A stretch of DNA of 64,000 bases from Calliopum simillimum (lineage: Eukaryota; Arthropoda; Insecta; Diptera; Lauxaniidae), in contig OX638369.1 of assembly GCA_951812925.1 (NCBI GenBank), positions 62,001-126,000 of the forward strand, given 5' to 3'. Below, in pieces: positions 1-64,000 of this stretch. A program made the position numbers and the translations under genes. The notes under the pieces were generated by a model. The model did not search any database. It had not been told where the DNA came from and worked only from the letters and a program-made list of their open reading frames with translations. Within the stretch, counting starts at the first letter, position 1; each line of letters starts with the position of its first letter.

Positions 1-2713
1 TAATATCAACTGCCTAAGATTATTTATAATGTTTTTTTCTACAAAGTATTTGGTTTTTTCCCTATACAGGGATAAGAAAATATTCGTTTTATTATATTTA
101 TTTCACTTGATATATTAATATTATGTACCATGTACCATAAGAATTAAACGTAACAGCAGCAACATAAGCTGAAGCTTTCTTTTATCTCTCTTGATAAAAT
201 TTTTTCTGTAATTTAAATGTAAATTAAAATTAATTTTTTTATTTATTTTCTACTTTAAGTGCCACACTGCATCTGCAGCCGAAACCGATTTTATTATGGA
301 CACGACTGACAAGCTTACTTTTGGGAGCCTTGAATTACTGGCTGCGTACTCTTGTGCTATGTGAAACACATGGAATTCACCACGTTCCCCCATGTTTGTG
401 CTTTTATCTGGCTCTCACAGGCTTGTCGAAATGTGTATAATTGCTCCAAGTAAGAGCTTTTATGTATTCTAGTGGGAACTCTTAGTAGAGTATGTCGCAA
501 GCATAATTGAGAGGCAAATAAAGAGTGGGAAGTTCGGAAATGAAACGTTCAAGGACATGTGCTCGGTATTTATGTGCATGTCCTTTCTGATATTCTAAAA
601 ATGTCTGAAGAGCTCGATTTTCCCACAACAGCTGAGAAATAATTTTCGAAAAAAAATTTCAATAGAAAAATTCCAGTTACGCAATTTTAAATGTTAATCT
701 CCTTATGCAATAGACTAATCCATTCATCAGCTACATCTGAATGGATTTTGATGTCATAAACTGAATTTACAACACTTAAATACAATAAGTATAATTTTTA
801 TTTGTTTTTCAAATATAAAACGGTCTAGATCAAAATTCTAGCTTATTAAATAAAATTCGTTTTTAAATTTTATCATTACGAGAACTCTACCAACTACAAC
901 TAAGACATTCTTATAAATTTGCAGGAAATTCCCGATAAAAGAGTTGATATTACAATTAGTATCAATGTTTTCTAAAAGTTATGTAATTTTTTTTAGGAGA
1001 AACGTGGTAAATTAAAGCATCAGGTCCTTAAAAATATAAAATTTACATTAAGGTTGTTGCTTTAATCTCGTATACCATTAAAAAGACGAAAGTTTACGAG
1101 CTATACGTGGTTCTCAAGGCTTTTATATGTTTAAAGGAATTCCCTTATTGTTTCAGTCCCGAAGTTAATTTCTGTCCGGAATAATACATTTTATGATAAA
1201 GCTGTGAGAACATTCGCAAGACAGCCCTTAAATTAATTCAACATTAGTTTTCTCATAAAAAGCTGCATGAAATGTTTGCCTTTTTAGCTAAAAACGATCA
1301 TGCGCAAAACCATTGAAACTTTCCTTTATATGCTACTTTAGAAACGAAATAAAAATATGTAACGCCCCTGTACTTTTCAATCTGAGGCTTTAGTCGAGCT
1401 TCCGAAGTTGATAAACTAACATCGCGGCACGGATAATCCTAATAATTAGTGTATGATAATATATAAAAACACTGCTGAAAAATATTAAAAAATTGTGATT
1501 ATATTGATGAATAAATCTTAAAAAATGTGAATAAATTCCGGGTAAAAGGCAGGCGTTAGTTACAACGTAAGTGATTTAAATAATATATATATATGTATAA
1601 AAAAAGACGAATAGTCTAAGCAGAGAGAGCGAAAAAACACAATATGAAGAACGTACTAAAAATCGATTTTGTGTGAAGCAAATTGCAGTGAAACTGTGCT
1701 TCTATGTATGTGGTATGACTGCATGAGCTCTGCTGGTGTTGCCAATATTTAATAATTAATTAATGTTAACATATAATACACGACCCGTATTATGGTATAT
1801 TGACCTGTTGGCCTGTTTATCTGAAATTTTTTATCAGCTACTGGGTGTTTGGCTTTTTTATTTTTACCAAAACAAAAGAAAAAAAAAAAAATCCGAAATT
1901 TATCAGCATGGCAACACAGACATATATCGATCTACATATTTTGTGCTGTTTTTTAATTATTTATGTTTCCTTGTGCAATAATGTATAACAATGCATTTTA
2001 GTAACGGTAATCATCTGTATGTACAATGTACATACATATATTATGTATGTATTAATATCAATAAAAAGAACGATGGGTGACAATCTGCTCCGATTTTCCA
2101 CAGGTTCAAATTAAACGTAAAATTTTGTGACGTAGTAGAGTTGAAAAATATTGCTGCAAAAAAGAACGAAATTTGGCTAGAAACTTTAGCTGTATTAAGT
2201 CAGCAAACGCAATTTATTATTATTAACTCTAACAGCGATGATTAACGCCCACAGCCAGAATGGTGAGACGTTCCTTTTCAGACTTCCATTTTTTAAATCT
2301 GTAGAAAAGGGGCGTTTTATATTCCATCGTTGACGTCCTTTAAGGAAAGATGAAGGGCCATATATATATGAGTAACGTTTATTTCATAATTGTGATATGT
2401 GAAAACACCAAGAGCTTGTCGGATCCATCCGAAATAAAATTCGATTGCCCCTGCGGGGAGGTATTTAATTCAAAATAAATCGAACAACCAGAGTATTTAC
2501 ATAAATAACAGGACTTTTACTTAAGTAAAAATTTGATAAAAAATTTCGGAATTAGTTATTTTTAAACGAAGTTCTTCAGAAAGAAAATATTTGAATAAAG
2601 AGGAATTATTATAAACATGTGTCGAAACATCAAAACATGAAATATGGTTTTGAACTCTTTTGATCCCCTCCCTTTTCGCACGTAGTCTAACCCGACTTTT
2701 TTCTTCTATGATC
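1..2713. other. Unassigned AT-rich DNA
   Basis: I see no convincing coding sequence, RNA gene or repeat family shared with the rest of the window. Long A and T runs are common, and a TATG/TACA microsatellite lies near 2017-2057. It could be intron or intergenic DNA. Short exons of the gene at 41.9 kb cannot be excluded. Confidence 0.5.
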
Positions 2714-2715
2714 TA

Positions 2716-3678
2716 ACAGGTGATCCAATAAGGGGTTCCTACTTTATTTTCTAAATAAAATACATAAAAGTCAATGCATTGATGCAAATCTTTATTTGGA
2801 ATAATAGTTCGGTTCCATCAACTCAATGTTTAAAAATTATTTTGTTCAAATGTTGCCCACGACTAGCTCTTAAATGGTTCATTCTGTGGATCCAATTTTC
2901 GACAGCTCTTTCGAGCATATCGGCCGGTATTCCTCGAATAACACGAGTTTTGTTGGTTTCCAAAGCGTCAATAGTATCGGGTTTGTCGACATAAACAAGT
3001 GATTTAACATACATATCCCCAAAGAAATCACATGATCTTAATGGCCAATTAACAGGAGCATTTCTTGAGCCATCCTGTTGAAACCAGGGTTCGGCTACAC
3101 TAATATCCTGGATTTTTGACAACAAAAATTCATTGATCATTGCTCTGTAGCGAGCACCATTGACCGTAACACGGGCTCCATCCGGATTTTTGAAGAAATA
3201 CGGTCCGATGATGCCCATAAACCACACCAAACAGTACTTTTATAGGGATACATTGGATGCTCTTGGATTGCTTCTGGTTGTTCATTGGACCAAGATTGGA
3301 TTGTTCACGGTTTTCACGAACACTCTCTGCTACTGCAGCAATATTCTCTAAATTACGGGCTCTTTCACTCTGGTTGAATGATGAATGTCCAATAGTGTAA
3401 AATTGCTTCGAAATCTGGTGGTGGTGTTACGAATAGTGCGTTTAGTTGGACGCTCATAACGACCAAAATGATGTTGAAGAACTCTATAACTTTCTCTAAC
3501 TGATGACTGATTTTGGTAGTAAGTTTCCACAATTAATAAACGTTGTTCAGGAGTAAATCTATTCATGATTGAGTCGTATTAAATACTGAACACAAACGTC
3601 ATATGGACAAGCCATTTGACATATAACAGCTATCAAAACAACCCAGTTGGAAAAGGGACCTCGTATTGGATGACCCTT
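2716..3678 (-). mobile_element. Decayed Tc1/mariner-type transposon with TIRs and TA duplication
   Basis: Both ends can be placed. After TA at 2714-2715 the left end reads ACAGGTGATCCAATAAGG. The right end, read inward from 3678 and followed by TA at 3679-3680, reads AAGGGTCATCCAATACGA. About 18 of the first 24 bases agree. The 963-bp body carries pieces of a DUF4817-type transposase on the minus strand. TA duplication plus this transposase type places it in the Tc1/mariner superfamily. It is internally deleted and cannot be autonomous. Confidence 0.85.
2823..3566 (-). pseudogene. Broken mariner-type transposase (DUF4817 class)
   Basis: The N-terminal piece (3566-3348) starts MNRFTPEQRLLIVETYY and has the helix-turn-helix look of insect DUF4817 proteins, including the NQSSVRESYR stretch. 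The C-terminal piece (3230-2823) holds GIIGPYFFKNPDG, VTVNGARYRAMINEFLL and WFQQDGS (second catalytic Asp region), then a shortened WPLRSCDFF, and ends near ASRGQHLNKIIF, which is typical of the family. The centre, including the first catalytic Asp, is lost. The residues normally between FQQDG and the final motif are also mostly deleted. About 210 codons remain of an expected 330 or more. It is a fossil with no function. Confidence 0.85.
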
Positions 3679-3976
3679 TATACCCCCATTTTCCAACGGC
3701 CTAAGTAAGTTTTCTAATGCTGACTTATTTATTGTATTTAAAGTATTGCCACATGACCATATTATTAACTACAAACAATATTTCTTTCTTTTTCTTTGCA
3801 TTGCATTCATTTAACAGCCAACAGTATAAAACAAATATTGGCTAAGGACTTGGTGTTAAATATGGCTAAGGTATGTTTAGAAGCTTCAAAAATATGTATG
3901 TATTATGTATCAATTAATATACACAATAAGTGTACAAGTAGTACCTGTAGTCCGATTCTTCAAGTATGTATGTACA

Positions 3977-5849
3977 TTAGAGTGGTCCAAATTTTGTATG
4001 GAAAAACCAAGAGTGTTAAAAAGTCAAGGTGCGCGCGACTTTTCTGAATCCTTGGATCCTGTTGATTTCAAAAAGTGCTTTGGAACTAAAAAAAAATTGC
4101 GTTTAGATATTCCGCAACGAGCTTGAAGGTACTTTTTTAGGAATTTTTGAGTTTTTGAGTACTTTTTTTAATTGAAACGCTGCATCTTTTTAACCAGATA
4201 AGGTATTTGCAAAAATTAAATTGCATTTTTGTAAGAATATATTGAGCCAAATTCTGCGTCAATAATAATAAATCTTGTCTTTCCCAATTTTTTTTATCGG
4301 CACTTTAAACTTCAAAATTTGTTAATTTTTTGAGGTGTTTGCACATTCAAGAACCGATTTTTTTCTTATTTTGCTTTAGCAAATTTTTTTTTATATTGCT
4401 ATGTTTTTATGCATTAATTTATCTATCAACTGATTCCAACAACTAAGCTATAAGCTTCACTTTACTTACTAAAAACCGTAAAATATAATCAAATTTGGCC
4501 AAAAAAAAAACTCTGAGTTTAAAATTTTCGTGGTGAAACAGAAACAACAATAGTCATTTGCGATGTATGTGTTCATGAAAATTCTAAATCCGGTCTCAGA
4601 ATTGCTCTATCTCGCACGGTTTTAGAGATATCCTAACCTAAAAATGCAAAAAACACAGTTTTTGCTATTTTTGAAGCTGTTATATCACAACATGGTAACT
4701 TTCAGCCTGGTATGGAAGATAAAAGTGACAGTCTTTTTCTTCAAAACCCAATTTAAATTATATCGATATTTCTTTGTTCCTCCGAAATATCGTAAGCAGA
4801 AATAACAAAAAAGCGTGTTATTTGCACTTTTTCAACTTTTTAGGTTAGAATAACTCCAAGAACAAAAAAGATATCGGTATAATTTAAATTGAATTTGAAA
4901 GAAACAGACTGGCACTTCTAACCACTATACCACTTTTTGTGGCTGAAAGTAACCTTGACTTGTAATATCACTATAAAAAGAGCAAAAACGGTGTTTCTTA
5001 TACTTTTATGCAAAGATATCTCCTTAACCGTACAAGATACAGCAATTTTGATTTCGAATTCAGAATCAACGTCAATAAATACATCCAAAATGGCTATTTT
5101 AGTTTCTTTTTGATTTATTTATTTTTTTAGTTTCCTTAGAAAATCTATGAAAACTAAGTGTTAACCTATTTTCCCAAAAATATCATGAACTGCCAAGGTT
5201 TCGATATTGCGTAGAATGTTGTTTTACTCAGAAGATTAGGAACTAATGAATGTATAAGAAAAAAGTGGTACCTTACGTCATCCCATTAAGATATCTTATT
5301 TCAATGCCTTGAAAACATGAAAATTAATTTTTTTTTAAGCCCAATTTAATTATACTTAATTGTTTTTAGTGAGTAAAAGTGTTACTAAAAGCTTAGTTGT
5401 TGAAATTATTTTAAAGATAAATTAATGCTTAAAAATATAACAATTTAAAAAAAAATTTGCTAGAGCAAAATAAGAAAAAAATCAGTTCTTGAATGTGCAA
5501 ACACCTCAAAAAATTAACAAATTTTGAAGTTCATAGTGCTGCTAAAAAAAATTGGGAAAGACTAGATTTATTATTATTGATGCAAAATTTGGCTCAATAT
5601 ATTCTTACAAAAATGCAATTTAATTTTTGCAAATACCTTATCTGGTTAAAAAGATGTAGCGTTTAAATTAAAAAAAGTACTCAAAAACTCAAAAATTCCT
5701 AAAAAAGTACCTTCAAGCTCGTTGCGGAATATCTAAACGCAATTTTTTTTTGGTTCCAAAGCACTTTTTGTAATCAGTAGGATCCAAGGATTCAGAAAAG
5801 TCGCGCGCACCTTGACTTTTTAACACTTTCGGATTTTGGACCACTCTAA
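3977..5849. mobile_element. Foldback element P1 (TTAGAGTGG ends, TSD TGTACA)
   Basis: The two halves are near-perfect inverted copies. The left end TTAGAGTGGTCC matches the right end GGACCACTCTAA, and the arms stay aligned toward a centre near 4910. TGTACA occurs directly outside both ends (3971-3976 and 5850-5855). A short open frame containing SQGARDFSESLDP occurs in both arms in mirror image, as expected of a palindrome; it matches nothing I know. No transposase is visible, so it is non-autonomous. Confidence 0.85.
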
Positions 5850-5876
5850 TGTACATATTTGGTTGACAATATACAG

Positions 5877-6451
5877 CAGAGGTGTGCACCTGGAGCAAAA
5901 ATTTTTTCATCTTGCTCCCATATAAACTTGATTTTGAAGCCTTACGTCATAAACGTAAGGCTTGAGTTTTTGATTTTTTCAAATGTTAAGTTTTTCTAAA
6001 TACAAGCCAACAACAACAAAAAGTACAAATATCCTGTCGTATATAACACGCTACTTGTTCGCAAGTGTCAGTCCAATTCTAGTTTTGAAGCAAACCAAAA
6101 AATGAATATCAGGAAACAACAACAAAAAAATTTGCAACAACAATTGCATACGCTACTTTTCTACGAGCTTCAAAAAATAAAATTCAATGCGAGCGACCGC
6201 AACAACAATTTCATGCAGCTTGAAGTCAAGTGAGTTGAAGCCTTTTTCGTTGCGATCGTCGAGCAACGGGAATTATTATTTTATCATTGATTTGTTGTTG
6301 TCATTGCATCCCTCGAATTTGAAATTTTTATGTTTTCATCTTTTTCGAAGAATGCTTGGGGACATACATTTTGCAAATTTCGTGAGCTAGCTCTTTTAAT
6401 CAGCCGATTAAATATTTTAGCTCCCTTACGTTACTTGTGTGCACACCTCTG
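5877..6451. mobile_element. hAT-type MITE, 8-bp TSD ATATACAG
   Basis: The left end CAGAGGTGTGCAC and right end GTGCACACCTCTG are exact inverted repeats. ATATACAG lies immediately outside both (5869-5876 and 6452-6459). The CAG start and 8-bp duplication are hallmarks of the hAT superfamily. The 575-bp body has no transposase; it contains CAA-rich stretches and a small hairpin around 5939-5963. Confidence 0.9.
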
Positions 6452-6479
6452 ATATACAGGTAAAAATATGCTCAACAGT

Positions 6480-6583
6480 CTGTTCGTTTACTCCAAGTTT
6501 TTACAAGTTTATGTACGTTTTATGCGTAAACGAGAGCTTTTCGGGTAAAAACTTGTAAAAGCTTGGAATAAACGAACACTCAT
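6480..6583. repeat. Short palindrome, MITE-like
   Basis: TGTTCGTTTACTCCAAG at the left pairs with CTTGGAATAAACGAACAC at the right, separated by about 50 bases. No clear target duplication was found. It resembles a tiny MITE or hairpin. Confidence 0.55.
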
Positions 6584-6721
6584 TTTATTCCATTAAATAA
6601 ACTTTCGGAAAGTCAATATACAATAGTTTCATTATCGAAAAATAAATTTTTCAGAAGCTTCTTATATCTACAAAAAAATTTGGTTCCACAATTTCATAGC
6701 TTAGCAAATTTTATATCGAAA

Positions 6722-7512
6722 CTAGTAAGGGTGTTACCTTTGGCCTGGCCAAACATTAAATACCCTACACAGCAGTATTTTGAAAATTTTGCTAATATGA
6801 GAGGTGCCACGCCCTCCAAATTCACCCAGTTTTTTCTCAGAGTTTGCATTTAAAGTTCTTAGTATTTAAGTGAAATTTGGTTGGTTTATCTGAAAAAATA
6901 TTTTCAGAATAGCGTTTTGAAGCTTTTGCTTATATGGGAGGAGCCACGCCCTCTTGTCCGATTTTATCCAGTTTTTGCTTAAAGCTTGCATTTATAGTTT
7001 TTAAAGTCCGAGTCAAATCTAGTTTGATTATCTCAAAAAACGCTTTCAGTACAGCGTTTTGAAGCTTTTGCTTATATGAGAGGTGCCACGCCCTCTTGTC
7101 TGATTTCACCCAGTTTTTGCTCAGAGCTTGCGCTAGTAATTTGTAGTATTTATGTGTATTTTGGTTGCATTGTTGTGAAATATACTCCAGAATTTGCATT
7201 TTGAAGATATTTTTTGTATTGGCGGTAGGCGTGTCCGTTGACCGATTTCGCTCATTTTCAATCCCCCGAGCTAACTTTGACGACGGAGGCTGTGTACCAA
7301 ATTTCATTGAACTATCTTGCTTAGTTTTCTCAAAAAATTTATTTCCACACACAGCCGTTACCCAGCCAGCCAGCCAGACAGACGGACATGGCTATATCGA
7401 CTCAGGAGGTGACGCTGATCAAGAATATGTATACTTTTCCATATCTGCCACGCCTCCTTCTCTGCGTTACAAACGGAAGGACAAAGTGAATATACCCTGG
7501 GTGTAGGGTATA
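6722..7512 (-). mobile_element. Helentron H1 (DINE-1-like, non-autonomous)
   Basis: On the minus strand it opens TATACCCTACACCCAGGGTA (a 5' hairpin). It continues through the CTTGATCAGC, GAGTCGATATAGC and GTCCGTCTGTCTGG segment typical of the Drosophila DINE-1 5' end. It ends with a TTTGGCC/GGCCAAA hairpin followed by CTTACTAG (CTRR end). Three units of about 145 bp, each with GTGCCACGCCCTC, fill the middle. It carries no Rep/helicase. Open frames across it are by-products. Confidence 0.85.
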
Positions 7513-7605
7513 AAAATGGTGCACATTTTTTTTCCACGACCTATAGTTTAGGAGATATGGTTCAGTGAAATTGGACTTTCCGATCCAACATATAAAATCC
7601 ATAAT

Positions 7606-8272
7606 TATACCCTACACCCAGGGTATATTCACTTTGTCCTTCCGTTTGTAACGCAGAGAAGGAGGCGTGGCAGATATAGAAAAGTATATATATTCTTGAT
7701 CAGCGTCACCTCCTGAGTCGATATAGCTATGTCCGTCTGTCTGGCGGGCTGGATGGTTGGCTAGCTGGCAGGCTGGCTGTGCGTGGAAATAATTTTTACG
7801 CGAAAACTAATCATGATATTTCAATGAAATTTGGTACGTTGGCTTTGCCGTAACAGTTAGCTCGTGGGATTGAAAATGAGCGAAATCGGTCAACGGACAC
7901 GCCTACCGCCCATACAAAAAATATATTTAAAATACAACTTTAGGAGTATTTTTCACGACAATTCAACCAAAATACACCTAAATACTACGAATTACTAGCG
8001 CAAGCTCTGAGCAAAAACTGGGTGAAATCAGACAAGAGGGCGTGGCACCTCCCATATAAGCAAAAGCTTCAAAACGCTATACTGAAAGAGTTTTTTGAGA
8101 TAATCCAACTAAATTTCACTCAATTACTAAAAACTTTAAACGCACGCTCTGAGCAAAAACCAGGTGAACTCAGGCAAAAGGGCGTGGCACCTCCCATAGA
8201 AGCAAAATTTTCAAAATACTGCAGTGTAGGGTATTTAATGTTTGGCCAAGCCAAAGGTTACACCCTTACTAG
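7606..8272 (+). mobile_element. Helentron H2 (DINE-1-like), head-to-head with H1
   Basis: It has the same 5' hairpin start TATACCCTACACCC and GTCCGTCTGTCTGG segment, two internal GGCGTGGCACCTCCCAT units, and a 3' end of TTTGGCCAAGCCAAA plus CTTACTAG at 8265-8272. It is oriented opposite to H1 across a 93-bp spacer belonging to the outer palindrome arm. No target duplication, as expected of Helitron-like elements. Confidence 0.85.
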
Positions 8273-8489
8273 TTTTTTTTAAGTTATTCCGGCACAAAGG
8301 TCGAGGAAATTAGTATCTTGCTAACGCTAACTTCTACAAAAAAAATGATTCTCCACAATTTGGTAGCTCAGAAAATTTTATATCGAAAAATGGTGCAAAT
8401 TGTTTTCTTACGGCCCACTGTTTATGAGATATCCTATTTTAAGGTATTTTCAGCATACAAGTGTTCACAGTAATATGAACGTTGACTTT

Positions 8490-8658
8490 AAAATTAACAT
8501 AACTATGCCTACGGCTGAATTTTTGTGTGGATAATCTTCCAATGGTGGGTACTAACTTTTGTTTTAGTCGAACCATGAGAAGTGGTGCCTTCGTGAAATA
8601 TCGGGAGCGAAAGATCGAGAAAATCAGTTTTTTCACTGTTGATTTTGAAATTAATATA
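8490..8658. repeat. Module M, first copy
   Basis: This block (AAATTAACATAACTATGCCT to GAAATTAATATAA) recurs, apparently without differences, at 9555-9722. A diverged copy follows at about 8659-8810. Confidence 0.8.
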
Positions 8659-9042
8659 AGTATGCCTACGTCATAGTATCATGGCTGAATTTTTTTGTGT
8701 GTATTCTTCTAATAGTGGGTACTAACTTTTGTTTTAGTCAAACCGTGAGAGGTGGTGCCTTTGCGAGAGGTCGAGAAAATCAAATCAAATTTCAAATTAA
8801 TATTAATCAACATTCATAGTACTGTGAACACTTGTATGCTGAAAATACCTTAAAAAAGGTTATGGGTGATTCTCAGATAACTGTACTTTTTGTGTCCTCT
8901 GGCGATTTCACCTAAACAGTAGGCTTTTTTTTCACAAAAAATTACGCTATAAGTTAGAAACTATGTTTTTCTAATAGAGCGGATCAATTTTACTACCAAA
9001 TAATTATTGGTCTACTGTGAAAGTTTGCAAATATACCCCAAA

Positions 9043-9946
9043 TGTCACAAACGTGGCATGTCCTACCCCTAATTATTATAAACAAAACAATGAAAAACGA
9101 CCAAAAGACGGAAATAGAACAGAAAACAAGTTACTACACATATTAAGTAAATACTTAAGGCTACAATATTCTGAGCTCATCTGCAGCTTAAAACAATTTT
9201 TAGAGGGCACAATTTCGAATTGAAAACTGCCCCCTAGTTTTGAAAAAAAAATTTCTTGAAAGCATTATGCTACTACTGCATGGTACTACTGTTTCAGTCA
9301 ATAGATTGCAATACATATGCATTAATTCTCATCACTATCCATCACCCAAAGGTCATCATGTCCACACGCGTTCAAAAAGAAATCTGTTTGCGTTTTATAG
9401 GGCAGTTTATAAACAAAAACAGTTTTTTTTTTTTAAATTATGGTCACAAACGTGGCACTCGGCACTCCTAGGTAGTACATTTTATTTTATGCATGAAACA
9501 ATTTTTTTGTAGGATTTACATACATGACCCCAAATTCTTTCGGAAAAATCTTGAAAATTAACATAACTATGCCTACGGCTGAATTTTTGTGTGGATAATC
9601 TTCCAATGGTGGGTACTAACTTTTGTTTTAGTCGAACCATGAGAAGTGGTGCCTTCGTGAAATATCGGGAGCGAAAGATCGAGAAAATCAGTTTTTTCAC
9701 TGTTGATTTTGAAATTAATATAACAAAAACAGTTTTTTTTTTTTAAATTATGGTCACAAACGTGGCACTCGGCACTCCTAGGTAGTACATTTTATTTTAT
9801 GCATGAAACAATTTTTTTGTAGGATTTACATACATGACCCCAAATTCTTTCTGAAAAATCTTGAACTCAAAAGCGTGCTTTACAATGAGCGATAAACTAC
9901 AAAAATGTCACAAACGTGGCGCATCAAAAATGTCACAAACGTGGCA
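9043..9946. repeat. Repeated 16-bp word TGTCACAAACGTGGCA
   Basis: Copies lie at 9043-9058, 9442-9457 (first base differs), 9752-9767 (same), 9906-9921 (last base differs), 9931-9946 and, in the opposite palindrome arm, 23603-23618. All copies are in the same direct orientation in window coordinates. Such short spaced words often serve as transposase-binding subterminal repeats, but no binding protein is known here. Confidence 0.6.
9412..9865. repeat. Local A-M-A duplication
   Basis: Segment A (9412-9555) is repeated almost exactly at 9722-9865, with a perfect second copy of module M (9555-9722) between. Very low divergence implies a recent rearrangement or gene conversion inside the palindrome arm. 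Confidence 0.8.
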
Positions 9947-10209
9947 CTTTTTATCACTTTGCAAAAAACATATTTTGATATGAAGTTTGAGGCTATTATG
10001 TTTTTAATACAAAAATTTTTCTAGACCATCAGAATCTTGAGTTATCCTTGCTCAAAAGTGAAAAAATCACTGTTTTGACATCTACTTAAAGCTATAGAAC
10101 AAAAACAACAACAAATAAAATTAATTTTTGTCAATGGCTTCAGACAGCCAAATTTATTGTCAACAAGACACAATTTACCGTTTTTCAATTGGATTCCTAG
10201 CTTCCGAGT

Positions 10210-11395
10210 TATAAGCGTTTAAAGTAAGGATATCTTTCGATAACATACAAAGGATTTTCCGAGGCCGAAAAGTTACAAAAAATCAAGTTTTATTATTTTT
10301 ATCAATAACATGTTTAATTACAAAAATTTCGAGACCTTGCAGACCATAATCGCATGAAAAATTACAGTTCCATGCTAGATTTTGTGAATAAGCCTACTAA
10401 ACTATTGCTTTGCAAATTAACAGAATCAAAATTTCATCTGTTCATTCACTAAATCTACACTCAGAAAAAAAAAATTCTTAAAACAACAATTTTTCATTCT
10501 TAAAAAATTGTTATTTTTTAATTGTTGAAATTCATATTTTATTCTGTTCTGTTTTATTAAAAAAGCTTTATATAACGATTAAGGGTAAGAAACATTTCAT
10601 ATAAACTAAACACTAATTTTTCCCATCTTTCTGGTAGCGAATGAATTCCATAATAAATTACGCTTTATTGATCGTAACTTGGATACTTGGATTCGCGGAT
10701 GATGTAAACCTGACTTCGCTCACGATCCACTTCGCTTCTGATTATCGTACTATGTCCTCTTTCTATCGCCAGTTAAGATAAAATGCAAAATGCTGCCGTT
10801 GAAGCATCAGTTACACGTATGAAAACGCCGTTTGACTTCTTAGGCTCATACTGCAACCAATGTTCATGCTGCTGTATCTTTTTTATTGCCGTAAGATAGA
10901 TTGCTAATATAGACTTATATAAGAACAAACATTTCAACAATCATGTATTCTTCGTTCAGCTATTTCGCTTTTAAATATTGTGAACAGTTTCGCTTTTGAA
11001 ACAACAATTTCCATTCATAAATTTCCAACATTTTTTCGCTTTTAATACAACAATTTTCGTTCTTAAAACTTCAACAACTTTTTACTTGATTCAACAATTT
11101 TTCGTTATGCATAATACATAACAATTTCGTATTTAAAACAAGAGCAAAAGTTGTTGGGAAGATTTTAACTAACATAAATTCTTGAATCAAAACATAAAGT
11201 TGTTGGGAAAAAAATTTTTTTTTTTTGTGTGTGTACAATAGAGCCTTTTTTTTTAATCCGATTTAACTTAAAATTTTCGTGATAAAATATATTTTTGATA
11301 AAAATAATAAAACTTAAAATTTTTGTTAATTTTTCGGTCCAGAAAATCCTTTGTGTGTTATTGAGAGGTATCCTTTTTTTAAAAGCTTATAACTC
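10210..11395. repeat. Insertion-like block in the left arm
   Basis: Compared with the right arm, where CCGTG runs straight into AACTCGG near 23208, the left arm carries about 1.19 kb extra between GAGTTATAAGC and GCTTATAACTC, which mirror each other. Inside are A/T-rich repeats of a TTCTTAAAACAACAATTTTT type. It is either a transposon inserted on the left or a deletion on the right. Confidence 0.5.
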
Positions 11396-11613
11396 ACGGT
11401 GGTTTTTAAAAAATTTTAACTTTTTGAAATACCACCCGCGATTTTTTTCAGGGATAATGTTAGGGGACCCTTCTAGTATCTAAATCTGCAAACCGCGAAA
11501 TCGAATGTCCAGCCGTTTTTCTTTTTTCGACATTTTAGTTTTTTTAACGATTTTTGAGTATGTCTCGGTGTTTATATACATATTATGTACACATTTATAT
11601 GTATATACGTACA

Positions 11614-11766
11614 TATATGAGGCTATGAGCGCAACAGTGGCCTAACCTTTACTTCGTTGATAAAGCAAAAGCACATAACCTGAGTCGATACTAGCACAAG
11701 TTATTTGCTTTTGATTTTTTAACAAAGTGAGGGTTAGGCCACTATTGCGCTCATAGCCTCATATAT
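11614..11766. mobile_element. Palindromic MITE S1
   Basis: TATATGAGGCTATGAGCGCAA at the left is mirrored by TTGCGCTCATAGCCTCATATA at the right, with AGCAAAAGCACATAACCTGA internally. A half copy lies at 14619-14692, and a related palindrome sharing GCAAAAGCA..TAAC lies at 52996-53124. Confidence 0.75.
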
Positions 11767-11820
11767 ACTTGTATATGTATATATGTGTAATATATATATA
11801 TGGATTATATATACATACAT

Positions 11821-13330
11821 ATAAAAGGTATCCTTTCCGCACCATTTATTTTTAAAAAAAATCGGTTTTTTCGTATTTAAGAAAAAAACAAACAAAAACT
11901 GGAAACAAAAAAAGTCATTTCAGATGTGATTTTTGATGTTTAATCCGATTGCGGTATTAGAATTGCTTTATTACGTCTGGACTTTGAGATATCCTTACAT
12001 ATATGTTTAAAGGGCACCATTTTTTTTTCCTATTTTTGAAGTTATATAACACGATAAGGTAATATTATGCCGTTAAATCTGGTATGACAGTTAATAGCCC
12101 TAGTTTTTTTCTTGAAAACTCAATCAAACCCATAACGATATCTTTTTTTTTGTCGGAGATATCTTTACCTAAAAAGTTAAAAAAGTGCAAAAACACGATT
12201 TTTGGCTATATTGGATGTTATATGCAGGACACACAAAATTTTTTTGGGAATTTCTATTACCAGAAACATTTGGTTTTGGTACTTTCTTTTGGCTTTACAT
12301 TGAGCTATCAAATGTTTATCTGCAATATTTCTCTGTAAAGTTATGTTAACTTCAAAATGACACCATGAAACTCAAAGTGAAAAATCTCGGTTTTCGGCTA
12401 TATTTCAGGTTGTATACAGTACGGACGAAATTCGTCTGCTATTTTTTACTAACCGACACATTTAAAACCATTTTTTATCTTCAAAATGAGCTAGGAAGTG
12501 GTCTCTTGTTAATGTTTTCTAAAAAGTTATGACTATTTTAAGACGACATGTTGCAGCAATATAAGGAATTCTCGTACACTGTGAGTTTGCACTCCATAAT
12601 GTAATTTTTAAATGATCATAACTTTGTGGAAAACAATCCCAAGAAACCTCTTGATAGCTCATTTTGAAGATAAAGAATGGTTTTAAATGAGTCGGTTAGT
12701 AAAAAAGAGCAGACGAATTTCGTCCGTACTGTATACAACCTGAAATATAGCCGAAAACCGAGATTTTTCACTTTGAGTTTCATGGTGTGATTTTAAAGTT
12801 AACATAATTTTGCAGAGAAATATTGCAGATAAACATTTGATAGCTCAATTTAAAGCCAAAAGAAAGTACCAAAACCAAATGTTTCTGGTAATAGAAATTC
12901 CCAAAAAAATTTTGTGTGTCCTGCATATAACATCCAATATAGCCAAAAATCGTGTTTTTGCACTTTTTTAACTTTTTAGGTAAAGATATCTCCGACAAAA
13001 AAAAAGATATCGTTATGGGTTTGATTGAGTTTTCATGAAAAAAACTAGGGCTATTAACTGTCATACCAGATTTAACGGCATAATATTACCTTATCTTATT
13101 ATATAACTTCAAAAATAGGAAAAAAAATGGTGTCCTTTAAACATATATGTAAGGATATCTTAAAGTCCAGACGTAATAGAGCAATTCTAATACCGGAATC
13201 GGATTAAGCATCAAAAATCACATCTGAAATGACTTTTTTTGTTTCCAGTTTTTGTTTGTTTTTTTTCTTAAATACGAAAAAACCGATTTTTTTTAAAAAT
13301 AAATGGTGCGGAAAGGATACTTTTTATATG
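11821..13330. mobile_element. Foldback element P2
   Basis: The arms begin ATAAAAGGTATCCTTTCCGC and end GCGGAAAGGATACTTTTTAT. They are near-identical inverted copies around a centre near 12575, so mirror-image open frames appear in each arm. The ends merge into TATG microsatellite, so exact borders and a target duplication cannot be set. The right arm recurs at about 50608-51020. Confidence 0.8.
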
Positions 13331-13395
13331 TATGTATGTATGTATGCATGTATGTATATTTATATCCATATATGTATATTACACATATATACATA

Positions 13396-15905
13396 TTAAG
13401 GTGCAGCAAAATTCAAAAAAAATTAAAGCATCAAAAATTATCATAGATTAAGATCTTAAAACAAAAACTGCATACTTAGTTTTGGTCAAAACCCAAGAAA
13501 AGATGGCCCGCCCGGGGCTTGAATGAAGGTCTAAACGACAAAAATCATTGTTTTTTCGCAGTTTTTTTATTTTATCTCAAAAACCACGAAACTATTGGTA
13601 GTAATTCTTCCTAAATCTTTGAAAGGGATTAATTTTCTACATTTTTTGTTTTTTTCTCATTGCTCTACAGTGAAGTTTGCCTTATGGAAGTCCCGGAAGA
13701 AGTTAAAATTTTTTGATTCAAAAAACGGTTTTTTTCCTATAACTCAAGATACAAGAGACACACAAAAACTTTAGAGCTCAGCAAATGTAGGAAATCTGCT
13801 TTTCTATAGTTTTGCTTTGAAATCTTGATTCCAAAAGCAAACGGTTTTCCGCTAGAGGCCGAAATTTGTTAAAAATAATTGTGTATCATGAAAAAGCGAC
13901 CTTTTATTGTTTGGTTTTAAAATATACCCAAAAATTTGATTAAAAACTAATGAAAAAACTAAAAAATTCTAAACATGGTCTTTAGAATGGAAATCGGATT
14001 GAAATTGCGCTAGATTTGATAATTCTTACATACTTGGTATTTTTTGTAAAGTTCTAATTTTGGGTATTTTTGTTTCACAGTGTGTTTTGCATCCACAACT
14101 TAAGATTTTTTTATGATTATTACTTTACGTTATAGGCCAATAAACAGCGCAACTTTCAGGATCAAGAATATCAAAATCGGTTTGTAGTTTCCTTGCGAAT
14201 TTCAGCCTGAGAGTTTGGATTTTTTTACATTTTTGTCAAATTCGGCTTTTTTTGAGTATAAGCGACTGCATACCCTAAATACCGTAAAAAATGTGTACTA
14301 TTATAATCCAAAAACTGTAGGAAATATAATTTGCTATACTTTGCTTCTCATAGTCATCCTTCCACAGCTAATAGTTTGTGCCCTAGAGGCCGATTTTTGT
14401 GATAAAAAAAATCGAATTTTTAGAAATTTTTATTTCGAAGTGACCTTTTGATGTTTTTGCTTGCAAATTTTACAAAAATTTTAAAAGGGCACTTAAGAAA
14501 AAAATAAAAGCTTTCAAACGTAGTCTTTAGAAAAGAAATCAGTTGGAATTTACGCAAGATATAAAAGTTATAAGAGAGAGACATAACAGTATTTTTTTAT
14601 TGTGTATTTTTATCGACTCAGGATATGTGCTTTTGCTTTATCAACGAAGTAAAGGTTAGGCCACTGTTGCGCTCATTGCCTCATTTTTGGTTATTTTTTT
14701 GTATCACAGAGTATATAAAAACTGTCATATCTCGCGTAAATTTCAACCGATTTCTATTCTAAGGACTACGTTTGAAAGATTTTAAACTTATCTTAAATTT
14801 TTTATAAAAAATTTGGGAAAATTTGCAAGCAAAAACATCGAAAGGTCGCTTCGAAATAAAAATTTCTAAAAATTCTATTTTTTTTTATCACAAAAATTGG
14901 CCTCTAAGGCACAAACTGTTAGCTGTGGAAAGATGACTATCAGGATCAAGATATAGCAAAATATATTTCCTACAGTTTTTGCGATATAATAGTACACATT
15001 TTTTACGGTATTTAGGGTATACAGTCGCTTATACTCAAAAAAAGCCGTATTTGACAAAAATGTAAAAAAATCCAAACTCTCAGGCTGAAATTCGCAAGGA
15101 AACTACAAACCGATTTTGATATTCTTGATCCTGAAAGTTGCGCTGTTTATTGGCCTATAACGTAAAGTAATAATCATAAAAAAATCTTAAGTTGTGGATG
15201 AAAAACACACTGTGAAACAAAAATACCCAAAATTAGAACTTTACAAAAAATACCAAGTATGTAAGAATTATCAAATCTCGCGCAATTTCAATCCGATTTC
15301 CATTCTAAAGACCATGTTTAGAATTTTTTAGTTTTTTCATTAATTTTTAATCAAATTTTTGGGTATATTTTAAAACCAAACAATAAAAGGTCGCTTTTTC
15401 ATGATACACAATTATTTTTAACAAATTTCGGCCTCTAGCGGAAAACCGTTTACTTTTGGAATCAAGATTTCAAAGCAAAACTATAGGAAAGCAGATTTCC
15501 TACATTTGTTGAGCTCTAAAGTTTTTGTGTGTCTCTTGTATCTTGAGTTATAGGAAAAAAACCGTTTTTTGAATCAAAAAATTTTAACTTCTTCCGGGAC
15601 TTCCATAGGGCAAACTTCACTGTAGAGCAATGAGAAAAAACAAAAAATGTAGAAAATTAATCCCTTTCAAAGATTTAGGAAGAATTACTACCAATAGTTT
15701 CGTGGTTTTTGAGATAAAATAAAAAAACTGCGAAAAAACAATGATTTTTGTCGTTTAGACCTTCATTCAAGCCCCGGGCGGGCCATCTTTTCGGGGGTTT
15801 GGACCAAAACTAAGTATGCAGTCTTTGTAATAAGGCCTGCTCCAAAGATAATCTTTGATGCAACCTATATTTTTCCCATTATTTCGAAAAAGTGCTGCAC
15901 CCTAA
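13396..15905. mobile_element. Foldback element P3 (TTAAGGTGCAGC ends, TSD TACATA)
   Basis: The left end TTAAGGTGCAGC mirrors the right end GCTGCACCCTAA approximately. Arms of about 1.2 kb are near-identical around a centre near 14650, where half a copy of the S1 MITE sits. TACATA occurs at 13390-13395 and 15906-15911. No transposase is visible. Confidence 0.85.
14619..14692. repeat. Half copy of S-family MITE in the P3 loop
   Basis: Matches one arm of the palindrome at 11614-11766: CGACTCAGGATATGTGCTTT, then GGTTAGGCCACTGTTGCGCT. It forms part of the non-mirrored centre of P3. Confidence 0.65.
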
Positions 15906-15915
15906 TACATATACA

Positions 15916-17538
15916 TTGTAGGCCCAAAAGTTGTATGAAAAATTTTAAAATCGTAAATGCCAATGTTTCCGCACGGAAAAATATGCAGTTTGGACTAAAA
16001 ATAATTATGCAATTTTTTGATCCGATATCCGGTTATTCTAAATCGACCCGGGTTGAGCTTCTTTATTAGGAAAAATGCAAAAATCTGCCTTTTTTTCTAT
16101 ATTTTTATACAAAACAACCACCAAACTCAATTTAGTACATTTAAGCTGTCTTTTATTAAAAACTGCATACAATTACCTTTCTAAAGAACCCAAGACGTGT
16201 GAAATCGGTTGAAAAAGCACGATACACGATAACACTAAAGTTTAAGGAGTACGAAAAAAATATGAAAATTACAAAAATTTTATGAGTCATAAAAAATTGG
16301 AATAAGATTACATATGCTTTTTCAATTTATTTATTTTATTAAACAATTGTGGTAACTGTATTTAATGTGTCTTAACGACCTATCCATTGTTTTACAAATG
16401 GTTCTAAGCAAGAAAAAATTCCGAAATAGGACCTTTTTATTTTTTCTTGCGAAAAAAATGTTTTTGTTTCTTTATTTTATTGAAATTAAAATTTTTTTTA
16501 CAATAAAATGCATGTGCAAGATTAAACATTACTCTTATAAACTATAGCATCTTATTTCATGAAAATTAAACTACTTAAGCTTCTCCTCCCATGAGAGATG
16601 ATTTTGTATGAAATGGGTACTTTTGTCGTCTTTTCAGAGAATTATTTTTCGTTTTGTCAGTACTTTTCGTATGAACCGCATCTGAGTGTCGGAGTTTTTT
16701 TTTTGAGATGAACCTGATGTCGAAGCCATTTTCTCAATTAAAACAAAAAACTAGTAAGGATGTAAATTTTGGCCTGGCCAAAAAATAAATACCCTACACT
16801 GCAGTATTTTGAAAATTTTGCTTATATGGGAGGTGCCACGCCCCCTTGTCTGATTTCACCCAATTTTTGCTGAGAGCTTTCATTTATAATTTTTAGTGTC
16901 TGAGTCAAATTTGGTTCGAATATCTCAAAAAACGCATTCAGTATAGCGTTTTGAAGCTTTTGCTTATATGGGAGGTGCCACGCCCTCTTGTCCGAGTACA
17001 CCCAGTTTTTGTTCAGAGCTTGCATTTATAGTTTTTAGTGTCAGAGTGAAATTAAGTTGGATTATCTCAATAAACTTTTTCAGTATAGCATTTTGAAACT
17101 TTTGCTTATATGGGAGGTGCCACACCCCCTTGTACGATTTCAACCAATTTTTTCTGAGAGCTTTCATTTATAATTTTTAGTGTCTGAGTCAAAGTTGGTT
17201 CGAATATCTCAAAAAACGCTTTCAGTATAGCGTTTTGAAGCTTTTGCTTATATGGGAGGTGCCACGCCCTCTTGTCCGAATTCGCTCAGTTTTTTATCAG
17301 AGCTTGCGCTTACAATTCGTAGTACTTATATGTATTGTGGTTGCATTGTCGTGAAAAATACTCCTAAAATTGCATTTTGAATATAATTTTTGTATGGGCG
17401 GTAGGCGTGTCCGTTGACCGATTTTGCTCATTTTCAATCCCCCGAGCTAACTTTGGCGACGGAGGCAGTGTACCAAATTTCATTGAATTATCTTGCTTAG
17501 TTTTCCCAAAAAGTGTATTTCAACACACAGCCAGCCAC

Positions 17539-17577
<39 letters not shown>

Positions 17578-18557
17578 CCCAGCCAGCCAGCCAGACAGAC
17601 GGACATGGCTATATCGACTCAGGAGGTGACGCTGATCAAGAATATATATACTTTTCTATACCTGCCACGCCTCCTTCTCTGCGTTACAAACGGAAGGACA
17701 AAGTGAATATACCCTGGGTGTAGGGTATAAATATCTAAATAACTGCCACTATATTCTTTCATTACTTCACTTCGACTGAAATTATGGGTTCACGATTGTA
17801 TCTATTTGGCATGATATTCAAATTTATTAAATAATCGGCTTCTAAGTTGCATAAATTGTTAGCAAAATTTTAATGAAGTTTTGGCATTTCGTGTTTCTAA
17901 GGGATTAGATTTCATCGTGTGTCGTGCTATTTCACCCGATTTTAGACTTTATGAGCTCATTGAAAAGATGATTGTATGCAGTTTTTGATAAAAGATAGTT
18001 ATGATTGAGTTTTGTGGTCGCAAACAGCATATATTAAAAAAACAAAAATGTACCGAATCCGGAATTTTTGTGGGTAAAGAAGTATTTGAAAAATAGATTG
18101 GAGAGGTAGATTAAGGCTCATTATGTAGAATACCAATATTTAATACAAGAAGAAAAGGGAGAAAAGCATATTCTACGGTTATAAAATTTTTTATGATTTT
18201 TAAATTTTTTGTGATTTTCAAATTTTTTCCTTACTTCTAAGGGTTTGATGTTCTTGTATGACGTGCTTTTTCCACCGATTTCAGAAATCTTGGATTCTTT
18301 GGAAAGGTAAATGTATGTACTTTACGATTAAAGACAATTAAAATGTATTAAATTGAGTTTTGTGGTTGTTTTACATAAGAATATGTAAAAACAGTCAGTT
18401 TTTTGCATTTTTCCTGATAAAGAAGCTCAACTCGGGTCGATTTAGGATAACCAGATCTCGGATCAAAAAATTTCATAATTATTTTTAACCCAAACTACAT
18501 ATTTTTCCGTGCGGAAACTTTAACTTTTCCACAATTTTTCATTATGGGCCACTCTAA
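15916..18557. mobile_element. Foldback element P4 (TSD TATACA), split by Helentron H3
   Basis: The right end GGGCCACTCTAA corresponds to a slightly eroded left end TTGTAGGCCC. The arms pair through ATATGCAGTTTGGA, TCGACCCGGGTTGAGCTTCT and its inverse. TATACA flanks both ends (15910-15915 and 18558-18563). It sits only 10 bp from P3, so it inserted beside or into P3's target duplication. The interior contains H3. Confidence 0.8.
16751..17729 (-). mobile_element. Helentron H3 inside P4
   Basis: On the minus strand it runs from TATACCCTACACCC (17729 side) to the GGCCAGGCC-type hairpin and CTAG at 16751-16754. It carries four units of about 142 bp marked by GTGCCAC(G/A)CCC at 16834, 16975, 17117 and 17260. 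A CCAG tetranucleotide tract lies at 17530-17592. No coding capacity. Confidence 0.85.
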
Positions 18558-18612
18558 TATACAAGTATATATATGTACGTATATACATATATATGTGTAC
18601 ATAATATGTATA
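18558..18612. repeat. AT array between P4 and P5
   Basis: TATA/TATG/TACA sequence. Its last 34 bp (18579-18612) are repeated exactly on the far side of P5 at 22989-23022. Confidence 0.8.
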
Positions 18613-19343
18613 TTAGGGTGGGCCGATTTGAAAACTGATCTCGGCTACCCCCCTATGTGAAAGTTCATTCGATTCTATGAATATTTGCCCAAGGAACTAT
18701 ACCTCTGCGTTCAACTTTAGTTCGGCGCATTTTTGATCGAAAATTTCACTTTTTACTAATTTTTTTTTTATTTTCACACAAAATATTTTAAATTTTTATA
18801 AAATCAAAAGTAATATCATTACATGATTTGGCTGGTATTCTGTCAGTAATCAATTAAATTGGGTTCTGTTTACATAAAAAGTTTACTTGATGGTGTGGAA
18901 TTGATGCTATATATTTAAAAAAGTGATATGGGTCAAATAGCCGATTATTTTGACCGACATTCAAAATAAACGATTCATATTTTTGGATGCATTTTTTCAA
19001 ACAAAATACCAACCTAGGCTAAAAGTTCATTCAATTCCATGAACTTTGCCCAAGAAACCGTACCTCTACGTTCAACTTTAGTTCGGCGCATTTTCGATTG
19101 AAAATTTTACCTTGCGTTTAATATTTATTTTTATGCTTAATTTTCAAAATTCTTATGGAGACAAAAGTAATATCATAATATGTTTTGGCTGGTATTCTGT
19201 CAGTAATCAATAAAATTGGGTTTTGTTTTTACGAAAAGTTTACTTGATAGCGTGGAATTGATTATATTTATTCCAAAAAATTATATCGGTCAAATTATGT
19301 AAATTTATTATAAACAATCATATTTTTACATGGATTTTTGGTA

Positions 19344-20893
19344 GGGGAGACTGGGGCACATTTGACACTAAATTTTCAAAGACCTGTATCTTTGAAAATT
19401 ATTACACGATCTTAATACTCTTTACTGTTTCTGAAACATTGATTATTTAAGATGAAAACCAAGAAAAAAAAAATTTCAAAAAAACTGCATTAAGAGTTAT
19501 TTTTTAAATTTTTTCAAAAAAAGTCATTTTGTCAAATGTGCCCCAAGTACGGGGCACATTTGACATTGCAGGGGGCACATTTGACACTCACAAAAATAAC
19601 ATAGAAACATTAAACAAAACATTCATACATATATTTTTTTCATATAAATACAAATTATAAGTACCTATGTATGTACTAACGAAGACTTATTTTATATATT
19701 AGTGTGAGAAGTCGATGTCAAATACGTATTTAGTGCGTGAACGTGAAGTTGAGGCTGGATTTGTTGGAGTTGGTAATTTAAACTCAATTACACTCTATAA
19801 AGTCAGGCAAACATCTTCCACTTCCGGTTTTATAAAAATCCCAATTTAATAGTGAAACTCTTCTCAAATAACTGATCTTGTATCAAGTATAGCTAATTAC
19901 TTCTACAATATCTCCCACATAAAAAATGGGTTTTTGGATTTTTCGCCAAATTTCCCAAGGACAATATATAAGTATAAAGTACAATTTCCAACAACATCCC
20001 TAATGAGAACATCAACATAAAATGTTAGGTAAGAGCCAGTTTGATGGAAATTTCTTTGGTCTGGATTTTGGGTAACACCATCGTCAAGATATCTGCAGCG
20101 CTTTCACATGATGATGGGGAATACTTCTAGTCAATTTGATAATTATTAAAAACTTCGCATACATGATGATCTTTGATGTCAATATGTTTACTTCGGGAAT
20201 TCATCCATCCAGATTTTCAAATTAAAATAAGTGGTAGAGGTCCTGGAAAGCACCTATTCAAAAATCTTGAATTGTAGATAAAACAAATTATATTAAATCA
20301 AATGAAATGGATTCTGTGCCGGAAGTCGGAGTTTCTCTCTGGTTTCCGATATTAGAAATAGCGAATTTAACTTTTTTTTCATCGCCATCGCGTCTGTTCG
20401 TCTTCATTTTATAATGGTATACCATATCTTTAAAAAGATAACACTAGAAAGTCTTCTAAAATACACAAACATATATGTCTGAACGAACGTCAAATGTGCC
20501 CCTTCGACAAAAGTCAAATGTGCCCCAATATCTCTTGAAGAATTAAAAATATTTTAAAATCTAAACTATTTGACCTTGATAAAAAACACTTTTATTCTAT
20601 TTATTGTAAAGGTTAGTGCTACCAAGTTTTCATACTTACTTCTAAAAAACAATACAACTTTATTTGCGAAACCCTTACGAACAAGATGTCGAAAATTACA
20701 AAAAAATTCACAAAAAGTTAAAAAAGCGAATTAGCGCGGGAGAAGTTGAAAGAGAACTACCAAAGTTCATTACGTTGCTTCCACTCTAATTAGTTATGTT
20801 TCTGCATTTCAGGTTATTGGATCGAAAGGCGTGTTCACACCGAAAATGGCAAAGTCAAATGTGCCCCGGTGTCAAATGTACCCCAACTTACCC
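19344..20893. mobile_element. Pogo/Tc1-type element Q1 with subterminal repeats
   Basis: Flanked by TA (19342-19343, 20894-20895). The left end is GGGGAGACTGGGGCACATTT and the right end, read inward, GGGTAAGTTGGGGTACATTT. The word GGGGCACATTTGACA or its inverse recurs at the left end, near 19535-19577, at 20489-20526 and at the right end, as expected of transposase-binding sites. No recognisable transposase remains. A shorter derivative (Q2) lies at 59873-60745. Confidence 0.75.
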
Positions 20894-21741
20894 TATATTG
20901 TTCTGTTAAATTAAAAAAAGCGGCTAATTTATTTCCTAAAACTGCCACCACATGTTGCCCTGGAAAAAATTGAGTGTCAGATTTGGCATCCTAGCATCCA
21001 AAAACACTTGGGTTGGTGTTTCGATTGAAAAAATCCATGTAAAAATATGTATCGTTTATAATAAATCGGTTATATTTATTTATATTTCAAACAATAAATG
21101 TCACACAGCACTTGGATTGCTTTTTTATTTAAATAAATCCATGAAAATATTTAAAAATTGATCGAAAAAATCCATGTAAAAATATAACTCGTTTATTTTG
21201 AAATCGGTTGGATGACCGATATAATTTTTTAAATAAATATAATCAATTCCACGCTATCAAGTAAACTTTTCGTAAAAACAAAACCCAATTTTATTGATTA
21301 CTGACAGAATACCAGCCAAAACATATTATGATATCACTTTTGGCTCTATAAGAATTTTGAAAATTAAGCACAAAAATGAATATTAAGCGCAAGGTAAAAT
21401 TTTCAATCGAAAATGCGCCGAACTAAAGTTGAACGTAGAGGTACGGTTTCTTGGGCAAATGTTAATGGAATTGAATGAACCTTTAACCTAGGTTGGTATT
21501 TTGTTTGAAAAAATGCATCTAAAAATATGAATCGTTTATTTTGAATGTCGGTCAAAATAATCGGCTATTTGCCCCATATCAATTTTTTAAATATATAGCA
21601 TCAATTCCACACCATCAAGTGAACATTTTATGTAAACAGAACCCAATTTAATTGATTACTGACAGAATACCAGCCAAATCATGTAATGACATTACTTTTG
21701 ATTTTATAAAAATTTTTTAAAATTTTGTATGAAAATAAAAA

Positions 21742-22691
21742 CTAGTAAGGGTGTAAATTTTGGCCTGGCCAAAAAATAAATACCCTACACTGCAGTATTT
21801 TGAAAATTTTGCTTATATGGGAAGTGCCACGCCCTCTTGTCCGAGTACACCCAGTTTTTGTTCAGAGCTTGCATTTATAGTTTTTAGTGTCAGAGTGAAA
21901 TTTAGTTGGATTATCTCAAAAAACCTTTTCAGTATAGCATTTTGAAACTTTTGCTTGTATGAGAGGTGCCACGCCCTCTTGTCCGAATTCGCTCAGTTTT
22001 TTATCAGAGCTTGCATTTATAGTTTTTAGTGTCAGAGTGAAATTTAGTTGGATTATCTCAAAAAACTTTTTCAGTATAGCATTTTGAAACTTTTGCTTAT
22101 ATGAGAGGTGCCACGCCCTCTTGTCCGAGTACACCCAGTTTTTGTTCAGAGCTTGCATTTATAGTTTTTAGTGTCAGAGTGAAATTTAGTTGGATTATCT
22201 CAAAAAACTTTTTCAGTATAGCATTTTGAAACTTTTGCTTATATGAGAGGTGCCACGCCCCCTTGTAAGATTTCAACCAATTTTTGCTGAGAGCTTTCAT
22301 TTATAATTTTTAGTGTTTGAGTCGAAGTTGGTTCGAATATCTCAAAAAACGCTTTCAGTATAGCGTTTTGAAGCTTTTGCTTGTATGGGAGGTGCCACGC
22401 CCTCTTGTCCGAATTCACTCAGTTTTTTGTCAGAGCTTGCGCTTACAATTCGTAGTACTTATGTGTATTGTGGTTGCATTGTCGTGAAAAATACTCCTAA
22501 AATTGCATTATGAACATAATTTTTGTATGGGCGGTAGGCGTGTCCGTTGACCGATTTTGCTCATTTTCAATCCCCCGAGCTAACTTTGACGACGGAGGCA
22601 GTGTACCAAATTTCATTGAATTATCTTGCTCAGTTTTCCCAAAAAGTGTATTTCAACACACAGCCAGCCAGCCAGCCAGCCAGCCAGCCAC

Positions 22692-22723
<32 letters not shown>

Positions 22724-22858
22724 ACAGACGGACATGGCTATATCGACTCAGGAGGTGACGCTGATCAAGAATATATATAATTTTCTATATCTGCCACGCC
22801 TCCTTCTCTGCGTTACAAACGGAAGGACAAAGTGAATATACCCTGGGTGTAGGGTATA
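21742..22858 (-). mobile_element. Helentron H4 inside P5
   Basis: Same structure as H3. CTAG at 21742-21745 marks the 3' end, and the 5' end is the GGGTATA side near 22858. It carries five units of about 141 bp with GTGCCACGCCC (near 21826, 21966, 22108, 22250, 22393) and a CCAG tract at 22660-22722. Neighbouring units look more alike than units of other copies. Confidence 0.85.
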
Positions 22859-22987
22859 AAAAAATTAGTAAAAGGTGAAATTTTCGATCAAAAATGCGCC
22901 GAACTAAAGTTGAACGCAGAGGTATAGTTCCTTAGGCAAATATTCATAGAATTGAATGAACTTTCACATAGGGGGTAGCCACCCTAA

Positions 22988-23023
22988 TGTATATACATAT
23001 ATATGTGTACATAATATGTATAT
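22988..23023. repeat. Right flank duplication of P5
   Basis: It starts with the TGTATA target repeat and continues as a 34-bp exact copy of the left flank (18579-18612). This exceeds the 6-bp duplication of related elements and suggests microsatellite expansion or a longer duplication. Confidence 0.75.
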
Positions 23024-24270
23024 AAACACCGAGACATACTCAAAAATCGTTAAAAAAACTAAACTGTCGAAAAAAAAAAACGGCTGGACGTTCGATTTCG
23101 CGGTTTGCGGATTTAGATACTAGAAGGGTCCCCCAACATTATCCCTGAAAAAAATCGCGGGTGGTATTTCAAAAAGTTAAATTTTTTAAAAACCACCGTG
23201 AACTCGGAAACTGAGAATCCAATTGAAAAACGGTAAATTATGTCTTTTTGATAATAAATTCGGCTGTCTGAATCCATTGACAAAAATTAATTTTACTTGT
23301 TGCTGTTTTTGTTAAGTAGATGTCAAAACTGTGATTTTTTCACTTTTGAGCAAGGATAACTAAGGATACTGATGTAATAGAAAAAAATCAAGATCAGATT
23401 CGTAATAAGGAGATCCTAATCCACCATAAACGGATAAAAACAGAAAACAGGAAACCATAGTTGATCTTTAGGGCGGTAGCATATAAAAAAAATGGACCAT
23501 CGGAGACATGACACTGTTGGAAAATTAGTCTTGAAGTGTAAATTTGTCATTATATGCAATATATCGCTTCAAAACCATAATTTTTCCATACTGTGGCTAA
23601 AATGTCACAAACGTGGCAGCAAAATTTCTTAATTTCGACCTCAAAGCCGTAAATTCATACTTGTAATTGATCTTCTTAAAATGTTAGTTTTTAGAGTGTG
23701 TTTACACAAGATAGCATGAAGAAACTTGTAAAAATGCAAAAAAATTATCTGCCAATTTTACAACTCGAAAAAGCACAGTTATCTAAGAATCACCCATATA
23801 TCCTAAACTGTGGGTCGCAAGAAAATAATTTGCACCATTTTTCGATATGAAATTTTCTGAGCTACAAAATTGTGGAGAACAATTTTTTTGTAGAAATAAG
23901 CGTTAGCAAGATACTAATTTTCTCGACCTTTGTGCCGGAATATCTTTTTGTACGACAGTGCAATCGGTCTCGAATTTTTGTGCATACTTTGAAACTACCA
24001 AATAAACTGGCTAAAAGAAAAAAATGTTGGATTTTATATGTTGGATATAACCGTTAACGAGATTTTTGCAAAAAACTATTTTTCTCGACCTTTTGCACCC
24101 GATATCTCACGAAGGCACCACCTCTCAGGATTTCTCTAGAACAAAAGTTCATACCTACTATTGGAAGATCACCCACAAAAAAATTGAGCTTTGATACTAT
24201 AAGGGGGGTCAGCCGAGCGCTGGCTCTCCGTCTACAAGCAATCCACAAAATCGCACAAAAAAAAAAAAAA
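23024..24270. repeat. Right arm of the outer nested palindrome
   Basis: Inverted copy of the left-arm blocks listed for 6600-11575, shorter because it lacks the A-M-A duplication, the 10210-11395 block and both Helentrons. The inner end (from ACACCGAGACATACTC) recurs at 51531-51720, and the outer end (about 23930-24230) recurs diverged at 61300-61568. Confidence 0.75.
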
Positions 24271-24315
24271 TGTAAGTCCAAATTTGCTTGCCGAGAAATA
24301 TTTAAGAGAATAATT

Positions 24316-24564
24316 GAGGAGTGGCCGTACCAAAGGGCCTAAGTACCATAACGATGCAAAAGTATTGTCATATATATTATATAACATAATAATCGGTTAT
24401 CTGACTGGTATCATTTTTTTAATATAATGTCGTCAATTTCACACCGTCAAGTAAATTTCTTGTGTCAATAGAAAACAACTTTAATTATTTCTAACAAAAT
24501 GCCACACAATTCATATTAAGACACTACTTTTGCCTGGTACTGGCCCTTTGGTACGGCACTCCTC
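24316..24564. mobile_element. Palindromic-ended MITE
   Basis: AGGAGTGGCCGTACCAAAGG at the left is mirrored by GGCCCTTTGGTACGGCACTC at the right. The 200-bp interior resembles part of the P5 arms (CACACCGTCAAGTAAAT). No clear target duplication seen. Confidence 0.65.
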
Positions 24565-25272
24565 ACTTGTTGAACCACCTGCATACCACTTATAGCCATT
24601 AGAAAATAACGAAACTTGAGATGTTGGGTCAGTAGTTTAGGAGCTATGCGTTAGCTAAAACATGCAGTTATACTTTTCTTTTTACGGCAAGCTTGAAGAA
24701 ATTTAAATGAATCTAAGCACTGCCCATTAGGTGTTTTTTAAAAATAATTTTTCCGAACTTTTAATCTTTTGCAAAATTGAGTCAAGTCAAAAGTAACTTG
24801 CAAAAACTTAAAACAATAAAAAGAAAGACGAATAGTAATTTTTTACTAAGTTTTTGATGCTGAATTCAAATCCGTTAACGAAATTGCTTGATTGCTACAG
24901 GTTTTCCGTATATTTTTGTTACTTTTGAGTTTATGTAACAAGATTGCGCAATATTTTGTCATAAAATTCGTTATCTTATCTTTTTCTACAAAACCCTTTT
25001 TAAATTATATTGATATCTACGAATTATCCTAACCTTAAGAATTTTTAAGTGTGTTACTTAATGACATCTATATTAGGGTGGAGCGTTGCTCTATGGAGAT
25101 TTTTTATTTTTACATATTCTGAACGGCTCAGTGCGGAAAAGGTGCTCCGTCAATCACCTTTTAGAGGTGTATAAATATTTTTTAAAAATTTTGAGTTTTA
25201 GTACTGCCACAAGTCAATCAAACCTTAAACACATCCTGGGAATATAGGGAAAAACTTAAAGTTGGAACACTG

Positions 25273-25814
25273 AAGTTTTTTTGATGAGGTTTTGTTCGTC
25301 CACTTCTCCTGAGTTGGAAAATATAAAAATTAAAATCCATACTCTTCCTTCTTGCGAATAAACTGGGCTTAAGCCCCTTTTTTCTAGGCATGTTTAAATT
25401 ACCTATATTATAGTTACCTCGAAGTCTTGGAAATTAAAATGTTTTGATCAGGCCTGTTCGTTAATTTGTCCAGAGTTGGAAAATAAGAAAATTTAATCAG
25501 AACAATTCCTTATTGCGAAAAACCGAGCTTAAGCGCCTTTTTTCTTGGTATTTTAAAATTATGAATATTAAATCGACCTCCAAATGTTGGCACTGAAAAT
25601 TTTTGATGAGGTTTTGTTTGTTAGCTTCTTGTGAGTGGGATAAGGTGAAGAAATGAATCAAAACAACTCCTTCTTGCGAATAAACCGGCTTTAAGCCCCT
25701 TTTTTGCCTCTGAGGTTTTGTTTGTTAGCTTCTTGTGAGTGGGATAAGGTGAAGAAATGAATCAAAACAACTCCTTCTTGCGAATAAACCGGCTTTAAGC
25801 CCCTTTTTTGCCTC
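25273..25814. repeat. Tandem repeats in E7
   Basis: Several diverged units share GAGGTTTTGTT and AAGCCCCTTTTTT. The last two (25607-25710 and 25711-25814) are identical 104-bp units, so this duplication is recent. Confidence 0.85.
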
Positions 25815-25914
25815 TAAAAGTTTGAATAAAACATACAACTTTCAACTCGCAATAACTAAGCTCACAGTTGTTTATTTTCGGGTTAGTATATAGAGAAATG
25901 TTCATGGGTCATAC

Positions 25915-26370
25915 CAGGGGTTGAAATAAGAAAAAGTTATTACTGCAGAATTTTTTTTTTGTTTTCATTTGCAATTTTTAGCAAAATATTTTTAATGCCT
26001 TATTCAAGTGATTAATACTAAATATTAATATTAAATAACAGATATCATAGCAATGGTTCAATTTAAAATTAAAAATTTATAGCGAAATTTTCTTCGAATG
26101 CATTTATAAAAATATGTTTAAAGTAGAGTTGCCGAGTACTTATTGCGGTTGCTATATTTTAGCCCAAATTGGTGAGGTTAGACAACTTAAACAACGGTTA
26201 TAAGCGAAATAAAATGAGTATTTAGTTTCAACGATTAACGCAAAACAAAGTAATATGAACTTGGGTGAAAATTATTATTACAATTTTTTACAATATTCTG
26301 AAGTTATTACTGCAAATTTGAAGTTATTACTGCAGAAATAGGGTATTATTACAGCTTATTTCAATGCCTG
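25915..26370. mobile_element. hAT-type MITE, 8-bp TSD GGTCATAC
   Basis: The left end CAGGGGTTGAAATAAG is mirrored by CTTATTTCAATGCCTG. GGTCATAC lies directly outside both (25907-25914, 26371-26378). The 456-bp body has no coding sequence; AGTTATTACTGCAGA recurs near both ends. It interrupts the left arm of P7. Confidence 0.9.
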
Positions 26371-26619
26371 GGTCATACATATATGGGCAAATCCGAAAAT
26401 AATCTCCTCTTATATGACCCAGTTTTTAAAAAAAAATTTTTTTCATGTACAATAACCAAATGTGGTGGAATTTATTCCTAGACGCATAAACTGAAATTTC
26501 CAATAGGCGAACAAAAAAATTTCGACCTGAGGGGGTGTCAGGAGGTCGTTTTATCTGAAAATTTTGAGAAAATCGAGATTTTCGATAATATACGGTAGAG
26601 CACATATTTCAGAAGTAGT

Positions 26620-27870
26620 CGACAGAATGGGTTAAAAAGTCTAAATCACTCATTACGGCCACATAACAGGTCCTAACATTCTGAAAAAAATCAAGCAAGT
26701 TCCTTGATAAAAAATAAATCGACTTTGCTCATGATATTTTTTAATCTAAGCGCCCCCTGCCGAGTAAAAAATGAAAAACGCTAAATTTTGGGTAAAAAAT
26801 GCGATTATTGGCGATATGCGATCGAGCACACCATAGCGACACATAGGGTAAGATAGCGGGATATCTAACAAATATTCTGGAGTAAAATTCAGAAAAATCG
26901 TATGTGGGTCGTGGTGTCAGAATGGGTTAAAAAATTTAAATCGCTCATTACGGCCACGTTACAGGTCCTAAAATTCTGAAAAAAATCAAGCAAATTCCTT
27001 GATAGAAAATAAAGCGAATTTGTTTATGATGTTTTTTTAATTTAAGCGCCCCCTGGGTAAAAAACGTGATTTTTGGCGAAAAGCGAAATTTTGAGTTTTT
27101 TCATTTTTTGCTCCAAATGAGGGGCTCAAATTAAAAAAACATCATAAAAAAAGTCGATTTATTTTTTCTCAAGGAATTTGCTTGATTTTTTACAGAATTT
27201 TAGGACCTGTTACGTGGCCGTAATGAGCGATTTATACTTTTTAACCCATTCTGGCGCCACAACCCACATAGGATTTTTTTGAATTTTACTCCAGAATGTT
27301 TGTTAGATATCCCGCTATCTTGCCTTATGTGTCGCTATGGTGTGCTCGATCGCATATCGCTAATAATCGCATTTTTTACCCAAAAATTAGCGTTTTTAAT
27401 TTTTTACTCGGCAGGGGGCGCTCAAATTAAAAAAACATCTTGATCAAATTCGTTTTATTTTCTATCAAGGAATTAGCTTGATTTTTTTCAGAATTTTAGG
27501 ACCTGTTACGTGGCCGTAATGAGCGATTCAAACTTTTTAACCCATTCTGACGCCACGTCCCACATACGATTTCTCTGAATTTTACTCCAGAATATTTGTT
27601 AGATATCCCGCTATCTTACCCTATGTGTCGCTATGGTGTGCTCGATCGCATATCGCCAATAATCGCATTTTTTACTTAAAATTTAGCGTTTATCATTTTT
27701 TACTCGGCAGGGGGCGCTTAGATTAAAAAATATCATGAGCAAAGTCGATTTATTTTTTATCAAGGAACTTGCTTGATTTTTTTCAGAATTTTAGGACCTG
27801 TTATGTGGCCGTAATGAGTGATTTAGACTTTTTAACCCATTCTGTCGCCACGACCCACATACGATGTTTT
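26620..27870. repeat. About 310-bp units within both arms of P7
   Basis: The string with TAAGCGCCCCCTG, ATATGCGATCGAGCACACCA, AGATAGCGGGATATCTAACA and CATTACGGCCAC recurs directly in the left arm (two copies) and inverted in the right arm (three). The element is thus a palindrome of tandem repeats. Confidence 0.8.
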
Positions 27871-28058
27871 TGAATTTTACTTCAGAATATTTGGAAAGGT
27901 GCCCCGTAACATATCAACTACGTCTGAAATATGTGCTCTCCCGTATATTATCGAAAATCTCGATTTTTTATTTTATTTATTTATTTATTCGGTCTATGAA
28001 ATATTATTTCTTACAGACTATATTAATAATACAATAAAAATATTAAAAAATACAGAAA

Positions 28059-31000
28059 TTACAGGATATTATTTAGCAGTAACTTTAAAACATTTTTCGA
28101 ATTAGAGAAATCAAAACTATAATTAAGATTTAGTTCATTAAACATTTTTAAGACTCTAGATAAAGGAGCATTAGAAGCATAATTTGTTCGAGCAAAATCC
28201 AGACGAAATATATCATGATTTCTTAATGTTCTTGATGGGACATTGAATTGGATCATAGCCAGTAACATTGGACAATCAACAGAGCCAGAGACAATATCAT
28301 GGACCATTATTAATGACAAGATATTTCTTCTAGCTTCCAATGTTTTTAAGCCAATCAAAAGGCAACGGGAATTGTACGGGGGCAAACCTATGTCAAAATT
28401 GAAGGAGCGCAGAGCAAATTTCGTAAAAGATTTTTGCACCCTTTCAATCCTGATCTTATGCAAATCATAGTACGGATTCCAAATGATTGCAGCATACTCT
28501 AACTTCGACCTAACAAGACTGCCATATAAGACTTTTAGGGTATAGGGATCCTTAAATGAACAACTATTTCGCCTTAAAAAGGCCAGCATAGAGTAGGCTT
28601 TAGGAATAATATAATCATAATGTGCACGAAATGAAAACTTTGAATCAAAAATAACTCCTAGATCTTTAAATTGGCAAAGAGATAGAAGTGAAGTATTAGA
28701 TAAAACATACTGCGAGGAAATTACACTATTAGCTTTAGAAAAAGACACAAAGACACATTTACTCAAATTTAACATGAGCAAATTATTAATACACCACATG
28801 TGAAGTTTAGACAATTCGATCTGAAGAATTTCAGTATCAGAAACATTTTTTATTTTCATAAAAATTTTTAGATCATCGGCAAAAAGCAAACAATTACTAT
28901 ACTTAAAAATGGACGCAATATCATTGATAAAAATTATAAACAATAGCGGGCCAAGTACACTTCCTTGAGGAACACCAGAAGTTGCACTGAAAATGTAGGA
29001 CTTCACACTATCAAAGGCTACAATACACTTTCGATTATTTAAATAAGATTCAAGCCACTTCAAAAAACTAGAATGAAAACCCATTAATTTACATTTTTTT
29101 ATAAGGAGAGCATGAGACACCTTATCAAATGCTTTCGCAAAATCAGTGTATATGACATCTACTTGACAGCCTTCAAGGAAAGCTGAAATACAAAATTCAC
29201 TAAATAATAGTAAATTTGTAGTAGTCGATCTGCCAGGGACAAAACCATGCTGAGAAGGCGAAATGAGATTTTTAACCGCAAAAAACATCTTGTCTTTTAC
29301 TAAAGACTCAAAAAGTTTAGAAATAACTGTCAGTTTAGAAATAGGTCTGTAGTTAGCAATATTACTTTTACAACCTGACTTGAAAATTGGAGTAATAAAA
29401 GCCAATTTCCAGCAATCAAGAAATTTACCTGAATGCAAAGACTTATTAAAAACTAACATCAATGGGAGCGATAAAGATAACGCACAATTCTTTAAGAAAA
29501 AAGCACAAATACCATCTGCATCAACACTAGACGAATTTTTAAGGTTATTTATACCGCTTAAAACATCAGCCTGTGTTAAAATGAGAGATCCAAAATCTAA
29601 TGAGGGTTCAATTAAATTAGCAACATCAGGGCAAACTGTAGTAGGGGCATCATAATTTGACTTAAAAAAGTCAGCAAAAAGATTAGCAGTACTAAGTGCA
29701 TCATTTGAGGTGATTTCGTTCAAAAACATATTAGCAGGGATGGCAGAGCAACCTTTTTTCGAGTTCACATATCGCCAAAAATTTTTAGGATTTGACTTAA
29801 TACTAGATTCAAATTTCAGAATATACTGCTTATAAAGATATTTATCCAAGAAGTTAAATTCCCTCAAATAATGCCGATATTTAAGAAAAAATAAATTATT
29901 TCGAGAAACCAAAAATTTTTTATAAAATTTGGAACGAAGATTTTTTAATTTCCTAAGTCCTCTAGTATGCCATGGCACCCTATAGGCACGACCCTTTGAT
30001 TTAGGAATGTAATCGTTACAAACACTTTCAATAATATTTTTCAAAATCCGAAAACACCTTTCCGTATTATGTTGTCCAAATTCAATGACCCAGTCAACAT
30101 TACTTAAGGCATTATTAACAATAGCAAAATTACAAAGTTTAAAATTAAAATGAACATTAGTATCAGTGGCAATAGAAAGATATTTATAAAATGATATCTC
30201 AACTTCTAGGGGAACATGGTGCAAATTTATATCTGACATTTGATAAGGAGAAACCCGAATATTATAATTTATATTATTTGTTATAAAAATAAGATCAAGT
30301 AATCTATTAAGCGTATTAAAACAGTTATTAATTTGCCCAAGTCCCAGATTTAAAAAATTATCAATAACATATAATTCATATAAGCTGGATACATTAGATG
30401 CAGAGAGATATTGATGATCTCCATGCCGCTCAGACCAGGAAACACGACATAAATTAAAATCGCCTGTTACCAACAACTGATTTGAGTCATCTGAGAAATC
30501 TGCAGCAACAGATACAATGTTATCAACATGCATTTTATAAAGACTCAGCGAACTATTAGGTGGCACATAAGAGACAAAAGCATAGAGATTGGAAGATAAA
30601 CCTTTAATCATAACACACAACTGATCTATAAGAGGATCATTATTTGCTAGGAAAGTAATCGACGAATGCAATGAACGGTTAACTGCGATCAACACACCAC
30701 CTCCACGACTGCAACCAGTTGAAAGAGAATCACGATCTTTACGATAAGTGTTGTAAATATTTGGGTCAAAATATTCTTCATTATGAAAATTTTTATTCAG
30801 CCAAGTCTCGGTGAGAATAATTACATCATAGTCAGACCGCGATGTTGCAGAGAAAAAAGCATGAGATTTCGTTCTTAAGCCCGAAACATTATGATAATAT
30901 ATTTTAAGAGCAGGTGTTTGTAGACCAATTGTTTCTGGTAGGGCTTGCGGTGCGAGCTCCGGTACCAGAACAGATTGCTTACATGTAATCAAAGAGCTAT

Positions 31001-31072
31001 TTGATTTGCACTCTCCTTTGATAAAAAATCGCGAACTTTTACTTCCTTTGGCCACAACGTTGGATTAAAAAC
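28059..31072 (-). CDS. LINE ORF2: APE endonuclease and reverse transcriptase
   Basis: A long intact frame of just over 1000 codons. Counting from the GTG at 31055 (residue 1), endonuclease motifs are YYHNVSGL (53-60), LTETW (81-85), RGGGVLIAV (117-125), TGDFN (197-201), LDLIF (253-257) and SDINLHHVPL (274-283). RT motifs are NYRPISKL (569-576), QHGFVPGRST (602-611), YTDFAKAFDKV (636-646), SGVPQGSVLGPLLF (693-706) and catalytic LLFADD (723-728). It nicks target DNA and copies the element RNA there. The frame opens after TAA at about 31073. No ATG precedes the endonuclease; the first in-frame Met is near residue 149. It overlaps ORF1 in the -1 frame, so a frameshift is the likely way it is made. 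It looks recently active. Confidence 0.9.
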
Positions 31073-31642
31073 CTTAGTGTAGTCACATTCATCAATAACT
31101 AACTTGAAGTTTACGCTCCTTAGTGTTGATAAATTTGTGCCTCTCTTAACCAGTATGAAGCAGCTTAGAGAATCTCTTTTAATATTAGCACGGGATGCTA
31201 CATAATCAATAATATTGTCAGCAGTAACAGATGACTTGAAAGAAGAGAGATGTAATGCTATCTGTGACGTAGCAACATCAAGATCTTTGTTATTGTTATT
31301 GCCAACAACAATGTTTACATTGTTGTTTACATTTTTGTTTGCATGATTTTTATTTCGCACAATGTTAGGCACATCAAAAGAAAATACCGGCGATGCAGCA
31401 GAAGAAAGAATATCATGTGAGAATGACGGATTTGCATGTGCACGCGAAGAAGATAACCTTTTTGTGACGACATCAACAGCAGCATGGGCATTCAGAGCAG
31501 ATCGACGATTTGAGAACACAGCATCAGGAGCATCTTTATTTCTATGCGCAAATTTCCATGTATTACTAGAGACAACAGGCAGTGGAGAAGACAAAAGGTT
31601 ATCAATGTCATTCACTACCTCATCAATAGCACCAGCAAAACT
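30989..31642 (-). CDS. LINE ORF1, N-terminally truncated
   Basis: About 215 codons remain, running open from the 5' junction of the element. The GTG at 31615-31613 is only an internal codon. The N-terminal region, an Asn-rich stretch (NNNVNIVVGNNNNKD) and a C-terminal domain with FKSSVTADNI, LRSVNFKLVID and WPKEVKVRDF are visible. This last style is the RNA-binding end of CR1-group ORF1 proteins. No CCHC knuckle or esterase motif remains. In intact elements ORF1 coats the RNA. The copy cannot make full ORF1. It overlaps ORF2 by about 80 bp. Confidence 0.75.
   Translation of the reverse strand, partial: SFAGAIDEVVNDIDNLLSSPLPVVSSNTWKFAHRNKDAPDAVFSNRRSALNAHAAVDVVTKRLSSSRAHANPSFSHDILSSAASPVFSFDVPNIVRNKNHANKNVNNNVNIVVGNNNNKDLDVATSQIALHLSSFKSSVTADNIIDYVASRANIKRDSLSCFILVKRGTNLSTLRSVNFKLVIDECDYTKVFNPTLWPKEVKVRDFLSKESANQIAL
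31022..31028 (-). promoter_or_regulatory. Candidate -1 ribosomal frameshift heptamer
   Basis: The minus strand reads GAT TTT TTA TCA in ORF1 frame, so the heptamer T TTT TTA (U UUU UUA) sits in the canonical X XXY YYZ phase. Slipping back one base gives the ORF2 reading FFIKGECK. It lies inside the ORF1/ORF2 overlap, 31 bases before the ORF1 stop codon. Any stimulatory RNA structure was not tested. Confidence 0.6.
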
Positions 31643-31985
31643 TTCAGATAAAACGACCTCCTGACACCCCCTCAGGTCGAAATTTTTTTGTTCGCCTACT
31701 GGAAATTTCAGCTTATGCGTCTAGGAATAAATTCCACCACATTTGGTTATTGTACATGAAAAAAATTTTTTTTAAAAAACTGGGTCATATAAGAGGAGAT
31801 TATTTTCGGATTTGCCCATATGTATTTTGACTAAACATTTTAGAAAACCATTTCTTTGTTGATTGATAAATCAGCGCAACTATTTTTTTCTGTCAGAATA
31901 ATTTTTATGTTTTTCATATGAAATTCATAAATATACTTGCTATAGTACACAATGTGGAGGAGCGCGGCTCTATGGAGATTTTTAA

Positions 31986-32162
31986 TTTTTACATATTCTA
32001 AATGGGCCAGGGAATAAAAGGTCATACTCAAATCAAATTGTTAGTGAAGCTGCTGCTGCTGTATGTGGTTCAGAAAGAAGATATGGTCTCATCAAAACAA
32101 GGCTGGAATCACGAAGGACAATGCCTGTTTTTAATACAAAAGAGGAGTTAAAATTTGTTTAA
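31986..32162 (+). pseudogene. C-terminal coding remnant inside E7 (possible transposase end)
   Basis: A 58-codon open frame ending in TAA, followed 16 bases later by AATAAA (32179-32184). The first dozen codons overlap the repeated left terminus. The rest contains NQIVSEAAAAVCGSERRYG, KTRLESRRTMP and NTKEELKFV and has the composition of real protein, unlike the other short frames here. It lies about 200 bp inside the right end, where an autonomous element would finish its transposase gene. I do not recognise the family. Confidence 0.45.
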
Positions 32163-32369
32163 AATATGTTAATATTATAATAAAATCACAATTTGGACAC
32201 TTTTTTTTTTTTTTCAAAACTTCAATTTCTTTGTGGCAGTACAAAACATTAAAATATCAAAAAGTACCATATAACATTTTTTATTAAGAATAGTATGGAG
32301 CATCTTTTCGCATGTGAGCCATTTCGAAAATCGCAAAAAACAAATTTCGCCCCACCCTAATCTATATAT

Positions 32370-32577
32370 TGAAAATTAAATTTTTAATTGAACTTTTAGT
32401 CATATACTATTTGCAAAGATCAATCTATCAATGCATTTTCCCAACACATAATTTTGACAAATTAAGGAACGAATTAGAAACACGGCTATAGTTATAGATT
32501 TATATGAAAATCGATCTTTGCAAATATATGACTAAAAGTTTAATTAAAAATTTATTTTTCAATTACCCTAACCTAAA
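32370..32577. repeat. Small palindrome outside E7
   Basis: GAAAATTAAATTTTTAATTG, ACTTTTAGTCATATA and GCAAAGATC at the left are mirrored at 32500-32575. It may be a MITE; no duplication could be assigned. Confidence 0.6.
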
Positions 32578-32628
32578 AAATTAAATAGGAACAAGAACAC
32601 GGTTTTTGACTATTTTGGAGGCTACTTA

Positions 32629-32833
32629 GTGCGAACTCACACGAAGGGCATGGGCACGGGCACGTAGGACACGTCAAATTTCTAGGCATGCGGAGGGAAG
32701 TGGTGCTTTCATTTTCCTCCGTTTGCCTACAAATTTGACGTGCCCGTGCCCTTCGCGGAGGGAAATGAAAGCACCACTGCCCTCTGTTTGCCTAGAAATT
32801 TGACGTGCCCGTACCTTTCGTGTGAGTTCGCAC
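32629..32833. mobile_element. Palindromic MITE with TTA duplication
   Basis: GTGCGAACTCACACGAAGGG at the left mirrors CCTTTCGTGTGAGTTCGCAC at the right. TTA flanks both ends (32626-32628, 32834-32836). Internally, AAATTTGACGTGCCCGTGCC and GAAAGCACCAC repeat in both directions. TWA duplications are typical of PIF/Harbinger elements; superfamily assignment is inferred from that alone. It is strikingly GC-richer than its surroundings. Confidence 0.8.
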
Positions 32834-32836
32834 TTA

Positions 32837-33475
32837 GAAAATGCTTGAAATTTTTCTCCTCTTTTATATTAACTGAATTACATGCTTTAGTTTTCGCATG
32901 TTACTTTTGACTAAACTCAATTTGCCAAAAACGGAAAATTATATGATTAGAAAAGTACACTGAAAAAGAAAATATAAAAAGTTGAAACATATTTTCAACA
33001 CCAGTGATATCGCTATTACTTTTAGTTTCAGAGATATAGAATCGAAAATCAACCTATCTTGCTTTTTTTCCAAATCGAGATAAGAAACCATTTTTTGTTG
33101 TGTTTATGACAAAAATAAATTTACAAAAGCACTTCTTCGAAATAAGTTACTTATCATATAAAATGCAACTGCATTTTTTCACGCAAAAGCATTTGACAAA
33201 AACATTGTAGATATCTTTTTTATTTATTTTCAATTTTATTAAATATATTGCCATTGATACGAGGCGTACTAATTATATTTCAGAAACTGGCAACACTATA
33301 ATAAAGCATTTTTTAGCATAAGCGTACTCACAACGTTTTGATGTACAAGTGCTACTTGTTTTGTTTACAGTGAGTTAAGAAAATCAATGTGGCCAAATAA
33401 TGGAAATTTGAGGAGAAGGTTTTCGTTGTCTTATTTTTCACAACTTTCGACGTGGATTATCTCAACAAGAATGTT
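32837..33475. other. Unassigned DNA
   Basis: AT-rich; I see no gene or repeat family beyond short A/T runs. Confidence 0.4.
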
Positions 33476-34028
33476 GAATTCACCCAGTTTTTTCTCAGAG
33501 TTTGAATTTATAGTTCTTAATATTTGATTAAAATTTAGTTCGATTATCTCAAAAAACGCTTTCAGTATAGCGTTTTGAACCTTTTGCGTATACGCGAGGT
33601 GCCACGCCCTCTTGTCCGAATTCGCCCAGTTTTTGCTCAGAGCTTGCGCTTACAATTCGTAGTATTTATGTGTATTTTGGTTGCATTATCGTGAAAAATA
33701 CTCCAAAAGTTGCATTTTGAATATATTTTTTGTATGGGCAGTAGGCGTGTCCGTTGACCGATTTCGCTCATTTTCAATCCCCCGAGCTATCTTTGGAGAC
33801 GGAGGCTGTGCACCAAATTTCATTGAATTATCTTGGTTAGTTTTCCCAAAAAATGTATTTCCACACACAGCCAGCCAGCCACCCAGCCAGCCAGACAGAC
33901 GGACATGGCTATATCGACTCAGGAGGTGACGCTGATCAAGAATATATATACTTTTCTATATCTACCACGCCTTCTTCTCTGCGTTACAAACGGAAGGACA
34001 AAGTGAATATACCCTGGGTGTAGGGTAT
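33476..34028 (-). mobile_element. Helentron H5, 3'-truncated
   Basis: The 5' end (TATACCCTACACCC, minus strand, near 34028), the CCAG tract (33868-33895) and one 140-bp unit with GTGCCACGCCCTC near 33600 are present. The 3' hairpin and CTAG end are missing; similarity stops near 33476. Confidence 0.8.
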
Positions 34029-34242
34029 AAAAAAAATACTGGAAAATGTTTGTTTAGCATTCGTGTATAATATAAATTTTTTACATGTTCAATTCCTACA
34101 CAAAAAGAATTGGGATTCTCCTGAAAAGTTACCAGTTTCGAAAGGCCACAGAAATATATTTAAATAAACGGAAAATTTTATGAAACATATTGCCTTCAAA
34201 CTTTCATGGAAAAATAAAGAAAAACAAAAAATATGCATGTGC

Positions 34243-34393
34243 GTATCGTCACATAAAATGCAAAAATTCGTAACATTTTCTGTTTTTTCACAGGTGTAAA
34301 ATGTTTGATAACTCGAAATATTTTAGATTTTTTGCTTCGCCTGTGAAAAAATAAAAAATGTTATAACTTTTTGCATTTTAGATGACGATATAG
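34243..34393. repeat. Small palindrome
   Basis: ATCGTCACATAAAATGC and CACAGG-type sequence at the left are mirrored by CCTGTGAAAAAATAAAAAAT and GCATTTTAGATGACGAT at the right. Confidence 0.6.
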
Positions 34394-34509
34394 TCCGCAG
34401 TATGCTTATCATAAATTTATTAGTATAAATAAGGTATGTTCAACATTGTTTTTTTAAGAAATAAATGCTGGTTTTTGATAATTATTATAATTGTGGGGAA
34501 TTTGAAACT

Positions 34510-36705
34510 TCCATTTCCCAAATATGGGGATAGTGCAGGCAAATTAGGTATTCATTTCTAATTTCGTTGAACATGCACCGATTTTGATCCGACAGGGCTC
34601 ATTTTGTTCGTAATTAAATTTAAAACAAAACCAACACATTAGTTTTTTCCGCCCTTTCCCCAAAATTTCTTTAGTCCCCCGTGAACCTTCAAAATCGGAT
34701 AAATTCAATAAAGCTGTTCTAAAATGCTTAAAAATGGAAAGTTATGCTATTCACGGGGTTCTCTAGATTTCTAAATCCAAATATGATGTTGGAAAATTAA
34801 AAAACTCAAAATGGTGCCCGGAAAACTGCGTACATACCCATTTTAAGCACCAAAAATGGGAAAAAATCGTTACAGGGAGTTTTAGCCTAGAAGTCTTGTT
34901 ACATTGAATGAATTTATACGGTCGGTGTGGGATATTGTTTTTTATACTATAAAAAGTAAAGTTTACCAAAATTTTTTTTGGGTTTTTGATTTGTTTATTA
35001 TTTAAGCAATAACTATAAAAAGTTAATACAACTCAAAATTAAAAATATTTGTAACATTTTGCAATCCATTTTTTCTAAACTAATTTGAGGTCGCTGAACA
35101 CGATGAACTCAATTATTTTTTTTTCCTTGCGGCCGTTCCCGAGTTATTCGTTAATTTATATTTTCGAGGTTATAGCTTCATATACATCAATATATTTCTA
35201 TGACGCCAAGTTCGATCAATTTTATTTTTCCACGTTTACAAAGAGTGATTAATGGCGCTTCTAACGATTATACCAATGATTATGCGTTGAACAAAATTGA
35301 CTGAGTTATAGCAGGAAAATGTTTGAAATTTCACAAATTTTTAAAATTTTTCACATCAACTTCAAATGAAACATTTGGTTTTTGGCATGTAATTTTTTTT
35401 AATACTTGTTTTTTAGTAATTTTATTAAATGGCGCATATAATTGCAAACATTTTAAGCCTATGTTGAGCAAAATCGAATGAAATTTCCAAAAGATATTAA
35501 GGTTTTAGTGCAATAAGGAAGATGTGAGAATTTTCGAAATGTTCGGCCTGAGTCAACAGATCCAATTTTTCAGCCTCCAAATAGGACACCCTACACTTAT
35601 TGAACACTTTAAAGATGTTTTAAGTAACTTCTAATCATTCTCTGTAGAAGAACATTGCGGATTGTATCAAAAATATTAATTTTTGAAAGAAATCGAAATT
35701 TCCCTATTGCACTAAAACCTTAATATCTTTTGGAAATTTCATTCGATTTTGCTCAACATAGGCTTAAAATGTTTGCAATTATATGCGCCATTTAATAAAA
35801 TTACTAAAAAACAAGTATTAAAAAAAATTACATGCCAAAAACCAAATGTTTCATTTGAAGTTGATCTGAAAAATTTTTAAAATTTGTGAAATTTCAAACA
35901 TTTTCCTGCTATAACTCAGTCAATTTTGTTCAACGCATAATCATTGGTATAATCGTTAGAAGCGCCATTAATCACTCTTTGTAAACGTGGAAAAATAAAA
36001 TTGATCGAACTTGGCGTCATAGAAATATATTGATGTATATGAAGCTATAACCTCGAAAATATAAATTAACGAATAACTCGGGAACGGCCGCAAGGAAAAA
36101 AAAATAATTGAGTTCATCGTGTTCAGCGACCCCAAATTAGTTTAGAAAAAATGGTTTGCAAAATGTTACAAATATTTTTAATTTTGAGTTGTATTAACTT
36201 TTTATAGTTATTGCTTAAATAATAAACAAATCAAAAACCCAAAAAAAATTTTGGTAAACTTTACTTTTTATAGTATAAAAAACAATATCCCACACCGACC
36301 GTATAAATTCATTCAATGTAACAAGACTTCTAGGCTAAAACCCCCTGTAACGATTTTTCCCATTTTTGGTGCTTAAAATGGGTATGTACGCAGTTTTCCG
36401 GGCGCCATTTTGAGTTTTTTAATTTTCCAACATCAAATTTGGATTCAGCAACATAGAGAACTCCGTGAATAGCATAACTTCCATTTTTAACCATTTTAGA
36501 ACAGCTTTATTGAATTTATCCGATTTTGAAGGTTCACGGGGGACTAAAGAAATTTTGGGGAAAGGGCGGAAAAAACTAATGTGTTGGTTTTGTTTTAAAT
36601 TTTATTACGAACAAAATGAGTCCTGTCGGATCAAAATCGGTGCATGTTCAACAAAATTAGAAATGAATACCTGTTTTTACCTAATTTGCCTGCACTAGGA
36701 TTTAT
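34510..36705. mobile_element. Foldback element P14
   Basis: Two arms of about 1.05 kb are almost identical inverted copies, for example GGTTCACGGGGGACTAAAG near 36530 against its inverse near 34680. The short non-mirrored centre lies near 35590, and the outermost pairing is GATAGTGCAGGCAAATTAGG. No target duplication could be fixed. Fragments of the family lie at 62383-62545 and 63915-64000. Confidence 0.8.
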
Positions 36706-37050
36706 AACATCAAGTGTTGAGAATTCAAGTCATGGGTATTGACAACGCTGACTGTATGTTATCTCTCAACAAGAAAATAACGAAATATAGCCAGTGGGCG
36801 TGGCATCCATGGCATTATGTCATATATGAAGTTTATTTTGTGAACAATAGGAGTAATTGCGTTTGATATAGAAAGGTTATTGCGAAAAACTTACCATGGA
36901 TCGCAAAAATTACTCTTTCTCACTATGTCAATAATCGGTTCTTATCGGCTTTTTCGACACCGTTTAAAATTTTTCTATGTAAATCGACATTTTTCAATAG
37001 TTTCAATACTTTTGAAGGCTATAATTTTCGGAAACTTTTTTACCATCTTT
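36706..37050. other. Unassigned spacer
   Basis: No gene or known repeat recognised between P14 and the Helentron relic. Confidence 0.4.
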
Positions 37051-37427
37051 TTATAGCCTTCCCGAGTATATTAACTTAGTCCTTCCGTTTTTAACGCGAA
37101 GAAAGACGCGTGGCAAGTACCTTCATATAAGCAAAAACTTGAAAGTGCTATTCTGTAAACATTTTTGAAAAAATCCAACCAAATTTCACTCGGTCAGTAA
37201 GAACAGTAAAGGCAAGCTCTGAGCAAAAACTAAATGACCTCGGACAAGAAGGCGTTGTACCTCACTCAGACACTGAGGACAGTAAATGAAAACTCTTCTC
37301 TCAGACACGGAAAACAGTAAGTGCAAAAGCTATGTGAATTCGGACAAGAGGTCGTGGCAAAATTTTCAAAATACTGCAGTGTAGGGCATTTAATGGTTGG
37401 CTAAGCCAAAGGTAACACTCTTACTAG
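37051..37427 (+). mobile_element. Helentron H6, heavily decayed and internally deleted
   Basis: A 5' end resembling TTATACCCTACACCC is altered, but TAGTCCTTCCGTTTTTAACG is clear. Two weak 140-bp units follow, then GCAGTGTAGGGCATTTAATG, GGCTAAGCC and CTTACTAG at 37420-37427. The whole GTCY region is missing. Confidence 0.7.
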
Positions 37428-37515
37428 TTTCTAATACTTTTACCTTATGATATTTTTTTTTCGACTACGCTGGCACAAAAGTAACCGTAGCTCATCACAA
37501 AAACAAGATTGTTTA

Positions 37516-37566
37516 TTTTACTAATAGACCAGGAAACTTATTTATTTTACTAATAGACCAGGAAAA
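37516..37566. repeat. Short tandem duplication
   Basis: TTACTAATAGACCAGGAAA occurs twice in succession just outside palindrome P8. Confidence 0.6.
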
Positions 37567-38007
37567 TTAGACGAAAAAAGAGCTGCTGTGCGAAAAAATT
37601 CCAAGTGAATTTTATTCACCATAATTATATGTATTTATGCATGGTTAATTATGTGTAAAAAGTCCATTGATGTCCATTGTGCGCATAAAAAGTTATTCAG
37701 GCTCAACGGTCGCTAAAATCAGTTTTTTGCAAACATCACGCTAACGCAAACTTTTACAGAAAAATTGTTCCCAACAATTTTGTAATACAGGAAATTTCCT
37801 ATTTAAAAATGTAAAAAATTTTTTCGAGTAGCTTATAGTTTAGGATATAACCGAATTTAAAAAGCTGTGCATAGTTTTTATATGTAAATGCTACGTATAA
37901 GTTCATATTAAGATATCATACTTTTAAAATTGCGAATACTCTTTAACGAGGAGTCGTACAAAAAATAAATTAAAAACCGTTCAAAAGATAATTGGATTCT
38001 GTATACA

Positions 38008-41000
38008 CTAGAGCGCCCATATGTGCAAAATTCTGATTTTGCTGAAATTAGAGGTCAAAAAAATAAGATCTCAAAAAAAAAATTTGGAATCGGTAGTGGA
38101 AAAAACCCAGCCGGTTTTCGATCAAAGGTCGAAAAATTGACTAAAAAAAGGGAAGTCGTTTTGACTGCCCGTTACTTCAAAACTGTTCATTTTTTCATAA
38201 TATTTTCAAGACAATCTTTGTAGAGCATAACTAGGTCAACATTATCTTCTTAAAAAGTTTTGGTCCAAAAATTAAATTTGTTGTTGTTTCGGTAGAAAAA
38301 CTTGAATTTTTTAAGAAAATTTTCATGACTTTTTTTCTATAAATTGGTTTTTTGTAATTTTCGAAGGGTGGAATATTTGTTCTGGAATTTTTATATTATA
38401 GGGAATCAGATATTGATTAATTTAAAGGAAAAATTACTAAAAAATATTAGTTTTTAAGAAATGGAGCCCGTTTCAAAGTTAAGAAAAAAAATTTATTTTT
38501 TATTTTTTCTTCTTAATTTTTAATTTGGTACGAAGCCATTTTAGTAGACATATTTTCTAAACTAATTTGGGATTGCTGAACACGAAAGTAACATTTATTT
38601 TTGTTTTAGTGCGTTTTTGGGCTGTTCCAGCAGAGATAATCAAAAATGTCGAAGTTCATCCACGAAGCTCAGGAAAAAATTTCAATCAAGTTGTCAAGAA
38701 CTGCACAAAGATGTGAAATTGCACCTGAGCATTAACTAAATAAGAAAAAATAGTTTTCAAAATCGGTTCATGGCATGGTTCTTAAAATGAGGTCGAAAAA
38801 CGGTATTTAAAAAAAACGACTACAAACCAAAACCAAAAGAGTCATTTTAGATGTAGTTATTAATGCTGAATTCGAAATTAGACGCGAAATTGCTGTACCA
38901 CTCATGGTTTGTGAGATATCACGCCCCTAATGTTCAAAAAACACGATTTTTGAGGTTGTGTAGAACACGCTCAAAATCGTTTTGGTCTGTTTTATTAAAT
39001 GCGTCATTTAGAACTGTTTTTCTTCTTCAAAATGAGTTACAGAATGGTCTTGTATGATTTTTGTTTAAAAAGTTATGATCATTTTAAAATAGCATTATGA
39101 AAGATATGGTAATATGGCAATTGCTATAGAAAATCCATACATGATTTTTAACTTTCATGATGTCATTTTAAAATGATCATATCTTTTTGAAAAAAAGTCG
39201 CACAAACCCATTTCATAGCTCATTTTGAAGGCAAAAAGCAGTTCTAAATGATGCATTTAATAACAACTAGCAATGCATTTTGTTGCATCCAATAAAGTAG
39301 CGATTAAAAGAAAAAAATTAGAATACTCATTTTTTTCCAACATTGAGACTGGCTCCATACCTTAAAACTTAATATTTTTAAATAATTTTTTTTTGTTGAA
39401 TTAATCAACATTTAATCTCATGCAATATAAGAATTCCAGAACAAATATTCCGCCTTTTGAAAATTACAAAAAACCAATTTATAGAAAAAGTCATGAAAAT
39501 TTTCTTTAAAAATTTAAGTTTTTGTACCGAAACAACAACAAATTTAATTTTTGGACCGAACTTTTTGAAAAGATAATGTTGACCTAGTCATGCTCTACAA
39601 AAGTTGTCTAGAAAATATTATGAAAAAATGAACAGTTTTGAAGTAACGGGCAGTCAAAGCGACTTCCCTTTTTTTAGTCAATTTTTCGACCTTTGATCGA
39701 AAACCGGCTGGGTTTTTTCCACTACCGATTCCAAATTTTTTTTTGAGATCTTATTTTTTCGATCTCTAATTTCAGGAAATGGACGGGGAGCAAACAAGTT
39801 CTCAACTTTGCACATTTCATATATCTTGTGGGCGCTCTAGTATACACAGTATTCAATTTTTCTTGGAGCCACTCATGGTCTAAAAGATATTCTGCAAAAA
39901 CCGTTAAGGTTTCGAAAATACTAGTTTTTGAAGGATATCTCTGAAACGGTAAGTCATACGATAAAAAGCACCAACATCAATTTTGTAAGAAGAAAAACAG
40001 TTCTAAATGACGCATTTAATAAAACAGACCAAAACGATTTTGAGCGTGTTCCACACAACCTCAAAAATCGTGTTTTTTGAACATTAGGGGCGTGATATCT
40101 CACAAACCATAAGTGGTACAGCAATTTCGCGTCCAATTTCGAATTCAGCATTAATAACTACATCTAAAATGACTATTTTGGTTTTGGTTTGTAGTCGTTT
40201 TTTTAAATACCGTTTTTCGACCTCATTTTAAAAACCATGCCATGAACCGATTTTGAAAACTTTTTTGTCTTATTCAGTTAATGCTCAGGTGCAATTTCAC
40301 ATCTTTGTGCAGTTCTTGACAACTTGATTGAAATTTTTTCCTGAGCTTCGTGGATGAACTTCGACATTTTTGATTATCTCTGCTGGAACAGCCCAAAAAC
40401 GCACTAAAACAAAAATAAATGTTACTTTCGTGTTCAGCAATCCCAAATTAGTTTAGAAAATATGTCTACTAAAATGGCTTCGTACCAAATTAAAAATTAA
40501 GAAGAAAAAATAAAAAATAAATTTTTTTTCTTAACTTTGAAACGGGCTCCATTTCTTAAAAACTAATATTTTTTAGTAATTTTTCCTTTAAATTAATCAA
40601 TATCTGATTCCCTATAATATAAAAATTCCAGAACAAATATTCCACCCTTTGAAAATTACAAAAAACCAATTTATAGAAAAAAAGTCAGGAAAATTTTCTT
40701 AAAAAATTCAAGTTTTTGTACCGAAACAACAACAAATTTAATTTTTGGACCAAAACTATTTAAGAAGATAATAGCCGTGTTTTTTTTGACGCGTATATAC
40801 AATTGTGGATACCTTCAAATTGCGATAACTCATGAACAGTAAGTCACACAATCAAACTCTAAGAAACTTTTTTATGGAGAATCACGTTCTCTTTCATTTT
40901 ATATTGAAAAAAATTTATTTTTAAGGAGGTATTTTATAAAAACTGGTTAGCGCCGATAAATGGCAAAAAATCACTTTTTTTTAAATAACTTCTAAATAAT

Positions 41001-41411
41001 TATTTTTTTTTACAAAAGATTAAAATTATTTGTAGAGCATGTGGTTCTCCTTGAAAAAGACCCTTGGACTTTTTATCGTACGACTCACCGTTCAAAAGTT
41101 ATCGCAATTTGAAGGTAACCACAATTGTATATACGCGTCAAAAAAAAAACACGGCTAATGTTGACCTAGTTATGCTCTACAAAGATTGTCTTGAAAATAT
41201 TATGAAAAAATGAACAGTTTTGAAGTAACGGGCAGTCAAAACGACTTCCCTTTTTTTAGTCCATTTTTCGATCTTTGATCGAAAACCGGCTGGGTTTTTT
41301 CCACTACCGATTCCAAATTTTTTTTTGAGATCTTATTTTTTTGACCTCTAATTTCAGGAAATGGACGGGGAGCAAGCAAAATCAGAATTTTGCACATATG
41401 GGCGCTCTAGT
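38008..41411. mobile_element. Complex foldback P9 of the GAGCGCCC family
   Basis: The ends CTAGAGCGCCC and GGGCGCTCTAG are bounded by TGTATACA on both sides (38000-38007, 41412-41419); because the P8 arms are symmetric here, this need not be a true target duplication. A first palindromic unit spans 38008-39844, ending in an internal GGGCGCTCTAG. A third arm (about 39955-41411) follows and is interrupted by P10. The same family is seen complete at 53143-55044. Confidence 0.75.
40773..41156. mobile_element. Palindromic MITE P10, TSD AAT
   Basis: AGCCGTGTTTTTTTTGACGC at the left is mirrored by GCGTCAAAAAAAAAACACGG at the right, with further pairing inside. AAT occurs at 40770-40772 and 41157-41159. 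The uninterrupted site AAGATAATGTTGACC is present in sister arms (near 39575 and 54776), proving the insertion and its limits. Confidence 0.9.
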
Positions 41412-41881
41412 GTATACAGAATCAAATTATCTTTTGAACGGTTTTTTAATTTTTTTTTTTTGTACGACTCCTCGTTAAAGAGTATTCGCAATTTTAAAAG
41501 TATGATATTTTAATATGAACTTATACGTAGCATTTACATATAAAAACTGTACACAACTTTTTAAATTGGGTTATCTCCTAAACTATAAGCTACACGAAAA
41601 CATTTTTTACATCTTTAAATAGGAAATTTCCTGAGTTACAAAATTGTGGAGAAAAATGTCTCTGTAAAAGTTTGCGTTAGAGAGATATTTGCGAAAAACT
41701 GATTTTAGCGACCTTATAGCCTGAATAACTTTTTATGCGCACACTATGCATAAATAAATATAATTCCGGTGAAAAAAATTCACTTGGAATTTGTTCGCAG
41801 AATTATTCTAATTTTTCTGGGCTATAATTACCTATTTATCTTTCAACTCAAATAAAAAATCTAACTACATAATTTACGAGT

Positions 41882-41904
41882 CTTTTGTTTTATTTTATCT
41901 TAGG
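41882..41904 (+). promoter_or_regulatory. 3' splice site of the large exon
   Basis: A T-rich tract CTTTTGTTTTATTTTATCTTAG lies immediately before GATCAG; the frame stays open from this point. The exon begins in phase 0. Confidence 0.75.
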
Positions 41905-44900
41905 ATCAGACATCCACCCGCATCCCACGCCTGGAGGGGGTCTCGAGAATTCCTTTACCTGGTAGTATTCGACCATTTTTCTCTGTTGAGGAGCGTTGTT
42001 TTCAAAACATCCGACCGGCAACTGTTTTAGTGTCATCTAGACCAACATCGTTCTCCAGTATTCAGCCACCAACATTACTTTCGGAAAACGCAATGAAGAA
42101 AAGCTCCTCTGGTGATGGTATCAATAGTGCCGTCAGTATTGTTAGTAAAAAAACCACAAATGCGCTCAAGAAATTTTTCAGAAAACCAGAAAAAACTTCG
42201 CCGGCTTTTATACAGCAATCGTCAACACGAATATCAAAGCTTCAACCGAAACCAAATACTGTCAGATCACACAAAGAGACAGTATGTAAGTTACCGACTG
42301 CAACCAATAAAACAACCACATTAGCATCCGATTTGCCTCATCCATTCACAAGGTCTGACACATTCGTCAGAGAGAGCAATGACCTTCCTAAGCTGGACAC
42401 GCTTGACGTTTCATACAGTATCACTGCGCAGTCCACGCCAGCGTCAAAAGCCGGTGCAAACGAGAATACACGTTTGTTATCACCTAGTGAAAGACGAGCT
42501 TTGTATATAACACATTCTTTGGATAGCACTGTAGCTAACCCGAAATTAGGTGAAACTATTACGCTGAATAACAAACAGTCTTTGCAACGCACGCATACCG
42601 TAGAAAGTGCGTCAATTTCAACATTTGGTTTTGGCGAAACCATTAACTTAGACGTATCTCAAGGGAATTTCGATCTGGACTCAACGTTCACTCCAACAAG
42701 CATTCCTTTTAGAGAATCGTTAAGTTCTAATCAAAGCAAACAGATTAACAATTTAAATGCAGGCATGCCAGACAAAAGAACAATGCAGCTTCCGCTTAAT
42801 TCAACTATAAGCACGGAGCACTTGCTCGATCTTACTGTCTGCAAGCAAACACCTCCTCAGCTCAATATTTCGCAAGATTACATGAACTCATCACGACATG
42901 ATGCTAAAAACAACACTCAACTTCTATATATGACATCGCCAGAACGCTGTCTTATGGTTGGAAGCTATCAAAAAGCACTAATGCCGAATAAAGCGTTGTC
43001 TTCACTGCTGCTGAAAGGTGCTCAAAGTGAATTGTTGCTGCCCACACATACCCCTGATGATGAACGCACGGGCGAACCAATGGAAGTGGATATGACTATT
43101 ACAGCTGTCGGGCTACGCACTCAACAATTTTTTGGTGGAATGCAACAAAGCCAGCAATTTAGCTCCAGTGCCGCCGTTTCTATGCAAGAGTTAAATAATG
43201 ATGGTGGTAAGCAAAAGTCGCGCTTTTCTTTTGGCTTTGATTTGACTGAATCTACATTGGATTGCTCAATTGAGTTGTGTGACATTTCCCTATCTTCGAC
43301 AGCAGTTTCACAACCAGTACCAAGTCCTTTAATTTGCAACAACCCCGCACAGTCTCCATCTCCACACCAGCAGCTGTTGAAGAAGCAGAGCTCTTTTGAA
43401 TTGGATGAAAGCTTAGGCATACTTACGCCTGATCAAATGAAAGAGTTTTTAGATTCTACTACTAATACAAACAATCTTGATTTGCCACTCCTAAATGTTA
43501 GTAATCAACAAAATAACCAAAAGTATAACCCGAAAATATCGTTTCATCAAATGCGAATTGATCAGACACCATCACCTGAAGACTTGCCTCTCGATCCCGT
43601 GGAAGTCAAAACTGATATTACAGAAATATTGGCAACACAGCTTCAACAACGACAACCACAACAAACAGTGTTTTGTAATGCTGCGATGACACAACAACAA
43701 CAACACCGGTCACTTAGCACAGAACCAGTATCTGTTAGCTGCGACACTGAACTTTCTAGGGCCGATCCAATGAGTAAGTCCAACGTTTCTAAAATATCCA
43801 CTAGTTTTATTACTAGTGTTACTAGTGTCACTAGCTTAGATACTGGATATCAGGGTGATGGAGAGATGTCTCGTCCAGCGTCACGTGGTGCCAGCGATCG
43901 CTCACCCTCCAGTGGCCCAATGACACGAAAAGGAGGACAACATCAGCAATATTTGCCTATGCGTAGACAAGATCCAATGACAGATTCCGATTTCTTCACT
44001 GAATCCGATGCAGATGATATATTTCACCGAGGTGATCGACGAGCTCAAGTCATTGATGGTCAGCTTTATGGACCAATGCTTCAACAAACAGCGTCCGTCT
44101 TCATCTCTGAAGATCCCCAGTTGGAGGATTCGTGCATGGAGTCATCAGGAATTTTTACTGATGTGGAAAATAGATGCGATGAAGATTTGTTATCACAACG
44201 TCAATTAGTTGTACAAGATGTCGATATGTCACCAGACGCTGACTCGACAGATACAGTAAAGAGCAATCGCGTGACCACACAAAGTGCAGCTAATGGAAAT
44301 GAACCAAAAACCGATACAGTTAAGCTGACGGCATCTCATGGTCAAGGTCAGTCAATAAAGCAGCAGCTTCCAATGAGCGACAGCCAAACGTCATCCACAA
44401 TGCTCAGTAGCAATGATCGCATCAGTATGACGACTGAAAATGGAGGCATTCCGCTTTCAAATCGCACTTCGTATTGTAGCGTGGATAGCGGCAGTGCAAT
44501 GAATGATTGCAAAAGCTTTTCGTCGTTGGAAGAAGTTTTTGCTCCAAAAGACGAGCCAAAAAGCTTGAGAGCTAAAATGCTGTTAACATCAACGGCAAAT
44601 ACATGTGGAGCTACATTATCGTCAGTCAAGAGAGTTACTCCACCGCGAAAGCACGCTTCGCTTACGTCACTCTGCGCGATAAAAAGTGCGCACGCAAATC
44701 TGTCTCTAACGCCGGTATTAACAATAAAGCATGCGACGTCATCGCCATCATCGAAAGAATCTTTGATTGGTGATAATAACCCGGAACGCGTAAATTCGGT
44801 ACAGTGTGTTAAAGTGTCATTATCGACGGGACCTACGCCACGTGTGAAAAACAACACACCTTTATTGTCATCTGTGTTGTCCACAACAAAAATTGCGTCG

Positions 44901-45193
44901 TGTAATGTCCGAAGATCGCAATCTGTTAACAAATGGGACGCGGTCATGAATAAAATAGCCAGTAATAAGTTGGTAAAAAAGAATTATAGCGATGTGAAGT
45001 CAAAAGTAACAACAGGAGTGAATGCGGGCAGCGGGAATAGTAACAATACGCCTTCCCCGGGAGCACGATGTTCCCCAACAAGTGCTAGTGCAGTGCAAAA
45101 TTCAAAATCCACTTCATTTAATTCATCATCGGATACTCATTCGGGTTTGCATATACAACAAGGAAAGTGCATATTACAGGGTGCTGTAAAGCG
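41904..45193 (+). CDS. Large internal exon of an unidentified host gene
   Basis: One uninterrupted frame of 1096 codons plus 2 nt. It opens directly after TTTATCTTAG with DQTSTRIPRLEGVSRIPL and closes at CG before GTAAGT; the TAA read across that donor is intronic. The protein part is rich in Ser, Thr and Gln, without globular or membrane segments, so probably disordered. TRIP and SRIP in the first 14 residues (and TSIP later) fit the SxIP motif by which proteins bind EB1 at microtubule plus ends. A basic patch ALKKFFRKPEK follows. The best-ordered block, near residues 610-720, includes SLDTGYQGDGEMSRPASRG, MTDSDFFTESDADD, RRAQVIDGQLYG and ESSGIFTDVE and looks conserved. A cytoskeletal or scaffold role is my inference. 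I cannot name the gene. Balanced codon use and long openness make it the only clear host gene here. Confidence 0.85.
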
Positions 45194-45199
45194 GTAAGT
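45192..45199 (+). promoter_or_regulatory. 5' splice site of the large exon
   Basis: CG|GTAAGTG is a near-ideal donor. It leaves two bases of a split codon, so the next exon must enter in the matching phase. No such exon was found downstream in the window. Confidence 0.75.
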
Positions 45200-45632
45200 G
45201 TTATATTATACAGTGTTTGTTAAACTCTCTCTTATCGAAAAGTTTTATACGCTCTGTTTAACTGTGCAAATATAAATTAAATTTTAATCATATCGTTACC
45301 TTTGTCAACCTTTATCTGACAAAATTTGGAATGTCTAAATTAAGTTTTTTTTGTTTTTGCTTACAATATCTTTTAATTGTGTATTTTCTCGTGCTGCTTG
45401 TTGGCGCATTCGTTCCAATTTTCTTTTCAATGAATTTTATTTGTTTAGATTTTGCGCTCATTCTTCGCTCATAACAATTAATTAAAATGCTCAGTAATGT
45501 CAGTATACTTACATACATACGTACATAAACACATAAATATGTATGTGGTGGTAAATACGTTTGCGCAAATTTTCATACAGTGAAAATTCGACTTTGTGAA
45601 CAACATTGCGCTGTTCAATTCCATTGTACAGA
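45200..45632. other. Start of the downstream intron
   Basis: AT-rich with a TACATACG microsatellite near 45510-45545; no gene or transposon recognised. Confidence 0.5.
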
Positions 45633-45899
45633 TACAGTTTGTCAAGAATGTCTTTTTACATTGAAAATAAATTCATATTTTCAACTTATTAAGCAAAAAA
45701 AATGAACTTCTTACATTTTTGCCAAACTTTTTTTCATGAATAATAGTTGCTTACTATATTCAAAAAGGATTCGTGAAAAAAAATTTGCAAATTCAATGCT
45801 AAATAAAGAAAAAATCAACAAAAACAAATAATACTCGATTTTTGAAAAGTCAAGAAAGTCTTTTTACAAATAAAAATAAATGTTTTTATATTAAATTTT

Positions 45900-46205
45900 T
45901 AGTATCTTCCTTGTTTACAGCCATCTTTGAATGACCACCGTAAGCATCTACCACACATTGTAGACGTTTTTACATAGATGGAACCAACTTTTCCAAGTTG
46001 TAATTACTCGATCTTTTCCAATATTGTATTTTCAAATGAAGTTCGGTATTTGGTTGTCATTCAGCGACCTTTTTCTTTAAATAGACCCACAAATTTTCGA
46101 TAGGATTATAGTCGGGACTTTGGAGTAATGCATCCATAACTTTGTCACAGTGAAACTAAAGCCGCATTCGCACCATAGTCGCTTATGTTTTCGATTATTA
46201 CGCTG
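45900..46205 (-). pseudogene. Tc1-type transposase C-terminus, left arm
   Basis: On the minus strand the frame reads LLQSPDYNPIENLWVYLKKK, the standard Tc1 motif, with the third catalytic acidic residue (E of PIEN) kept. The first half of the gene, including the first catalytic Asp, is absent. Confidence 0.8.
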
Positions 46206-46569
46206 GTATAATTTGAAATAGGGTTTTCAGTCCCTGATAAACCCGAATTGTAAAGTTTTTTAATGAGAAATGGTTAGATATTCTTTCGAGTTCATGGTTG
46301 TGTCATTAAAGTATAAGTTTTTACTCCTTTGCCATCTCCAAGTCATAATACTAAATTTTTTAATTTTAACAGTCGGAATAATGTGATGTTAAAATTGAAA
46401 TATTTAGTATTTAGTATTCTGACTTGGAGGTGTCAGAGGAGTAGGAACTTATTTTTTATAGACACAACCATGAAGTGGGAAGAATGTGTAACCATTTTGC
46501 ATTAAAAAACTTGACAATTCGAGATTATCAGGGACTGAAAACCCCATTTCAAATTCTATCAGCGTAATG

Positions 46570-46835
46570 ATCGAAAGCATAAGCGACTATGGTGCGAATG
46601 TGGCTTCAGCTTAACTGTGACAAAGTGATGGATGCATTATTCCAAAGTCCCGACTATAATCCTATCAAAAATTTGTGGGTCTATTTAAAGAAAAAGGTAG
46701 CTGAAAGACAACCAAATACCGAACTTCATTTGAAAATACAATATTGGAAAAGACCGAGTAATTACAACCTGGAAAATTGGTTCCTTCTATGTAAAAACGT
46801 CTACAATGTGTGGTAGATGCTTACGGTGGTCATTC
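46570..46835 (+). pseudogene. Tc1-type transposase C-terminus, right arm
   Basis: The mirror copy reads LFQSPDYNPIKNLWVYLKKK: the catalytic Glu is replaced by Lys, so the two arms have diverged at the active site. Further upstream the frame is broken by stops. Non-functional. Confidence 0.8.
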
Positions 46836-47131
46836 AAAGATGGCTGTAAACAAGGAAGATACTCAAAATTTAATATTAAAACATTTATTTTTATTTGTGA
46901 AAAGACTTTCTTGACGCTCCAAAAATCGAGTATTATTTGTTTTTGTTGATTTTTTCTTTATTTAGCATTGAATTTGCAAATTTTTTTTCACGAATCCTTT
47001 TTAAATATAGTAAGCAACTATTATTCATGAAAAAAAGTTTGGCAAAAATGTAAGAAGTTCGTTTTTTTTGCTTAATAAGTTAAAAATATGAATTTATTTT
47101 CAATGTAAAAAGACATTCTTGACAAACTGTA

Positions 47132-47714
47132 CATACCCGTAAAGAGAAAAATCAACCATTTTTTGAGGACATCCATTAACGCCACAATGAATTTTGAAAA
47201 TTTAAAAATCTCGTGTTAAATAAACTAAGGTTCCACAGTGCTTAAATCTGGCTTGCAAATTAAATGAATTAGTCAGTAGGCCGTAAAGATTTTGAAGATA
47301 TCTTCCAAAAATATTATACAATTGGAAACGTTAAAAAGTACACTACACTACTGCTTGGATTAGCGCTATATGCCTTGAAAAGAATAACTCGGGTTCCGGA
47401 CCTGATAGGGAAAAATAGTTGCCGGATTCGGATACAAAAACCATAAATTAACGAAAAAAAGTTATCTAGATCTCATTATTTTAGCTTTTTGAAAAGGGGC
47501 GTGAGAATTGTGAAGAATTTGAAAGGGGGGCGCGAGCAAAAGCGATTTTGAACCGTTGTTGTAAAACTTGAATCATTTCAGAGAACATATGTTTGATGGA
47601 ACCAAAATCAATTTCAAAACCGAGAAATAAATTGAAAATTCGAATTAAGCAGTTAAAATTCATTAAAAAAGTTTTACAGTTTGAATATTTTTTTTTCCAT
47701 ATTTATGAGCATTT
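47132..47714. other. Unassigned spacer
   Basis: No gene, and nothing shared with other parts of the window that I can see. Confidence 0.4.
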
Positions 47715-49405
47715 TTATACCCTACACCCAGGGTATATTCACTTTATCCTTCCGTTTATAACGCAGAGAAGGATGCGTGGCAGGTATAGAAAAGTATATA
47801 TATTATTGATCAGAGTCACCTCCTGAGTCGATATAGCCATGTCCATCTGTCTGGCTGCACGGAGAAAAAAAATAGTACTTGCTACTTTATTTCTCATAAA
47901 TTTTACCAGAATTTCAAATCAGAATAGTGACAACTTCACACCGAAGTAAGATTCACCTTACTCTTTCAGTTAATTCAGAATGTATGTTTACTAGTCATTT
48001 TTATAAAAATTGGCGTGATATTTACCTAACTGTATAGTTCCAACAAAAAAAAAAAAAAAAACAAAAAAAAAAAAATTAACTTACCGGCGGTTCTTACCTC
48101 AACCCTGGCCCTTCCGTACATATCCGTACATATCCGATACATATCCTCTGGGCTGCTTACGCATGTGATGTAGAACCAAAAAAAAAATTTATATAAAGGA
48201 AATGTCAGTCCAAAAATAGAATTATAAAAGTCGAAATGATTCTATATTCTTATGATATTTACCTTACTCGTGTGGGGTGACAATTATGACACTCATTTTT
48301 GTGCGTGAAAAAAATAAAGTTATTTTGACTAGAACTATAAATTCAAAATGGTCATACATTTTTTTTCTGAAAGTATAAATTACTTTACATAAAGTCAAAT
48401 GTAGGAAATTTGTAGTAAATATTCCTTTATTATTTAACTACATTTTATTTGTAAATATGACGTTAGGGACCCATCAAATAGTTCTTACGTAAGGTAAATT
48501 ATATTTGAAATTTAGTACTTTAATTTTTCTACTAGCCGAGTGGAGTAAAAATTATGATGCGTATTTTTCTCCGTGTGGCTGGGTGTGCGTGGAACTAAAT
48601 TTTTTGGGAAAACTGAGCAACATAATTTAATGAAATTTGGCACTCTGCCTCCGTCGTAAAACTTAGCTCCGCGGATTGAAAATGAGTGAAATCTGTTATC
48701 TGACACGACTATCGCCCATACAAAAAAAAAAAAAAAATTCAAAATAAAACAATAAGAGCATTATCTGCAGTAATAGAAGCAAAATACACTTAAATACTAG
48801 GGATAGTAAGTACAAAAGTTTCAAAATGTTTTACTAAAAGCGTTTTTTGAGATAACCCATCTAAATTGCACTAGAACACTCAGATCAATAAATGCAAGCT
48901 CTGAGAAAAAACTAGGCGAATTTGAACAACAGGGCGTGGCACCTCCCATATAAGCAAAAGTTTCAAAATGTTATACTGAAAGTGTTTTTTGAGATAATAC
49001 AATTAAATTTCACTCAAACACTAAGAAACAACTGCAAACTCTAGGCAAAAAGTAGGCGAAGTAGAATTTGAGGGCGTGGCACTTCCCATAAAAGCGAAAG
49101 TTTCAAAATGCTATATTGAAAGATTTTTTTAAGAAAACCAAACCAAATTTCACTCAAACACTCAAAACAGTAAATGCAAGCTCTACGCAAAACCTAGTTC
49201 AACTCGGAGAAAAGGGCGTGGCACTCCCCATATAAACAATTTGACTCTCCTAGAAGTTATGAAAGAATAAAACAATTTATTTTAATAAAAACTTGTATGT
49301 ACAAGAATATTGCATAGTATTTATCAACTAAGTGTTTAATAATATACAAGAAATGCAGTGTAGGGTATTTAATTTTGGCCAGCGCAAAGATACCACTCTT
49401 ACTAG
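47715..49405 (+). mobile_element. Helentron H7, split by another transposon
   Basis: The 5' end TATACCCTACACCCAGGGTA is followed by the GTCCATCTGTCTGGCTG segment. The element resumes at 48576 after an insertion, with three GGCGTGGCAC(C/T) units near 48930-49220, and ends GGCCAGCGCAAAG then CTTACTAG (49398-49405). A further stretch of about 100 bp near 49240-49345 is not seen in other copies. Confidence 0.85.
47858..48575. mobile_element. TIR element inside H7, TSD TGGCTG
   Basis: CACGGAGAAAAA at the left and TTTTTCTCCGTG at the right are exact inverted repeats, bounded by TGGCTG at 47852-47857 and 48576-48581. The host sequence is known from other Helentron copies, so the borders are firm, although TGGC repeats there could inflate the duplication length. 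A 718-bp body has a poly-A tract and no coding sequence. Superfamily unknown. Confidence 0.8.
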
Positions 49406-49409
49406 TTCC

Positions 49410-50605
49410 GTTTTGAAGATGGTTCCGGTTAAATCATATCTTCTCTTCTTATAGGAGCTAAAATTGTATGTTTTTTTGTTTTTTTGTTTCTTTGTACTTA
49501 ATTCTGTGCCAATGTTTTTTCTCAAAAACGGCTACAGCGATTTCAATGAAACTTGGAATAGTGTTAGATATTAGCAAACAATGAATAATGATCTAGGTTT
49601 AAACTTTGTAAATGCTCACCAGAGGGCGTGGCACTGCACTAAATTTTAAATTTGATTTAGTCATAACTCGTAAACTATACAAGGTATTTGGATGAAATTT
49701 GGTCAGCTGGTAGGGCTTAATATTGCCTTGTAACAGACAAAAAGTGGCCGGGATCGAAGAAGTGCCACGCCCACTTTTCAGCCCTTGAAAATTTTGATTA
49801 AATATTACTCGAAAACGACTCCAACAATTTTTATGAAAATTTAGGAGATATTACCTCTGAAAACAAGGATGCATATGTGATACGCCGTTATATTGGAAAA
49901 ACTCGTTGAAGGGCGTGGCACCGCCCACAAAAATATAAAACGGTATAAAAAGAAAACTAATAAAGCAAACATTCTGAAATTAACTGTGAGGAGCCTAATT
50001 GCAATAGGGCATCTCTGATTTAAAAGTGGGCGAAATGTCGCCATTGCGCGCGGAGCCTTCCATACAAGCAAAATACGTTAAATGCTATTTCTCGCAAATG
50101 TTACAAGATATTTTAATGAAATTTGGTATGTAGGTACTACATATCAATGCCTTGTAATAACCGAAAAGTGGGCGGTATCGAAGAAGTGCCACGCCCCTTT
50201 TTTAACCATTGAAAATTTTAATTCAATATTTCTCGAAAACGACTTCAACAATTTTAATGAAAATTTTAAATATTTTTCCCCTGAAAACAAGTATTAATAT
50301 GTGATATGCCGTTATATTAGGAAAACTCGTTAGAGGGTGTGGCACCGCCCACAAAAATTTAATACGATATAAAAAGAAAACTACTAAAGCAATCTTTCTG
50401 AATTTTACTGTAGGGAATCTTTTTTTTATGAAGCACCTACGAGCTGAAGGTGGGCGTGGAACCTCCCATACAAGTAAAACAAATCAAATGCGATTTCTCG
50501 CAAATGGTACAACATATTTTGATAAAATTTGGTATGCGGATCTGGATCACGAGTATCTAAAGCATAACGAAAAGTGGGCTTTGTTCAATAATTGTCACGC
50601 CCACT
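49410..50605. repeat. Tandem array of about 410-420-bp units
   Basis: GAAGTGCCACGCCC recurs at about 49767 and 50185, with a third weaker copy near 50593. CGTGGCACCGCCCACAAAAAT recurs near 49914 and 50339. Units include a degenerate GGCGTGGCAC motif reminiscent of the Helentron arrays but are longer and different. No gene. Confidence 0.65.
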
Positions 50606-50607
50606 GT

Positions 50608-51020
50608 CCTGTATATAACATCCAATATAGCCAAAAATCGTGTTTTTGCACTTTTTCAACATTTTAGGCAAAGATATCTCCGTTAAAAAAAAAGATATCG
50701 TTATCGGTTTGATTGAGTTTTCAAGAAAAAAACTAGGGCTATTAACTGTCATACCAGATTTTACGGCATAATATTACCTTATCTTGTTATATAACTTCAA
50801 AAATAGGAAAAAAAATGGTGTCCTTTAAACATTTATGTAAGGATATCTCAAAGTCCAGAAGTAATAGAGCAATTCTAAGACCGGATTCGGATTAAGCATC
50901 AAAAATCACGTCTGGAGTGACTATTGCTGTATCCGGTTTTTGTTTGTGTTTTTTTATATACGAAAAAACCGATTTTTTTTTTAAATAAATGGTGCGGAAA
51001 CGATACCTTTTATATGTATG
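50608..51020. repeat. Copy of the right arm of P2
   Basis: From TATAACATCCAATATAGCC to GGTGCGGAAACGATACC it matches about 12920-13330. The matching left arm is absent. Confidence 0.8.
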
Positions 51021-51040
51021 TATGTATATATATATATACA

Positions 51041-51449
51041 TTAGGCCGGGTCAATTTGTTCGGGAGGCAAAAAATTGGCAAAGAGTATAGCAACAAAATA
51101 ATCTACGAAAAATTCCAAGAAACTTTGCCCAAGAAACCATGGGTCTAAAATCATTATCAAGCCGCCGTAAATTGCGTTGAAGTTTTGTATGTAGTACTTT
51201 AAAATACAATAAGAAAAACAAAAAATTCAAATTTTTTTTTACTTGTTTCATATAAAATTATTCAAGTATTTGAATTTTTTGTTTTTTTTTTATTGAATTT
51301 TAAAGTACTACATACAAAACTTCAACGCAATTTACGGCGGCTCGATATTGATTTTAGACCCATAGTTTCTTGAGCAAAGTTTCTTGGAATTTTTCGTAGA
51401 TTGTTTTGTTGCTATACTCTTTGCCGCAAAAAAATTTGACCCGGCCTAA
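51041..51449. mobile_element. Foldback element P6 (TTAGGCCGGGTC ends, TSD TATACA)
   Basis: TTAGGCCGGGTCAA at the left mirrors TTTGACCCGGCCTAA. The arms pair throughout (CTTCAACGCAATTTACGGCG). TATACA flanks both (51035-51040, 51450-51455). At 409 bp it is the shortest complete member of the TTARRG group here. Confidence 0.9.
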
Positions 51450-51530
51450 TATACATATATATATATTACACATATATATATATACAAGTATATGTATGTA
51501 CGTATATACATATATATGTGTACATAATAT

Positions 51531-51720
51531 GTATATAAATCCGAGACATTCTCAAAAATCGTTAAAAAAACTAAAATGTCAAAAAAAAAAAAAAACGGCT
51601 GGACGTTCGATTTCGCGGTTCCCGGATTCTGATACTAGAAGGGTCCCCCAACACCATCCCCGAAAGAAATCGCGGGTGGTATTTCAAAAAGTTGAAATTT
51701 TTTAAAAACCACCGTGGATG
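51531..51720. repeat. Copy of the inner end of the outer palindrome arm
   Basis: From CCGAGACATTCTCAAAAATC to AAAAACCACCGTG it matches 23028-23210. Together with the P2-arm copy and the AT array between them it forms a paralogue of the 13.3-23.2 kb locus without P3, P4 and P5. Confidence 0.8.
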
Positions 51721-52995
51721 CGATATTTCAGCCCCCATACAAGAGACGAAATATTTTGGGTGCGTGGCGTATCCCATTTATTTATTTCAGGTCATTCTAT
51801 TTCTCTTAAAAAATTTGGAGTTCTTGATATTTTTCTATACCATTCGATATTTTCCGAGTTTTTTCTTATTATTTTTCTTATCGGTTAGTTTATCATTTTG
51901 AAAGCATTGGAGGTGAAAAGGTACGAGTTTCATAACAAAAAATAGCTATGAATAAAAACATCGACTAAAATAATAAGATCAGATTGTTGACCGAGTAGGG
52001 ATCGGTCTCCAGGTACTGTTCTCTGAAATGGAACAAATTTTTCATGGTGCATATTTACATCAAAATTATACTTTTGGTGCCCGAGGAACAAAATTCCGAA
52101 AAACTTAAGTTTTTGAACCAGCCTAATGTATAGTACATAGATATGAAAACAAAATAAAATTTGACAGCGGAAACATGTACGAAAACAAATGATGGCAACA
52201 AAAAACAAGAAATTCAGCATTTAAGCTGCTATTCAAAACAAAAGCGCTTCGTTTAATATATGTACGCACGTACCTATTCGGATTTTTCATTTCGTACGAA
52301 ATAATTAACACTTTCAAGTTCAAGGTCAGTTGAAATTCCGCCGATCATAAGTGCTAAGTTTTTTTTAAAATGATAAATGGTTTTCTGTTCCCAGTCATAT
52401 CAAATGAAACGAAAAAGTGCAAAAGTCTCTCAGTATTTCGTTAAATAAAAGCTCATCATCACGATAAGGCTAAATTTGAAAGCCTATGTATATGTGAAAC
52501 AGGTTTTCGTATCAGTAAAATTTTCCTACTAGCGTTATTTATACGATAATTTGCTGATGAAATTTTATCTTTTCAAGAACAAAATCTTGTTTCAATTGTT
52601 TTTTATTTTTCAAATTAGGTACAAAGCTGAAAATAACTGTGACCCTCACGGCTGAGTTAAATCAAACATATCTTTTTGATTTTTGGCAAAACAACCTAAC
52701 TCGAGATAATACAATTTCCATGACTTAAGGTATAAACATAAAGTTTAAATACGCTTATTTTGGTGTAATCGCCATGTTTATGATTTTTAATTCCAAAAAA
52801 ATAGAGTTGGCCCATAATTCGCGCAAGGTTTGAATTTGCCGCAATATGTGCGGGTAAAGTGTTGCCAACCAAAAAAAGAAAACAGTTTGACATCTAATAG
52901 TTTAGGGCTAGTAAAAATAAGAGAGGAGATTCAACGCCGCATCAACGAAATTCAGCCACAGTTTTTCACCTTTTATGAATGTTATTTCTCCCGAT
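51721..52995. other. Unassigned DNA with a solitary CCTAA terminus
   Basis: No gene recognised. CCAGCCTAA followed by TGTATA at 52119-52132 looks like the right end of a TTAGG-group element, but no matching left end was found. Confidence 0.4.
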
Positions 52996-53124
52996 GCATT
53001 TTACAAAACAACCTAAGTCCCTCTTCGTGAGAAAAGCAAAAGCAAATAACTTTTGCTTGTGTCGTCAGGTTATGTGCTTTTGCTTTTTTCACGAAAAGGA
53101 ACTTCGGTTGTTTTGTCAAAATGC
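52996..53124. mobile_element. Palindromic MITE S3
   Basis: GCATTTTACAAAACAACC is mirrored by GGTTGTTTTGTCAAAATGC. Inside, AAAGCAAAAGCAAATAAC faces GTTATGTGCTTTTGCTTT. It is related to 11614-11766. Confidence 0.7.
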
Positions 53125-53142
53125 CACAGATATGTATGTATA

Positions 53143-55044
53143 TTAGAGCGCCCATATGTGCGAAATTCTGATTTTGTTTGCTCCCCGTCCATTTCCTGAA
53201 ATTAGAGGTCAAAAAAATAAGATCTCAAAAAAAAATTTGGAATCGGTAGTGGAAAAAACCCAGCCGGTTTTCGATCAAAGGTCGAAAAATTGACTACAAA
53301 AAAGGCAAGTATTCATTTTTTCGCAATGTTTTCAAGACAATTTTTGTAGAAAATGATTAGGTCAAACTTATTTTCTTAAAAAGTTTTGGTCCAAAAATTA
53401 AATTTGTTGCTATTTCGGTACAAAAATTTAAATTTTTTAAGAAAATTTGCATGACTTTTTTTCTATAAAATGGTTTTTTGTAGTATTCGGAGGGCGGAAT
53501 ATTTGTTCTGGAATTCTGTTATTGTAGGGAATTAAATGAAAAATTATTAAAAAATATTAGTTTTTAAAAAATGGAGCCCGTTTCGAAGTTAAGAAAAAAA
53601 TGTATTTTTTATTTTTTTCTTCTTAATTTTTAATTTGATAAGAAAAAATTTTGCGAGCTATATTTTCTAAGCTAATTTGGGGTCGCTGAACACGAAAATA
53701 GCATTTATTTTCGTTTTAGTGCGTTTTTGGGCGGTTCTAGTAGAGATAATCGAAAATTTCGATTTACGTGCTCGCAGCCCAGAAAAAAATTTAAATCAAA
53801 TTGTCATGAATACCACAAAGGTGTTAAGTTACACGTGAGTATTAACTGAATAAGAAAAAATGTTTTCAAAATCAGTTCATCGAATGATTTTTAAAATGAG
53901 GTCGAAAAACGGAATTTTTAAAAAAACCACTACAAACCAAAATCAAAATAGTCATTTAAGATGTATATATTGATGCGAAATCCGAAACTGGACGCAAAAT
54001 TGCTGTATCATTTATGGTTTGTGAGATATCTTACCCCTAATGTTCAAAGGATCGTGACAAATGGAGAGATTTCATATTGGCCCTATGCTCCTCCTAGGAG
54101 TTAAAGGAGAATACATACATATATACATACAATGTTCAAAAAACATGATTTTTGAGGTTGTGTAGAACACGCACGATATCGTTTTGGTCTTTTCTATGAA
54201 ATGCATCATTTAGTACTGTTCTTCTTCTTCAAAATGAGCTATAAAAAGGTTTTGTATGATTTTTCTTTAAAAAGTTATGACCATTTTAAAATAACATTAT
54301 TAAAGATATAGCAATATGGCAATTGCTATAGAAAATCCATAGATGATTTTTAACTTTCATGATGTCATTTTAAAATGGTCATTACTTTTTTAAAAAAAAT
54401 CACACAAGCCCATTTCATAGCTCGTTTTGAAGGTAAAAAGCAGTTCTAAATGATGCACTTAATAAAAACTAGCAGTACATTTTCTTGCATCTAATAAAGC
54501 AGCAATTAAAAGAAAAAAATTTAAATATTTAATTTTTTTCAAACTTTGGGACCGGCTCTATACCTTAAAACTTAATATTTTTAAATAATTTTTTTTTTAA
54601 ATTAAACAACATTTAATTATCTCTAACATAAGAATTTAAAAACAAATATTCCGCCCTTTAAAAATTACAAAAAACCAATTTGTAGAAAAAAAGTTGAGAA
54701 AATTTTCTTAAAAAGTTTAAATTTTTGCACTGAAATAGCAAAAAATTTAAATTCTGGACCAAAACTTTTTAAGAAGATAATGTTGACCTAGTCATTCTCT
54801 ACAAAAACTTTCTTCAAAACAATGCGAAAAAATGATTAGTTTCGAAGTAACGGGCAGACAAAGCGACTTGCCTTTTTTTAGCCAATTTTTCGACCTTTGA
54901 TCGAAAACCGGCTGGGTTTTTTCCACTACCGATTCCAAATTTTTTTTTGAGATCTTATTTTTTTGACCTCTAATTTCAGGAAATGGACGGGGAGCAAACA
55001 AAATTACAACTTTGCACATTTCATATATCTTGTGGGCGCTCTAA
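53143..55044. mobile_element. Foldback element P11 (TTAGAGCGCCC ends, TSD TGTATA)
   Basis: TTAGAGCGCCCA mirrors TGGGCGCTCTAA. TGTATA lies outside both ends (53137-53142, 55045-55050). The arms match 38008-41411 and each other (GAGGTCAAAAAAATAAGATC). It contains a LINE tail insertion at 54049-54130. Confidence 0.85.
54049..54130 (+). mobile_element. 82-bp LINE tail insertion with 10-bp TSD
   Basis: The sequence GATCGTGACAAATGGAGAG to GGAGAATACATACATA is the same as the 3' end at 63830-63900. AATGTTCAAA flanks it (54039-54048, 54131-54140), and the sister foldback arm shows the intact site. It is a severely 5'-truncated retrotransposition. Confidence 0.9.
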
Positions 55045-55050
55045 TGTATA

Positions 55051-55280
55051 TGGGCACGGCCATTTACCCATATTTCATAAGTATACATCTAATTCTGTAT
55101 GCGTAACGTTACTAACGCTTTTGTGTAACGTTACCAACGTTGCTTTAACTTCTGTAAATCCATCAAACTTTTTTTGAAACTTGAAACCATTTCGGAAGAA
55201 ACACACTCAAACAAAAAAAAAAAAAAATTTGTAAAAATGCAATATCTCGCGAAAACGTTCAGTTAAGATGTTAATTCAAA
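55051..55280. other. Unassigned spacer
   Basis: No gene or repeat recognised. Confidence 0.4.
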
Positions 55281-55530
55281 CAGACTTTTCATGTATGATC
55301 GACCTTGAACACAGCCCCATCTTAAGTTTTTGTCGTCATTTTTGTTCTACCTGTGACTTCTAGCTGCCCGGCGTGTGTTGTTGAGTAAAATATTAAAACT
55401 AACTTTTCAGACTTTTCATGTATGATCGACCTTGAACACAGCCCCATCTTAAGTTTTTGACGTCATTTTTGTTCTACCTGTGACTTCTAGCTGCCCGGCG
55501 TGTGTTGTTGAGTAAAATATTAAAACTAAT
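55281..55530. repeat. Tandem duplication, period 127 bp
   Basis: CAGACTTTTCATGTATGATC to GAGTAAAATATTAAAACTAA appears twice with almost no differences, so it is recent. Confidence 0.85.
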
Positions 55531-55789
55531 ATTAAACTATTATGGAAGTTTGATTTTGAATTGAATTTCTCGGCTAGGCAAGGTCAACCAATAACGCAAG
55601 TGTAACATAATTGTTTCTTAGAAAAAAAAAATTTTCATATGAGAGCAAAGAAATAAAAATACTCTAAAACAAACCGGCCCACAGTGGGGCAAGGAGCTCT
55701 CATATGTGGCATCAAATAAACGGAGCTACGCACTGCAACCAAATTACATATACATACTAAGGATGGATCACTGAAGCTTTCAACAAAAT

Positions 55790-56240
55790 TTGGTTGAATT
55801 TGAACAAGAGGGCGTGGCACCTCCCATACAAGCCAAATCTTAAAAACTCTATACTGATGGTACTATCTGAGATAATCATACCAAATTTCGCACACTTGCT
55901 ACCAATAATGTGGGTAAACTCTGATAGGAAAATTTGCGAATTCGAATAAGAGGGCGTGGTACCACCCATACAAACAAAGTCTTACAAACTATACTGAGGG
56001 TACTATCTGAGATAATCAAACCAAATTTCGTACACTTTCTACCAATAGTATAGGTAAACTCTGGTAGGAAAATTAGCGAATTCGGACAAGAGGGCGTGGT
56101 ACCTCCCATACAAGCAAAATCTTAAAAACTCTATATTGAGAGTGCTTTCTGAGATAATCGAAGCAAATTTGGTACAATTGCTACGAATAGTAAAAGTCAG
56201 CTCTGATAGAAAATTAAGAGACACGCTTTCAGGTATTTTG
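55790..56240. repeat. Three units of a Helentron-like tandem array
   Basis: GAGGGCGTGG(C/T)ACCTCCCATA recurs near 55808, 55951 and 56092, with GAGATAATC between. The period of about 142 bp and the core word match the Helentron internal units, but neither Helentron end is present, so the array stands alone. Confidence 0.7.
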
Positions 56241-56265
56241 ACCAATATTGGGACTTGAAATGAGA

Positions 56266-56457
56266 TCATTTCTTACTTAAGTGCTCGTGATGACCACCTG
56301 TCCTCTTTTCCATCTGTTTTAACAAAAAACCGAATTGCTGTTCAAAATTATCCTGTCCAGAACTAAACATAATGTTTATAAGTTCTTGTCTCGTGACAAA
56401 TAATAAGTTAGAGGCCATTTGTAAAACAAAATTTGAAATTTTGAATAATGTCGGCAA
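56266..56457 (-). CDS. Small open frame, unrecognised
   Basis: A possible 50-residue product from an internal ATG (CAAATGGCC, near 56419), reading MASNLLFVTRQELINIMF, then DNFEQQFGFLLKQMEKR. It looks more protein-like than other short frames here and may be a relic of a gene or transposon. No family recognised and no splice context found. Confidence 0.2.
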   Translation of the reverse strand: MPTLFKISNFVLQMASNLLFVTRQELINIMFSSGQDNFEQQFGFLLKQMEKRTGGHHEHLSKK

Positions 56458-56459
56458 TG

Positions 56460-57099
56460 CAAGAAAAAATATTTTATTTTAGGTTACGTTCTAAAAATCG
56501 ATGTAAATTTTAAAGTAGCAAAAAGTAGCAAAATTTTCTTGTCGCTTCTAGAAGGCAATACTTAACGGAATATTTTTGAATCATTACTAATGCTTGGAAA
56601 GGCTTGGACCCCAATTAAATTATCTATTATATATTTAATTTCACAAAATTTTTCTTCTCCATTTTATTTAACTTGCCTACCTAAATGTGTAAACATTTTT
56701 AAGGAAAAAAACATGTTTATATACGGTTACATACCTGAAGATGAAAGCTCCATGGTCAAATAATATTAAATGTTAATAAACTTTAGCAAAAAACTGCTTT
56801 GATTGATATGGAAATAACTTATAAAAATTATTTCAGTCTACAAAGTTAAAGTTTGGCGTGCTGTAGTGATGAAATGGGTTTGTTACAAGTCATTTGAAAA
56901 ATGGCAAATAGTACGTTGGTTAATATTGTACTTAACCAATATAAAAGGATATCCTTAAATAACATTTAATTTTTTGAATTATCGCCAGGTATTGAGAGAA
57001 TCTGCCCCACTGTGCGGCCTAACTAATTATACATTGATTGTTTAACTACATATTATAGTATACTAATGAAGAACTAATTTTACACCTATGAAATAGCTC
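56460..57099. other. Unassigned DNA
   Basis: AT-rich, with no gene or repeat recognised. Confidence 0.4.
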
Positions 57100-57103
57100 T
57101 TAA

Positions 57104-57593
57104 GGGCCGTCCACAAGTACAGTCTTACCTGCGCAAGCCTAGTTCGTGCAAACTAGAGAGTCTGCGCATACTTTTTATATCGCGTCCACACGACACAGGC
57201 AAGTCTGTGCAGTTTTCAGTATACTTCATTTTTATTGAAAAATGACGTCAGACAAACATTTTATTTTCATTTGAATTGTTTTTTCTTTTGTATATTTTCC
57301 AAAATAAATCAATGGAAAAACGCATAATTTTCATGACAGAGCAACATACATGCATTTGAAGACTGCAATTTAAGCGACAGATTGAAGGCATGGCCTGTAC
57401 GCCGTCCATACGTTCCAACTTGCCTGCGCAATCTTAGTTTGCACAAAAGAATCTTTGCAAAGTCAAAGAAAGTACAGGCCGCACTTTTGAACTGTGCAAA
57501 CTTGACTTTTGCCGTCCACACGTACAGACTTACCTGCACAAACCAGTTTGCGCAGGTAAGTCTTGAGGTAAAACTGTGCGTGTGGACGGCCCT
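57104..57593. mobile_element. MITE with TTAA target and repeated CGTCCACACG words
   Basis: GGGCCGTCCACA follows TTAA at the left (57100-57103). TGTGGACGGCCCT precedes TTAA at the right (57594-57597), with one base offset. GCCGTCCACACGT or variants recur near 57181, 57403, 57511 and 57583, beside CTTACCTGCGCA words. TTAA suggests piggyBac- or Kolobok-type mobilisation. No transposase. Confidence 0.7.
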
Positions 57594-57744
57594 TTAAGCT
57601 TCAAGCTACCGAGTTAACATATTGATGAAAAAGACAATAAGTAAAACTAACATGATTATAGTCCCTTTCACAAACCTTGTTGTTTTGCAATTTTTTTTGC
57701 ACTAAAATTAGCTTAAACTTTTATGTAGAGATTACGTGTCGGAT

Positions 57745-58219
57745 CAGTGTTGTCAGGTTAGGGGATTTCCCCGTAGATTTAGTGGATTAAATAAGGTCTA
57801 GCAGGCAATCTAGGGGATACATATTTAGGGGACTCGTTCAGGGGATTTTAAAAGGGTCTTGAGGAAATTTAGGGGATACATTTATGGGATTTTAGGGATC
57901 GAAATTAATCTCCACAGCTAATTTTCAAAAATATAGAAAGCAAAGTAAGGAATCAATTAGCGGCAGAAGCCATGCTTCCGTTAAACGTAATTTATCGAAC
58001 GCAATATTATTTTTGGTCACCAAAGTATAAAATTTTCAATTTGGGGGAAATTTCGCCAAAAAATCAAAATTTTCGAGAAATTTCGCTATTAAAAAATATT
58101 CATTCAGTTTTGAAATTTGGAAATCTTTTTTTTTGGTAACCAAAATATAAAATTTTCAATTTAGGAAATTTCGTTAAATTTGGGGGAAAATATTTAGGTG
58201 AGCCTACCTGGCAACACTG
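57745..58219. mobile_element. CAGTGTTG-ended element, hAT-like
   Basis: CAGTGTTGTCAGGTTAGG at the left mirrors CCTACCTGGCAACACTG. The CAGTGTTGCCA style is common in hAT MITEs. No 8-bp duplication is seen, possibly because the next element abuts the right end. The interior repeats AGGGGAT words. Confidence 0.6.
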
Positions 58220-58221
58220 TG

Positions 58222-59746
58222 CACACCTCTCCCCACGTGTTTTAAATAAAAAGTGCTTGCACCCAAAATGTTTTTTCGGGATAATGTGTGGAATGACTAG
58301 GATTAAACATAAGTATATAGCCCTTTTTTTTAAAGTGAATGGCACTTTTTCAAACCAAAAATATTATTGCACGACATAAAATGTAAGCCACTGTATATCG
58401 TCGGGTTAAAACTGCTACTAGACATCTACATTTTTTATGTTTTGAGAAAACAGCATTTCAAGTTTTTTGAAATTTGTTTTTGTATGGGATTTTGAAGTTT
58501 TCTGGTTTTTATTCTTTTTATAAAATTGGATGGACTCTACATTTCAAAAAGTTGACTGAGGCATAGAGCAGTTTTTTCTTCATGTTTCTGTACACTTAAC
58601 TCAAAACATCAAAATATGTAGATGTCTAGTTGTAGTTTTAACCCGACGATATAGAAACAAAAGTATTCAGTTCTAATGTATTTTTTGATGTTAAATCTGA
58701 ATCCACTCTTGAAATTGCTCTTTCACTTCTGGATTTTGAGATATTCTAACCTGAAATTTTGACATGTACGGTTTTTTCACCAATTTGAATTTATATAACA
58801 AGACCAGGTAATTGTTCGTCATAAAATTCTATAAGGTTTTTAAAAGTACTATTTTTTTTTTCTTCAAAAGTCACTTTGACTTATATCGATATCTTTATTT
58901 TTCTCCGAAATATCGTAACCTAAAAAAAAATTCAAAAAATGCACGAAAGACGCCATTGGCAACATTGATTGATTTTTATAAAAAGTTGTTAAAAATGATT
59001 ATTGTAAATTACAAGTGCCAATAATAACTTTTTACTGAAACATCTTCCGTTCTTAAACATCATAGTCATTTTTAACAACTTTTTTATATTAATCAGCCAA
59101 TGTTGCCAATGGCTTCTTTCGTACATTTTTTGAACTTTTTTTAGATTACGATATTTCGGATAACGATATAAATCAAAGAAGAAAAAGAAAAGTACTTTTA
59201 AAAACTCTTTCAAGTTTTATGCTGAACAATTACCTGGTCCTGTTACGTAACCTCAAAAGGGGTGAAAAAACCGTACATGCCAAAATTTCAGGCTAAAATA
59301 TCTCAAAACTCGGAAGTGATAGAACAATTTCAAGACTAGATTCGGATTCAGCATCAAAAAATACATTAGAACTGACTGTTTTTGTTCCTATATATTGATC
59401 ATTATTTTTTTTTGTACGCAAAAATTTAATTTTTTAATAAAAACACAAAAAATTAAGTAAAAACGCAATACCTCGTAAACGATATTTGATAGTTTTCTAG
59501 TTTACGGTTTTTTAATCTACGGACAGAAAACTTTCTGCATACTCTTTTTTGTATCCGTTTTAGTCAAACTTTTTTTTTTGGTTTTAGTACAGAGTGCCGT
59601 GCTAAAAAATGGGGTTTTCGGCCCTGGTTTGAAAAAGTGCCGTTCACTTTAAAAAAGGTTTAATCCTAGAGTCATTCTACACATTTTTCAGAAAAAACAT
59701 TATGGGTGCAAGCACTTTTTATTTAAAACAAGTGGGGAGAGGTGTG
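58222..59746. mobile_element. Foldback element P15
   Basis: CACACCTCTCCCCAC and AAAAAGTGCTTGCACCC at the left mirror the right end. The arms pair across TGAATGGCACTTTTTCAAACC and the internal TAGATGTCTAG region toward a centre near 59020. No clear target duplication. Confidence 0.7.
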
Positions 59747-59872
59747 TGTGTCGAAGCTAATTAGCACGAGTGCAAAAAACTAAAGAAAAATAATTTTAGG
59801 GGTTTTATCTCATGAAATAAATACATTGCATTTAGAGAATAACAGTGATATGAGAGGCAGCATAGCCATATA

Positions 59873-60745
59873 GGGGAGACTGGGGCACATTTGACACTAA
59901 ATTTTCAAGGATCTGTATCTTCGAAAATAATTGCACGGTCTTAATACTCTTTACTGTTTCTGAAACATTGATTATTTAGGATTAAAACTAAGAAAAAAAA
60001 ATTTTTTTTAAAAACTGCATTAAGAGTCTTTTTTTGAACTTTTTCAAAAAGTCCCCTGGTACGGGGCACATTTGACACTCACAAAAATAGCACAAAAACA
60101 TTAAACAAAACATTAATACATATATTTTTTTCATATAAATACAAATGATAAGTGTGTATGTATTAACGAAGACTTATTATTATTATTTATATAAAGGTGT
60201 GAGAAGTCGATGTCAAATACGTATTTAGTGCATGAACGTGAAGTTGAAGCTGATTTGTTGAAGTTGGTAGCTTAAACTCAATTGGCCTCCTCAAAGTCCA
60301 CTTTCGGTTTAATAAAAACCCAATTTAATTCAAAATACACAAACACATATGTATGGATGAATGTCAAATGTGCCCCAAAATCTCTTGAAGAATTAAAATT
60401 ATTTTAAAATTTAAACTATTTGAGCTTGATAGAAACCACTTTTATTCTATTAATTATAAAGGTTAGTGCTACCAAATTTGCATACTTACTTTTAAAAAAC
60501 AATACAACTTTATTTGCAAAACCCTTAGAACAAGATGCCGAAAATTACAAAAAAAAAAAACACAAAAAGTTAAAAAAGCGTATTAGAGCGTGAGGAGTTG
60601 AAAGAGAACGGCCAAATTTCATTACGTTGCTTTCACTTTAATAAGTTATGATTCTGCATTTCAGGTTTTTGGTTCGAAAGGCGTGTTCGTACCGAAAATG
60701 GCAAAGTCAAATGTGCCCCGGTGTCAAATGTACCCCAGCTTACCC
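59873..60745. mobile_element. Pogo/Tc1-type element Q2, deletion derivative of Q1
   Basis: Same ends as Q1 (GGGGAGACTGGGGCACATTT and its inverse with ACCCC), flanked by TA. It lacks about 600 bp corresponding to 19853-20457 of Q1 and one cluster of the subterminal word. Non-autonomous. Confidence 0.8.
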
Positions 60746-60747
60746 TA

Positions 60748-61299
60748 TGTATGTGTAGTTGCACGTGAATTGTTAAGTCCTTAGACCGGAATTGAGTTTT
60801 GAGCTTTGAGTTGTTATATTATTATGTTATCAACCATTTTTCGGATAAAAATATTTTCTTTCATAAATTACAATCATTATGCTAATGCTTTTACAGTATA
60901 TCGTTGACGTTTAACAATTTATGTTTCAAAAATATTCCTCACTTTACACCAAAAGTGTGATATAATTTATTTATTATTATTTTCGTTTATAAAAATTACG
61001 AAAACAAGATTTTTTAAGTTAAAACTTAAATTTTAAAAAGCCCTTTTAGTTGTACCGAAATTTAAGGAAACGTCATGCGGAAGTTGTAGCGTTCTTATTT
61101 TTGAGGCTTCGTTTTCAAAGAAATTTTAATGGAGTTTATGAAATTTAACTTTACTGTGGAAAAGCACAGGAAATGAATCATTTTTCACTTTCTAATAACT
61201 GAGGTAAATTAAAAATAAGCACTAAAATTTTTATATAAAGTTTTCAATAAAAAAGTTAAAAATGTTCGGAACAAAAGTAATAGACGGAGAGTCAGTGTG
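60748..61299. other. Unassigned DNA
   Basis: AT-rich, with no gene or repeat recognised. Confidence 0.4.
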
Positions 61300-61568
61300 T
61301 GGCTGACCTTCCGCATAGTATCAAATCTGAATTTTTTTGTAGTAGTCCTTCCAATAGAAGGTATGAACTTTTGTTCTAGTCAAATCTTGAGTGGTGGTGC
61401 CTTCGTGACATATCAGGCGTAAAAGGTCGAGTTTTTAGCAAATAAATCGCTAGCTCAGGGAATTTCCTATAGAAAAGTTGCACAAGCTGTTTTCGTTCTA
61501 CTTATAGATTAGAAAATATAGTCCAGTGAAATTAGACTTTCCGATCCAACATATTAGATCCATAATTT
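61300..61568. repeat. Copy of the outer end of the outer palindrome
   Basis: It carries the GAACTTTTGTTCTAGTCAAA, GGTGGTGCCTTCGTGA and TTTCCGATCCAACATAT segments, matching the 7515-7605 and 24060-24190 regions. It then joins TATACCC of a Helentron at the same base as H2 does at 7606. Confidence 0.7.
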
Positions 61569-61901
61569 GTATACCCTACACCCAGTAAAACTAAGTGAAT
61601 TCAGTCGTGCAAAGCAAAATTTTCAAAATGCTGCAGGTCACACACTTAATAATTTTTATTTTAGTTGGTTTATTTTGCAGTTTTAAAGTAGTAACACTAA
61701 ATGATGTAATTATAAGAAAAAATTTCAAAAATGTACGTCTTATAGGTGTCACCTTTGGCCTGTCCAAACATTAAATACCCTACACAGCAGTATTTTGAAA
61801 ATTTTGCTTATATGGGAGGTGCCACGCCCTCTTGTCCGAATTCACCCAGTTTTTTCTCATAGTTTGAATTTATAGTTTGTAGTATTTGAGTGAAATTTGC
61901 T
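61569..61901. mobile_element. Helentron remnants H8
   Basis: 61569-61655 is a plus-strand 5' end (TATACCCTACACCCAG) fused by deletion to a 3' internal part (GCAAAATTTTCAAAATGCTG). 61738-61901 is a separate minus-strand 3' end with the GGCCTGTCC hairpin and one GTGCCACGCCCTC unit. Both are decayed. Confidence 0.7.
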
Positions 61902-62269
61902 TTTACATTCAAAGTATTATTTCTTCTTGTTATTTTGCTGCCGTCTGCAATCCAAAAGCATGGGTTGATAATGAAGTGGAGTGGATTGAGCAAGGGGTGT
62001 TGCATCTGTCTCACAAAAAAATGACTTTAAATGCTATATCTCTGTAGGAATAGCAGCTTTTGCTATAAAACTTGGTACATAAATATAAATAGTGTCAACC
62101 ATTAGCCTTGCAAAAAATTGCAGGGATCGCTCATGAGGTTGTTGCGCACGCTATAGGAAAAAATAAGTTTAAATGATAAATCCCTGCACCTATAGCAGCT
62201 TTTGTTTAAATCGAACTCATCGCGCCACCTATTGAAAAAGGGTAGAACAACGTGTGCCGGGACCGCTAG
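61902..62269. repeat. Degenerate array ending CCGCTAGT
   Basis: AAATGCTATATCTCTGTAGG and AATGATAAATCCCTGCACCT are weak repeats followed by TAGCAGCTTTTG. The stretch ends GCCGGGACCGCTAGT, which resembles a Helitron-like 3' end of another family. This is tentative. Confidence 0.35.
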
Positions 62270-62345
62270 TTTATTTATATATTTATTCATTCGGTCTATG
62301 AATATAACATTCTTACAAACTAGATATTAAAAAAGATATAAAATA
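62270..62345 (-). mobile_element. CR1-group LINE 3' end fragment
   Basis: TTTATTTATATATTTATTCATTCGGTCTATGAATATAACATTCTTACAAACTA matches the tail and 3' UTR at 27970-28022 in pieces such as CGGTCTATGAA and TTCTTACA. It is severely 5'-truncated, same orientation as the full copy. Confidence 0.75.
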
Positions 62346-62382
62346 ACAAATAGTGGAGTTCCCAGGGCGTTAAAAACATGAA

Positions 62383-62545
62383 AGCCTAGGATTTCTGCTA
62401 GAGTGAATGAATTTATATGGTCGAGGTGGGATACTATAAAAAGAAATATTTACCAAAAATTTTTTGTGCTTTTGATTTGTACATTATTTAAGCAATAACT
62501 ATGAAAAGTTAATACAACACTAAATTAAAAATAATTTTTCCGCCC
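62383..62545. repeat. Fragment of foldback P14
   Basis: GTGAATGAATTTATATGGTC, ACTATAAAAAG and AAGCAATAACTATGAAAAG match 34880-35045 with substitutions. Confidence 0.75.
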
Positions 62546-63639
62546 ATTGCTTTTTTGAAAAGTTTGTGTCCTCAAATATATGTGTACTTAATTTGAACTT
62601 CCAATTTTGATCACCGAATGTGGTAGAACAATATGTATATAAAATTTGAAGAGTTGCGTGCAAGAAGGACGTAGTGCGACTTGGGGCGTTATTGCGGTTT
62701 TTAATCAAAACCAAGGTGCCTAACGAAAAAAGTGTATATGGCAAAAAGAACAGCTTAGAATTGTCCAGAGAGTATGTACGTGTTATTTTTTTTTAGATTT
62801 TTTTGTTTTTTTTTTTTAAGCAAACTTTTGAAAATTATAAAAATGATTCGAAAAAAATCTGAAAAAATTCACACATACATATTTTTTGGACGATTCTAAG
62901 CATTTTCTATCTTATACACTTTTTTCATAAGGCACCTTGCTTTGAATAAAAACCATTTTTCCGACCTAGTAAAAAATTGGTATGTTCGAGTATCCGTATT
63001 TCGATAAATTTTTAACCTAAGAAATTCTTCAATAAAGCATTTTAAAGGAAATTTTATCTCCTTTTTGTGAAACTTTGCCTATACCTATCTTTGATCTAAA
63101 AAAAGTTATCATCAAAAGAGTAAAAAAACAATATTTCAATATTCTAAAAATTCATTACAATCCATTGCGCCGCTTTTGTGTAATATTGAATCAAAATATT
63201 CAATTCTTTAAAAGTGGGTATAACACTCTTGCCATTCCATCCCCTTTTCGCTATTTATAATCAGAACTTGTCTACCAAACTTAATTATAATAATAATAAT
63301 ATGATTATCTACAAGGTTAGAACTGACCTCAGTCACAATATACAACACTAACATACAACATTGTACCAAATTTTGTTAAAATCTCTATAGCCGTTTGGAA
63401 AAAAATATTTACCAGGTGCAAAACTTAGATGCAAATAAGTATATATTTGCATTTTATAAAATTAAAATTTTAAAGAAGTAAACAAAAACGCACATTTGTA
63501 AATAGTTGATGTGAAAGTATATTTTATTCCCCTCATTTAAAAAAAAAAAAACCTTAAAAACGGAGCAGTTTTGCCAGTGATAGTCAAATAGATTTATGCA
63601 ATAACGCCCTATAATTTGAATATTCCTGCTTCGATAATT
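62546..63639. other. Unassigned DNA
   Basis: No gene recognised. A few segments may continue the P14 similarity, but they are too diverged to call. Confidence 0.4.
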
Positions 63640-63905
63640 CTGTCAATATGCATAAGTATTGTGTGTTAGTCTCCGGAAACTACACAGCGAAGTTTGTCGC
63701 CAGGCCCTTGAGTGGAATCCACAAGGCAGTAGAGGACGTGGTAGACCCAAAACCAACTGGAAAAGGTCGTTGGAAAAGGAAATCGGAGAATCGGGAAAAT
63801 CGTGGCAAGAGATCAAAGTCATCGCAAGGGATCGTGACAAATGGAGAGATTTCATATTGGCCCTATGCTCCTCCTAGGAGTTAAAGGAGAATACATACAT
63901 ACATA
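63640..63905 (+). mobile_element. 3' end of an RTE-like LINE
   Basis: The frame at 63659-63877 reads SRGRGRPKTNWKRSLEKEI, then SGKSWQEIKVIARDRDKW and FILALCSS, the typical C-terminus of a class of LINE polyproteins (GRPKTTW...DRxKWRxFVxALCS). A short 3' UTR follows, ending in ATACATACATAC repeats. The upstream endonuclease and RT are missing. Assignment to RTE rather than another clade rests on the tail style and is uncertain. Confidence 0.7.
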
Positions 63906-63914
63906 CATGTACTC

Positions 63915-64000
63915 ATTATGTTCCCAAGTTATTCGAAAATATTTATTTTCCACGTTTACGAAGAGTGACTAATGGCGTTTTTAACCAGTATGTATAACAA
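63915..64000. repeat. Fragment of foldback P14 at the window edge
   Basis: TTCCCAAGTTATTCG, CCACGTTTACGAAGAGTGAC and TAATGGCGTTTTTAAC match 35140-35275. It runs off the window. Confidence 0.7.

Follow-up and report, generated by a model that had tools for sequence, protein, structure and literature searches.

A 64,000-nucleotide stretch of the genome of the lauxaniid fly Calliopum simillimum (positions 62,001 to 126,000 of contig OX638369.1, assembly GCA_951812925.1; hereafter the window) carries several elements that differ in structure and interior and end alike. An earlier note linked seven of them by a TTARRG terminus and a 6-bp target site duplication (TSD), and attributed them to one transposase system outside the hAT superfamily. 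The locus raises the question of whether such a system exists, or whether the boundaries of members of a known superfamily have been misplaced. Judged by their termini and TSDs, the elements are very probably non-autonomous cut-and-paste transposons of the hAT superfamily, most similar to hATm and mostly foldbacks with greatly lengthened terminal inverted repeats (TIRs).

Element boundaries and target duplications in the window

The true element lies one base further in at each end, with termini of the form TAGRG...CYCTA, and its TSD measures 8 bp. Nine elements were considered in the window (Table 1), namely the original seven together with a second full-length copy of P11 (P11b) and an element at 5877-6451, both of which were absent from the earlier list. 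A centred exact duplication of 4 or 6 bp surrounds all nine, one of 8 bp surrounds eight and one of 10 bp none. Among the original seven, exact 8-bp repeats flank six and P4 matches at 7 of 8 bases; a 10-bp repeat occurs in none. The target carries T at position 2 and A at position 7 (nTnnnnAn) in 9/9 elements. Because the targets in the window read ATnnnnAT, the T that opens TTARRG and the A that closes its partner, which are parts of the 8-bp TSD, were mistaken for element ends.

Table 1. Corrected positions of the elements and related features in the window
Feature	Position	Strand	Earlier coordinates	TSD (positions)	Description
P1	3978-5848	.	3977-5849	ATGTACAT (3970-3977, 5849-5856)	foldback
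575-bp hAT-type element	5877-6451	.		ATATACAG (5869-5876, 6452-6459)	ends CAGAGGTGTGCAC
Left arm of outer palindrome R	11390-12240	+			sibling empty site for P3 and P4
P3	13397-15904	.	13396-15905	ATACATAT (13389-13396, 15905-15912)	foldback
P4	15917-18556	.	15916-18557	ATATACAT/ATATACAA, 7/8 (15909-15916, 18557-18564)	foldback
P5	18614-22986	.	18613-22987	ATGTATAT (18606-18613, 22987-22994)	foldback
E7	25074-32359	.	25073-32360	ATCTATAT (25066-25073, 32360-32367)	ends TAGGGTGG
P11b	38009-39839	.		GTATACAC (38001-38008, 39840-39847)	second full-length copy of P11
P6	51042-51448	.	51041-51449	ATATACAT (51034-51041, 51449-51456)	407-bp near-palindrome
Orphan right end	52096-52125	-			TAGGCTGGTTC (reverse complement); outer flank ATGTATAG
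P11	53144-55043	.	53143-55044	ATGTATAT (53136-53143, 55044-55051)	foldback

P11b illustrates the displacement directly. In an end-to-end alignment it is identical to P11 at 1585 of 1779 aligned bases, and both copies have the ends TAGAGCGCCC; GTATACAC flanks P11b, placing C ahead of TAG and G behind CTA, and TTA is therefore absent there. Neither is TTARRG kept at the left end of P4, which reads TTGTAGG.

A transposon with TTA..TAA ends and a 6-bp TSD, whether related to IS3EU, Dada or GingerRoot or representing a new system, is highly improbable. All seven hexamers do lie flush with the ends proposed for them, but every 8-bp TSD includes a centred 6-bp repeat, and the maximal duplication is 8 bp rather than 6. 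In P4 the two TSD copies differ by one base and the sibling arm has A at position 8 of the target, so that the 6-bp parse accounts for this one element without a TSD mutation. With P3 and P4 deleted, the rejoined sequence again matches the sibling arm of R exactly over 34 bp, and comparison of the joined P3/P4 site with the copy of R that carries P6 left the assumed TSD lengths indistinguishable.

The probability that the ends and hexamers match by chance within microsatellite DNA is practically negligible. Dense TA/TG repeat does surround P5 and P6, giving a local chance of 0.3-0.6% for an 8-mer match, but for the other seven of the nine elements it is 0.01-0.05%, and the empty sibling site regained on removal of P3 and P4 further speaks against coincidence. 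The hexamers likewise exceed chance: within 100-bp flanks, between 0.09% and 1.5% of position pairs show an exact 6-mer match, and the empty site backs the hexamers of P3 and P4. The microsatellite setting itself was overestimated: under a strict alternation criterion two of the seven elements (P5 and P6), instead of six, have such sequence on both sides, and two (P3 and P4) on one.

The foldbacks vary widely in the length and conservation of their arms, which show 91.8% identity in P1 (4002-4510/5328-5837), 94% in P3 (1.14 kb) and 78% in P4 (0.5 kb), the left end of the latter being degenerate (TGTAGG). The right arm of P5 appears to be interrupted by a tandem-repeat element (~21742-22857), and its flanks also contain a longer tandem duplication. 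The inverted ends and flanking repeats of all seven original elements are real, but E7 lacks arms and does not count as a foldback; its two ends agree at 12 of 13 bases, and a LINE and another, separate foldback lie within it. P6 is inserted into a microsatellite in the second copy of R. P3, P4, P5 and P6 all reside in copies of one repeat. No left partner was found for the orphan right end. When the window was scanned generically for matching ends with adjacent 8-bp repeats, 21 pairs emerged, among them P1, P6, P11, P11b and the 5877-6451 element, while P3, P4, P5 and E7 were missed at the thresholds used; the remaining pairs lay mostly within palindromic arms.

Copies elsewhere in the genome

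The TSD was measured in copies of the P1 and P11 families from the 690-Mb genome. Searches with the P1 and P11 arms gave 40 scored matches each, of 1576 and 1483 first-look candidates, respectively, some of the P1 matches representing both arms of a single copy. Thirty copies were taken, 24 of them with both ends in view (P1, 16 of 20 fetched; P11, 8 of 10); one of the eight P11 copies (L120), in which a single base of an end is altered, escaped the script motif and was recognised from the TSD next to that end. An exact 8-bp TSD flanks 23 of these 24 copies, and the remaining one matches at 7 of 8 bases. The exception belongs to the P1 family (15/16 exact, including TTGACCCC, ATATACTC and ATATGTAG), the duplication being exact in 8/8 copies of P11. 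For both families a 6-bp TSD is thus refuted, as is chance matching, and the view that the elements do not fit the 8-bp TSD of hAT finds no support. Position 2 of the TSD is T in all 24 copies (P1 16/16, P11 8/8) and position 7 is A in 21 (P1 13/16, P11 8/8). Further against TTA as a terminus, TAG is preceded by a base other than T in half of the both-ended P1 copies (8/16) and by A in 2/7 script-tabulated P11 copies. Purine/pyrimidine alternation falls below 80% in 19 of the 20 P1 flanks, again contrary to a microsatellite artefact. Viral and prokaryotic contigs, scanned for exact patterns, gave no matches. A protein search with the gene in the window did no more than place the host among flies.

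Relationship to known transposons

The hAT terminal consensus is YARNG, and a count by eye found it at 15 of the 18 ends of the nine window elements, the exceptions being the left end of P4 and both ends of P6. An 8-bp TSD with the pattern nTnnnnAn is described for the hAT element Hermes (PMC10368747), and both features are present in the P1 and P11 genome copies. For hATm, TAGGGTG..CACCCTA ends and TSDs of 8 or 9 bp are reported, some members having TIRs of 417 and 575 bp (PMC6004678); the present elements share the 8-bp TSDs of hATm and, in part, its termini, and their long inverted repeats are not new to the group. They depart from its consensus in that, among the eight TAG-type elements, only 5 of 16 ends read TAGGGTG exactly (four have one mismatch, six have two and one is degenerate), with P6, P11 and P11b two positions off, and in that P3 and P6 consist almost entirely of arm with little middle. 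The ends of the 5877-6451 element fall outside the shared terminal profile. Mar, a Buster-type hAT MITE of Drosophila willistoni, is likewise described as non-coding, with an 8-bp TSD, a CAG(G/A)G start and a TA target centre, but it differs in its 11-bp TIRs (CAG(G/A)GGTAGGC) and its length of 610 bp, and is not a foldback (PMC3517528). Literature containing any of six 12-base end strings comprised, to judge from titles and the beginnings of abstracts, only apparently unrelated work.

The foldback form is most often assigned to Mutator (PMC4079207), and long TIRs and AT-rich targets would suit that superfamily. Tetris of Drosophila, DAIBAM and the MuTAnT elements of Medicago are also long-arm, non-autonomous foldbacks assigned to Mutator by their authors; most foldbacks reportedly seem to be of this type (PMC4079207), and MuTAnT targets (TA)n microsatellite (PMC4486113). 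Their TSDs are given as 8-10 bp (PMC4079207) and 9 bp (PMC4486113), whereas all 24 both-ended genome copies described here have 8 bp (one with a mismatch), and the T2/A7 preference and TAGGGTG-like ends agree with published features of hAT and hATm. A Mutator origin is accordingly quite unlikely.

IS3EU and Dada had been mentioned for their TSDs of about 6 bp and neither fits. IS3EU (usually) and GingerRoot yield 6-bp TSDs (PMC10045372), and the point shared by these groups and Dada with the elements is the 6-bp TSD originally envisaged. IS3EU is described with TA..TA ends (PMC10045372), and Dada with a TSD of 6-7 bp and without TIRs (PMC3706591), as against the TIRs and 8-bp TSDs found here. 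Dada is also reported to target multicopy small RNA genes (PMC3706591); ARAGORN found no tRNA genes in the window. The exclusion of Tc1/mariner (TA) and Harbinger (TWA) was correct, since the flanks repeat directly beyond TTA/TAA.

Search for an autonomous partner

No transposase was seen in the elements; open frames of at least 48 aa in eight element regions (P4 and P6 left out) were inspected by eye. The genome does contain hAT transposase domains: the dimerisation domain PF05699 gave 150 scored matches of 1271 candidates, compared with none in 14 control genomes. No transposase gene inside TAGGGTG-type ends was found in the 56 of 150 scored matches examined, 50 of which were viewed over only ~1.5 kb on one or both sides. 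Seven-base end-like strings lie near some matches (e.g., L012, L032 and L034); the only one traced, at L103, had no left partner upstream. L062 has TAG ends and the TSD GTTCGAAC, which enclose an open frame of 638 aa containing BED and hAT domains. Since the matches examined yielded no transposase gene bordered by TAGGGTG-type ends, the placement in hATm is drawn from ends and TSDs.

Proposed mechanism and implications

The boundaries, the 8-bp TSD and the T2/A7 preference hold in two genome families and nine window elements. Elements of different structure are joined by a common type of terminus and of TSD, which supports a single class of transposase as the natural explanation; this part of the earlier proposal survives, without its 6-bp TSD and TTAG end. 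A hAT transposase, presumably of hATm type, encoded by another copy would use the TAGRGYG ends as its recognition sites and cut the element out; reinsertion would proceed through cuts staggered by 8 bp at AT-rich targets of near-palindromic form (nTnnnnAn), and gap repair would generate the duplication. The outer A/T pair of ATnnnnAT targets, being inverted-symmetric, would then mimic a TTA...TAA terminus with a 6-bp duplication. We infer that one transposase may serve all these elements. That a single active hATm-type enzyme mobilises many foldback families with unrelated interiors, recognising only about the first ten terminal bases, is a tentative and rather doubtful extension.

The elements look like new members of an already known hAT kind, and an apparent new transposon system can be dropped from the list. 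Where the target has palindromic bases at the two edges of an 8-bp TSD, these can pass for part of the element and create a false class with a 6-bp TSD and TTA ends. The work also records that foldback families of hAT type are abundant in this fly genome. Were a single hATm-type transposase responsible, extremely long arms would be commonplace among hAT passengers, and stretches of alternating purines and pyrimidines within older repeats would serve as repeated landing pads.

Element structure and boundaries

The window, at C2:62001-126000, belongs to a genome of 690 Mb in 334 contigs and has a G+C content of 32.6% (base counts). The seven elements of the earlier note (P1, P3, P4, P5, E7, P6 and P11) were recovered with the positions, ends and exact hexamers that it had assigned to them. 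Their description as seven foldbacks holds for P1, P3, P4, P5, P6 and P11, whose arms, about 0.17 to 1.14 kb long, are 78 to 97% identical, but not for E7, which has no arms; its termini have 12 of 13 bases in common, and its 7.3 kb include a LINE with a reverse transcriptase domain (E 7e-30) and a second foldback. Two further elements were considered, the 5877-6451 element and P11b, an 89% identical copy of P11 with non-microsatellite flanks. A local inverted duplication that includes P11b mirrors its left junction and also holds a mirrored partial copy of it, in what seems to be a head-to-head duplication of a foldback.

Elements and other features of the window (elements bounded by their 8-bp duplications; boundaries of the seven elements read one base further in than TTA)
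Feature	Position	8-bp duplication	Ends
P1	3978-5848	ATGTACAT	
5877-6451 element	5877-6451	ATATACAG	CAGAGGTGTGCAC
P3	13397-15904	ATACATAT	
P4	15917-18556	ATATACAT/ATATACAA, not identical	left TTGTAGG
P5	18614-22986	ATGTATAT	
E7	25074-32359	ATCTATAT	
P11b	38009-39839	GTATACAC	
P6	51042-51448	ATATACAT	
P11	53144-55043	ATGTATAT, same letters as P5	
Left arm of palindrome R	11390-12240		
Inverted-repeat element, roughly 146 bp	about 11616-11761		TGAGGCTATGAGCGCAACAGTGGCC
P5 flanks	18557-18613, 22987-23020		
Second foldback, inside E7	about 26569-27967		
Foldback, 2.1 kb, arms 98%	34546-36672	none seen	TAGTGCAGGCAAATT
Inverted duplication with P11b	37678-41743		
Open frame	41904-45197		
Palindrome, 1.5 kb, 92%	45633-47131		TACAGTTTGTCAAGAATGTC
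Tandem-repeat elements, unit about 142 bp	6777-8271, 16806-17734, 21742-22862, 48575-49239, 55796-56216		

Exact centred duplications of both 4 and 6 bp occur in 9/9 window elements, of 8 bp in eight, and of 10 bp in none. The earlier note's reading, with TTA ends and a 6-bp target-site duplication (TSD), has no TTA at P11b because of the TSD there, and would deprive the 5877-6451 element of matching ends, since the outer bases of its TSD (A and G) are non-complementary.

Other repeats share the window. The 2.1-kb foldback is of a different type, and the 1.5-kb palindrome, with no obvious duplication longer than TA, is possibly a Tc1/mariner-type foldback. The tandem-repeat elements, two of which have a CAGC array and some of which lie inside P4 and P5, resemble Helentron-type HINE elements. 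The open frame is 44-50% identical to Musca, Lucilia and Ceratitis proteins, and one further sequence matches it at 70%, which places the host among the flies.

An empty site in palindrome R

The larger palindrome R carries P3, P4 and P5 in its right arm, within microsatellite, and none of the three in its left arm. Once P3 and P4 are cut out, each together with one of its two duplication copies, the joined sequence matches the left arm exactly over 34 bp spanning both junctions, which supports two insertions with duplication. Among 81 combinations of assumed duplication lengths, only (6,6) and (10,2), which yield an identical joined sequence, reach 34 bp, the others giving at most 26; against the copy of R that holds P6 the match is 41 at every length and thus uninformative on TSD length. 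The same bases are removed under both boundary readings, so the empty site fits either. Besides its TSD, P5 has in its flanks a tandemly duplicated piece of microsatellite, some 27-40 bp long and absent from the sibling arm; its target was therefore duplicated, originally or later. The roughly 146-bp element within the left-arm microsatellite is missing from the right arm and from the R copy at P6.

Genome copies and target sites

A search with the P1 arm scored 40 matches out of 1576 first-look candidates; identity was 95-100%, and some of the matches were the two arms of a single copy. Both ends were fetched for the 20 best plus-strand matches, excluding the window's own copy; in four the other end lay outside the fetched stretch, and the remaining 16 had 15 exact 8-bp TSDs and one matching at 7/8. 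For the P11 end there were 40 places out of 1483 candidates, and 38 of the 40 showed 99% identity across bases 1-167. Of ten plus-strand places fetched (one 94% match being skipped), two had no other end found and eight had exact 8-bp TSDs, seven by script and one (L120) by a TSD adjoining an end with one changed base. Across the 24 both-ended copies the TSD is thus 8 bp, 23 exact. The P1 targets have T at position 2 in 16/16 and A at position 7 in 13/16, as in the nTnnnnAn pattern of the hAT element Hermes, described in an excerpt of PMC10368747; position 8, the element's first base under the 6-bp reading, is T in just 8/16. For the P1 and P11 families these TSDs and target bases refute the TTA end with a 6-bp TSD.

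Likeness to hATm and search for a transposase

PMC6004678 (section 6) describes hATm, a proposed fourth hAT family, with TAGGGTG...CACCCTA termini, 8- or 9-bp TSDs and, in some members, terminal inverted repeats of 417 and 575 bp. Among the 16 ends of eight TAG-type elements, five match TAGGGTG exactly, four are one base off and six two off, the left end of P4 being degenerate. When positions 6-11 were profiled with one family left out at a time, 16 of the 17 TAG-type ends (a lone right end at 52096-52125 included) scored as high as the top 4% among 849 background sites, P4 left being the exception, and both ends of the 5877-6451 element reach just the top 12%; at positions 12-20 only 5/17 are in the top 5%. 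This shared profile is supportive, not independent, because the elements had been picked by their ends.

The genome has 150 scored hAT dimerisation domains among 1271 candidates, some in long open frames, against 0/14 control genomes. Among 56 of the 150, covered as 30 loci with 1.5-kb flanks, six stretches of about 5.5 kb and 20 downstream stretches of 1.5 kb, no hAT transposase was shown to be enclosed by TAGGGTG-type ends; one hit (L103) was traced further, and its end-like string had no left partner upstream. One locus (L062) has a 638-aa frame with BED and hAT domains between TAGGGAATGCAATA ends (14/14 matching) with TSD GTTCGAAC. The longest open frame in eight element regions is at most 87 aa; P4 and P6, outside this set, were covered only by a listing of frames of at least 90 aa. 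Another stretch holds a 529-aa frame (L061:25-1611; G000 C5:109819024-109820610, + strand) with a Cas12f1-like/TnpB TNB domain (PF07282, E 2.5e-10), which we take to be Fanzor-like, and on the opposite strand of the same 5.5 kb a 623-aa hAT transposase frame.

Target preference and classification

By a strict test of alternating purines and pyrimidines, microsatellite makes up 0.94% of the window. The microsatellite setting claimed for six of the seven, with E7 outside, is borne out for P5 and P6 (both sides) and for P3 and P4 (one side), but not for P1 and P11; E7, as stated there, P11b and the 5877-6451 element lie outside microsatellite. In 20 left flanks of P1 genome copies (32 bp each, TSD included), alternation of at least 80% occurs in 1/20, against 0.6% of window stretches, with a mean of 0.60 against 0.46. 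These flanks and placements suggest that the elements favour short, AT-rich, nearly palindromic sites, which are available in microsatellites, and not microsatellite in itself. An excerpt of PMC3276498 describes Drosophila transposon targets as generally palindromic, reaching past the TSD.

The claim that these elements do not fit hAT (8 bp) is contradicted by the 8-bp TSDs and the T2/A7 pattern. Known biology accounts for the earlier finding: the elements, which are mostly foldbacks, are very likely non-autonomous hAT transposons with 8-bp TSDs, and are probably hATm-like.
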